Shown: positions 1-41,034 of the stretch, one piece after another
Layout of the letters: each line of letters starts with the position of its first letter
Position numbering within the stretch: the stretch's first letter is position 1
From: Bacteroidota bacterium
Lineage (GTDB): Bacteria > Bacteroidota > Bacteroidia > Palsa-965
Direction: 5' to 3'
Assembly (NCBI GenBank): GCA_003151415.1
Contig: PLXK01000190.1
Coordinates: forward strand, 1-41,034
Length of the DNA: 41,034 bases
The notes under the pieces: model-generated
What the model saw: only the letters and a program-made list of their open reading frames with translations
The model's database searches: none
What the model was told of the DNA's origin: nothing
Made by a program: the position numbers and the translations under genes

Positions 1-2
1 GT

Positions 3-2432
3 GGTAGTGGCAGTGGAATTTCTCTGGCTGCGGCCACGACAGTGCACAATCTGGGAACCATCACGACTTTACGTGTGAACGGAGCTGCCGGAGCAAGCTG
101 GATCAACGGCGCCAATTCATCTTTAACTTCAACACAAAATCTTTCAGGCATTACCATAAATGCCTCCGCCATTCCCAATACAGTTACCTATGCCAATGCA
201 ACCACGACCATTCTGGGCGCTACGTATTACAATTTGACCCTTGTTGGTGGATCGAACCGGAATCTGACCGGAGCCACCGTGGTTCAAAACAACTTCTTTA
301 TTAACGGACTTGTTGCCACATTGAGCGGAGCTGGATTTTCGTTAAGTGTTGCCGGGAATGTGACAGACAATGACCCGAGCTCGTCTATGTCGACAGTAGA
401 TCTGACCTTAAACGGAGCCGGAGCACAGAGCATTTCCAAAGTATCCAATGCCACTGAAGCTTTAAAAAGCTTAACGGTAACTTCCGGTGGAACCGTAACC
501 CTGGCCAATCCGATCAGCACAGTAAATGCATTGACAATCAATTCAGGCACCCTCGATGTCAGCGCTTCTAATCTTGCCGTAACAGTTGGAGGCAATCTTA
601 CTATAAACGGAACATTCAACGCAAGGGCAGGAACTGTCACACTCAATGGATCCAGTGCACAAAGTGTTGGAGGAACAGGTTGTTCTTTTTACACCCTGGT
701 TTCAAATTCAACATCGACTGTTACTCTTGGAGCCGCCATTACTTGCGCAAAAGCATTGACACTGAATACCGGCACATTTGATGTAAGCGCTTCAAACTTT
801 CAGGTGTCCGTGGCAGGTAACCTTACAATTAAAAACACGTTCACTCCTCATAGCGGTAAGATCCTTTTGAACGGATCAACGGCACAATCCATAATCGGAA
901 CAGCCGGAGCCACCGTACCGATGTATGACCTTACAGTAAACAACGCTGCCGGAGCTACATTCACTGCCGGAGCCTGGACCATTGCCGATGCCCTTACAGC
1001 CCAATCGGGTGTCATTAAAAACAGCGCCGACAGCGTTAAATTGCTTTCCAACAGTGCGACAACGGCATATACGGCCAACGGAGCCGGATCCTACAGCGGT
1101 ACATTCATTATACAACGTTATATCGCAGGGCGGACAGCCAACTGGCAGGACTTATCCTGCCCGGTTACCGGCACCACACTTCTTGATTGGAACAAAGAAA
1201 TGTTCATGAGTGGTGTGGGAGGCCCCAATGGAAATGCTGGAGGATTTATTTCTGTAAAAAACTGGAGCGAAGCCACCAAAGCCTATGTCAATGTAACGAG
1301 TGAAATTCCACTGGTACCTATGGTTTGCTATACGACATGGGCTGCCGACGACCCATCAAACTGGGTTGCCAAAGCCATTGACTCGCACGGTACTCCGGTT
1401 TCAGGAAATCAGGTGGCTAGTCTTACTTATACTGCCGGTTCAGACGCCGGTGACAACAGAATCGGAAATCCTTATCCATCTCCGATAACCTGGAATGGCG
1501 CTTTGGGAACAAACTTGCTCCAGTCTACAATTTACGTGATGGTGGATGGAAATTACGCCGGATTTGGCAACGGAACTGTTCTTCCTGCTTCACAAGGCTT
1601 CTGTCTTTATGCCAAGTCAGGAGGCGGATCGGTTACCTTTACTGAAGCTTGCAAAAGCGCAACCTCATCCAGTGTCTTCGCTGGTCACCGTAAAGTGTCA
1701 TTCGACTTGAGTTTCAAAGTTTCCAGCCCTTCATTGACTGATTATTACCAGCAAAATTACATTGACTTCAATGACAATGCAGGTCTTGGTTTTGATCCTG
1801 AACTGGAGCACCTGTATATCAAGAGTCCGGAAACAAAGGCTCCATCGCTTTGCATGGTGACAACCGATGGAAACCGCCTCACTCGCAACGCCTTCTCGGC
1901 AAGTACCAATGAAACTGTCGTGGTTCCTATGAAAATGACTGTTGGTATAGACGGTACATATACACTTGAAACCTCAGGCGCCGCCAATATGACCGAATAC
2001 TCATGTGCGCTGATGGAAGATTTACAGTCACATAAAGTGATCGATCTGAAACAGCAGCCAAATTACACTTTTGATGCAAAGACCACAGACAATCCGGATC
2101 GTTTCATGCTCCATTTGACCCGCAGAAGCACCAGTTGTGAAGAAGTTTTGACTTCTGTAAAACCTGCAGATGCCTTCTTTACCAACAATCAGATTCGTAT
2201 TTACAGCAACGACGGAGCCGCCTATATCAAATTTGATTTGGACCAAACGACAAAGGCCCTTGTTTCGGTATATGATCTTCAGGGACGAAGCATTATGAAT
2301 GAGGTGGAAGTTGATGCTTTCAAAGAAACCGTGAATTTCAACCTGGCTGACAACGCAGCCGGCCTTTACCTTGTGAAGGTGAATCTGGGAGGAAATCATA
2401 TTGTCAGCAAAAAGATTCTGTTGAACCATTAA
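3..2432 (+). CDS. Large repetitive secreted protein with T9SS sorting domain (5' end outside window)
   Basis: The reading frame is open to the left edge (codons from base 3 read GSGSGISLAAATT), so the GTG at 42 is only an internal codon and the gene is 5'-truncated by the window. About 350 visible residues are Ser/Thr/Gly/Ala-rich beta-strand repeats; the phrases 'LDVSASN', 'LTINSGT/LTLNTGT' and 'AQSI/AQSV' recur roughly every 75 residues, as in beta-solenoid adhesin-like proteins. A non-repetitive region follows. The last ~80 residues (IRIYSND, VSVYDLQGRSI, AAGLYLVKV, VSKKILL) form a type A C-terminal sorting domain for the type IX secretion system, so the product is expected to be exported across the outer membrane and anchored or released. 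Substrate and exact role are unknown; adhesin or matrix protein is a guess. The T9SS domain is a confident call. Confidence 0.9.
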   Translation, partial: GSGSGISLAAATTVHNLGTITTLRVNGAAGASWINGANSSLTSTQNLSGITINASAIPNTVTYANATTTILGATYYNLTLVGGSNRNLTGATVVQNNFFINGLVATLSGAGFSLSVAGNVTDNDPSSSMSTVDLTLNGAGAQSISKVSNATEALKSLTVTSGGTVTLANPISTVNALTINSGTLDVSASNLAVTVGGNLTINGTFNARAGTVTLNGSSAQSVGGTGCSFYTLVSNSTSTVTLGAAITCAKALTLNTGTFDVSASNFQVSVAGNLTIKNTFTPHSGKILLNGSTAQSIIGTAGATVPMYDLTVNNAAGATFTAGAWTIADALTAQSGVIKNSADSVKLLSNSATTAYTANGAGSYSGTFIIQRYIAGRTANWQDLSCPVTGTTLLDWNKEMFMSGVGGPNGNAGGFISVKNWSEATKAYVNVTSEIPLVPMVCYTTWAADDPSNWVAKAIDSHGTPVSGNQVASLTYTAGSDAGDNRIGNPYPSPITWNGALGTNLLQSTIYVMVDGNYAGFGNGTVLPASQGFCLYAKSGGGSVTFTEACKSATSSSVFAGHRKVSFDLSFKVSSPSLTDYYQQNYIDFNDNAGLGFDPELEHLYIKSPETKAPSLCMVTTDGNRLTRNAFSASTNETVVVPMKMTVGIDGTYTLETSGAANMTEYSCALMEDLQSHKVIDLKQQPNYTFDAKTTDNPDRFMLHLTRRSTSCEEVLTSVKPADAFFTNNQIRIYSNDGAAYIKFDLDQTTKALVSVYDLQGRSIMNEVEVDAFKETVNFNLADNAAGLYLVKVNLGGNHIVSKKILLNH

Positions 2433-2445
2433 TCTGATTCATCTG

Positions 2446-2473
2446 CCCCTGATATTGTCAAAAAAATCAGGGG
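2446..2473. terminator. Imperfect terminator hairpin after the T9SS protein gene
   Basis: CCCCTGAT and ATCAGGGG form a perfect 8-bp stem around a 12-base A-rich loop, 14 bases after the stop codon at 2432. There is no T-run directly after it, so it is probably an accessory stem ahead of the stronger terminator at 2498. Confidence 0.4.
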
Positions 2474-2497
2474 ATGCCTTAAGAACCAAACCCAAAT

Positions 2498-2538
2498 AAA
2501 AAAGAGCCAACAAATGTTTTTGTTGGCTCTTTTTTTTT
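2498..2538. terminator. Strong bidirectional rho-independent terminator
   Basis: GAGCCAACAAA (2504-2514) pairs perfectly with TTTGTTGGCTC (2519-2529) around a 4-base loop. The stem is flanked by an A-run (2498-2503) and a T-run (2530-2538), so it can terminate on either strand. It isolates the T9SS protein gene from the polysaccharide-modification genes that follow. Confidence 0.92.
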
Positions 2539-2613
2539 GGCAAACGGTTCCCTGTTATCCCCCGCTTCAGCTGAAAAACAGCCCATAGCAATTGACATTA
2601 TACTTTTTTCCCT

Positions 2614-2644
2614 TTTGCCAGGAATTAAATTTCCGCTATCTTTC
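2614..2644 (+). promoter_or_regulatory. Candidate Bacteroidota promoter for the MBOAT gene
   Basis: TTTG at 2614-2617 is followed after 19 bases by TATCTTTC (2637-2644), which differs from the TAnnTTTG -7 consensus only in the last base. The implied 5' leader to the ATG at 2698 is about 48 bases. This is a pattern match only. Confidence 0.4.
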
Positions 2645-2697
2645 CAAAGCGATTCTCTGTTCAAATCTGATGGCATAGTCAATAATAAACAGCAAGT

Positions 2698-4143
2698 ATG
2701 CTTTTTAACTCAATAAACTATGCCCTATTTTTACCACTCGTTTTCATTCTCTATTGGTTTTTTGCAAATAAAAATCTAGGGCTTCAGAATCTGCTCCTTC
2801 TGGTTTCAAGTTATTGCTTTTATGCATTCTGGGATTGGAGGTTTTTATTCCTGCTCATTTTCTCCACATTATTAGACTATTATTCGGGCATAAAAATGTC
2901 CGAAACCAAATCCAGGACCACAAAAAGAGTTTGGTTTTGGTTAAGTGTCTTAATCAATCTTGGTTTTTTAGGCATTTTCAAGTATTATAATTTTTTCGCA
3001 ACCTCATTTGCGGAAGCCATCAGCCATTTTGGTTTAAAATTAAATCCCTGGTCGCTCAAGGTGATTCTACCTGTGGGGATATCCTTTTACACTTTCCATG
3101 GCCTCTCCTATGTCATAGACATTTATCAGGACAGAATAAAAGCAGAAAGGAACTTTACAGATTATGCCGTTTTCGTCAGTTTCTTTCCGCTGTTGGTAGC
3201 GGGCCCAATTGAACGGGCAACTCACCTGCTTCCCCAGATCAAAGTAAAACGAAATTTTGATTACATCAAGGCTGTTGATGGGTTGAGACAAATCTTGTGG
3301 GGTCTTTTAAAGAAGGTAGTTGTTGCAGACCAATGTGCAGAATATGCAAACCAGATCTTTAATAACTCGGATAAGTATTCCGGCAGAATTCTTATTCTCG
3401 GGGCCATTCTTTTCGCATTCCAGATCTATGCTGATTTTTCGGGCTACTCGGATATCGCCATCGGAACTGCCAAACTTTTTGGCATTGACCTGTTAAGGAA
3501 TTTTGCCTTTCCCTATTTTTCGCGCGATATAGCCGAGTTCTGGAGGCGATGGCACATATCCCTTTCATCCTGGTTCAGGGACTATTTGTATATTCCCTTA
3601 GGAGGAAGCAAAGGAGGAAACTGGAAGAAAATCAGAAACATTTTTGTTATTTTCATTGTCAGCGGATTTTGGCATGGTGCGAATTGGACATTCATCATTT
3701 GGGGCTTGTTGAATGCACTCTATATTCTGCCTTCCGTTATCTTCAATACCAACAGAAACAATCTTGAAATCGTTGCAAAAGGCCGGATTTTACCCAACTT
3801 GAGGGAGTTGATGTCCATTGCAATTACATTTTGCCTGACTACATTGGCCTGGATATTCTTCAGAGCGCAGGATTTGGGACAAGCCGTCAGATACATTTCA
3901 AGAATGGTATTTTTTACCCGTTTCCCTAGAACAACCGGTCTGGCGACCAGTCCCAACAATGTGATACTGATCGTTCTCATTTTTGTTTTAATTGAATGGT
4001 CAGGGAGGGAAAACAAATACGCGATAGAAAAACTGGCAATTACATATCCCAGGTATGTAAGGTATGCTTTCTATTTCACGTTGATCGTCGCCATATTTAT
4101 TTATTCAGGCAAGGAACAGCAATTTATATATTTTCAATTTTGA
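2698..4143 (+). CDS. MBOAT family O-acyltransferase (AlgI/DltB-like)
   Basis: 481 residues, the usual length for AlgI-type membrane-bound O-acyltransferases. The start MLFNSINYALFLPLVFILYW is the stereotyped N-terminus of bacterial members and the protein is membrane-spanning throughout. The two family histidines are present: H286 in FWRRWHISLSSWFRDY and H326 in SGFWHGANWT, the presumed catalytic His. Family members move an acyl group, usually acetyl, across the inner membrane for attachment to an extracytoplasmic polysaccharide. The next gene, one base downstream, encodes the SGNH-type partner that normally completes the transfer but is interrupted by a stop codon. With the Wzc-type kinase nearby, the likely substrate is an exopolysaccharide or capsule; this is inferred from context. 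Confidence 0.93.
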   Translation: MLFNSINYALFLPLVFILYWFFANKNLGLQNLLLLVSSYCFYAFWDWRFLFLLIFSTLLDYYSGIKMSETKSRTTKRVWFWLSVLINLGFLGIFKYYNFFATSFAEAISHFGLKLNPWSLKVILPVGISFYTFHGLSYVIDIYQDRIKAERNFTDYAVFVSFFPLLVAGPIERATHLLPQIKVKRNFDYIKAVDGLRQILWGLLKKVVVADQCAEYANQIFNNSDKYSGRILILGAILFAFQIYADFSGYSDIAIGTAKLFGIDLLRNFAFPYFSRDIAEFWRRWHISLSSWFRDYLYIPLGGSKGGNWKKIRNIFVIFIVSGFWHGANWTFIIWGLLNALYILPSVIFNTNRNNLEIVAKGRILPNLRELMSIAITFCLTTLAWIFFRAQDLGQAVRYISRMVFFTRFPRTTGLATSPNNVILIVLIFVLIEWSGRENKYAIEKLAITYPRYVRYAFYFTLIVAIFIYSGKEQQFIYFQF

Positions 4144-4144
4144 T

Positions 4145-5086
4145 ATGAAACAATTCATTATCAATTTATTTTTGTTTGGCCTGTTGTTTTTTCTCTTTGA
4201 TAAGGGGTTTATTCTTGTGCGGAATTATTCAGCTACGACGGAAGTTGACAAACGTCTGGAGTTCTTAATTAAGGGGAAAATCAACAAGGATATCATTATC
4301 CTGGGTTCCTCACGCGGAGCCAGAAATATTATTGCCAATCAGATAGAAAAGGCAACCGGACTCTCTGCTTACAATTTAGCCTACCCCGGTTCAACAATAG
4401 ATTTTCATGAATTCATATTGAAAACTCTGATTAAATTCAACAAATGTCCATCCACAATTATCTAGACTATAGATGACAATTCAGAATTTCTTTGTTCTGC
4501 CGCCAAAAACACCACTTACCGTTTGGACAGGCTGTATCCTCTTGTGCAATATGCGTATGTGAGAGATGAATTGATAAACAGGAATGAACAAAACAGGGTT
4601 CTATCCCATATATTTATTCTATCTCAGCTCAACAAAAGCAATTTTGAATTTGGCGTTAAAAAATTCGATGCTGTAGACACCCTGTTACCGGATGGTTCCA
4701 TGCCAATTTCATTCCAGAAAGAAGGTGTTACCTGGAAGTACCAAACCAACGAAACCAATTACCCGCTTGAAAAAGAGGACAAAGTATACATCAACGCATT
4801 CAATAATTTCCTGGGACTTTGCAACAAATATCACATCCATTTGATTCTTGCTTTTCCACCCAATTTCCACCCGATAGACAAGGTATTTGAAAAACGGGTA
4901 GAAGAATTGACAATGGGAAGAGCAAAATTATTTGTTTATGATACCACAGACAGTTTGTATCAAAACAAACAAATGTTTTATGATTTAACACATTTAAATA
5001 GTAAAGGAGCGAGGATTTTCACGAACGACATCATTCGTTTTCTGATCAAAGACAGCGATTGCACCCGGTCACGGAGCTCGTCATAA
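4145..5086 (+). pseudogene. SGNH/AlgX-like acetyltransferase partner, interrupted by an in-frame TAG
   Basis: An N-terminal membrane anchor (residues 1-25) leads into an SGNH-hydrolase-like fold with block I IILGSSRG (candidate nucleophile Ser55 or Ser56) and a block-V-like FYDLTHLNSKG near the C-terminus, giving the expected Asp and His. A TAG at 4463-4465 (codon 107) stops the frame, but translation in the same frame continues without a shift (TIDDNSEF onward) to TAA at 5084-5086, with sensible protein on both sides. One substitution, for instance from a TTG or CAG codon, explains it. The gene starts one base after the MBOAT stop, the usual pairing for polysaccharide O-acetylation. Either the gene is recently inactivated, or the base is a sequencing error, or the stop is read through. 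The C-terminus RSRSSS looks slightly extended. Confidence 0.85.
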
Positions 5087-5226
5087 GGTTCAATTTCAGT
5101 CCAGTTAAGGACTTAAAATCTGAACAAAAACCCGCTGGGTTAAAACTTCTTTGCTTTATTCAATGATGCAGGAGTTGAAAACAGGCTGCATCGATTCAGA
5201 GCAAATGACTATCCGGCAAATATGAT

Positions 5227-7635
5227 TTATTTTTTACCGGAGGAGCCTTTTTCGCCGTAGCTGCCGCCATAGCTGCCGTAACCACCGCCATAGCTGCCAT
5301 AATTGCCATAACCATAACCGCTGCCGTAGCCATAACGGTTATAATAATATTTCGATTTCCGGCGTTTCACCTCGTTCAGAATAAATCCAAAGTGAACCAG
5401 TTTGTTCATCCCGACAATCTCATTTGCGTTTGTGAGTGACTCCTTGAACGGAAACCTTGTATTGATAACGAACAAACTCACATCCGACATCTTCATCAAA
5501 ACGATTGCATCGGAAATAAGTCCCACAGGAGGGGTATCGATAATGACATATTCATAATGTTCCCTGCCATAGGCCAATACATCAGCCAATTCCTTGCTTA
5601 GAATAATTTCAGAAGGATTTGGCGGCAGGGGTCCGGAAAGAATAACATCCAGGTTTTCAATCTGGGTATGTTTAACGCATTCTTCAATTGTATTTTTTCC
5701 AATTACAATGGTACTTATGCCCACATCTGCAATCAGATTCAGCCCTTTCTGTACCCTTGGCTTATGCAGATCCAGCTCAAGAATAAGAATTTTTTTCCCG
5801 GCCTTGGCGAGTATACCCGCCAGGTTGAGAGAACAAAATGTCTTTCCTTCGCCAGGGCTATTGGAAGTGATCACGATGATCTTACAAAAATTACTGGTAA
5901 CCATGAACTGCAAATTCGTACGAATGGTCCGAAACGACTCAGCAATCGGCGACTTGGGTTCTGTTTCGGCAGCAATGATCAGGTCATTCTGCATCTTGGC
6001 AAAAATAACTTCTCCAACAACCGGAAGCGAACTCTTGGATTTCAGGTCATCAACACTGTCAATTCTTGCAAAGAAAACAGATCGGATCAGAATAAAGATG
6101 ATGCCAATCAAAAATCCGATCATCGTGTAATTCACCAGTATCTTTTTTCTGTCTGGTTTAACCAGGCCCAAAGACCGGGCTGTTTCTATAACTTTGGTTT
6201 CGGGAAGAATCGAGGCCCTTGCGATAATTGTATTCGACCGTCTTTCAAGCAAAAAGAGATACATTTTTTCATTGACTTCCAGTTTGCGCTGAATATTCAG
6301 GACACCTTTTTGTTTGTAAGGCAATGTTTTGATGTCGGAAATATACGTTTCCATTTCCTTTTTGTAGTCGTCGATCTTTCGTTGCAAGGCGACCCGCATG
6401 TTTCCGATATAGACAAGAAGATTTTTTTTCACCTTATTGATGGCCTTGTCCATATCCTTAAGCGGAGCACTGCCTTCCTGATTGGTCAGCAGCAAGGTGC
6501 CCCGGCTCAATTGCAGTGTATAAAGCTCTGTTGCAGTCTTTGGCAAAAACTCATCAATACCGCTTACATAAATCGAAGGGGGCAGAAATTCAGGATCCTT
6601 GTTGGTTATGATGTATCCTTCCAGATCGTTGAGGGCACTTAACTTAAGATTCATTTCAGAACTCCGCTGATCAAAGGCGTCCAGTTTTTCGTAATATTGC
6701 TCTCCCTCTTTTTCCAGGTCCAGAATCCGGTTCTTCTCTTTGAATCCCTGCATCGTATCTTCAATATTATTCAACACGGCAGTCAGATCACCCATTTGTT
6801 TATCAATAAACTTCAGAGTGTTGCTGTTGATTTCATATTTTGATTTCAGGGTGTTTTCCAGATAGACTTCGGCAAGAGTGTCCAGAAATACAATAGCGCG
6901 ACGGGGCAGCACATCTTCCATGGTCGCCTCCAGGATATTGGTAAATTCAGGATTCGTGACAACCAAAGCCGTACGGAATTGCTGAACAAGTTCGCTCTGT
7001 TCATGCAATTGAATCAAATATTCAATTTCTTTTAGGTTGGCAACAGAGGCAGGATTTATTATTTGTGTTTTTGCAACAAAAAGGCGGAAATCCGTATCCG
7101 TGAATTCGGTATTGAAGAATCCGACTTTCCTGATTTCAGCCTTATCCTTGACATAAACAATTTCAAACCTGTTGATGTCCAGAATTTTGAATTTAATTTT
7201 CTGCTCATACAAATTCTCATTGACTTTATAAACCTTTACCTTAAATGGCAAACCGTCAAAAAGCTCTACCGTGCGGATACGCCCGACAATATAATAGGAA
7301 ACATCAAAATCAAGGCGTTCAAGAACTTTTTGGATCAAATCATAGGAAGTCAGAACCCTGCTTTCATTTGAATTATCAATAAAGCTTGGTCCCGATCCGC
7401 CGTAAAAATTTTCTGAAATAAGACTGGAAGGATTGATGTCCTTGCTGGTGTTGTGCAACAAAATCTGGGATTTGGCTGCATAAACATCGGTCAGTTTGTA
7501 GGTATAGAGGATACCTGCCAAAGCAAAAATAAGCACTGTTGCAATCGGAATGTACCAGTTTTTGGAAACGACCCGCCAAATGAATTTGAGGTCTTCCACT
7601 TCAATGATGGATGAATTCTTCTTGTCTGCGCTCAA
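5227..7635 (-). CDS. Polysaccharide biosynthesis tyrosine autokinase (Wzc/BY-kinase, fused co-polymerase and kinase)
   Basis: 802 residues. A Wzz-type chain-length domain spans residues ~15-510, with TM1 ~29-47, a coiled-coil-rich periplasmic part ~250-470 and TM2 ~502-520. The cytoplasmic BY-kinase has Walker A SNSPGEGKT (591-599), Walker A' ILILELDLHKP (616-626, with Glu where ILLIDAD-type kinases have Asp) and Walker B YVIIDTPP (696-703). The last ~45 residues are Gly/Tyr-rich (about 15 Tyr from residue 763), the autophosphorylation cluster, here made of short GYG/YGSYG repeats. The start is TTG at 7635, because an in-frame TGA lies two codons upstream and no ATG lies nearby. It would regulate polymer length and export of a capsule or exopolysaccharide; no Wza or Wzx/Wzy gene is in the window. 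Confidence 0.93.
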   Translation of the reverse strand: MSADKKNSSIIEVEDLKFIWRVVSKNWYIPIATVLIFALAGILYTYKLTDVYAAKSQILLHNTSKDINPSSLISENFYGGSGPSFIDNSNESRVLTSYDLIQKVLERLDFDVSYYIVGRIRTVELFDGLPFKVKVYKVNENLYEQKIKFKILDINRFEIVYVKDKAEIRKVGFFNTEFTDTDFRLFVAKTQIINPASVANLKEIEYLIQLHEQSELVQQFRTALVVTNPEFTNILEATMEDVLPRRAIVFLDTLAEVYLENTLKSKYEINSNTLKFIDKQMGDLTAVLNNIEDTMQGFKEKNRILDLEKEGEQYYEKLDAFDQRSSEMNLKLSALNDLEGYIITNKDPEFLPPSIYVSGIDEFLPKTATELYTLQLSRGTLLLTNQEGSAPLKDMDKAINKVKKNLLVYIGNMRVALQRKIDDYKKEMETYISDIKTLPYKQKGVLNIQRKLEVNEKMYLFLLERRSNTIIARASILPETKVIETARSLGLVKPDRKKILVNYTMIGFLIGIIFILIRSVFFARIDSVDDLKSKSSLPVVGEVIFAKMQNDLIIAAETEPKSPIAESFRTIRTNLQFMVTSNFCKIIVITSNSPGEGKTFCSLNLAGILAKAGKKILILELDLHKPRVQKGLNLIADVGISTIVIGKNTIEECVKHTQIENLDVILSGPLPPNPSEIILSKELADVLAYGREHYEYVIIDTPPVGLISDAIVLMKMSDVSLFVINTRFPFKESLTNANEIVGMNKLVHFGFILNEVKRRKSKYYYNRYGYGSGYGYGNYGSYGGGYGSYGGSYGEKGSSGKK

Positions 7636-7850
7636 TGTTCAGGATTTTGTTTGCAATGTCTGCAAATGTATAAATTCATTCGATTGCGGTTCAGCTTTAT
7701 CGTCTTTTTCAGCAAAATAATCCCATTTTGTAACTATAAATACGGTGAAATCGTATAATAGAACCAGAAAGCTACATTTCACATTGAATTTCCGCATACA
7801 GAAAGCAGCCAAAAAGGCCCTTAAAGGAAGCCTTCTAAAACGAACATATT

Positions 7851-7882
7851 TTTGATGTTTCATCATCTTTTTTGTACTTTTG
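7851..7882 (+). promoter_or_regulatory. Strong Bacteroidota-type promoter for the exosortase cassette
   Basis: TTTG (7851-7854), a 20-base spacer, then TACTTTTG (7875-7882) is a perfect match to the -33 TTTG / -7 TAnnTTTG arrangement. Transcription would start only about 10 bases before the ATG at 7899. The 7636-7850 stretch upstream holds no convincing gene. Confidence 0.7.
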
Positions 7883-7898
7883 AAAAAAATCAAGTACC

Positions 7899-8129
7899 AT
7901 GACGCCATTCGCAAAAAGAGTTAGCCTGATGTGTGCTTTTACGGCGCTGATCCTGTTCTCGAAAGATATGATCGCGCAGCCTCCTCCGGGTGGTGGCGGT
8001 GGTCCTGGTCCGGGTTGCTGGCCTCCACCCTGCGTTCCCATCGATGGGGGTGTCGGATTTCTGATTCTAGCCGGATTGGCTCTGGGCGGATGGAAAATTT
8101 ATACTTCCTACCGGAAAAATCTGGCCTAA
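7899..8129 (+). CDS. Small PID-CTERM sorting-domain protein, probable exosortase substrate
   Basis: 76 residues: an N-terminal signal peptide (basic start, hydrophobic 8-20, likely cleavage after MIA at ~26), then a very short Pro/Gly-rich mature segment with two cysteines (C40, C45). The C-terminal tripartite sorting tail is PIDGG (47-51), a ~15-residue hydrophobic helix (52-66) and a basic end (KIYTSYRK). The PID start of the tail matches the PID-CTERM signal I know from Bacteroidota exosortase systems. The exosortase gene begins six bases downstream, so this is very likely its dedicated substrate. Only about 20 residues would remain after both processing steps. What the mature peptide does, and whether it receives glycan or lipid, is not visible. 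Confidence 0.85.
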   Translation: MTPFAKRVSLMCAFTALILFSKDMIAQPPPGGGGGPGPGCWPPPCVPIDGGVGFLILAGLALGGWKIYTSYRKNLA

Positions 8130-8135
8130 AAACGG

Positions 8136-8678
8136 ATGAAATTCAATTTCTTTAGAAATCCTCTTGTCCGTTTTCTGGTTCTTTTTATTATCCTGTACAC
8201 TTCCTGGTATGTGCTTTACGAGTGGGTGCTAAACCCGGATGGCAAACTGGAGAGATTGGTTATTAACAGTCTGGTTTACTCCTCTGAACATCTTTTAAAA
8301 TTACTGGGGTTTAATACTTTTACAACCCATTCCGAAACAATACGAACCGTTGGAATAGATGGAACTCACGGCCTTTGGATTGGAGATCCTTGCGACGGAA
8401 TTACCTTATTTGCCCTTTCTGCCTCTTTCATCCTCTCCTTCCCAGGCCCCGCCAAACACAAAGCCTGGTTTATACCTGCCAGCATTGTCGGAATCTTTCT
8501 GACCAACATTTTCCGCATTACCGCTCTTTGTATCATTGTTCTGAAGAAACCACAATGGCTCGGTATCAACCACGATTATATTTTCAAAATTCTTGTTTAT
8601 GGATTCATCTTCTGGACCTGGATGATTTGGGTAAACCGCTTTTCAGGAATAAGCAGCCTATTCAATAAAGAGAAATGA
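8136..8678 (+). CDS. xrtX: Exosortase, XrtX-like
   Basis: 180 residues, multi-pass membrane protein. It carries the exosortase/archaeosortase catalytic triad: C86 in GDPCDGITLFALSASF, R127 in TNIFRITALCII and H146 in NHDYIFKILVYG, each in the expected transmembrane context. It is short compared with proteobacterial EpsH, as is typical of Bacteroidota exosortases. Exosortases cleave C-terminal sorting tails at the outer face of the inner membrane and are thought to pass the protein to surface attachment. The XrtX subtype is inferred from the adjacent PID-CTERM protein and the downstream partner. It lies six bases after the substrate gene and overlaps the next gene by ATGA, so the three form one operon next to polysaccharide genes, the usual exosortase context. 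Confidence 0.88.
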   Translation: MKFNFFRNPLVRFLVLFIILYTSWYVLYEWVLNPDGKLERLVINSLVYSSEHLLKLLGFNTFTTHSETIRTVGIDGTHGLWIGDPCDGITLFALSASFILSFPGPAKHKAWFIPASIVGIFLTNIFRITALCIIVLKKPQWLGINHDYIFKILVYGFIFWTWMIWVNRFSGISSLFNKEK

Positions 8679-9163
8679 GTTTAAAAAAAACAGTCACCTT
8701 GATTGTCCTGATCGCAGTTTTTCTCTGCTGTGGTTTTTTTCGTGATTATGTTTTTCTCAATTTCAATGAACAGTTGCGGGTCAGCTATTACCACGACCAC
8801 GACTCCACACTTTCATCTGGATTAAAATTCATTGAATCCTTTTCCTATAGCCAGCTTTATTATATCAAATGGGGGCTCACCTTTTTCTTTTCTTTTTTGT
8901 TCATGGTGCTCACCTGGGCTTTTGTAAAAATGTTTTTTCCGGAAAAAAAATATCTGAAATGGACCATCCTTGTTTATCTTTCGCTGATTGCTATTTCCGC
9001 CCTCTTTTGGACAGGAGGATACCTTTTTCATCACTCTGAAAAAGGGTATATCATTTCTCGCTTTTTGATGGGAATGGCGCAGGGGCCTATTGTGTTGATG
9101 GCATTGATTCCATCATTCAGGCTTATGAAAGCGTACACAGAAAGACCAGCGGCAAAAGAATGA
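8675..9163 (+). CDS. Exosortase-associated four-TM membrane protein (XrtX-associated type)
   Basis: 162 residues with about four transmembrane segments (roughly 7-25, 67-86, 95-112 and 130-150) and an external loop with a YYHDHDS cluster. No catalytic motif is recognised. It is translationally coupled to the exosortase (ATGA overlap at 8675-8678). From memory, Bacteroidota XrtX loci carry a membrane protein of this size and position, and I assign it on that basis. It may be a partner or chaperone of the exosortase or an acceptor of the processed peptide; neither can be shown here. Confidence 0.75.
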   Translation: MSLKKTVTLIVLIAVFLCCGFFRDYVFLNFNEQLRVSYYHDHDSTLSSGLKFIESFSYSQLYYIKWGLTFFFSFLFMVLTWAFVKMFFPEKKYLKWTILVYLSLIAISALFWTGGYLFHHSEKGYIISRFLMGMAQGPIVLMALIPSFRLMKAYTERPAAKE

Positions 9164-9254
9164 AAATACAATTCTCCTTCCAGCCAATCACCCAGCAGCA
9201 CTAAGCTCCAGGCCGAGGGCAGCAGATTCATTTTCTGACAAACAGAAACCCGCT

Positions 9255-10316
9255 CTAGTTTTTTAATCCTTTTAATTTATCCAGATTCAAAATGGAGATA
9301 TCTCCTTTTTGGATTTCGATCAGCTTTTCTTCCTTAAAATCTCCAAGGGTCCGGATAACCGATTCTGTTGCCGTGCCCACAATTCCTGCCAGATCCTCGC
9401 GGGAAATGGGAATGGGCGTTTTCAAGGCATCGCTTGTCTGGTAACGGTCATGCAGTTGAACGAGTGCTTCAGCCACCCTTTTTCTGACCGAATTATAAGC
9501 CAGCCTGATCAGCCTGTCTTCGCTTTCTGAAAGATTGTTTGAAAGCAACTGGATGAATTTTCGGGAAACTTCTTTGTTGTTGTAGACAAGTGTAAAGAAG
9601 TCCTGCTTGGGGATCACATAAATTTCGGCATCTTCAAGAACCTCGGCTGATTCGCTGTAAGCAATATCTTCCAGCAGAGAAACGTAGCCCAGAAAATCCC
9701 CTTCTTTGTGAATCCCGGTAATGAGCTCCTTGCCTGCCTCGTTGGTCTTAAAGGTTTTTATTTTACCCTTATTGATCAGGTAAAGCGCGTTTGGATAATG
9801 CCTTTCCGAAAAAATCGTTTCCTTTCTTTTGTGTGTTCTCAGGCTTCGCTCATTTGTAAAAGATGTTATTTCCTGGCTTGCCTTGACGTCATCAATAAAT
9901 TCATCAAATCCTTTTGCCGTCTTTTCAAATTCCTTTTTAAAGAGACTGGCCTTTTTTAATCTCATCTCAACGACATCCAAAAGTTCCACATCATCAAACG
10001 GCTTGGTGAGGTAATCGTCGGCACCAAGCGTCATTCCTTTTCTGAAATCCGCTTTTTCCGCTTTGGCAGTAAGAAATACAAATGGAATACCGGCCGTTTC
10101 GTTGCTTTTTCCAAGGATATGCAAAACTCCATACCCATCCAGCTCCGGCATGGTGATATCGCAAATGATCAGATCGGGCTTTTCCTTTTTTGCCATTTCA
10201 ACACCAATCTTTCCATTCACCGCAGTGAACACTTTGTAGTCTGACAATTCCAGAATTTCCTGGATATTATCCCGCATGGCTGCATTGTCCTCGATCAATA
10301 AAATGGTCCTGCTCAT
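9255..10316 (-). CDS. Response regulator: receiver domain fused to a Crp/Fnr-type DNA-binding protein
   Basis: 353 residues from the ATG at 10316 (MSRTILLIEDN, a typical receiver start). A TTG at 10400 overlapping the kinase stop would add 28 basic residues and is less likely. Receiver 1-125: acidic pair E9/D10, phospho-acceptor D53 in ICDITMPELDG, T83 and K105. A cyclic-nucleotide-binding-like domain spans ~155-250 and a Crp-type winged helix ~300-347, whose recognition helix TATESVIRTLGDF keeps the Glu and Arg (E318, R322) that read TGA half-sites in Crp and Fnr. There are no Fnr-type cysteines, so redox input must come from phosphorylation or a ligand. It is cotranscribed with the PAS kinase just upstream and is the best candidate for the TGAC-N4-GTCA operators in this window. 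Confidence 0.93.
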   Translation of the reverse strand: MSRTILLIEDNAAMRDNIQEILELSDYKVFTAVNGKIGVEMAKKEKPDLIICDITMPELDGYGVLHILGKSNETAGIPFVFLTAKAEKADFRKGMTLGADDYLTKPFDDVELLDVVEMRLKKASLFKKEFEKTAKGFDEFIDDVKASQEITSFTNERSLRTHKRKETIFSERHYPNALYLINKGKIKTFKTNEAGKELITGIHKEGDFLGYVSLLEDIAYSESAEVLEDAEIYVIPKQDFFTLVYNNKEVSRKFIQLLSNNLSESEDRLIRLAYNSVRKRVAEALVQLHDRYQTSDALKTPIPISREDLAGIVGTATESVIRTLGDFKEEKLIEIQKGDISILNLDKLKGLKN

Positions 10317-10396
10317 ATGAATGAAATTTTGTTTTTGGATTACCTTTTGCTTTACTTTTTGTCTGTAATTCGGGAAGGCCGTATTCTTCTTTGCCT

Positions 10397-11617
10397 TCAA
10401 TCTATATGTTTAAACAGGAGCTTAAATGTTGTCCCCTGATTCAATTCGCTTTCAAAAGAAATTTCCCCACCCATCAGCTCCACATATTTCAGTACAATAT
10501 TTAAGCCCAGACCCGTTCCTTGAATGCTGGCGGCATTCTCGCCCCGAAAAAACCGTTCAAACAAATGCTTCTGGTCCTCCTGAGACATCCCGATTCCGCT
10601 GTCTTTTACGGAAAGATGAAGTTCGCTGTTGCGAAGAACCGATCGCATGATGATCTTCCCGCCTTCTTCCGAAAACTTGATCGCATTGGAAAGAAGATTC
10701 ACAAGTACGTTTTTGAGCAACTGATTATCCAGAAATGTTTCTCCCGGACCTTCATGTTCGTACTCTATTTCCTGACCCGGCTTAACATGCATTTGCATTT
10801 CATCGGCTATGGTTTTGCAAAAAGGAGCCAATTGAAATATAACCGGAGAATTCCTCATTTTCCCTTCTTCGAGCTTACTCAAAGAAAGAAAATCATTCAG
10901 AATTTCACGCATATCGGTAACAGTGGATTTGATTCGCTCAATGTGTTTGATCCGTTTGTCCTGATCCTCCGGTTTGCTGTATTTTGCGATCAGCGAAACC
11001 GAAGAAAGGATCGTTGCCAGTGGAGTACGAAACTCATGGGAAGCCGTGGAGACAAACCGCGATTTGAGTTCACCCATTTCCTTCTCGGTCTGAAGTGCCG
11101 TTGTCAATTCTTCTTCGGCCTTTGCCAGGCTTTTATTGGAATATTCCAGTTCTTTTATCGCTCCGGCCAGCATTTGTGTGCGGTCTTCAACACGCTGCTC
11201 CAGGTCGGTATTGAGCTGTTGCAATTCCAATTCAATCTTTTTGCGTTCGGTAATATCTGTAATCAAGGCCATGATGACCATTTCTTCACCCGAATTGAAA
11301 TAATTCAGGCTGATCTCAATGGGGAAAGTGCTTCCTTCTTTCCGGCATCCCACCAGGTCCATACCGGCACCCATCGACCGTTTCTTGGGATGTTTGGTAT
11401 ATCCTTCCCGATGTCCCACATGTTGCTGGCGGAGAGCTTCGGGAAGCAGAATTTCGATTGGTTTTCCGATCAGTTCGTCCCGTTGGAAACCAAACATTTC
11501 TTCCATCCGGTGGTTCGCCATCAGCAAAGTTCCTTTCTTATCTACCAGAATCAAACCTTCACCGGCAGAATCAAATAAGATTCTGAAAATATCATGACTC
11601 TCAAGCGCTTTTATCAT
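10397..11617 (-). CDS. PAS-domain sensor histidine kinase, cognate to the receiver-Crp regulator
   Basis: 406 residues, no transmembrane segment. PAS ~8-125, coiled coil ~125-185, HisKA with phospho-acceptor H194 in STASHEFRTPL, and HATPase with N-box NLLSNAIK (N311), G1 DSGIGM (339-344) and G2 GTGLGL (367-372). The PAS aligns by eye with the FixL heme PAS: LLPEALRQQH places H66 at the FixL heme-ligand position, but the FixL regulatory Arg in the GIGR loop is Met86 here. It is therefore a cytosolic sensor that may or may not bind heme. It overlaps or abuts the response regulator gene downstream. Its upstream region carries three operator sites, which suggests autoregulation. Confidence 0.93.
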   Translation of the reverse strand: MIKALESHDIFRILFDSAGEGLILVDKKGTLLMANHRMEEMFGFQRDELIGKPIEILLPEALRQQHVGHREGYTKHPKKRSMGAGMDLVGCRKEGSTFPIEISLNYFNSGEEMVIMALITDITERKKIELELQQLNTDLEQRVEDRTQMLAGAIKELEYSNKSLAKAEEELTTALQTEKEMGELKSRFVSTASHEFRTPLATILSSVSLIAKYSKPEDQDKRIKHIERIKSTVTDMREILNDFLSLSKLEEGKMRNSPVIFQLAPFCKTIADEMQMHVKPGQEIEYEHEGPGETFLDNQLLKNVLVNLLSNAIKFSEEGGKIIMRSVLRNSELHLSVKDSGIGMSQEDQKHLFERFFRGENAASIQGTGLGLNIVLKYVELMGGEISFESELNQGTTFKLLFKHID

Positions 11618-11729
11618 TTCAAAGATGATTTCAAGGGTGTTTTCGTCTGCAATTTACTGCAAAATGCTTGAATCCGGCAGTTTTTCTTCCTTCTTGTTCT
11701 TCATTTCACTGATTGAAATGTTAAAGACC

Positions 11730-11785
11730 TGACTTTAATCATATTGGTCAATGACATGAACTTTTTGAGTCCATGACCAGAGTCA
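11730..11785. promoter_or_regulatory. Three Crp/Fnr-like operator sites at exact 22-bp steps
   Basis: TGACTTTAATCA (11730-11741), TGAC-ATGA-ACTT (11752-11763, left half only) and TGACCAGAGTCA (11774-11785) start exactly 22 bp apart. They lie between the divergent kinase gene (start 11617) and the beta-CASP gene. The same box and 22-bp step recur upstream of four other operons in the window. Sites spaced two helical turns apart on one DNA face suggest cooperative binding or autoregulation. Confidence 0.75.
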
Positions 11786-11808
11786 TTTAACAAGGTGGTG
11801 AATAAGCA

Positions 11809-11816
11809 GACTTTTA
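11809..11816 (+). promoter_or_regulatory. Weak -7 element for the beta-CASP gene
   Basis: GACTTTTA begins after a 23-base gap from the operator at 11774-11785, the same class-II-like spacing as at 19574-19616. It matches TAnnTTTG at only four of six fixed positions. If used, transcription would start around 11821, making the GTG at 11795 unusable as a start. Confidence 0.35.
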
Positions 11817-11821
11817 CTGAA

Positions 11822-13282
11822 ATGAAAAGCATGACCTCTCCAGTATCCGAAACCCAGAGTTTCACTTTGCAATTTATGGGCGCTGCCGGTGTTGTTACCG
11901 GATCCAAACATCTTTTGCGGACACCAGAAATAACCGTTCTGATAGATTGCGGGCTTTTTCAGGGCCTGAAAAACCTAAGGCAGTTAAACAGACAGACGCT
12001 GCCGGTTGAAGCAGCTTCCATTCAGGTCGTTATAATCACCCATGCCCATCTCGATCACACGGGTTATCTTCCTGTTCTTGTCAGAAATGGCTTTAAAGGA
12101 AAAATATATCTGACAGGTCCAACATCCGCTTTGACTGAAATAATCCTGCTTGACAGCGCCAAACTTCAGGAGGAAGACGCTGATCATGCCATCCATGCGG
12201 GATACAGCAAGCATAGCCCTGCACTTCCCTTGTATACACAGGAAGACGCCAGGGAAACTTTTAAACATTTGCAAATATGCGCCCACAACGAATGGATTGA
12301 ATTGTCGAAACACATCCGCTTTCGTTTTAAGAAGAACGGCCACATTCTGGGTTCCTGCTTTGTGGAAATGGATTGTTTTGAAAAACGGATTGTTTTCTCG
12401 GGTGATCTTGGAAAACAGGAATCCTATTCCCTGGCTCCGCCGCTGATTCCGGAAAAGGCGGACATTCTTGTTATCGAATCTACTTATGGCGATCGTCTTC
12501 ATCCTGCCACATCGTCTGAAAAAGAACTTTCGGACATTATCCATGATGTCATTCACAAAAAAGGAACACTACTCATTCCAAGTTTTGCTGTGGGAAGGGC
12601 ACAGGATCTCATGCTTTTGATCAACCTGATGAAAAAGAAAAATTTCATTCCGGACATTCCTGTTTACCTGGACAGCCCCATGGGTAAAAATGCGACAGAA
12701 GTGTACAGAGATTTTCCTGATTGGCATAAACTGCCTCCCGAACAATGTGCAGATATGTGGAACAACATTATCTGGGTGAGTGACCTCAAGGAAACTTACA
12801 AAGTTATAGACAAGCCCGGACCCAAGATTGTAATTGCAGCCAGCGGCATGCTCACTGGCGGGCGGGTCTTGCACTATTTAAAAAATTACCTGGGCCAACA
12901 TCAGAACACTATTCTTTTAACGGGTTATCAGGCAGCCGGAACCCGCGGAAGAGCCCTGCGGTCGAAGGTTCACGAGATAAAAATATTTGGATCCTACTAC
13001 CCTGTGAAGGCTGAAGTAAAAGAAATGGCTACCCTTTCTGCCCATGCCGATCAGCGGGAACTGATCAACTGGATGAAAGCCATTCCCAATAAGCCGGAAC
13101 GGATTTTTATTGTACATGGCGAGCCCAGTGCATCGTATGCCCTGGAGCTGAAGATTCATGATGAATTGGGATGGAACGCAGTCACTCCAATAATGAATGA
13201 AACATTTGAACTGGCAGGCAAACAGAATATCCGTGGGGCCGATGCAACTGCTCCAGCGCTTCCCGAAAATGTCACTAAATAA
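11822..13282 (+). CDS. MBL-fold/beta-CASP metallo-hydrolase (CPSF/RNase-like)
   Basis: 486 residues from the ATG at 11822; ATG 11831 is equally possible and GTG 11795 would lie upstream of the predicted transcription start. Metallo-beta-lactamase fold with THAHLDHTG as the metal-binding HxHxDH motif, a later GHILGSCF His and the Asp in FSGDLG. The beta-CASP insert has ESTYGDR, PSFAVGRAQ and AASGMLTGGR, and the C-terminal RMMBL has LSAHADQ and VHGEP. This is the architecture of RNA-processing nucleases such as the CPSF-73-like bacterial proteins. Substrate is unknown. Divergent from the two-component system with shared operators, so probably part of the same low-oxygen response; followed 12 bases later by a YtxH gene. 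Confidence 0.9.
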   Translation: MKSMTSPVSETQSFTLQFMGAAGVVTGSKHLLRTPEITVLIDCGLFQGLKNLRQLNRQTLPVEAASIQVVIITHAHLDHTGYLPVLVRNGFKGKIYLTGPTSALTEIILLDSAKLQEEDADHAIHAGYSKHSPALPLYTQEDARETFKHLQICAHNEWIELSKHIRFRFKKNGHILGSCFVEMDCFEKRIVFSGDLGKQESYSLAPPLIPEKADILVIESTYGDRLHPATSSEKELSDIIHDVIHKKGTLLIPSFAVGRAQDLMLLINLMKKKNFIPDIPVYLDSPMGKNATEVYRDFPDWHKLPPEQCADMWNNIIWVSDLKETYKVIDKPGPKIVIAASGMLTGGRVLHYLKNYLGQHQNTILLTGYQAAGTRGRALRSKVHEIKIFGSYYPVKAEVKEMATLSAHADQRELINWMKAIPNKPERIFIVHGEPSASYALELKIHDELGWNAVTPIMNETFELAGKQNIRGADATAPALPENVTK

Positions 13283-13294
13283 CAAACAAGACTT

Positions 13295-13498
13295 ATGCCT
13301 GAAACAAACAACACAACAAAAATTTTGCTTGCCATAATTGCAGGCGCAGCCGCGGGCATTGCTATCGGCGTATTGCTCGCTCCCGACAAAGGGTCTGAGA
13401 CGAGGAAAAAGATCAAGGAAAAAGCGGAAGATCTGGTCCAAAGAATCAAGGATGAAATGGCGGGCAATGGCTCTGCTGATTCTTCAACGAATGCCTGA
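13295..13498 (+). CDS. YtxH domain-containing small membrane protein
   Basis: 67 residues. One N-terminal transmembrane helix (about 8-27, Ala/Gly/Ile-rich), then LLAPDKGSETRKKIKEKAEDL, the characteristic YtxH continuation into an amphipathic charged helix. Family members are stress-linked in Firmicutes and Bacteroidota, but their biochemical role is unknown. It follows the beta-CASP gene by 12 bases and is probably cotranscribed with it. Confidence 0.88.
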   Translation: MPETNNTTKILLAIIAGAAAGIAIGVLLAPDKGSETRKKIKEKAEDLVQRIKDEMAGNGSADSSTNA

Positions 13499-13624
13499 AT
13501 TCAACTCTTCATCTTCTCTCAAATCAGAACAACAATTGCATTTAACATTCCGACACACCACGGCTCCACTCCCTATCCACGAAAAAGGAGAAGCCGATTG
13601 AACTCATCTCAAAAAATTTGAAAA

Positions 13625-13978
13625 ATGGAACAGGAAAAAACCGAATTGGAAGACCTTTCTGAAAAGGCAACAATCTACTTAAACACCCGTCTGGAGCTGG
13701 GCCAATTGAAAGCAATGGAATACGGAGCCCTCACTTTTGCGGCAGTATTGGGAAAAATGGTCATTCTGATGGTTTTCTTTTGCTGTCTGATTTTCTCGAG
13801 CCTTGCCCTGGCCATCTATTTGTCCGTATGCACCCGAAACCCCTGGCTTGGCAGCCTTCTGGTGGCTGGTTTCTACCTGATTGTCTTTGTTTTAGTGTAT
13901 GTAAACCGCAGAAGAATACTCCACCTACCCTTTGCAAATATGTTTATCAGGCAAATAACCGGCAGCCATGAAAAATAA
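13625..13978 (+). CDS. Phage holin-like (holin-X/YqjE-type) membrane protein
   Basis: 117 residues: a charged N-terminal helix (1-30) and two long transmembrane segments (about 43-68 and 76-96) separated by CTRNPW, then a basic tail. This is the layout of the 'phage holin family' proteins (YqjE-like) found in stress clusters with YtxH/YqjD-type proteins. Despite the family name there is no phage gene nearby and no reason to expect lysis. It overlaps the next gene by 11 bases. The gap 13499-13624 holds no gene I can support. Confidence 0.75.
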   Translation: MEQEKTELEDLSEKATIYLNTRLELGQLKAMEYGALTFAAVLGKMVILMVFFCCLIFSSLALAIYLSVCTRNPWLGSLLVAGFYLIVFVLVYVNRRRILHLPFANMFIRQITGSHEK

Positions 13979-14270
13979 CCCAAAAACACTCCAGGAACTC
14001 CGGGCTCAGATCATTGAGGCAGAATCCCGGAAAAACGAGCAGGAATCAGCACTCCGGACCTCGGTACACCAGTTCGCGGCAAGCCTGAAACCAGAGAAAA
14101 TATTGCTTTATATGGCTGGCAAACTTGTGGCCAAATGGCTTGGAAAGCAAAAGGAAAAGGAAGAAAAAGAAACCGAACTGAAAGGTTCTGTACTTGATAT
14201 TGCAAAACGTTTTGCTTCGGAGGCCATTGCAAAAGGTATTGACTTGCTTGCAGGTAAATTATTTCCCTGA
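13968..14270 (+). CDS. Small charged helical protein of the YtxH/holin-like cluster
   Basis: 100 residues, not recognised as a named family. It is mostly helical and charged (Glu/Lys/Gln-rich), with weakly hydrophobic stretches (LLYMAGKLVAKWLG and the C-terminal IDLLAGKLF) that suggest peripheral membrane association. The start ATG at 13968 overlaps the holin-like gene, so translational coupling is likely. In related clusters a soluble YqjK-like partner occupies this place, but similarity by eye is too weak to name it. Confidence 0.7.
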   Translation: MKNNPKTLQELRAQIIEAESRKNEQESALRTSVHQFAASLKPEKILLYMAGKLVAKWLGKQKEKEEKETELKGSVLDIAKRFASEAIAKGIDLLAGKLFP

Positions 14271-14399
14271 AAAGCTGATTTATTGCTATTGTTTCGAACG
14301 CTTCTTCAAACAAATAAAGGTCAAAAATAATTTCAATGACTTGGGATTTGAATTGAATCAGGTGCTCAGGTGTTAAGTGCTACTAGTCTTCAATGATAA

Positions 14400-14678
14400 C
14401 CTTCATTTCAAGCAGTCAAAGGTTTTGAAAAATTACCTGGCCGGTTATTCAATAACAAAGGAGTGCAATACATCGGAAAAATAAGCTATGGGGTGTATCT
14501 GTATCACAAACCGGTGCCTTCTTTGGTTACGCCTCAAATTGGAAAATTATTGCACCTTCATTTAAATCCGGCCATGTCATGTGCAATCTCTATTCTGGCA
14601 ACCGTGTTTATAGCACACTTGTCTTATGTCTTAATCGAAAAAAGTTTTTTGAAACTGAAAGAAAAATTTGAGGATTAG
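14400..14678 (+). pseudogene. C-terminal remnant of an acyltransferase-3 (OafA-like) gene
   Basis: The frame opens right after a TAA at 14397-14399 and gives LFNNKGVQYIGKISYGVYLYHKP, the highly conserved segment before the last transmembrane helices of acyltransferase-3 proteins, then IEKSFLKLKEKFED, the usual C-terminus. These proteins are normally about 350-400 residues, so over three quarters is missing. No remnant of the N-terminal part is visible between 14271 and 14399, where I see no other feature. The GTG at 14463 lies inside the conserved region and is not a natural start. This is a second broken acyl-transfer gene in the window, beside the interrupted SGNH gene at 4145. Confidence 0.8.
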
Positions 14679-14709
14679 CCCCCTTTTACCAGGGAATGGA
14701 TGGTCGAGC

Positions 14710-16071
14710 TCAAATCGTTTTACTAAACTGAACTACCTCGGGCTGCTTCACTCTCATCCTGGCATCGAAAGTCATGCAAATATTCCGGATAAATGGAAGG
14801 CCTTTAGGTGTGACCGAAAGCCCAAATTCATCCATATTCACAAGGCCATCTGCTTCCAGTTCTTCGAGCAACAGCCTGGTTTGCTCAAGAGCAATGCATT
14901 GCCCGGTTTCCGATCTCCACGATGTTTCTCCGTAACACATGATGTTCAGAATATGTCTTCGCAGAATCTGGTCCTCATGTGTAAGCAAGTGTCCTCTGAA
15001 GAATGGAAGCTTGTTTTCATTTACACGTTTATAGTAATCTTCCACTTTTTTTTCATTCTGAATAAATGCTGTCCAGGAATCACTGATTGACGAAACCCCG
15101 AGACCGATAAGGAGGCTTGTCGCAAAAGGCGTGTACCCCATAAAATTCCGGTGAAGACGTTTCGCCTTCTGAGCCAGATAGAGTTCGTCTGTTTCCAAGG
15201 CAAAATGGTCCATTCCAATTTCCTTATACCCATTCTCTTCCAGCATTTTTCTTCCTGTTTCATACAGTTCCAGTTTTTCACTATCGGCGGGCAGATCGGC
15301 TTCCGTGAATTTTCGCTGTCCCGGCTTGATCCAGGGAATGTGCGCGTAACTATAAAAAGCAATCCGGTCGGGACGCAGCAGGATAACCTTTTCAATTGTA
15401 GAGACAATACTGGCCTTGGTCTGTTTGGGAAGTCCGTAAATGAGGTCAAAATTGATTGATTCAAAGCCTTCTCTCCGGCTGGCTTCAGTGAGCTGTTTCA
15501 CTGAGTCAAAAGACTGGACCCGATTTACAATTTCCTGAACAACGGGATCAAAATCCTGAACTCCGATGCTTATGCGCTTAAATCCCAATTTGGCCAAAAC
15601 CTCCAGATGTTCTATGGTGGTGTTGTTCGGATGCGCTTCAAAGCTGAATTGTGCGTCCGGGCAAACCAAGGCAGAAGAGGTTATACCTTCAATCAGGGCA
15701 TTCAGGTTTAAGGGGCTGAAAAAAGTGGGTGTACCACCACCCAGATGCAATTCCCGGATACGGGGTGTGGTTTCAAACAGACTTAAATAAAGAGCCCATT
15801 CTTTCAGCACTGCGGCAATGTAGATCCGCTCAACACCATGATTTACCGTAATGCGTGTATTGCAGCCGCAATATGTACACAGACTCTCACAAAAAGGCAG
15901 ATGGATATAAACACTGATGCCCTCAGCGGCGTTTGTCCGGAGAAAAGTATTTTTCACTTCCTTCTCCCAGTCTTCAACAGTTGGGGTTTCAGTCCAAAAG
16001 GGGACAGTTGGATAACTGGTATATCTGGGCCCAGGAACATTGTATTTTGCAAAAAGAGAGGATGAGGACAT
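14710..16071 (-). CDS. hemN: Oxygen-independent coproporphyrinogen III dehydrogenase
   Basis: 453 residues, full length for HemN. The radical SAM cluster motif is C61-E-S-L-C65-T-Y-C68 with C70 following, in HLPFCESLCTYCGCN. The N-terminal FAKYNVPGPRYTSYPTVP and the GGGTPTFF segment are typical of true HemN rather than HemW. It converts coproporphyrinogen III to protoporphyrinogen IX without oxygen, providing heme when oxygen is scarce, which fits the cbb3 oxidase genes upstream on the same strand. It lies 36 bases after queD and is probably cotranscribed with it. I found no TGAC-N4-GTCA box directly upstream. Confidence 0.95.
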   Translation of the reverse strand: MSSSSLFAKYNVPGPRYTSYPTVPFWTETPTVEDWEKEVKNTFLRTNAAEGISVYIHLPFCESLCTYCGCNTRITVNHGVERIYIAAVLKEWALYLSLFETTPRIRELHLGGGTPTFFSPLNLNALIEGITSSALVCPDAQFSFEAHPNNTTIEHLEVLAKLGFKRISIGVQDFDPVVQEIVNRVQSFDSVKQLTEASRREGFESINFDLIYGLPKQTKASIVSTIEKVILLRPDRIAFYSYAHIPWIKPGQRKFTEADLPADSEKLELYETGRKMLEENGYKEIGMDHFALETDELYLAQKAKRLHRNFMGYTPFATSLLIGLGVSSISDSWTAFIQNEKKVEDYYKRVNENKLPFFRGHLLTHEDQILRRHILNIMCYGETSWRSETGQCIALEQTRLLLEELEADGLVNMDEFGLSVTPKGLPFIRNICMTFDARMRVKQPEVVQFSKTI

Positions 16072-16107
16072 GATTCATGATTTTAGGTAATCTGACCCGA
16101 TTGCAGA

Positions 16108-16572
16108 TCAGGCTCTGTTTGGATATTCATTGTCTTCGGCACACCATTCCGCATACGAGCTAGGTGTTTCACGAAGCAGCAAACGAATCAATTTTACTTT
16201 GTTGGGCAAAGATTCCCGGAGTTTTTCAGAAAAATCAAGCAACAGGTTTTCGCAGGTAGGCTGATAGGAAACCATAACCAGCTTTCCAAAGAATAAAGAC
16301 TGATCCTTCAGGTGTAAAGGTGCATCTTCTTCGTTAAGAACAAGTGCATGATCCAGCCAATTGACGATTCTTCCATTCACTATATTCTTCAATTCTCCAA
16401 AATCCATCACCATCCCCTGCTCCGAACTTCCCTCTTCCGTGTTCAAAGAGCCCAAAACAGTGACCGACAGATGATAGGAATGCCCGTGAATGTTCTTGCA
16501 AGGCCCTTCATGATTTTTGAGGGCATGGGCCATTTCAAAACCAAATTCTTTTGTGATACGGATACGCTTCAT
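16108..16572 (-). CDS. queD: 6-carboxytetrahydropterin synthase family protein (QueD/PTPS)
   Basis: 154 residues. Zinc-binding histidines H16 (FEMAHAL), H29 and H31 (NIHGHSY), catalytic Cys25 in GPCKNIHGH, PTCENLL near the C-terminal third and ETPSSYAEW at the end, all as in the 6-pyruvoyl-tetrahydropterin synthase superfamily. The likely reaction is 7,8-dihydroneopterin triphosphate to 6-carboxy-tetrahydropterin in queuosine synthesis. A pterin role cannot be excluded, as no other que gene is in the window. Just upstream lies a perfect 14-bp palindrome. Confidence 0.9.
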   Translation of the reverse strand: MKRIRITKEFGFEMAHALKNHEGPCKNIHGHSYHLSVTVLGSLNTEEGSSEQGMVMDFGELKNIVNGRIVNWLDHALVLNEEDAPLHLKDQSLFFGKLVMVSYQPTCENLLLDFSEKLRESLPNKVKLIRLLLRETPSSYAEWCAEDNEYPNRA

Positions 16573-16597
16573 GTCAATAAATTTCTTTCAAAGGTCA

Positions 16598-16611
16598 TAG
16601 GGTATACCCTA
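16598..16611. promoter_or_regulatory. Perfect 14-bp palindrome upstream of queD
   Basis: TAGGGTATACCCTA is fully self-complementary and lies 26-39 bases upstream of the queD ATG (16572), in the promoter region. It is flanked by two copies of AAGGTCAT on the plus strand (from 16591 and 16621, 30 bp apart). Its symmetry suggests a dimeric repressor site; the factor is unknown. Confidence 0.5.
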
Positions 16612-16682
16612 CATATTTTTAAGGTCATCTCGTATGCATCCCAATAGCTGTTCTTTTTGTGATTGCTGAAGAACATTCAGCT

Positions 16683-18059
16683 TCACACACTTTCAATCAA
16701 TAGCGGAGAATCTTTTTTTACCTGACTGATCCCCCCCCGTACATTCAGGATGTGGCTGAATCCATTTGCTTTCAAAATTGAAGCGGCAATCATTGACCGA
16801 TATCCTCCGGCGCAATAAACCATGTATTTTTGTTTGGGATCCAGAGTGTTCAATCTCCCAACCAGCGAATTCAAAGGAATGTTTAAACTGTCCTTCATGC
16901 GGCCGCCAGAAACTTCTGCCGCAGTGCGGACATCGAGTGGAGTATATCCGGACTTCAGATAATACTCCAGCTGGTGCTCTGAAATTGTCTGCACGTGATC
17001 AACTGGAAAATGCGCGTTGATCCAACCGATCAGGTCACCTTTCAGGTAGCCATGAACCTTGTCAAAACCAATTCTCGCCAACCGGGTAACCGCTTCTTCC
17101 TTTTGCTGATCATGCACCACCAAAACAATTGACTTGTCTGAAGGAATCATATTTCCCGCCCACACGGCAAAAGCACCATCAAGTCCGATATTCACTGACC
17201 CCTTGATAAAGCCAATGCCAAACTCGGTTGAATTCCTGACATCGAGAACGACTGAGCCTTTTTCAATTTCCAAATGAAAAGCCGCGGCACTCAAAGGCCT
17301 TGTTCCTTTCCGGATTACCTCTTCAAGAGCTTCATAACCATCCCTGTTCGCTGTGACATCGTGAACAAAATAAGGAGGAACCTCAGGAAGATCTCCTGTA
17401 ACCTGCTCTATGAATTGCAATTTGTCCATTGTTTGCAACGCATAATTTTTACGCTTTTGCGCTCCGATTGTGGACCAGGTTTCTTTTCCCAAATTCTTTC
17501 CGCAGGCAGAACCGGCTCCATGCCCGGGGTAAATAATGACATCGTCAGGCAAAGTCTTGATCTTTAGATTGAGCGAATCGTAGAGCAGGGAAGCTAATTC
17601 TTCCTTGCCCAGATTTCCGCTTCCCAGATCCGGTCTTCCGACATCGCCCACAAAAAGCGTATCGCCTGTAAAAATAGCATGAGGTGTATTTGTTTCATCA
17701 TACACAAGATAACAACAGGACTCCACTGTGTGTCCGGGGGTATGAACCAATTTAATTTTCAATTCCCCCAGATAGATGCTATCTCCATCTTTGGCTACCA
17801 TTGCTTTATAGCCCGGAGTGGCTCCCGGACCAAAAAGAATTACGGCTCCCGTTGTTCGTGCAAGTTCAAGATGTCCGGAAACAAAATCGGCATGAAAGTG
17901 GGTTTCCAGAACATATTGAATCTTGGCATTTCTTTGCTTTGCCAATTGCAAATAGATGTCCACGTCCCGGATCGGATCAACCACCGCAGCACAGCCCTTG
18001 GACTCAATATAATACGAGGCCTGCGAAAGACATGAAGTATAGATTTGTTTGATGTACAT
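16683..18059 (-). CDS. Persulfide dioxygenase with two rhodanese domains (CstB-like)
   Basis: 458 residues. N-terminal metallo-beta-lactamase fold of ETHE1 type: THFHADFVSGH (H54, H56, D58, H63), HTPGHT and FTGDTLFVGDVGRPDL. Then a rhodanese domain (~255-355) whose active-site loop VLVVHDQQKE lacks the cysteine, and a second rhodanese (~365-458) with the intact loop VYCAGGYRS. This MBL / Cys-less rhodanese / active rhodanese order matches staphylococcal CstB, which oxidises persulfides and makes thiosulfate. It is start-to-stop adjacent to the PLP decarboxylase gene upstream and is third in an operon that begins at 19542 with a class-II-like operator. Confidence 0.9.
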   Translation of the reverse strand: MYIKQIYTSCLSQASYYIESKGCAAVVDPIRDVDIYLQLAKQRNAKIQYVLETHFHADFVSGHLELARTTGAVILFGPGATPGYKAMVAKDGDSIYLGELKIKLVHTPGHTVESCCYLVYDETNTPHAIFTGDTLFVGDVGRPDLGSGNLGKEELASLLYDSLNLKIKTLPDDVIIYPGHGAGSACGKNLGKETWSTIGAQKRKNYALQTMDKLQFIEQVTGDLPEVPPYFVHDVTANRDGYEALEEVIRKGTRPLSAAAFHLEIEKGSVVLDVRNSTEFGIGFIKGSVNIGLDGAFAVWAGNMIPSDKSIVLVVHDQQKEEAVTRLARIGFDKVHGYLKGDLIGWINAHFPVDHVQTISEHQLEYYLKSGYTPLDVRTAAEVSGGRMKDSLNIPLNSLVGRLNTLDPKQKYMVYCAGGYRSMIAASILKANGFSHILNVRGGISQVKKDSPLLIESV

Positions 18060-19310
18060 TTATTTGAAGGTCATTTGTTTAAATCCGTGTACATCATCAA
18101 TAAATCTGTCAATCATACCGTTTTTCACATGTGGCATAACAACTATTTTCCACCACGAGGGAGACTCATCATGCGTATCAGGAACAAGAAAGTAGTTGCG
18201 CGCGACTTTTTCGGGGATTTCAGATGCCGGAATTGAGATTATATTGACATACGGATTATTGAAATAAGAAATTCCGGCATGTTTCAACCGGTTGCATACC
18301 GATTCTGTTTTTGCCATCAGCATATCCATTTTAGCCCTCCACCCTTTTGATCCATAAGTCATTAAAATCATCCAAACAGCCACCGCATTCGCGCCCGACC
18401 GGCTTCCACACAGGGTGTAGTCTTTTCCCGGTACATAGGAAGCTTCTTCTGTGCGAACAAATTGCATCCAACCCTTCCGTATCAAAAATATACCTGTTCC
18501 GTAAGGCGCCTGAAGCAATTTGTGCGCATCCAGGGCGATGGAGGTGATGTGTTTGTTTTGAAAACTGTATGCGCTTTTCCCTTTACTAAAGGGATAAATA
18601 AAACCTCCGAAGGCAGCATCCACATGCATTCTGAAAGGAACACCTTCCTCTTCGAGAACAGCAGTTATGAGGTCAATATCATCCACCGACCCAAACATGG
18701 TGGTGCCCATATTCATGATCACTATAAAATACCGCAAACCTTCAGCAATGGCACTCTGCAAGGCCTTCCGGAAAGCATCTGAATGAATTTCGCGGGTCCC
18801 TTCTTTCACATCAAGGGGCACAGAAAACAAACCGAGCAGATTGGCACCTTTTGCAATCGAATAATGGCTGTCCTTAGAATACACCACGGCAATCTCTTTA
18901 TCGTTCGCCTCAAAAGCCTCTCTGTAATAATTCCGGTAGATCCACATGGCCTCTATATTGGCTTCCGTGCCACCACTCGCAATATATCCATCCTGCTTAC
19001 CCTTTTCTCCCTCAAAAATTTCCTCCGCACATAAACGAATAACCTCAATTTCCAATCGCTGGGTTCCTTTAAATGCCTGTTCGCTTTGGTCCTCTCCCAG
19101 AGTATGACAGCCAATGTGATTCGGGTTGGCAAGAAAAGCAGAAAGAAAAGCCGCTTGTTCCAGAAACGGGGCATCCTCATAAAACTCGACTTCATCCAAA
19201 TATGTGGCCGGAAAGCCCAGAACGTCTTCGTTCCGATAGTTTCGGTTTTCTGCCAGGGCTTGAAAAACCCGTTTCTTTATCTCCTCCGATGAACGTCTTT
19301 CCCAATTCAT
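18060..19310 (-). CDS. Pyridoxal-phosphate group II decarboxylase
   Basis: 416 residues from ATG 19310 (MNWERRSSEE), which leaves a one-base gap to the upstream gene. The alternative ATG 19340 would add 10 residues and overlap it. Fold type I: GGTEANI, His149 stacking PLP (SHYS), Asp231 in HVDAAFGG and the Schiff-base Lys264 in ALDAHKLLQAPYGTG. It belongs to the glutamate/histidine/aromatic amino acid decarboxylase superfamily. The substrate cannot be told from motifs. Cotranscription with a persulfide dioxygenase suggests a sulfur-containing amino acid or stress amine as a possibility, but this is speculation. Confidence 0.88.
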   Translation of the reverse strand: MNWERRSSEEIKKRVFQALAENRNYRNEDVLGFPATYLDEVEFYEDAPFLEQAAFLSAFLANPNHIGCHTLGEDQSEQAFKGTQRLEIEVIRLCAEEIFEGEKGKQDGYIASGGTEANIEAMWIYRNYYREAFEANDKEIAVVYSKDSHYSIAKGANLLGLFSVPLDVKEGTREIHSDAFRKALQSAIAEGLRYFIVIMNMGTTMFGSVDDIDLITAVLEEEGVPFRMHVDAAFGGFIYPFSKGKSAYSFQNKHITSIALDAHKLLQAPYGTGIFLIRKGWMQFVRTEEASYVPGKDYTLCGSRSGANAVAVWMILMTYGSKGWRAKMDMLMAKTESVCNRLKHAGISYFNNPYVNIISIPASEIPEKVARNYFLVPDTHDESPSWWKIVVMPHVKNGMIDRFIDDVHGFKQMTFK

Positions 19311-19311
19311 T

Positions 19312-19542
19312 TCAGGCAGCCTCTTTGTGATGATGGCCATCTTTGCTCTCGCCTGTCATTTTCGTTTTTTCAATTTCAGAGCGCGAATTGAGAATTCCGA
19401 AAACAGTACAACCCACAAGCACCAGAAGGAAATTAAGCAGGCTTTTGGGCCCCATATCGGGTTGATTCAGGTAGGCCAGACGAAAGGGGAATAAAATCGT
19501 TAAAACAAGTACGGCTATTGCAATTATTTTTCTGGTGCTCAT
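19312..19542 (-). CDS. Small two-TM membrane protein leading the decarboxylase operon
   Basis: 76 residues, no family recognised. Two hydrophobic helices (about 5-22 and 34-50), then a charged tail ending in a His cluster (DGHHHKEA). It is the first gene of the unit that includes the PLP decarboxylase and persulfide dioxygenase; the stop is one base before the decarboxylase ATG. The promoter has a perfect TGAC-N4-GTCA box and TATTTTTG -7 element, which supports it being a real, regulated gene. Confidence 0.7.
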   Translation of the reverse strand: MSTRKIIAIAVLVLTILFPFRLAYLNQPDMGPKSLLNFLLVLVGCTVFGILNSRSEIEKTKMTGESKDGHHHKEAA

Positions 19543-19573
19543 GGGCTTGGTTTTTGATGAATATTAAGGAAAT

Positions 19574-19638
19574 CAAAAATAGTTGGTGGCTCAAAATCAG
19601 AATATGACTTTTGTCATGTCAATAAATGACATTGGACC
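19574..19638 (-). promoter_or_regulatory. Class-II-like operator and promoter of the decarboxylase/persulfide dioxygenase operon
   Basis: TGACTTTTGTCA (19605-19616) is a perfect palindrome in its TGAC/GTCA arms. On the minus strand it is followed after 23 bases by TATTTTTG (19574-19581), a perfect TAnnTTTG. That centres the box near -41.5, as for class II Crp/Fnr activation. A second half-site TGAC (19627-19630) starts exactly 22 bp upstream of the full box. The ATG at 19542 lies 31 bases past the -7 element. Confidence 0.8.
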
Positions 19639-19697
19639 TGTCAAACCTAAAACCTTGATTCTAAATGCCTCGGGGCAAGCTGAATCTGTGACTGGTA

Positions 19698-20531
19698 TCA
19701 GGCATTCGTCAGAACCTTGTCTGGAAGTGCCAGAACGGGTATAGATGCATGAAGCATCAGTTTTGCGGAATGGGTTTTATAAAACAAGCGTTCCATAATG
19801 CTGTGTTGATGAGGAACAATAACCAGCAAATCAGCCGGATGTTTATTCAAATAACGCTCCACACCGGTTTCCACATTGCCTTCCTCTTCGAATTCAAACT
19901 GAAAATCCACACCTTCCAGATAAGTTTCAAGACGAATTCCCTCCATGGCTTTTTTTCGCTGGGGCAACTCTCCGGGTTTGATCACATTCAACAAAGAAAC
20001 ATCCGCCCTGAAGTGTTTGCATAAAACAGTCAATGTTTTAAATATTTCGGGGTGATTGACTTTCTGAAAGTCGGAAGTCAGCAAAATGTGACCGGGTATT
20101 TTGAAAGTTGCGTCTCCCGGGATTGCAAGAACGGGTACAGGGCTTTTTTTCATGACGGCAGTGGCTGTACTTCCAAGCAGAAAACTCAGTTTCCTGCCGG
20201 CGCCCTTCATTCCGATAACGACCAGATCAATGCCCGAACTGGCCACCTTCTCCAGTATTTCATCATCAGCGAAACCCGAAACAGACACCTGATGCGCCTT
20301 TACTCCATACTTGATTTCAAGTTGCTTCGCAAGACCGGAAAGGAGATCCCGGTTTTCCTCCTCAATCCTTACAAAGTCAACCGGGTAAGGCACCTCCGAA
20401 ACCGCGATGGGTAAGCGAAACACATACATAAGAGTCAATTCGGCTCCGAATTGTTTGGCCAGTTGTGCTGCGTAGAAAGCTGCATTTGCAGCCTCTTCCG
20501 AAAAATCGACAGGAATTAAGATGTTTTTCAT
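19698..20531 (-). CDS. Universal stress protein with two tandem Usp domains
   Basis: 277 residues from ATG 20531 (MKNILIPVDFS, the standard Usp start); upstream in-frame codons to 20594 add a non-conserved 21-residue leader. Domain 1 (~1-142) carries the ATP-binding signature G-x2-G-x9-GST in GMKGAGRKLSFLLGST. Domain 2 (~150-277) has lost those glycines (VPHQHSIMERLFYKTHSAK), so only the first half is likely to bind nucleotide. Double-Usp proteins of this kind are common near cbb3 oxidase and Fnr-type regulons in Bacteroidota. It lies 72 bases after the RIC-like gene and probably shares its operator-bearing promoter. Confidence 0.92.
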   Translation of the reverse strand: MKNILIPVDFSEEAANAAFYAAQLAKQFGAELTLMYVFRLPIAVSEVPYPVDFVRIEEENRDLLSGLAKQLEIKYGVKAHQVSVSGFADDEILEKVASSGIDLVVIGMKGAGRKLSFLLGSTATAVMKKSPVPVLAIPGDATFKIPGHILLTSDFQKVNHPEIFKTLTVLCKHFRADVSLLNVIKPGELPQRKKAMEGIRLETYLEGVDFQFEFEEEGNVETGVERYLNKHPADLLVIVPHQHSIMERLFYKTHSAKLMLHASIPVLALPDKVLTNA

Positions 20532-20603
20532 AGAATGATTATCAATGTTCGGTTGGGGTAAATCAAACGTGCGGTTATCAGAAGCAGTTTGCACAAGTGC
20601 GTT

Positions 20604-21149
20604 TCAAGGTGAAATCTTTTCTCCTTTGGCTGACCGCCGGGATGCACGGGCCACTTTTGGCATCAGCAATATATCTTCAAGATAAAACTGCCTGTACAGG
20701 TGTTGTTCGAGCGTATGCAACTCCGACAAGGTCACTTTCATTCCCTCGCTGGCCTGAGATTCCGCTTTAAATCCATGACTCAAAATCGAGAGATCGGCCA
20801 GAAAAGTTCTCATCTGCATGTGTTTGGTGTGGATGTCGTTCAACTCAAATTCAAAGGCCGACAAAACGTCTGCACTGTTTATCTTTTCTTCCAAAATATT
20901 CTCTATGAAGGGAAACAAAATGCGTGTATTTTTTCTGATTTGATTTTGAACCAGCACAACCAATTTATTGTATTCCTTTTCCACTGCGTACAATGCCGGA
21001 TAAATGTCTGCATTCACTTTAACAGCGGATGACACGTGAATATTCACCCGCTCTATCAAATGCTGCACGGCAGGGTAATGCTTTTCGGTCAAAAAAAACA
21101 TAAGCTCAGAGGGTTGCATTTTTCTGAAATTCAAAGCTGAATGTTTCAT
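20604..21149 (-). CDS. Diverged hemerythrin-like / RIC (YtfE-type) protein
   Basis: 181 residues from ATG 21149 (MKHSALNF). The frame is open to 21263, but that start would lie upstream of the predicted promoter and covers its operator. The layout resembles RIC di-iron proteins: H24/H30 and H38 in the first helix pair, ILFPFIENIL, IHTKHMQMRTFLADL, ELHTLEQHLYRQFYLEDILLMP. Two expected ligands are missing: Q70 stands where RIC has His and N74/T75 where it has Glu before ILFP. It may bind a different or incomplete metal centre. RIC proteins repair Fe-S clusters damaged by NO or oxidants. The promoter carries the shared operator, which fits a redox-stress role. Confidence 0.7.
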   Translation of the reverse strand: MKHSALNFRKMQPSELMFFLTEKHYPAVQHLIERVNIHVSSAVKVNADIYPALYAVEKEYNKLVVLVQNQIRKNTRILFPFIENILEEKINSADVLSAFEFELNDIHTKHMQMRTFLADLSILSHGFKAESQASEGMKVTLSELHTLEQHLYRQFYLEDILLMPKVARASRRSAKGEKISP

Positions 21150-21166
21150 AGTATTTTTATATAAAA

Positions 21167-21231
21167 CAAAAATAATACCAGACGAAGCCCTTAAAAATGA
21201 TGTCTGACAGACAATGAAGTGACAAATATCA
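21167..21231 (-). promoter_or_regulatory. Class-I-like operator and promoter of the RIC-like/Usp operon
   Basis: Box TGACAAATATCA (21220-21231) is followed on the minus strand after 45 bases by TATTTTTG (21167-21174), a perfect TAnnTTTG, placing the box near -63. A second half-site TGAT (21198-21201) starts exactly 22 bp nearer the promoter, at the -41.5 position. That region also contains a 13-bp palindrome TGTCTGACAGACA (21201-21213). The ATG at 21149 follows the -7 element by 17 bases. Confidence 0.78.
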
Positions 21232-21272
21232 ATGAGCGGTAAAAAACGAGCTATGGCTGCCAAAGTACGGCA

Positions 21273-21986
21273 TTACTTTGCGTGGCAACAGATGTGTTGC
21301 GACCATTGAGCGGAAGATAATTCAGGGCTGAGATAAGGTATACCCAGGTTTAGGCCTCTCAACACGAGAAGAAGAGCCATTCCAATCACAAATACAGGCA
21401 TAACCTGACGGATTTTTTTTCTATGTCCTGAGCTAAGCTTATTGCCAGCCAGAGAGAGAACGGCCATTGCAGGCAATGTGCCCAGTCCAAAAAAAAGCAT
21501 AAATAATCCACCTTTCAAAACCCCTCCGGCAACAACAGCTCCTGCTAAAGCCGTATAAACAAAACCGCAGGGAAGCAGTCCATTCAGGGCCCCAATCAGA
21601 AGGAGGGAAACGTATCCGGTCCGCCTGAACAATTTACCGATGCAGGCTTTTCCGGATGAAATAAATGAAAACAAACCGGTATTGAAACGAAAGCGGGCCT
21701 TCACTTTTCCGGGCAGAATAACCGAAACCAACAAAAGCAAACCAACAGTCACACTCAGAGAACGCTGGTATCCTCCAATAACAAAAGAAGTGCCGACCAT
21801 TCCGAACAAACAGCCCATCAGGAAATACACAAGAACACGCCCTGCATTGTAGGTCAGAATTCCGCTCAGTTCAGCGACTCTGTTTTTTCTGTCCAAAGGC
21901 AGAGCAAGGGCTATAGGGCCGCACATGGCAACGCAATGAAAGCTGCCTAAAAATCCCAATGTAAGAGCGGCAACCTGGAACAGCAT
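21273..21986 (-). CDS. Sulfite exporter TauE/SafE (UreH_2-like) family protein, oxidase-biogenesis type
   Basis: 237 residues, about six transmembrane helices. The first helix ends in GSFHCVAMCGPIALALP, the His-Cys...Met-Cys motif typical of this family, and the loop GALNGLLPCGFVY is conserved. Members encoded beside cbb3 oxidase genes are thought to take part in copper delivery or c-type cytochrome maturation, not sulfite export. The C-terminus ends HICCHAK, a possible metal-binding tail. It is the last gene of the cco operon, one base after fixH. Confidence 0.87.
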   Translation of the reverse strand: MLFQVAALTLGFLGSFHCVAMCGPIALALPLDRKNRVAELSGILTYNAGRVLVYFLMGCLFGMVGTSFVIGGYQRSLSVTVGLLLLVSVILPGKVKARFRFNTGLFSFISSGKACIGKLFRRTGYVSLLLIGALNGLLPCGFVYTALAGAVVAGGVLKGGLFMLFFGLGTLPAMAVLSLAGNKLSSGHRKKIRQVMPVFVIGMALLLVLRGLNLGIPYLSPELSSAQWSQHICCHAK

Positions 21987-21987
21987 G

Positions 21988-22425
21988 TCAATTCAATTGC
22001 AAGGATTGTTCATAATAGTATTTTTTTCCGTCTGCTTCTATCTCGCACAAGAGCTTATATAAACCTCTTTTGTAGTTTCTGAGCTGAAATCGCTGCGTTC
22101 CGGTGTTATCCGGGGCGGCATTGAATTTCTCATCTTTTTTGGAATCCGATGGCCTGTAAAAAAAGATCTCTCCGCTGACAGCCTTTCCTGTTAGCGCTAA
22201 CGGGTAATGAAGAGTCACCGAGCCCGCGCTGGTTTCCGAACTGAAAGCGCCTTTCAGCTCCAATGTATTTTTCATTCCATTAATTTTGTCCTGAAAAAGG
22301 AGTTCCTTTTCATAGTAGTCAACCGAAACAAGGTCGACTTTTTGATGCATCGCCATAAAAACCATAACCAGCATCATGACGACAAAACCGCAATACAAGA
22401 GTGTGATCCGGATACCCCAATTCAT
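21988..22425 (-). CDS. fixH: FixH/CcoH family oxidase assembly protein
   Basis: 145 residues: one N-terminal membrane helix (about 7-26), then VDLVSVDYYEKELLFQDKINGM, the typical FixH motif, then a periplasmic beta-rich domain. FixH/CcoH assists assembly of cbb3 oxidase with the FixI copper ATPase. It sits between ccoG and the SafE-family gene, the order usual in Bacteroidota. Confidence 0.9.
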   Translation of the reverse strand: MNWGIRITLLYCGFVVMMLVMVFMAMHQKVDLVSVDYYEKELLFQDKINGMKNTLELKGAFSSETSAGSVTLHYPLALTGKAVSGEIFFYRPSDSKKDEKFNAAPDNTGTQRFQLRNYKRGLYKLLCEIEADGKKYYYEQSLQLN

Positions 22426-22458
22426 TGGCGAAGATTTTAAGTAAAATGATCGTTTTTC

Positions 22459-23853
22459 TTATCTGGCAACAGGACCCAGAAAGCTGGCTTCGACTGTTTT
22501 GATTTTCCTGTTTCCCGAATATATGCCTATTTCCAAAGTTGTCTTTCGCTTTTTTATGGCCGATCGATCCAGCACCACGAAAAACATTCCCTGAACAATG
22601 CCTTCTTTAACGACCAGAATATCTTTTCCGATCATCAGAATTTTGCCATTGCCAGGCTCCATTTTCAATTGAACAGGAATATCCCTGTGTGTTTTGTTGG
22701 CCAATTGAATGGAATAGAGGTTACTGATTTTACCAATAGCTATTTCCTGATACAACAGCCCTCGCGCCCTGTTCACTGTTGTATCAATATCGCTCCGGCC
22801 GGCAAGCAGAAAAACCTCAAGAACAACCAAAACAACGAGTACGGCAGAATAGGCGATCATTCGCGCTGTAATCCGCAGTTTCTGTTTGTTTGCAATCCCA
22901 TTTTCAGAGTCATACCTGATCAGCCCTTTTTGCAGGCCCACCTTCTCCATCATATAATCGCAGGCATCAATACAGGCCGTACAACTGGTACACTCCAGCT
23001 GCGTGCCATTTCTTATATCTATACCCATCGGGCATACCTTGACGCATTGCTCACAATCAATGCAATCTCCAATAACCCTCTTTTCATTCTTTTTTATGTG
23101 GCCGCGCTTCTCTCCCCGCAGATAATCGTAAACAACCAGAATTGAATTTCGGTCAAGCAAGACACCTTGCAACCGGCCATAGGGACAAACAACCAGACAA
23201 ATCTGCTCCCGAAAGCGGGAATATACTCCATAAAACACCGCTGTTACAGACAATGTGGTCACCCAGCCCACGACATGAGCGGAGAACGGCTCACGGACGA
23301 TCCGCAGCAATTCATCTGTCCCAATGATGTATGCAATGAAAGTGCAGGATATAATGAAAGAGACAAAAAAGAAAAGCAAGCCTTTGATTGTTTTCTTTTT
23401 CATTTTCTCGCTCGTCCAGGGAGCTTTGTTCAACGCACGCTGATGATTGGCGTCTCCTTCGACCCAATATTCAATGCGTCTGAAAATCATTTCCATGAAA
23501 ATGGTTTGCGGGCATGCCCAACCGCAAAACACCCGACCAAACACAATTGTAAAAAGCGCTATGAACAGCACAAAAATGACCATTCCGAGGCCAAAAAGGA
23601 AAAAGTCCTGGGGCCAAAATATCGAGCCGAAAAGAATGAATTTCCCCTGAATGACATTCAACATGAATACAGGATCTCCATTCAGCCTCATGAATGGGAG
23701 GCCAAAAAACAAGACAAGAGAGAGGAAACTGGTGACTGTCCGCAGATTATACAAAGGCCCTTTTGGCTTTTGTGCATATATCCATCTCCGTTTTCCCTGC
23801 TCATCTATCGTCCCAATATGATCCCGGAAGGATTCTGCCGCCTGATTTTCCAT
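22459..23853 (-). CDS. ccoG: Cytochrome c oxidase accessory protein CcoG (FixG)
   Basis: 464 residues. Four to five membrane helices in the first 230 residues with CGWACPQTIFMEMIFRRIE, then the 4Fe-4S ferredoxin motifs CIDCEQCVKVCP and CTSCTACIDACD, a further helix (~335-355), and a C-terminal Ig-like periplasmic domain. CcoG is a cupric reductase that supports copper insertion into cbb3 oxidase. It follows ccoP by 12 bases. Confidence 0.95.
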   Translation of the reverse strand: MENQAAESFRDHIGTIDEQGKRRWIYAQKPKGPLYNLRTVTSFLSLVLFFGLPFMRLNGDPVFMLNVIQGKFILFGSIFWPQDFFLFGLGMVIFVLFIALFTIVFGRVFCGWACPQTIFMEMIFRRIEYWVEGDANHQRALNKAPWTSEKMKKKTIKGLLFFFVSFIISCTFIAYIIGTDELLRIVREPFSAHVVGWVTTLSVTAVFYGVYSRFREQICLVVCPYGRLQGVLLDRNSILVVYDYLRGEKRGHIKKNEKRVIGDCIDCEQCVKVCPMGIDIRNGTQLECTSCTACIDACDYMMEKVGLQKGLIRYDSENGIANKQKLRITARMIAYSAVLVVLVVLEVFLLAGRSDIDTTVNRARGLLYQEIAIGKISNLYSIQLANKTHRDIPVQLKMEPGNGKILMIGKDILVVKEGIVQGMFFVVLDRSAIKKRKTTLEIGIYSGNRKIKTVEASFLGPVAR

Positions 23854-23865
23854 ATGGTTTTTTCC

Positions 23866-25068
23866 TTACTTCTGTTTCATCCCCTCTCCGACTAAAGAGT
23901 CCGTTTTCAAAGGCGTTGCATGGGTTGAATCAGATGAAGAGGTCTGATCCGCATATAAAATCCCTTGTTTTTCTTTGGCGTTGGGAGGATTGGTGCCATG
24001 TATTCCTTTAATGAAAGAGGCGATAGCCTGAATCCGTGAAGCCGAAAAATCGTCTTTCCAGGATTTCATGCCTTTTTCCTGATATCCGTATTTGATTGTT
24101 TTGAAAATATCGTTCATGGATCCGCCATGCAGCCAATAGTCATCCGTAAGATTTGGCCCGACGATCCCCTGTCCCGATTTACCATGACAAGCCGAACAAT
24201 TATCCAAAAACAACTGCTTTCCGAGAGTGAGGCTTGCCTCGTCCTTCAATTGCACCACATGCGTTTCATCCACCATACTGAGCGATTTCTTTCTGTAATC
24301 CGCAAGGGCAGCATCGGCTTGCTTTAATTCTGTATTGTATTCTTCCAGTTGCAGGCTCCCTGTTTTGGTGACATGAAAATGAACCAGGTAAATACAGGCC
24401 CATAAAATAGTGATATAGAAGCCATACTTCCACCAGGGAGGAAGATCGTTATCCAGTTCACGTATGCCGTCGTAATTGTGATCAAGCATGATTTCCTCCT
24501 CCTTCTCAACAGAAACAGAAGCGTTGATCCGCTCCAGCAGTGAAGGCTCTTCACCTTGAATGTGATCAGCGGCTGGCATTTGATTTTTTTTCTCCTCAAC
24601 ACCCAAAAGATTCTGAACAATGATGAGCAGGATGGTGAGCACAATGATTTCAAAAGCAATAACCAAAATCATCAGCCAGAACAGCGTGGGATCCAAGCCT
24701 TCGTAAAAGGTGTTCTTACTTGCACCACTGACAAGATCAGCCGCCCGGGCGGAATAGGGATACATGGCAATAAGGACCACAATCGCTCCGAAGGTCTTAC
24801 CCAGATTCTCAGGCTTTCCGCTCACCCCCCGGGCGACATTTTTAACCACATCGGCCATCACAGCAATCATGATCAGCAGCAGAATTACAATCAAAAGCAA
24901 AATATCGAAAAGCGGGTTCGACAAAATCGAATCCATGGGTACACTCTTTTCTGATGTCTGGGCCAGGACAGGCACAACAGAAAACAACATAATCACGATA
25001 GCGGAAAACCATTTCATTGTGGTTCTGCTTTTCCTTTTCAAGGGTTCTAGATGGTAAGCCATAAGCAT
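23866..25068 (-). CDS. ccoP: cbb3 oxidase subunit CcoP (mono-heme c form)
   Basis: 400 residues from ATG 25068, just after the ccoQ stop; ATG 25017 (MKWFSAIVIMLFSVVPVLAQ) gives a clean signal peptide and is a serious alternative, while the ATG at 25119 would overlap ccoQ by 47 bases. Features are an N-terminal signal-like helix, two or three hydrophobic segments, PPWWKYGFYITILWACIYLVHFH (the CcoP membrane anchor) and a single c-heme motif CSACH. Proteobacterial CcoP normally has two CxxCH motifs; only one is present. It donates electrons to the CcoN catalytic site. Confidence 0.9.
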   Translation of the reverse strand: MLMAYHLEPLKRKSRTTMKWFSAIVIMLFSVVPVLAQTSEKSVPMDSILSNPLFDILLLIVILLLIMIAVMADVVKNVARGVSGKPENLGKTFGAIVVLIAMYPYSARAADLVSGASKNTFYEGLDPTLFWLMILVIAFEIIVLTILLIIVQNLLGVEEKKNQMPAADHIQGEEPSLLERINASVSVEKEEEIMLDHNYDGIRELDNDLPPWWKYGFYITILWACIYLVHFHVTKTGSLQLEEYNTELKQADAALADYRKKSLSMVDETHVVQLKDEASLTLGKQLFLDNCSACHGKSGQGIVGPNLTDDYWLHGGSMNDIFKTIKYGYQEKGMKSWKDDFSASRIQAIASFIKGIHGTNPPNAKEKQGILYADQTSSSDSTHATPLKTDSLVGEGMKQK

Positions 25069-25072
25069 TTTT

Positions 25073-25255
25073 TTAATTCCTGTGATCGGGTTTATCGGGT
25101 TGAAGAGGGAGTTGCTCAAGTTCTGCGATGTGCTTTTTGTTTACTTTAACTGCCCAAATCAGCAGGACAAGAAAGAAAACAAAGAAAATGAGCAGCGAGA
25201 TCATTGGAAAAATTCCAACTCCGGCAATGCCTTTGAGATAGTTAATGAATTTCAT
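25073..25255 (-). CDS. ccoQ: cbb3 oxidase small subunit CcoQ
   Basis: 60 residues: one transmembrane helix (about 15-37) followed by a charged tail, KVNKKHIAELEQLPL. Size, helix position and place between ccoNO and ccoP identify it as CcoQ, which stabilises the oxidase complex. Confidence 0.85.
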   Translation of the reverse strand: MKFINYLKGIAGVGIFPMISLLIFFVFFLVLLIWAVKVNKKHIAELEQLPLQPDKPDHRN

Positions 25256-25332
25256 TTGTCACTGTTTAAAAAAAATGAATATGTGCCGAAGGCTCTGGTG
25301 TTTCAATCTGTTGTCAAAAATTGAGTTAACAA

Positions 25333-27465
25333 TCAGGGCTTGACTCCATCCGTCGATGTCTTTATTTTGATATCCGTACCCAGTCTTTGCAGATAAGCGA
25401 TAAGAGCAACGATTTCTTTTCCGGCCGGAGTTTCGATCTTGTCCTGTTTCAGGTTAGCGGCAATCCCTACACTTTGTTTCACCAAATCCACATTGGCTAT
25501 TTTATCATATCCTTTCGGATAGGGTACGCCAAGGGTAATCATTGCACGGATTTTACCTGCAGTTGAAGCCGTATCCAGATCGTTGTCCAACAACCAGGGG
25601 TAATTGGGCATACTGGAATGTTCCGACATCGAAGTGGGTTCAAGCATGTGGTTGTAATGCCAGGCATTGGGATACTTTCCTCCTATCCGGGCCAAATCAG
25701 GGCCGGTACGCTTGGATCCCCACTGAAAAGGATGATCATACACAAATTCTCCGGCTTTTGAGTATTCGCCATAACGGGCCGTTTCATGTCTCAGGGGTCT
25801 GATCATCTGAGAGTGGCAGTTGTAACACCCTTCGCGGATATAAATGTCTCTGCCCTGAAGCTCCAGCGCGGTGTAAGGCTTTACACTTGCGATAGTCGGC
25901 ACATTCGACTGTATCAGGAATGTGGGCACCATTTCGATGACACCGCCGATGATAACAACGACAAGACTGAGGAGCAGCAATTGAACCGGGCGGCGCTCAA
26001 CCCAACGATGCCAGTGGTCTCCGGCGTGCGCTTTGTAATTCTTTGTCAACGGTGCTGCTTCCGCCTCTTCGTTAGCCAGGAAAGAACCGGCTTTCACTGT
26101 TTTATAAAGATTAAAGGCCATCATGATTGCGCCAACCAGATAAAACAAGCCGCCCACAGAACGCATCATCTGAAGCGGACGGATATGCTCAACCGTATTC
26201 AAAAACTGGTATTGCAACTGCCCCTCTTCCGTAAATTTACTCCACATCTGACTTTGAGTAAATCCCGCCCAGTACATGGGTACCGCGTAAAAAACAATCC
26301 CAAGGGTACCGATCCAAAAATGCCAATTGGCCATTTTCTTTGAATAGATTTCTGTTCTGAACATTTTGGGTATCAGCCAGTAGAGTATGCCAAATGTCAG
26401 AAAGCCGTTCCAGCCGAGGGCGCCGATGTGCACATGGGCAATTGTCCAGTCGGTAAAATGACTGATCGCATTCACACTTTTCAACGAAAGCATTGGACCT
26501 TCAAAGGTGGCCATGCCGTAGCAGGTAACGGCAACGACCATAAATTTCAGCACCACATCTTCACGCACCTTATCCCAGGCACCCCGAAGCGTGAGGAGTC
26601 CATTGATCATGCCTCCCCAGGAAGGAGCGATAAGCATGATTGAAAATGCCACTCCGAGAGATTGCGCCCAATCCGGAAGAGCGGTGTACAGCAGGTGATG
26701 CGGGCCGGCCCAGATGTACAGAAAAATAAGTGCCCAGAAATGGATGATGGATAAACGATACGAATAAACAGGCCGGTTCGCCACTTTCGGGATGAAATAA
26801 TACATCAGACCCAGATAAGGAGTTGTTAAAAAGAAAGCAACCGCATTGTGCCCGTACCACCATTGTACCAAGGCATCCTGAACACCGGCGTACCAGCTGT
26901 AACTTTTCATGAAAGAAACCGGTATTTCAAACGAATTGACAATATGCAACATGGCCACGGTAATGAATGTGGCTATGTAAAACCAAATGGCCACATACAA
27001 ATGACGTTCTCTCCGGCGGATGATCGTTCCAAACATGTTCCAACCGAAGACAACCCAAATCAACGCGATAGCTATGTCTATCGGCCATTCCAGCTCCGCA
27101 TATTCCTTTCCTGTTGTGAATCCAAGAGGCAGGGTCAGAACAGCAGAAACAATGATTAGCTGCCACCCCCAGAAATGAATCCAGCTCAGCCTGTCGCTAA
27201 ACATCCTCGCTTTGCAAAGCCGCTGAAGGGAATAATACACACCCATGAATATCCCGTTGCCCACAAAAGCAAAAACAACCGCATTCGTGTGCAATGGCCG
27301 GATCCGCCCGAATGTGGTGATCGGAACCCCCATATTCAAAGCCGGAAAAACAAGTTCCAGAGCAGCCCAAAGGCCAACGAGCATACCAATCAGTCCCCAA
27401 ATGACCGTCGCAAATGCAAAATACTTGACGATTTTGTTATCGTATGAAAATTTTTCCACTTCCAT
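25333..27465 (-). CDS. ccoNO: Fused cbb3 oxidase subunits I and II (CcoN-CcoO)
   Basis: 710 residues. The CcoN part (~1-465) has 12 or more helices: H59 (low-spin heme ligand), H206 in WWYGHNAVAFF, H256/H257 in AGPHHLLY (copper B site) and H344/H346 in DWTIAHVHIGALGWNG (heme ligands). A linker ~465-490 leads to CcoO: a membrane helix 495-515 and the c-heme motif C547-Y-N-C550-H551, followed by a Met-rich heme-binding domain (MSEHSSMPNYPW). The fusion of N and O in one chain is common in Bacteroidota. It is the catalytic core of a high-affinity oxygen reductase. Confidence 0.97.
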   Translation of the reverse strand: MEVEKFSYDNKIVKYFAFATVIWGLIGMLVGLWAALELVFPALNMGVPITTFGRIRPLHTNAVVFAFVGNGIFMGVYYSLQRLCKARMFSDRLSWIHFWGWQLIIVSAVLTLPLGFTTGKEYAELEWPIDIAIALIWVVFGWNMFGTIIRRRERHLYVAIWFYIATFITVAMLHIVNSFEIPVSFMKSYSWYAGVQDALVQWWYGHNAVAFFLTTPYLGLMYYFIPKVANRPVYSYRLSIIHFWALIFLYIWAGPHHLLYTALPDWAQSLGVAFSIMLIAPSWGGMINGLLTLRGAWDKVREDVVLKFMVVAVTCYGMATFEGPMLSLKSVNAISHFTDWTIAHVHIGALGWNGFLTFGILYWLIPKMFRTEIYSKKMANWHFWIGTLGIVFYAVPMYWAGFTQSQMWSKFTEEGQLQYQFLNTVEHIRPLQMMRSVGGLFYLVGAIMMAFNLYKTVKAGSFLANEEAEAAPLTKNYKAHAGDHWHRWVERRPVQLLLLSLVVVIIGGVIEMVPTFLIQSNVPTIASVKPYTALELQGRDIYIREGCYNCHSQMIRPLRHETARYGEYSKAGEFVYDHPFQWGSKRTGPDLARIGGKYPNAWHYNHMLEPTSMSEHSSMPNYPWLLDNDLDTASTAGKIRAMITLGVPYPKGYDKIANVDLVKQSVGIAANLKQDKIETPAGKEIVALIAYLQRLGTDIKIKTSTDGVKP

Positions 27466-27474
27466 AAATGTTCT

Positions 27475-27690
27475 TTAATTTGACTTGGTTGAATGAATCT
27501 GAGCATCTGGTTTAGCCATTCCGGCAGCTTCCTTTTTTGACGACGAAGCAAGGGTTTCATCAAACAGCATTCGCACAGACGGCGTGTAATCGTCATCGTA
27601 CTGGCCTGTCTTTACAGACCAGATGAACGCTATCAGAAAAGCTCCGGCAACAAGTAAACTTGCTCCCAAAAGAATAAATAGTGCACTCAT
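27475..27690 (-). CDS. ccoS: cbb3 oxidase maturation protein CcoS
   Basis: 71 residues: one N-terminal helix, then FIWSVKTGQYDDDYTPSVRMLFDE, the CcoS signature (W-x5-GQ[YF]DD). CcoS is needed for heme and copper insertion. Here it heads the operon ccoS-ccoNO-ccoQ-ccoP-ccoG-fixH-safE; gaps are short throughout. Its promoter carries the shared operator. Confidence 0.93.
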   Translation of the reverse strand: MSALFILLGASLLVAGAFLIAFIWSVKTGQYDDDYTPSVRMLFDETLASSSKKEAAGMAKPDAQIHSTKSN

Positions 27691-27712
27691 AGAAGCTTTG
27701 ATTAGAATGGCA

Positions 27713-27777
27713 TAAAAGTAGATCAGCGCATGTCGTGTCCGAATGACATTTGCTTGCCATTTGCATGACTTTTGTCA
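27713..27777 (-). promoter_or_regulatory. Class-I-like operator and promoter of the cbb3 oxidase operon
   Basis: TGACTTTTGTCA (27766-27777), identical to the box at 19605, is followed on the minus strand after 45 bases by TACTTTTA (27713-27720), one base off TAnnTTTG. A half-site TGAC (27744-27747), inside AATGACATT (27742-27750), starts 22 bp closer to the promoter. The layout matches the RIC-like/Usp promoter base for base in spacing. Confidence 0.82.
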
Positions 27778-27867
27778 GGTGTGAAATGTCTGACCGGAGT
27801 TTTTTATCGTTGAAAAAAAAATCCAATGCGCTGAAAATATATTTGGATACAGGCTCAAGAGGATATT

Positions 27868-30279
27868 TCACCTCAGTTTAAAACCGATATGGTAGGCAGC
27901 GATTTTGCAGGCCAGGGCCGTGAATACCAAAATCGAAACCGAGCTCAAAGGCATGAGGACAGCTGCAGTAACCGGTGACAGATTCCCCTGCATGGCGAAA
28001 CCCAAACCGACAACATTATAGAGCAATGAAATGGCAAAGCTTGCCAGGATGATCTTTTTTGCTGTTTTTGCAAAAGAAAGAAAGTGCGGTAATTTCTCAA
28101 AATCACCGGCTGACAGAATCGCGTCACAGGCGGGAGAAAAATTATTGACGTCTTCTGACAAGGCAATTCCGACATCACTTTGCATCAATGCTCCCGAGTC
28201 ATTGAGTCCGTCGCCAATCATGACAACACGGTGACCTTTTTTCTGCAAATTCAGGATATAGTTTAACTTATCCTCAGGACTTTGATCAAAACACAAATGT
28301 CCGGTTATTCCGAAGACCTTTGCAAGATCGTTTTTTTCAGCATCGTTGTCTCCTGAAAGAAGGGCCAGCTTGTATTTTTTCCCGAGTTCAGAAATCACCG
28401 CCCCCATTCCCTTCCGGTAATTGTTCTTCAGACTGAAACGGCCGTATATCTGATTCGCGATCTTTACATAAACAGTGCTAAAGCCCGCATTTTCTCCCGG
28501 ACTGATTCCCAGAAACTGAGCAGATCCCATTTGCACATGCACATTTTGAATATCTCCTTCAGCCCCTCTGCCTTCATACTCCCGGTAATTATCCACTTTT
28601 AATGCAGGGGCCGATGGCAACTCCTGGGCAATGGCTCTGCTCAAAGCATGATTGCTCTGGCGTGCGAGTGACCGGATTTGTTGTTTGCCCAGAAAATCCA
28701 ACTCCTGGCCGGTGTAAATTATTTTGGCAGATTTCGCCTGTGAGATCGTTCCTGTTTTATCAAATATGATCATGTCGGAGGCTGCCAGGGCCTCGATTGC
28801 AGAAGCATTTTTCAAATACAACCCGTTCCTTCCAAGAACACGCATAATGTGCCCGTTTGTAAAGGTTGCTGAAAGAAGTATGGCGCATGGGCAAGCCACG
28901 ATCAGGATAGAAGTTACAGCCGGCAATAGCTTTGATGAATCCTGATAGAACCAATAGCATCCGGTAATGAGAGCAAGGCTGAGAAGACCCCATGTGAAAT
29001 ATTTGCTCAGATTATCGATAAAGACTGCCCGCTTCTCTTTTTTCTCTTTAAAAACACTGTTATTCCACAACCGGGTCAGGTAACTTTGAGACACGTCCTT
29101 GACAACTTCCAATTCTATTTCGCCTCCCCTTTGCTTGCCTCCGGCATACAAGATTTCACCGGTTGCTTTTTCCACCGGGTTTGATTCTCCTGTGACAAAG
29201 CTGTAATCGATCAGCGCCTTCCCGTAAAAAAGCATTCCATCGACAGGGATCAATTCATTGCTGCGAATCAGAATCCTGTCTCCGGCTTTGATCTGTGAAA
29301 CAGGAACATAAACTTCTTCTCCATTTCTTTTACAGCAAACAGAAACAGGAAAATAGGATTTAAAATCCCGGTCGAAGGAAAGAGACTGGTGGGTATAATC
29401 CTGAAAGGCCCGGCCGGCCAACATAAAAAAAACGATGCCCGACATCGAATCAAGATAACCAGCCCCGGTATGCGTCACGATTTCATATATGCTCCGAAAA
29501 AAAGTAATGCCAATTGCCAGGACAATCGGAGCATCGATATTAAGAAGGCGTTGTTTCAATCCATGCCATGCCGACAAATAAAATTCGGATGCACTGTAAA
29601 AAAAGACAGGAAGGGAAAGAGCGAGAATTAACCATGAAAAGAGGCTGTGCAGATTCGGGTCTGAAACACCGTTGCCTGACAAATATTCGGGAAGGCTGAG
29701 CATCATAATATTGCCAAAGCAGAAGCCCGCCACGCCGAGTCGTATCAGGCGCCTTCGGTCAATGATTTTTATGCTTCTTTCGTCCAGATCCTTCAGGCTG
29801 ATGTGAGGTTCATAACCGATATGCGTCAGCAATTCAGCCAATTTCCTTAATGAGATAAGATCCTCCGAATAAAGAACATCGACCGTTCTCTGGGGAAAAT
29901 CAACCCGCGAAGAAACAATACCGGGACTTAATGAACGCAGATTCTCCAACAGCCAGATGCAGGAGCTGCAATGCATCTGGGGAAGATAAAAAGTAAGTCT
30001 GACCTGTTTTCCATCTGTAAAGGAGATGAGCTTTTGCTTTACATGCTCATCGTCCAGAAAAGCAAATTTGTCTGCCCTGATTTCAGGTCTCTGGTTCAGC
30101 CCCGGCGTTTGATTGAGGACGTAATAATCGCACAGCCCGTTTTTATTGATCAGATTATAAACCATTTGGCAACCCTGGCAGCAGAAAACATGCGTGCCCT
30201 CCCGAACCGGATTTTCGAAATCCGTTTCACCACAATGACAACAAATAAGATCTGTTTCAGTTTTTGCTTCCAGAATCAT
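27868..30279 (-). CDS. ccoI: Copper-translocating P1B-type ATPase for oxidase assembly (CcoI/FixI)
   Basis: 803 residues. An N-terminal cysteine-rich Zn-ribbon-like segment (CCHCG at 13-17, CCQGC at 33-37) is followed by an HMA domain with MHCSSC (C104, C107). Then come eight membrane helices, phosphatase motif TGES (363-366), the CPC metal-transport motif (463-465), phosphorylation D507 in DKTGTIS and GDGLND. The cysteine-rich N-terminus and sequence context identify the FixI/CcoI type that delivers copper for cbb3 oxidase. Unusually it is not with ccoNOP but overlaps mlaD by 23 bases, so it is the last gene of a lipid-transport operon. Confidence 0.95.
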   Translation of the reverse strand: MILEAKTETDLICCHCGETDFENPVREGTHVFCCQGCQMVYNLINKNGLCDYYVLNQTPGLNQRPEIRADKFAFLDDEHVKQKLISFTDGKQVRLTFYLPQMHCSSCIWLLENLRSLSPGIVSSRVDFPQRTVDVLYSEDLISLRKLAELLTHIGYEPHISLKDLDERSIKIIDRRRLIRLGVAGFCFGNIMMLSLPEYLSGNGVSDPNLHSLFSWLILALSLPVFFYSASEFYLSAWHGLKQRLLNIDAPIVLAIGITFFRSIYEIVTHTGAGYLDSMSGIVFFMLAGRAFQDYTHQSLSFDRDFKSYFPVSVCCKRNGEEVYVPVSQIKAGDRILIRSNELIPVDGMLFYGKALIDYSFVTGESNPVEKATGEILYAGGKQRGGEIELEVVKDVSQSYLTRLWNNSVFKEKKEKRAVFIDNLSKYFTWGLLSLALITGCYWFYQDSSKLLPAVTSILIVACPCAILLSATFTNGHIMRVLGRNGLYLKNASAIEALAASDMIIFDKTGTISQAKSAKIIYTGQELDFLGKQQIRSLARQSNHALSRAIAQELPSAPALKVDNYREYEGRGAEGDIQNVHVQMGSAQFLGISPGENAGFSTVYVKIANQIYGRFSLKNNYRKGMGAVISELGKKYKLALLSGDNDAEKNDLAKVFGITGHLCFDQSPEDKLNYILNLQKKGHRVVMIGDGLNDSGALMQSDVGIALSEDVNNFSPACDAILSAGDFEKLPHFLSFAKTAKKIILASFAISLLYNVVGLGFAMQGNLSPVTAAVLMPLSSVSILVFTALACKIAAYHIGFKLR

Positions 30280-31252
30280 CCGTCTTGTTCTTTTTATTCT
30301 TCTGGTCCTTCTTCTTAAAGTATTTTCTCAGAAAATAATTGTGCTTCAATGCTTCCATGCTGGAATCGAAATTCGCGGCCCCCCTTTTAAAATCGATCAC
30401 CGATTCATCAATGTGACGAACAAGCAGGGTATCCTCCAGCATGGCACCGATACTTCCTTCTCCGTGCGCGAGTTTATCCGACATGGCACCCAAGTCCTCG
30501 GCTATTTTTTCCGCTTTCCGGCTGCTCAGGCGGATATCCATTGCAGCTTTGTTCAAATTGAGATACAAAGAAGAATCCCTGATCAGGGAACCCAGAGTAC
30601 CTTTTCCCTTGTTTACATTCACAATCATTTCGGAAAGGCCATTCGAAATTTTTCTGGCGTTGCCTCCCGATGATCTGATATCCAACACGGTTTGTTTCAC
30701 ATTCTCAGCAACGGCTGTATCCATCAGCAGGCTCCACAATGTATTCTTGGCACTGAACCGGCTGGTGATCACCTTGACATCATCAGTTATCAATTCGAGG
30801 TTGTCATTTGTTTTGTTCAATGTCCGGAGGGCATTGTCCAGTTCAATATTGGGCAGCACCAGCAAAAATTGCCCTTCTTTCAGGGGCAATCCGGACTTCT
30901 TTCCCGGGGCTATATTTACAATTTTATTTCCCATCAGGCCATCGGTGCCAATGGAAGCAATTGATGTAGATGTTATGTGGCCAAAAGATGATTTTTCGAT
31001 ATTCAGCTCAGCTTGAATTGCAGTATCCGAAATGATTGTCACCTTTGAAACAGTGCCTATTTCAATACCTCCGAACCGGACATTGTTTCCTGACATGAGC
31101 CCGTTGACATTCTTAAAAACGGCATTGATTGTCACCGTTGAGTTAAACATACTCCTTTTGCCCCCAATTTTATAAAGAGCAATGGCAAACAGAAGCGTAG
31201 TGACCACTACAAAAATCCCTAATTTCAGCCGGTTGTTGGTTTTCGTTTCCAT
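30257..31252 (-). CDS. mlaD: MCE-family phospholipid-transport substrate-binding protein (MlaD)
   Basis: 331 residues. N-terminal membrane anchor (about 11-27), MCE/MlaD domain ~35-115 with NVNGLMSGNNVRFGGIEIGTV, then a long helical tail with repeated GTLGSLIRDSSLY / GSIGAMLEDTLLV units. MlaD forms the periplasmic hexamer of a phospholipid transporter with MlaE and MlaF, which are encoded immediately upstream. The C-terminal end is Lys-rich (KKDQKNKKNK). Confidence 0.92.
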   Translation of the reverse strand: METKTNNRLKLGIFVVVTTLLFAIALYKIGGKRSMFNSTVTINAVFKNVNGLMSGNNVRFGGIEIGTVSKVTIISDTAIQAELNIEKSSFGHITSTSIASIGTDGLMGNKIVNIAPGKKSGLPLKEGQFLLVLPNIELDNALRTLNKTNDNLELITDDVKVITSRFSAKNTLWSLLMDTAVAENVKQTVLDIRSSGGNARKISNGLSEMIVNVNKGKGTLGSLIRDSSLYLNLNKAAMDIRLSSRKAEKIAEDLGAMSDKLAHGEGSIGAMLEDTLLVRHIDESVIDFKRGAANFDSSMEALKHNYFLRKYFKKKDQKNKKNKTDDSGSKN

Positions 31253-31253
31253 G

Positions 31254-32006
31254 CTAGTCGAAGAATTGCTTAATGTTTTTATCCTGACTCTTTTTTAAAT
31301 CATCATACGTACCTTCGGCATAATTTTTTCCTTCTATGAGGACCACCACCCGATTGGCCGTCATCCGAACACAGTTCATATCATGCGAAATAATGATTGA
31401 CGATGTGCGGAACTTTTCCTGGACCTCAAGCATGAGGTGATTAATCTCCCTTCCGGTTACAGGATCCAGACCTGTGGTCGGTTCATCATAGAGCATCACT
31501 TCGGGGTTCAGGATCAGAGTCCGGGCGATTCCGATGCGTTTCCTCATTCCACCGGAAAGCTCTGCGGGTGACATTTTCTGAGTTCCTTTCAGGCCGACAC
31601 TTAAAAGAGCATCATCGACCATTTTCGCGATATCATATTTTACATTTCTTTTCAGATGTCTTCGCAGAGGAAATTCCAGGTTCTCCTGAACCGTCATGGA
31701 ATCGTACAAGGCACTGCTTTGGAACAAAAAACCAATTTTAGCACGCATGTTGTCCAGCTCCTCCTGTTTCAAATCAAGCATATTTGTTCCTAAAACATGG
31801 ATCGTTCCAGCATGCGGATCAAGCAACCTGACAATGCATTTGATGAGAACGGATTTGCCCGTTCCAGACCTCCCCAGAACAACCACATTCTCGCCCTTGT
31901 TGACCACAAGGTTAAAGCCGGCCAGGACATGATTCTCACCAAAGGATTTTTCCAGATTCCTTATTTCGATGACAGTCTCATTTCTATTTTCGGCCATGGG
32001 GTTCAT
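31254..32006 (-). CDS. mlaF: Phospholipid ABC transporter ATP-binding protein (MlaF)
   Basis: 250 residues. Walker A GRSGTGKS (45-52), signature LSGGMRKRIGIARTL, Walker B VMLYDEPTTGLDP and an H-loop in IIISHDMNCV. The LSGGMRKR form of the signature is typical of the Mla ATPase. Its start overlaps the mlaE stop by four bases and it ends one base before mlaD. Confidence 0.95.
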   Translation of the reverse strand: MNPMAENRNETVIEIRNLEKSFGENHVLAGFNLVVNKGENVVVLGRSGTGKSVLIKCIVRLLDPHAGTIHVLGTNMLDLKQEELDNMRAKIGFLFQSSALYDSMTVQENLEFPLRRHLKRNVKYDIAKMVDDALLSVGLKGTQKMSPAELSGGMRKRIGIARTLILNPEVMLYDEPTTGLDPVTGREINHLMLEVQEKFRTSSIIISHDMNCVRMTANRVVVLIEGKNYAEGTYDDLKKSQDKNIKQFFD

Positions 32007-32785
32007 AAAAGATGCAGAATATCTGAAATTTGCGCAGCAAGAAGATCCACAATAAAAACAATGAAGGATGAAATGACAACAGCAGCATTGGCGGATCGTC
32101 CTACCCCTTCGGTTCCATTGCTTGTGGTGTATCCTTTAAAAGAACCGACCAGCCCGATCACAAAACCAAAAAAAATCGATTTAATAATTGAAGGCAGCAC
32201 GTCACCAAAAGTCAGCTTATTGAAAACCTGAGTGGTATAAAGATCGAACGTTGTTACTCCGCGGATATTTACGCCTAGAAACCCACCATACAGAGCTATC
32301 ATATCACCGAAAATAACAAGCAGGGGCAGCATGATCGTTGTGGAAAGCACCCGTGTCGCCACCAGGTATTTGAAAGGATTGGTGCCGGAAACTTCCATCG
32401 CATCGATCTGTTCTGTAACCTTCATGGAACCAATTTCAGCCCCTATGCTCGATCCTATTTTACCGGCACAAATCAGAGCGGTAATGACCGGTGTAATTTC
32501 CCGCACAAGAGAAACAGAAACAATGGAAGGCAACCAGGATTCTGCGCCGAAAACTTCCAAAGCCGGGTGAGACTGGATTGTAATAACCAGTCCCATAATG
32601 AATGCCGTAAAAGAAACCAGGGGAATCGAACGATAGCCTATTTCATAGGATTGCCGCAACAGCTCCTGAAACTCATAAGGCGGCCTGAACCCTTCGCGAA
32701 AAAAACGAATCGCAAACTGAGAAAGCTCCCCCGCTTCTATAAAAAAAGTCTTTATCGGCTTGCTGATGCCTTCTCCAAGTGTCAT
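32003..32785 (-). CDS. mlaE: Phospholipid ABC transporter permease (MlaE)
   Basis: 260 residues with about five to six membrane helices and the diagnostic cytoplasmic segment GKIGSSIGAEIGSMKVTEQIDAMEV. It is the inner-membrane permease of the MlaEFD complex, which moves phospholipids between the membranes to keep the outer membrane asymmetric. It overlaps mlaF by four bases. Confidence 0.95.
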   Translation of the reverse strand: MTLGEGISKPIKTFFIEAGELSQFAIRFFREGFRPPYEFQELLRQSYEIGYRSIPLVSFTAFIMGLVITIQSHPALEVFGAESWLPSIVSVSLVREITPVITALICAGKIGSSIGAEIGSMKVTEQIDAMEVSGTNPFKYLVATRVLSTTIMLPLLVIFGDMIALYGGFLGVNIRGVTTFDLYTTQVFNKLTFGDVLPSIIKSIFFGFVIGLVGSFKGYTTSNGTEGVGRSANAAVVISSFIVFIVDLLAAQISDILHLL

Positions 32786-32824
32786 TAATCTGAAATATTG
32801 AATTACATGTTCAAATCAGGGACA

Positions 32825-33175
32825 TTACAAGTCCAATGCCGCATTTTTCAAAAGATCGATCTGCATGTGTGCCGTATTGGGGTTTGCCGTACTGCCATTG
32901 AGACAAACCAGATAAAACCCAAGGACTGACAACTTCCAGTCATAAGTGACCCCTTCATAGGAGCATTTATAGATCTGTTTGAAATTCTTCCGAACCGACA
33001 GGCCCGCATGCAGGCAAATTTCCATGGCCCGTTTTACTGCTTCATGAAGCTCTTCAGCATTTTCGAACTGCATTTTATTTGCTGCATCCGATGCGTAATA
33101 AACAAGATTCAGCTCCCTTGTCATCTCGCTGAGCAGGTCTTCGCTTTGCTCCTGATAGATTTGCACACTTAGCAT
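32825..33175 (-). CDS. Conserved-looking protein of unknown function in the mla-ccoI operon
   Basis: 116 residues, no family recognised. Soluble, no signal peptide; N-terminal acidic helix, then a central region with FKQIYKCSYEGVTYDWKLS and two cysteines (C94 as well as that in KCSYEG). It lies 39 bases upstream of mlaE and 45 bases after the TerB-like gene on the same strand, so it is probably second in an operon of six. Confidence 0.65.
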   Translation of the reverse strand: MLSVQIYQEQSEDLLSEMTRELNLVYYASDAANKMQFENAEELHEAVKRAMEICLHAGLSVRKNFKQIYKCSYEGVTYDWKLSVLGFYLVCLNGSTANPNTAHMQIDLLKNAALDL

Positions 33176-33220
33176 ACCGTTTGTTTTTTAATTTGTTTCA
33201 TGAATCCGGTAAATCCGGTT

Positions 33221-33625
33221 TCATTCAGTAAGATGACTGAATACAGGGTCGCCCTGAATATCTTTCAATTGACTGATGATCTCAGAAATCAACATCCGCT
33301 CTTCCTCCGTCACAGGTGGAAAAGCCTCTGCCACTTTGCCAATGACCGAAATGAAATGGCTCTTCAGTTTTTCACTCAGATACTGGCTGTTCAGTTTCAT
33401 TTCATGCAAAGCCCAATCGAATGCCGTTTTTGAATCCATTCCTTCCTTTTGGAGGATATGAAAAACAATCTCCGTTGGATCGATCAATGATTCATGCCCC
33501 CTGAATTCAGAAAGCAGAATCCGGTGAAGCTGATCTTTTTCTTCTTTCTGAATTTTACCATTCACCTTGGCTATAGCATAACACAATTCACCGAGTGCAT
33601 AGTAGAGTTGTTCTATTTGGTCCAT
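33221..33625 (-). CDS. TerB-like (TerB family) small helical protein
   Basis: 134 residues, all-helical. The opening LYYALGELCYAIAKVNGKIQKEEKDQLHRIL resembles the first helices of TerB-like domains (tellurite-resistance family), including the conserved acidic/polar turn after AKVNG. TerB-like domains bind metal or act as membrane-associated stress adaptors; the specific role is unknown. It is the first gene after the operator-bearing promoter and heads the operon that contains mlaEFD and ccoI. Confidence 0.65.
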   Translation of the reverse strand: MDQIEQLYYALGELCYAIAKVNGKIQKEEKDQLHRILLSEFRGHESLIDPTEIVFHILQKEGMDSKTAFDWALHEMKLNSQYLSEKLKSHFISVIGKVAEAFPPVTEEERMLISEIISQLKDIQGDPVFSHLTE

Positions 33626-33651
33626 CTGTCAGTTTCCTTAGTTTGTTATAG

Positions 33652-33715
33652 CAAAGGTATTTGGCTGTGACCCCGAGAAAATGACATTTAACGGTGCGAC
33701 ACATGACCCTTATCA
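33652..33715 (-). promoter_or_regulatory. Class-I-like operator and promoter of the TerB-mla-ccoI operon
   Basis: TGACCCTTATCA (33704-33715) is followed on the minus strand after 44 bases by TACCTTTG (33652-33659), a perfect TAnnTTTG. A half-site TGAC (33682-33685), inside AATGACATT (33680-33688), starts exactly 22 bp nearer the promoter. The rest of the 33626-33860 gap holds no gene. Confidence 0.8.
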
Positions 33716-33860
33716 TATTGCCCCGAACCGGAAAGGAGCAGGATATCGTATTGAAACCTGAAAAGGGGAGGATTGTTCTTTCAGAGGCGAGTGCAGGATT
33801 CGGAATCGATAAATCTCAGCATTTCCGATCAGACAGGCGCTGGTTAACTACCTTTATCTG

Positions 33861-34226
33861 ATGAAAAATTTATCATTTTGGCTGATGGCACTCCTTTATG
33901 CAATCGCGGGCGCGATCCATTTTATTCAACCTGTGTTCTATCTTCAGCTGATGCCTGCCTGGATGCCAACGCCCAGGTTTCTTGTTTATTCAAGCGGCTT
34001 GTGTGAAATGCTTTTGGCGGTTCTATTAATACCCCGGCAGACCCGGAATTTCTCCATCCGGCTGATTATCTGCATGCTTCTGGTTTTCCTTTTCGCCATT
34101 CATATACCCCAGGCATTTCGTTTTTACCAAAGCCATGACAAATATCTTCTTGCGAGTCTGGTCCGATTGCCCATCCAGTTTTTGCTCATGGCCTGGGCCC
34201 GGTCACTCATCATTAAGCCGGTTTAA
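33861..34226 (+). CDS. DoxX-like membrane protein
   Basis: 121 residues with four hydrophobic helices. The start LMALLYAIAGAIHFIQPVFYLQLMPAWMP and the SGLCEMLLAVLL segment are typical of the short DoxX-like family. Function of these proteins is not established. It converges on the SpoIIE phosphatase gene with only 11 bases between stops. TACCTTTA at 33849-33856 is a possible -7 element close to the ATG. Confidence 0.8.
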   Translation: MKNLSFWLMALLYAIAGAIHFIQPVFYLQLMPAWMPTPRFLVYSSGLCEMLLAVLLIPRQTRNFSIRLIICMLLVFLFAIHIPQAFRFYQSHDKYLLASLVRLPIQFLLMAWARSLIIKPV

Positions 34227-34237
34227 ATTTCCTCATA

Positions 34238-36001
34238 TTAAAAGCGAATCCCCATCAACAAGACATCATCCGTCTGGTCCATCCCTCCCTGCCAGGCCAG
34301 CATGCGTTTTTCCACCAAAGAGCATTGTTCATGCATGGGCATATTGTGGATTTCCTGCAGCATGTCTCTGAACTGTCCAACCATGAATTTTTTTCCGTCG
34401 CGGCCTCCAAACTGATCCTGATAACCGTCAGAAAAAAGGTAAATGGTATCACCGCTGTTTACATTGAGGCGGTGTTCTGTAAAAAGTTTCTCTGAATCGT
34501 ATTGAAAACTGCCAATCGGAAATTTGTTTCCTTTGATTTCCAGCAATTCACCTTTCTTGAACAAATACAGCGGCCTTTTCGCCCCGGCGAAGGTGAGCTC
34601 TCTTTTTGAAATGCGGTAACGGCAGATGGATACATCCATTCCGTCGTTGGTAATTGCACCTCCATGATGCTTCATCGTTTCCAGCAGTTTCCGGTCCAGC
34701 TGATTCAGAATTTTGGCCGGGTCGGTCACACCCGAAAAGTTAACCACCTGGTGGAGGATGGAGTTTCCGATAACCGTCATCAGCGCACCAGGAACGCCAT
34801 GACCGGTGCAATCGATGGCAGCCATGATGATTTCATCTCCTTTTTTAGCGAACCAGTAGAAATCGCCGCATACAATATCTTTGGGCTTGTAGTAGATAAA
34901 GGCATCACCGAACACTTTGTGTATAATCTGCTCATCGGGCAAAATGGCCTCCTGGATTCTTTTTGCATAATGAATGCTGTCCCGGATTTCGCGGTAGGCC
35001 AGTTCCAGTTTTTGATTCTTTTCCCAGACCTCCTGAGTGCGTTCCCGCACCTTTTCCTCCATTTCGTCGGAATACAAACGCAAGCTGTCGCGCATTTGAA
35101 TCAGCGCGTTGCCCAACATATCATTTTCTCCCAGGCGTTCGTATCCCACAGACAGATTCCCCTTCCCAATTTCACTTGCAAAAATGGACGTTTTGGTAAA
35201 ACTTTCCGAAAGCCGGTTAACCGATTCACCCATTTCTCCGATGACGTTTCTGGTCACAGTAATTTTATTCTCCGGCAATTCCCCTTTCCCCAATTGCAGA
35301 ATGATTTCACGCATCATCTGAACCGGTTTACGAATTGCGCCGGAGATATATGTTGCGGCCATCAGTATGGCAAGAAACAATCCGATGGAAACAGAAAGAG
35401 AGATCACCAGGAGCTTGTTGAAAGAAGCGATAAGCTCGTTCCGGATCTGGGAAGCTTCTTCGCGGTTCCTGCTTATTGTTGCTTTCAAAGAATGCATGAT
35501 GCCATCGGTGCGCGGCAAAACTTCAGATTCAACAAGGTCTTCGGCCGAAAATTTCTTTTTTGCATTCTCATAGTCGTCGAAAGTAACCAACCCGTTCATG
35601 ATCTTTTTTTCTATCAGAAGCAGGTCCTCAAATTCTTCAAAAATCGCCTCCATGCTGTCTTTGTCGGCTTTTTTATTCAGCAAAACAAGGTAATTGTTGA
35701 GTTCTTTTTTCAGAGAAGGGTATTTCGTGCGATGCAGCTCGCGCAGATTGTATTTATCCTCTTTGCTGTTTTGCAGATAAACCCAGTTTGTGGAATACAT
35801 CTTGGATTCCGTCACAAGAAGATTGAACTCTTCCATTTTCTCCATATACGGATTGACAACTTCGGTCATCCTCCCTATGGTCGCATTACTTTCGCGGAGA
35901 AGAAAGTAACTCACTGCTACATTCAGGGATATGATAACAATAACGAAGAAGAAGCCAATCGTTACTTTTCTGAAACCAGTACTGGCAAAATTCAAATTCA
36001 T
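34238..36001 (-). CDS. SpoIIE-type PP2C phosphatase with membrane sensor and HAMP
   Basis: 587 residues. TM1 (~13-34), a ~155-residue helical periplasmic sensor of four-helix-bundle type, TM2 (~195-217), HAMP (~218-275), coiled coil (~300-345) and a C-terminal SpoIIE phosphatase with KPKDIVCGDFYW, AAIDCTGHGVPGALM, LFSDGYQDQFGG and TDDVLL, which supply the metal-binding Asp residues. Such proteins dephosphorylate anti-sigma-factor antagonists in partner-switching pathways; no cognate kinase or STAS protein is in the window. It is divergent from the TonB receptor/YfiR pair. Confidence 0.93.
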   Translation of the reverse strand: MNLNFASTGFRKVTIGFFFVIVIISLNVAVSYFLLRESNATIGRMTEVVNPYMEKMEEFNLLVTESKMYSTNWVYLQNSKEDKYNLRELHRTKYPSLKKELNNYLVLLNKKADKDSMEAIFEEFEDLLLIEKKIMNGLVTFDDYENAKKKFSAEDLVESEVLPRTDGIMHSLKATISRNREEASQIRNELIASFNKLLVISLSVSIGLFLAILMAATYISGAIRKPVQMMREIILQLGKGELPENKITVTRNVIGEMGESVNRLSESFTKTSIFASEIGKGNLSVGYERLGENDMLGNALIQMRDSLRLYSDEMEEKVRERTQEVWEKNQKLELAYREIRDSIHYAKRIQEAILPDEQIIHKVFGDAFIYYKPKDIVCGDFYWFAKKGDEIIMAAIDCTGHGVPGALMTVIGNSILHQVVNFSGVTDPAKILNQLDRKLLETMKHHGGAITNDGMDVSICRYRISKRELTFAGAKRPLYLFKKGELLEIKGNKFPIGSFQYDSEKLFTEHRLNVNSGDTIYLFSDGYQDQFGGRDGKKFMVGQFRDMLQEIHNMPMHEQCSLVEKRMLAWQGGMDQTDDVLLMGIRF

Positions 36002-36117
36002 AGAGAAAGAGTGCGATTAGCTGGAACTAAATGTACAAAAATAAATGGGATCGATCAGATAAAGCTGCAATTGGCCGACATCTCTTCGCAGAACAGAGGC
36101 AGTAAAAAAACAAAAGC

Positions 36118-36149
36118 TTTGCCGGCTTTGTGATATTTTGCTATTTTTG
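36118..36149 (+). promoter_or_regulatory. Promoter of the TonB receptor-yfiR operon
   Basis: TTTG (36118-36121), 20-base spacer and TATTTTTG (36142-36149) match the Bacteroidota -33/-7 arrangement. The leader to the ATG at 36202 would be about 45 bases. Confidence 0.6.
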
Positions 36150-36201
36150 AATTTAAGGCGGCCTTTTTGAGGCATATCCTATACAGACTCCGGACTCAAG
36201 T

Positions 36202-38280
36202 ATGATTTCACCATTCCGATTCAAATTCTTCTTTGCGCTTTTAATCGTATGGGGCATTCAGAATGCTAAAGCCCAGCAGGATTCGACCCGCTCCAAGCCC
36301 GGCAAAGACAGCATTGATTATTACGACCTGAATCTCGAACAGCTCATGAAGATCAAAGGGCATGATCTGCCTACCGAGCTCGAATCGCTGATTAACTCGC
36401 TGATCTCCGTTGCCTCTAAAAAACCGCTCAGCACCCGTGAATCTCCCAGTATTGTCACACTGGTTACAGCCGAGGAAATCAAAAACTCAGGAGCCCGCGA
36501 TCTGGTTGATGTTTTGCGTCTTGTACCCGGAATAGATTTTGGTGTGGATGTGGAGGGTGTGGTTGGAATTGCCATAAGGGGAAACTGGGCTCATGAAGGC
36601 AAGGTCCTTCTGCTCATCGACGGACAGGAAATGAATGAAATGCTTTATGCCAGCACTCAGTTTGGCAACCATTATCCGATTGATCAGATCAAACGCATAG
36701 AAATTATCAGGGGTCCCGGTTCCGCTATTTACGGAGGATATGCCGAATACGGCGTCATCAATATCATTACGCAAAGCGGGGCCGATATTAACGGTATTTC
36801 CGTGGCAGGCACTTACGGAGCCATGAAGGATGGGATGGCTCGGCAAAACATCAGCATTGCTGCGGGGAAAAAAATAAATGATTTTGAATTCAGCATTGCA
36901 GGCCTTGTCGGACAGGGCAACAGAAGCGATCAGGTGTATTCTGATTTTACAGGCCGCACATTTAATATGGCCGGATCAAGCAGTCTGAATCCGAACAATG
37001 TGAATATCGGGCTGTCCTGGAAAGGATTGAGTTTCAGGGGAATTTATGACAGCTACCAAACCAGCGTCGGAGATGGATACGACAAGATTCCACCCAAACC
37101 CTACAGCCAGGATTTCAATTCCATGTTTGCGGAACTGAAATATGTCTGGCAGATCAATAAAAAAATCACCATCACTCCAAGGGTCAATTATAAACGACAG
37201 CAACCCTGGCTCACACCACAATCTGACTCGGTTGCGGCTTTTAACATCCTGGCCGAACGCATTTCCGCAAACCTGAGTTTGTCTTATAACATTACCCGAA
37301 ACATCAATCTGGTTACCGGAGTCGAAGTGTTTCACGACGCCTCAACAGAGCTCGATACGGGACACTTTGTCGACGGAAGCAAAATGGTGAATTACATGAA
37401 TTATTCGGGCTTCCTTCAGGGACTTGTCAAGCACCGCATTGTCAATGTTATTTTTGGGGCCCGCTATGATAAAAACAGCCAGTACGGCGACGCCCTGGTG
37501 CCCCGCGTTGGCCTGACGAAAAAGATCAACCGCACAAATTTCAAATTATTGTACAGTCAGAGTTTCCGTTCGCCGGCCATTGAAAACATCAATCAGGCGC
37601 TCACTCCACAAGGTATCCGGCCCGAAAGAACCGAAGTCATTGAACTTGAAGGCGGCTATCAGCTCACCCGAAAATCACTTTTTACCATAAACATATACAA
37701 CATCAGCACCTTGAATCCAATCGTTTATTATGTCGTTGGATTGAACACCGATGCCTATGTCAATTTCGGCCATTCCGGGACAAGGGGCATTGAAACCGAA
37801 TACAGAACCAGACAACGCTGGGGCTATATCACAGCCAACTATGCCTTTTATACTGCACAGGGAAGTACCGAAGTTCCCAATTATCAGGTTCCCGGAAACA
37901 GCAATCAGCTTCTGGCTTTTCCTTCTCATAAAATCAATTTCAATGCTAGCATCAACCTGAATAAACATTTCAGCATCAATCCATCCGTGCTCTTCCGCAG
38001 TGCTAGCTACGGTTATGTGACAAACACCAACCCCGATTCTGCTGCATTGGGTATTCCCCTGCTTCATAAGTTCGAGGCACAAGTTTTTGTCAATCTGTTC
38101 CTGAATTGCAATAACATCTTTGTCAAAGGCCTGAGCGCAGGCATCGGAGTTTATGACATATTCGATCAGCAAACTCTTTTTATTGAACCCTACAATGGCC
38201 CGCATGCACCTTTGCCAGGCACTTCCCGCGAACTGGTTGTTCGTCTCCGCTATGACCTTACTAAAGAAAAAAAGGAATGA
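36202..38280 (+). CDS. TonB-dependent outer-membrane receptor
   Basis: 692 residues. Signal peptide 1-24 (ending NAKA), a short linker, plug domain ~70-195 (SPSIVTLVTAEEIKNSGARDLVDVLRLVPGI, DGQEMNE, IEIIRGPGSAIYGGYAEYGVINIIT), then a beta-barrel ending in ELVVRLRYDL. No carboxypeptidase-like N-terminal domain and no SusD partner, so it is not a SusC transporter. The ligand is unknown. The overlapping ATGA start of the YfiR gene suggests a sensing or signalling role instead of plain uptake. Confidence 0.92.
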   Translation: MISPFRFKFFFALLIVWGIQNAKAQQDSTRSKPGKDSIDYYDLNLEQLMKIKGHDLPTELESLINSLISVASKKPLSTRESPSIVTLVTAEEIKNSGARDLVDVLRLVPGIDFGVDVEGVVGIAIRGNWAHEGKVLLLIDGQEMNEMLYASTQFGNHYPIDQIKRIEIIRGPGSAIYGGYAEYGVINIITQSGADINGISVAGTYGAMKDGMARQNISIAAGKKINDFEFSIAGLVGQGNRSDQVYSDFTGRTFNMAGSSSLNPNNVNIGLSWKGLSFRGIYDSYQTSVGDGYDKIPPKPYSQDFNSMFAELKYVWQINKKITITPRVNYKRQQPWLTPQSDSVAAFNILAERISANLSLSYNITRNINLVTGVEVFHDASTELDTGHFVDGSKMVNYMNYSGFLQGLVKHRIVNVIFGARYDKNSQYGDALVPRVGLTKKINRTNFKLLYSQSFRSPAIENINQALTPQGIRPERTEVIELEGGYQLTRKSLFTINIYNISTLNPIVYYVVGLNTDAYVNFGHSGTRGIETEYRTRQRWGYITANYAFYTAQGSTEVPNYQVPGNSNQLLAFPSHKINFNASINLNKHFSINPSVLFRSASYGYVTNTNPDSAALGIPLLHKFEAQVFVNLFLNCNNIFVKGLSAGIGVYDIFDQQTLFIEPYNGPHAPLPGTSRELVVRLRYDLTKEKKE

Positions 38281-38819
38281 GCAGGAAGCCGAAACACATC
38301 AAAAATGCGCTGCTCTTCACCTTTCTGTTGCTGAGCGGGCAGGGCCTGTTCAACCGTGCCCGTGCACAGGATGTCGATTACAAATCCTACTCTCTTTTTG
38401 TCTACAATTTCATCAAGTACATCGAATGGCCGGATTCTAAAAGCCAGGGAGATTTTGTTCTTGGAGTTCTGGGGGATTCGCCGGTTATCCGCGAACTTGA
38501 AAAGCTGGCCGCAACAAAAAAAGCAAAAGGCCGCACCATTGTCATCAAAAGATTTTCGACAGCCGAAGAGGTTACCGAATGCCATTTGCTGTATGTCACT
38601 GCCGGCAAAAGCGGAACGATCAAAGCCTTGCGCGACAAGATAAAAAACAAACCGATGCTGATTGTCGGAGAAAGGGAAGGTCTGGCCAGGAAAGGAGCTT
38701 CCCTGAGCTTTGTCACGCTGGAAGATGATGTGCTCAAATTTGATATCAACAAGTCAGAAATAGAGCTTCATAACCTCAAGATTCCCGGCACCTTGATTTT
38801 GTTGGGATTGCTTATCTGA
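38277..38819 (+). CDS. YfiR family periplasmic protein
   Basis: 180 residues. Signal peptide (~1-31, ending RARA), then YSLFVYNFIKYIEWPDSKSQGDFVLGVLGDSPV, the characteristic YfiR/DUF4154 opening, and the C-terminal DKIKNKPMLIVGEREGLARKGASLSFV. In Pseudomonas YfiR inhibits the diguanylate cyclase YfiN in the periplasm. In Bacteroidota the family pairs with TonB receptors and membrane sensors, as here with the SpoIIE phosphatase next door. It overlaps the receptor stop by four bases. Confidence 0.9.
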   Translation: MSRKPKHIKNALLFTFLLLSGQGLFNRARAQDVDYKSYSLFVYNFIKYIEWPDSKSQGDFVLGVLGDSPVIRELEKLAATKKAKGRTIVIKRFSTAEEVTECHLLYVTAGKSGTIKALRDKIKNKPMLIVGEREGLARKGASLSFVTLEDDVLKFDINKSEIELHNLKIPGTLILLGLLI

Positions 38820-38827
38820 CTACCGCA

Positions 38828-38847
38828 AATTCCTTCAGAAAGGAATT
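38828..38847. terminator. Hairpin between convergent genes
   Basis: AATTCCTT and AAGGAATT form a perfect 8-bp stem with a 4-base loop, between the yfiR stop and the waaA stop (they share base 38847). There is no T-run, so termination is only likely, not certain. Confidence 0.4.
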
Positions 38848-40103
38848 CATGCAGGCAGGGTTGGGGTCTTTTCAGCAGACTCCACATCGAGAAGAATTCT
38901 GTTCGTTGCACCGCTTTTCTGCTGCACATAATTTCTCGCAACTTCTCCCGCTCCGCGGCATAGAAGCGGATCGTTTAGCTTCGAAAAAACCGTTCCCAAT
39001 TCATCTTCATTCCGGATGCAAAAGGCCGCTCCCAGATCAATAAGTTCGTGGGCTTCAGAAAACTTACGGTAGTTGGGGCCGAAGATCACCGGCAAGCCCC
39101 AGACAGAGGCTTCCAGAATATTGTGAATGCCATCTCCGAATCCTCCGCCAATGAAGGCAAGGGTGCCATATCGGTAAAGCGAAGACAACATCCCAACATT
39201 GTCGACAATAAGCACATCCGCTTCCATAACATTTGTCAAATTTGCCTCCGAGTAACAAATCACTTTGTGCTTTTGCTCAAACCGGGCAACAGTGGCTTTT
39301 ATTTCATCCTGACCAATTTCATGGGGAGCCAAAAGCAGTTTATATCCCATCTTTTTCAATGACAGTGTTTCAATCAAAGCCTCATCTTTTTCCCAGGCAC
39401 TCCCTGCAATCATCAGTTTCTTGTCCTGTTTAAACGCTTTGACAAGGGGCAGGTCTTTAGATTCCGCAGCAATGGAAGCGACACGATCGAACCGGGTATC
39501 GCCGCTTAAAACAGCGTTCTCATAACCCGCTCCCCTGAGCAATTTGAGCGAGGCCTCATCCTGAACATAAAACCGTGTAAAGCAGTTCAATTGTTTCAAA
39601 AACCAGGATCCATACCATTTGAAAAAATGCTGTTCCCTCCTGAAAATGCCTGAAACCAAATAGGCAGGGATTTTCCGCCGTCCGATTTCAGACAATAAAT
39701 TATACCAGAACTCGTATTTAACAATATAGACGGAGGCAGGCTTGACAATATCCAGAAAACGCACGGCATTACCCGGAGTATCCAAAGGCAGGTAATAGAC
39801 AAAATCCACCTTGTCGTAATCTTTCCGGATTTCATACCCGGATGGAGAGTAAAATGTGAGCAGTATTCTGCAGGCGGGGTCTCTTTTTTTCATTTCTTCA
39901 ATGAGAGGCCGGCCCTGCTCAAACTCCCCCAATGAAGCACAATGAAACCAGGTTATTGTTGTCTCGTTTTTACAGTCCCGGCTGATCCGGGAGAAAAGGT
40001 CTTCTCTTCCGCGGAGCCATTTTTTTGCCTTGGCATTGTGCAGAGAAGCAACACGTATGGAGAAAAGATACAGATAAACACTCAGGGTATAAAGTAGGCG
40101 CAT
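38847..40103 (-). CDS. waaA: 3-deoxy-D-manno-octulosonic acid transferase (Kdo transferase)
   Basis: 418 residues. One N-terminal membrane helix, then HCASLGEFEQGRPLIE with the catalytic Glu60, TFYSPSGYE, a VKYEFWYN segment, and the C-terminal half with AGSAWEKDE, LLAPHE and GGFGDGIHNILEAS for CMP-Kdo binding. It adds Kdo to lipid A precursor in LPS synthesis. It follows the outer-membrane protein gene by 42 bases on the same strand. Confidence 0.95.
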   Translation of the reverse strand: MRLLYTLSVYLYLFSIRVASLHNAKAKKWLRGREDLFSRISRDCKNETTITWFHCASLGEFEQGRPLIEEMKKRDPACRILLTFYSPSGYEIRKDYDKVDFVYYLPLDTPGNAVRFLDIVKPASVYIVKYEFWYNLLSEIGRRKIPAYLVSGIFRREQHFFKWYGSWFLKQLNCFTRFYVQDEASLKLLRGAGYENAVLSGDTRFDRVASIAAESKDLPLVKAFKQDKKLMIAGSAWEKDEALIETLSLKKMGYKLLLAPHEIGQDEIKATVARFEQKHKVICYSEANLTNVMEADVLIVDNVGMLSSLYRYGTLAFIGGGFGDGIHNILEASVWGLPVIFGPNYRKFSEAHELIDLGAAFCIRNEDELGTVFSKLNDPLLCRGAGEVARNYVQQKSGATNRILLDVESAEKTPTLPA

Positions 40104-40145
40104 CGGGAGAATCTGGGGAATAATGTTCAGAGCAGGTGCAAATGA

Positions 40146-40898
40146 TCAGTAGTAATAGTAGGCTTTGGGCATTCGTTTGTAAAGCGGCAAAATCCATCCC
40201 GCACGCATTCCATACAGAAGATCAATGCGCTGGGCGTCATCCGGCTTCATCATTTCGTAATCCCATATTCTCCGGTCCTTGGTAAACGCCTGGGAGCATT
40301 CTATTCCCACAAAAAAGTTCAAAAGGCGGTTATTGCTCATATACATGTAACCGACATATTCCGATACGGAGGGTCCGTTGGTGAGCCTGTCATATCCCTT
40401 TTTTAAATCCCCAACAAGCTGAGGCGATTGATTCCCGATATCTTCTATCTTGATATGATGTTCCAGAAATCCAAGTCCGAAGTTGGTAACAATTCCTGAA
40501 TTGGGGTTCGAGCCGAAAACGGGCCACAACTTTCCAACCCAGGCTGTGGAGGAAAAGCCTCTTTCCCAAAGTCTGACATCGGCAAACTCGCCATTCACAT
40601 TGATGACGGAGTGCTCATAATGGGTTGAAATGCTGTCCAGAAGACCGTATTCTCTGATCTCGTTTCCGAAGAGATAGGTAAAGTCTACACCGAAAAGCCA
40701 GTTCGTGTGTGTCTTGTATGTATAATTCAGCCCGATATTCGAATTAAATCCGAATCGTTTGGCCATGTCTCCACCGGGCAACTGGCCTGCGTAAGAAAAT
40801 TGCAAAAGCGGCACGGCAATGCAGGTATCGTTCAGGTTGAATTGGGCCTGAACGGATATGGCGCCACAAATAAACAGGGTGAGCAGAAAATTCCTCAT
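40146..40898 (-). CDS. Predicted outer-membrane beta-barrel protein
   Basis: 250 residues. Signal peptide 1-19 (ending VQA), then alternating aromatic/glycine beta-strand patterns (FGFNSNIGLNYTYK, WLFGVDFTYLFG, RLLNFFVGIE) and a C-terminus ending YYYY, with aromatic last residue as in outer-membrane barrels. No named family recognised. It is upstream of waaA in an apparent operon, which suggests a role in the cell envelope. Confidence 0.8.
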   Translation of the reverse strand: MRNFLLTLFICGAISVQAQFNLNDTCIAVPLLQFSYAGQLPGGDMAKRFGFNSNIGLNYTYKTHTNWLFGVDFTYLFGNEIREYGLLDSISTHYEHSVINVNGEFADVRLWERGFSSTAWVGKLWPVFGSNPNSGIVTNFGLGFLEHHIKIEDIGNQSPQLVGDLKKGYDRLTNGPSVSEYVGYMYMSNNRLLNFFVGIECSQAFTKDRRIWDYEMMKPDDAQRIDLLYGMRAGWILPLYKRMPKAYYYY

Positions 40899-40906
40899 TG
40901 GTCATG

Positions 40907-40914
40907 CAAAGCTA
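40907..40914 (-). promoter_or_regulatory. -7 element for the outer-membrane protein/waaA operon
   Basis: The minus strand reads TAGCTTTG, a perfect TAnnTTTG, 8 bases upstream of the ATG at 40898. No clear -33 element is seen. The leader would be only a few bases long, so this is a weaker candidate than its match suggests. Confidence 0.4.
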
Positions 40915-41008
40915 CTGATTTTTATTTCTGCCCCGTTTTCTGAGCCGTTGAAAGAGATGGATTCTTCTTTTCAAAAATCCTTATCTTCGTACCTTATTAT
41001 TGAGTGAT

Positions 41009-41034
41009 ATGGAAACAAAAAAAAAGATCCAAAA
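41009..41034 (+). CDS. First codons of a further gene running off the right edge
   Basis: ATG at 41009 opens a frame METKKKIQ to the edge of the window. TATCTTCG at 40982-40989, one base off TAnnTTTG, lies 20 bases upstream, which supports a real divergent gene. A KKIQ start next to waaA is reminiscent of DegT/DnrJ-type aminotransferases in this phylum, but eight residues cannot establish it. Confidence 0.4.

Follow-up and report, generated by a model that had tools for sequence, protein, structure and literature searches.

The window analysed here, the whole 41,034-nucleotide stretch of Bacteroidota DNA, encodes on its minus strand a cbb3 oxidase operon that begins with ccoS (27475-27690; NCBIfam TIGR00847) and includes a ccoN-ccoO fusion (25333-27465), the core target of the operator described below. 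Other minus-strand targets are the genes for a RIC/ScdA-like protein (20604-21263), which matches NCBIfam TIGR03652 under its cut-off and whose true start is probably near 21149, and for a pyridoxal-dependent decarboxylase (18060-19340), in an operon with the gene of a persulfide dioxygenase-like protein (16683-18059). The same strand carries the genes of a candidate regulator, termed receiver-Crp, that joins a receiver, a cNMP-binding domain and a Crp-type HTH (9255-10400), and of a PAS histidine kinase, its candidate sensor (10397-11617).

Paired boxes followed by a -7 element precede the target genes, all on the minus strand. In the ccoS-ccoNO promoter, a distal full box of the strict form TGACN4GTCA, TGACAAAAGTCA (27766-27777), is separated by 22 bp from a proximal box whose sole intact arm is the right one, GTCA (27744-27755), and the -7 element TACTTTTA (27713-27720), which differs from TAnnTTTG at one base, follows 23 nt past the proximal box. 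The promoter of the unit formed by the ORF at 33221-33625, mla and ccoI has the distal full box TGATAAGGGTCA (33704-33715; TGACN4ATCA), a proximal box 22 bp away that also retains only a right GTCA arm (33682-33693), and the -7 element TACCTTTG (33652-33659) at 22 nt, one fewer than the norm. The RIC-like/Usp promoter pairs the distal full box TGATATTTGTCA (21220-21231; TGACN4ATCA) at 22 bp with the proximal box TGTCAGACATCA (21198-21209), which has an intact right arm, and the -7 element TATTTTTG (21167-21174) lies 23 nt beyond. At the decarboxylase/persulfide dioxygenase promoter the proximal box is the strict full palindrome, again TGACAAAAGTCA (19605-19616), the distal box keeps only its right GTCA arm (19627-19638), and TATTTTTG (19574-19581) is again 23 nt past the proximal box. 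A triple array phased at 22 bp (11730-11785), to which no strand is assigned, lies between the kinase gene and a beta-CASP gene. It consists of TGACTTTAATCA (11730-11741; TGACN4ATCA), a box with only the left arm TGAC intact (11752-11763) and the strict TGACN4GTCA box TGACCAGAGTCA (11774-11785); neither strand has a TAnnTTTG where one would be expected. Further matches to TGAY-N4-RTCA at 6099, 19689 and 34419 are located inside genes and are unpaired.

These elements bear out the positions given in an initial annotation of the window, which placed six full boxes at 11730, 11774, 19605, 21220, 27766 and 33704, their 22-bp partners at 11752, 19627, 21198, 27744 and 33682, and the -7 elements, read here as TACTTTTA, TATTTTTG, TACCTTTG and TATTTTTG, at 45, 45, 44 and 23 bases from the full box. 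The general form TGAC-N4-GTCA proposed there holds for only three of the boxes (11774, 19605 and 27766, with 0.48 expected), the other three being TGACN4ATCA. In the non-coding DNA of the window, six pairs with at least three of four half-sites occur at a spacing of 22, whereas dinucleotide shuffles average 0.0045 such pairs and never contain more than one; each of the remaining spacings in the 13-49 range was seen at most once.

The arrangement was examined in 80 cco loci that were fetched with the window ccoN-ccoO fusion as query and share 73-80% CcoNO identity. In these loci and the window together, pairs with at least three of four half-sites are by far most numerous at exactly 22 bp, with 167 of them in 72 loci, compared with 2-15 at other spacings. 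Among the relatives, the N4 spacer within a box accounts for 36 non-coding copies, against 0-5 for each other spacer from 0 to 12, and TGAYN4RTCA is found at 1520/Mb in non-coding and 95/Mb in coding DNA. This enrichment and the shuffles rule out a chance or coding-sequence origin of the boxes. Two full boxes are 22 bp apart in 42 cases, 23 bp apart in 5 and at any other distance in at most 2; apart from this minor 23-bp class, spacings of 14-40 other than 22 remain at background level in the relatives. TAnnTTTG begins exactly 23 nt past the proximal box in 84 cases, against 6 and 3 at the neighbouring offsets. The ccoN promoters of 67 of the 80 loci have at least three of four arms, 64 of them with exactly 23 nt, and the distal site is intact in nearly all loci; the reversed control never yielded more than one arm. 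Boxes of the class II type have an arm at -22 in 56 of 65 cases. The distal box is the better palindrome, and the proximal box is more degenerate and often a half-site. An oriented logo of 119 promoters displays unconserved spacers and no -33 element.

The initial annotation had also regarded C in place of T as a property of the system, a view that does not extend to the relatives, where TGAT equals or exceeds TGAC in frequency. With C in ~36% of arms at receiver-Crp-linked loci, a TGAC-specific box is ruled out. The boxes follow the usual FNR/FixK consensus, TGAY-N4-RTCA, for which C is not diagnostic, and no operator difference in C/T preference was seen between receiver-Crp-linked and Fnr-linked loci. 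The cAMP-CRP box TGTGA-N6-TCACA was rejected as a candidate, with no coding and one non-coding copy in 1.6 Mb.

The paired layout extends far beyond the window and is present in about half of the sampled class genomes: 284 pairs of full boxes at 22 bp are distributed over 99 of 198 genomes, compared with 4 pairs at the control spacing of 25 bp. Genome-wide enrichment of the spacing and conservation in orthologous promoters had both been named in advance as checks, and both were met. In the genome to which the window belongs, the complete promoter pattern with two mismatches allowed gives 24 matches, and the reversed control gives none; the targets in this genome were drawn from pattern searches and loci only. 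The targets, which include the cbb3 oxidase and its maturation genes, HemN, Usp and RIC, make up a microaerobic set.

The promoter layout thus comprises a box centred at -63.5, a box centred at -41.5 and TAnnTTTG, without a -33 element, where the transcription start used for numbering is inferred. In flavobacterial promoters with mapped starts, TAnnTTTG occupies -12 to -5, and oxygen limitation induces the cbb3 oxidase in Flavobacterium psychrophilum (PMC9723704). The rigid 23-nt distance and this mapped placement support the class II/class I assignment of the two sites made in the initial annotation. Two FNR/FixK-type dimers bound 22 bp apart would be separated by two helical turns and share a common DNA face. 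For a sigma-A start with the -7 element beginning 23 nt after the proximal box, the proximal dimer would sit at -41.5 and the distal dimer at -63.5. The distal full palindrome is probably bound first, and the dimer on it probably assists occupancy of the proximal half-site, both order and cooperativity being inferences. The proximal dimer may then contact RNA polymerase and substitute for the missing -33 element.

Receiver-Crp was identified by Pfam, alignment and class-wide distribution. The matches to PF00027, PF13545 and PF00325 indicate a cNMP-binding fold and a Crp-type HTH; its best Crp-type NCBIfam model is FixK, with a score under the cut-off. In the alignment, the Glu and Arg that read TGA are conserved, and the N-terminal motif of FNR 4Fe-4S cluster cysteines is absent. 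The neighbouring kinase was characterized by Pfam, PDB matches and alignment. The best PDB matches of its PAS domain are FixL heme PAS domains (1.3e-15), and the proximal His of FixL aligns in the kinases compared, from which heme binding is inferred. At the position of the oxygen-stabilising distal Arg (BjFixL R220) the window kinase has Met, and about half of its relatives keep the Arg. In three relatives the kinase gene is itself preceded by the operator. Receiver-Crp is the most likely regulator in the window; a drop in oxygen would presumably lead the adjacent FixL-like PAS kinase to phosphorylate it, although phosphorylation and the oxygen signal are both inferred. The FixL-FixJ-FixK relay would thereby be folded into one step.

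The genome encodes three receiver-Crp proteins and one Fnr-like protein, and the choice of the paralogue acting in this organism is an inference. The two regulators have the recognition helix GTATESxIR in common. Genomes with one or the other hold 230 of the 236 promoter pattern matches, and at least two matches were found in 41 of 65 such genomes versus 1 of 34 without either (p = 1e-9). The operator is present at 33 of 34 receiver-Crp-only and 13 of 14 Fnr-only cco loci. A full-length receiver-Crp without any promoter-pattern match was found in 18 class genomes, so the regulator is insufficient to predict the layout. Receiver-Crp is a plausible regulator, but not the sole candidate, since in other species the operator goes together with an Fnr-like protein whose helix is the same. 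In those lineages, the free-standing protein with its conserved cysteines may read the same operator.

The tandem operator could be read by the Fnr-like protein in this organism as well (contig C16, 6704-7414), through iron-sulfur oxygen sensing, leaving the two-component pair as a neighbour with its own role. This protein is a 376-bit member of the Fnr group, in which C10, C13 and C59 never vary and C38 is almost invariant, and four genomes (G272, G307, G150 and G384) combine an Fnr-like protein and several to many tandem operators with the lack of a receiver-Crp. The possibility is a serious one but remains doubtful, as many tandem-bearing genomes have a receiver-Crp without an Fnr-like protein of this group, the receiver-Crp gene of five genomes (G025, G174, G222, G317 and G325) is immediately followed by a tandem promoter, and the operators are alike near either regulator. 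An equally serious but doubtful possibility is that the geometry follows from the unusual sigma-A promoter of Bacteroidota and applies to Crp/Fnr-type activators of the phylum in general, without being specific to oxygen. A second tandem family, TGATCTRSATCAAG..TTAT..ATCAATG, has identical 22-bp and 23-nt geometry and adjoins SDR, DoxX and YceI-like genes together with another Crp-type regulator; since this family lies near a different Crp paralogue, the arrangement may be shared by Crp-type activators at large and not tied to oxygen. The concentration of pattern matches in genomes with receiver-Crp or an Fnr-like protein, and the predominance of microaerobic genes among the targets, speak against such generality. 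The greater degeneracy of the proximal box could mean that it is a repressor site or decoy, with the distal box activating alone (class I) and the pair serving as a switch-off at high regulator dose; this is improbable, given that the exact 23-nt distance fits the class II position of -41.5 and that RNA polymerase would find no -33 element with a class I activator alone. Finally, the kinship of all 80 loci might have suggested chance or inheritance of the pairing from a few closely related promoters, an explanation already refuted by the genome-wide survey, in which the 22-bp pair recurs in many families and the 25-bp control does not, and countered by the unconserved inter-box spacers and the presence of the layout on unrelated genes.

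The system is thus probably a conserved low-oxygen activator operator of Bacteroidota, built from paired FNR/FixK-type sites 22 bp apart and read by receiver-Crp or an Fnr-like protein. The evidence also leans towards a broader reading in which much of the class uses an invariant -63.5/-41.5/TAnnTTTG low-oxygen switch, with the dock passed between the FixL-like kinase plus receiver-Crp fusion and the Fnr-like protein, and in which a single tandem can be used by two divergently oriented promoters, such that the dimer in the class II position of one occupies the class I position of the other. The literature searched, which excluded most subscription papers and all preprints, yielded no account of the paired layout, or of cbb3 genes being regulated by a receiver-Crp protein, for Bacteroidota; low-oxygen activation of respiration genes in this phylum and the action of Crp/Fnr-type activators at TAnnTTTG promoters are both little described there. 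The 65-base signature, with very few false positives, makes the microaerobic regulon readable from sequence in about half of the sampled class genomes. It names two candidate regulators, and its class II plus class I geometry is open to direct test.

Among known systems, the E. coli FNR class II and class III promoters have a site at -41.5 that replaces the upstream core element, with a second dimer upstream on the same face. In Bacteroidota, by contrast, the second site is present almost without exception and invariably at -63.5, and many proximal sites are half-sites. The FixLJ-FixK/FnrN regulon of Alphaproteobacteria shares the TGAY-N4-RTCA core, the cbb3 oxidase, maturation and HemN targets, and a kinase with a FixL-like PAS domain. 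It differs in having one box, as found in the proteobacterial fixNOQP promoters examined (plasmid cco loci), rather than two at 22 bp, and the TAnnTTTG promoter is a further distinction of the Bacteroidota system. In the proteobacterial relay FixJ, a receiver with a LuxR/NarL-type HTH, activates fixK, whereas the receiver of the window protein is fused directly to an output that Pfam assigns to the Crp type. For Alphaproteobacteria, it has been argued that an Fnr-type sensor and FixL-FixK were exchanged for one another while the binding sites were kept (PMC4999443). Within the same phylum, HcpR and HcpR2 of Bacteroides and others are also FNR-family regulators, and HcpR2 recognizes the motif GTAACnnnnGTTAC and controls hcp alone in most species (PMC1274295). 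Identity with HcpR2 is excluded, since the sites described here conform to TGAY-N4-RTCA, not GTAACnnnnGTTAC, and have cco genes, not hcp, as their main targets. Mycobacterium DosR is a NarL/LuxR-type regulator whose operator is unrelated to the TGAY-N4-RTCA tandem. The target content of its hypoxia regulon resembles that of the dense target islands observed here, which contain genes for Usp, Hsp20, PfkB, PNPOx-like proteins and a P-type ATPase.

The full boxes listed in the initial annotation (11730, 11774, 19605, 21220, 27766 and 33704) and their partners 22 bp away (11752, 19627, 21198, 27744 and 33682) were all found in the window sequence, and the distances it gave from these boxes to the -7 element were confirmed. 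Within the window's non-coding DNA, when three or more of the four half-sites had to match TGAY/RTCA, the 22-bp spacing is represented by six pairs in five regions and every other spacing from 13 to 49 by at most one; 2000 dinucleotide shuffles averaged 0.0045 pairs at 22 bp and never produced more than one. Four regions share the promoter-strand layout RTCA-N18-RTCA-N22 or N23-TAnnTTTR. Three of them combine a full distal box, the one farther from the -7 element, with a proximal half-site, and the 19605 region is reversed, with a full proximal box and a distal half-site. The fifth region (11730-11785) contains three sites in 22-bp phase, and TAnnTTTG is absent from the expected place beside this array on both strands.

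Conservation was assessed in 80 loci of other Bacteroidota, retrieved with the window CcoNO protein (the ccoN-ccoO fusion of the cbb3 oxidase; 73-80% identity). TGAY-N4-RTCA occurs at 1520 per Mb in their non-coding DNA (176 kb); its rate in coding DNA is 95 per Mb, and control palindromes reach 6 per Mb. The 4-base spacer stands out as a sharp peak. Distances between full boxes were 22 bp in 42 cases, 23 bp in five, and any other value in at most two. A TGAY half-site lies 22 bp to either side of a full box 163 and 144 times, versus about 7 at an average position. When at least three of four arms were required, 167 non-coding pairs were found at 22 bp, in 72 of 81 loci (the 80 plus the window), and 2-15 at each other spacing from 14 to 40. 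TAnnTTTG follows the proximal box at 23 nt in 84 cases, at 24 nt in six and at 22 nt in three, and is near zero elsewhere. The postulated conservation in orthologous promoters was borne out upstream of ccoN, where 67 of 80 loci carry at least three arms and a -7 element at 22-24 nt (exactly 23 nt in 64); reversed-sequence controls never exceeded one arm.

The logo of 119 oriented promoters reads TGAY-N4-RTCAT, N9, TGAY-N4-RTCAT, N22, TAnnTTTG. Its spacer bases carry almost no information, which indicates that the sites are kept by selection rather than by recent common descent. Mapped starts of Flavobacterium psychrophilum place TAnnTTTG at -12 to -5 (PMC9723704); by analogy, this puts the proximal and distal box centers at -41.5 and -63.5, with no start mapped at the present promoters. 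No -33 element is visible in the logo. Presumably, an activator at -41.5 would stand in for this element, and its absence would then be expected. Of the 67 ccoN promoters, 66 have an intact distal box and 43 a proximal box short of one arm. Full boxes are commoner 45 nt from the -7 element (102) than 23 nt from it (65), which again shows that the palindrome is stronger at the distal site. An arm at -22 accompanies 56 of those 65 boxes, and five of the remaining nine show a full box at -23 on inspection.

In the cco loci, nine tandems are flanked on each side by a -7 element 22-24 nt away, as is a tandem in another genome (L225:2472, 23 nt on both sides). Single tandems flanked by TAnnTTTR at about 23 nt include, besides L225:2472, those at L031:9749, L033:7152, L053:6979, L055:6894 and L092:19245. 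From this flanking it is inferred that the same pair may drive two divergent genes, the dimers swapping roles.

The spacing is also enriched genome-wide, as the proposal of a shared operator demanded: 198 genomes of the class contain 284 full-full pairs at 22 bp, spread over 99 of them, versus four at 25 bp. The window's own genome yielded 24 whole-pattern matches (at most two mismatches) versus none for the reversed pattern. Across 396 genomes of the phylum, matches to the pattern cluster in the window's class, where a genome can have as many as 23 such promoters; outside it the pattern is nearly absent save for one genus (G272, G307). G307 carries many tandem operators, and in its locus L227 phage-like genes, including a terminase-like ORF (7566-8897), are found close to the Fnr-like gene with its tandem promoters. 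In Hymenobacter, full pairs are spaced 23 bp apart, and full boxes upstream of cco genes in eleven proteobacterial cco/fix loci have no 22-bp partner.

Target genes were named by inspection, model matches backing only the window's own copies. In relatives, the operator precedes the ccoS/ccoNO operon (61 loci), ccoI (17), Usp (6), ccoG, and genes for a PNPOx-like protein, RIC/ScdA, HemN, persulfide dioxygenase, a beta-CASP protein, thioredoxin, alcohol dehydrogenase and PfkB; own-genome targets comprise a DoxX-like protein, two TolC-like proteins, two cytochromes c, two Usp and an SDR. Two loci from two genomes (L225, L226) are dense tandem-promoter islands with Hsp20, Usp, PfkB, PNPOx-like, FtsH and P-type ATPase genes, a content resembling the mycobacterial DosR regulon. 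The window beta-CASP metallo-beta-lactamase-fold protein (11795-13282) partially matches type VII CRISPR Cas14 and archaeal aCPSF1 models, well below cut-offs, and L030 encodes a similar protein behind a tandem promoter of its own. The longest-ORF start of the RIC-like gene (20604-21263) falls upstream of the -7 element; translation probably begins instead at the ATG near 21149. An ORF at 8136-8678 carries a WIGDPCDGI motif that resembles exosortase-family proteins, and a membrane protein follows it.

The window genes for a PAS histidine kinase (10397-11617, minus strand) and a receiver-Crp fusion (9255-10400, minus strand) are separated from the paired promoters by 8-22 kb. In 36 of 80 loci a receiver-Crp gene is found about 10 kb or less from ccoNO; 14 others, including Chitinophaga, encode a free-standing Fnr-like protein in its place, and most of these Fnr-like proteins have conserved cysteines. 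The receiver-Crp and Fnr-like proteins form two groups in a tree, the receiver fusion being a single group in this sample. FNR and CRP read TGA through Glu and Arg, and both residues are kept in the helix GTATESxIR common to the two groups. Among cco loci with only one of the two regulators, 33 of 34 with receiver-Crp and 13 of 14 with the Fnr-like protein carry the operator, and its C/T preference does not differ between them. Of 236 pattern matches, 230 fall in the 65 class genomes with a full-length receiver-Crp or an Fnr-like protein of this group and six in the 34 with neither; at least two matches occur in 41 of 65 versus 1 of 34 (Fisher p = 1e-9, uncorrected for relatedness). Among the class genomes searched, the pattern is absent from eighteen with receiver-Crp. 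Tandem promoters lie directly downstream of a receiver-Crp or Fnr-like gene in several genomes and upstream of the kinase gene itself in three relatives. The receiver-Crp fusion is, from sequence alone, the probable reader of the paired operator, and one of several candidate regulators in the window's own genome. The best match of the window kinase PAS domain among all solved structures is the FixL heme PAS (1.3e-15), followed by DosP. The proximal heme His aligns across the aligned kinases. About half of them have the distal Arg, which is replaced by Met in the window kinase. Heme and oxygen binding by this domain is inferred.

The box, core targets and FixL-like kinase are shared with the alphaproteobacterial FixLJ-FixK/FnrN system, in which sensors are likewise argued to have been exchanged while the sites were kept (PMC4999443). 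No prior description of the two-dimer layout, the TAnnTTTG coupling or a receiver-Crp reader was found in searchable open papers; as far as these show, the invariant layout, its 23-nt coupling and the fusion as probable reader are new.

A second tandem family has identical 22-bp/23-nt geometry and a different proximal half-site (TGATCTRSATCAAG..CTTAT..ATCAATG), and its sites are probably read by another Crp paralogue. This shared geometry suggests that the tandem layout may extend beyond oxygen control. Its sites are at L224:2616, 5154 and 5916 (minus strand) and L223:2882-2915; three copies adjoin SDR, YceI, DoxX and DsbA-like genes and a 216-aa Crp-type regulator, and a near-identical single copy occurs in five genomes of another family.
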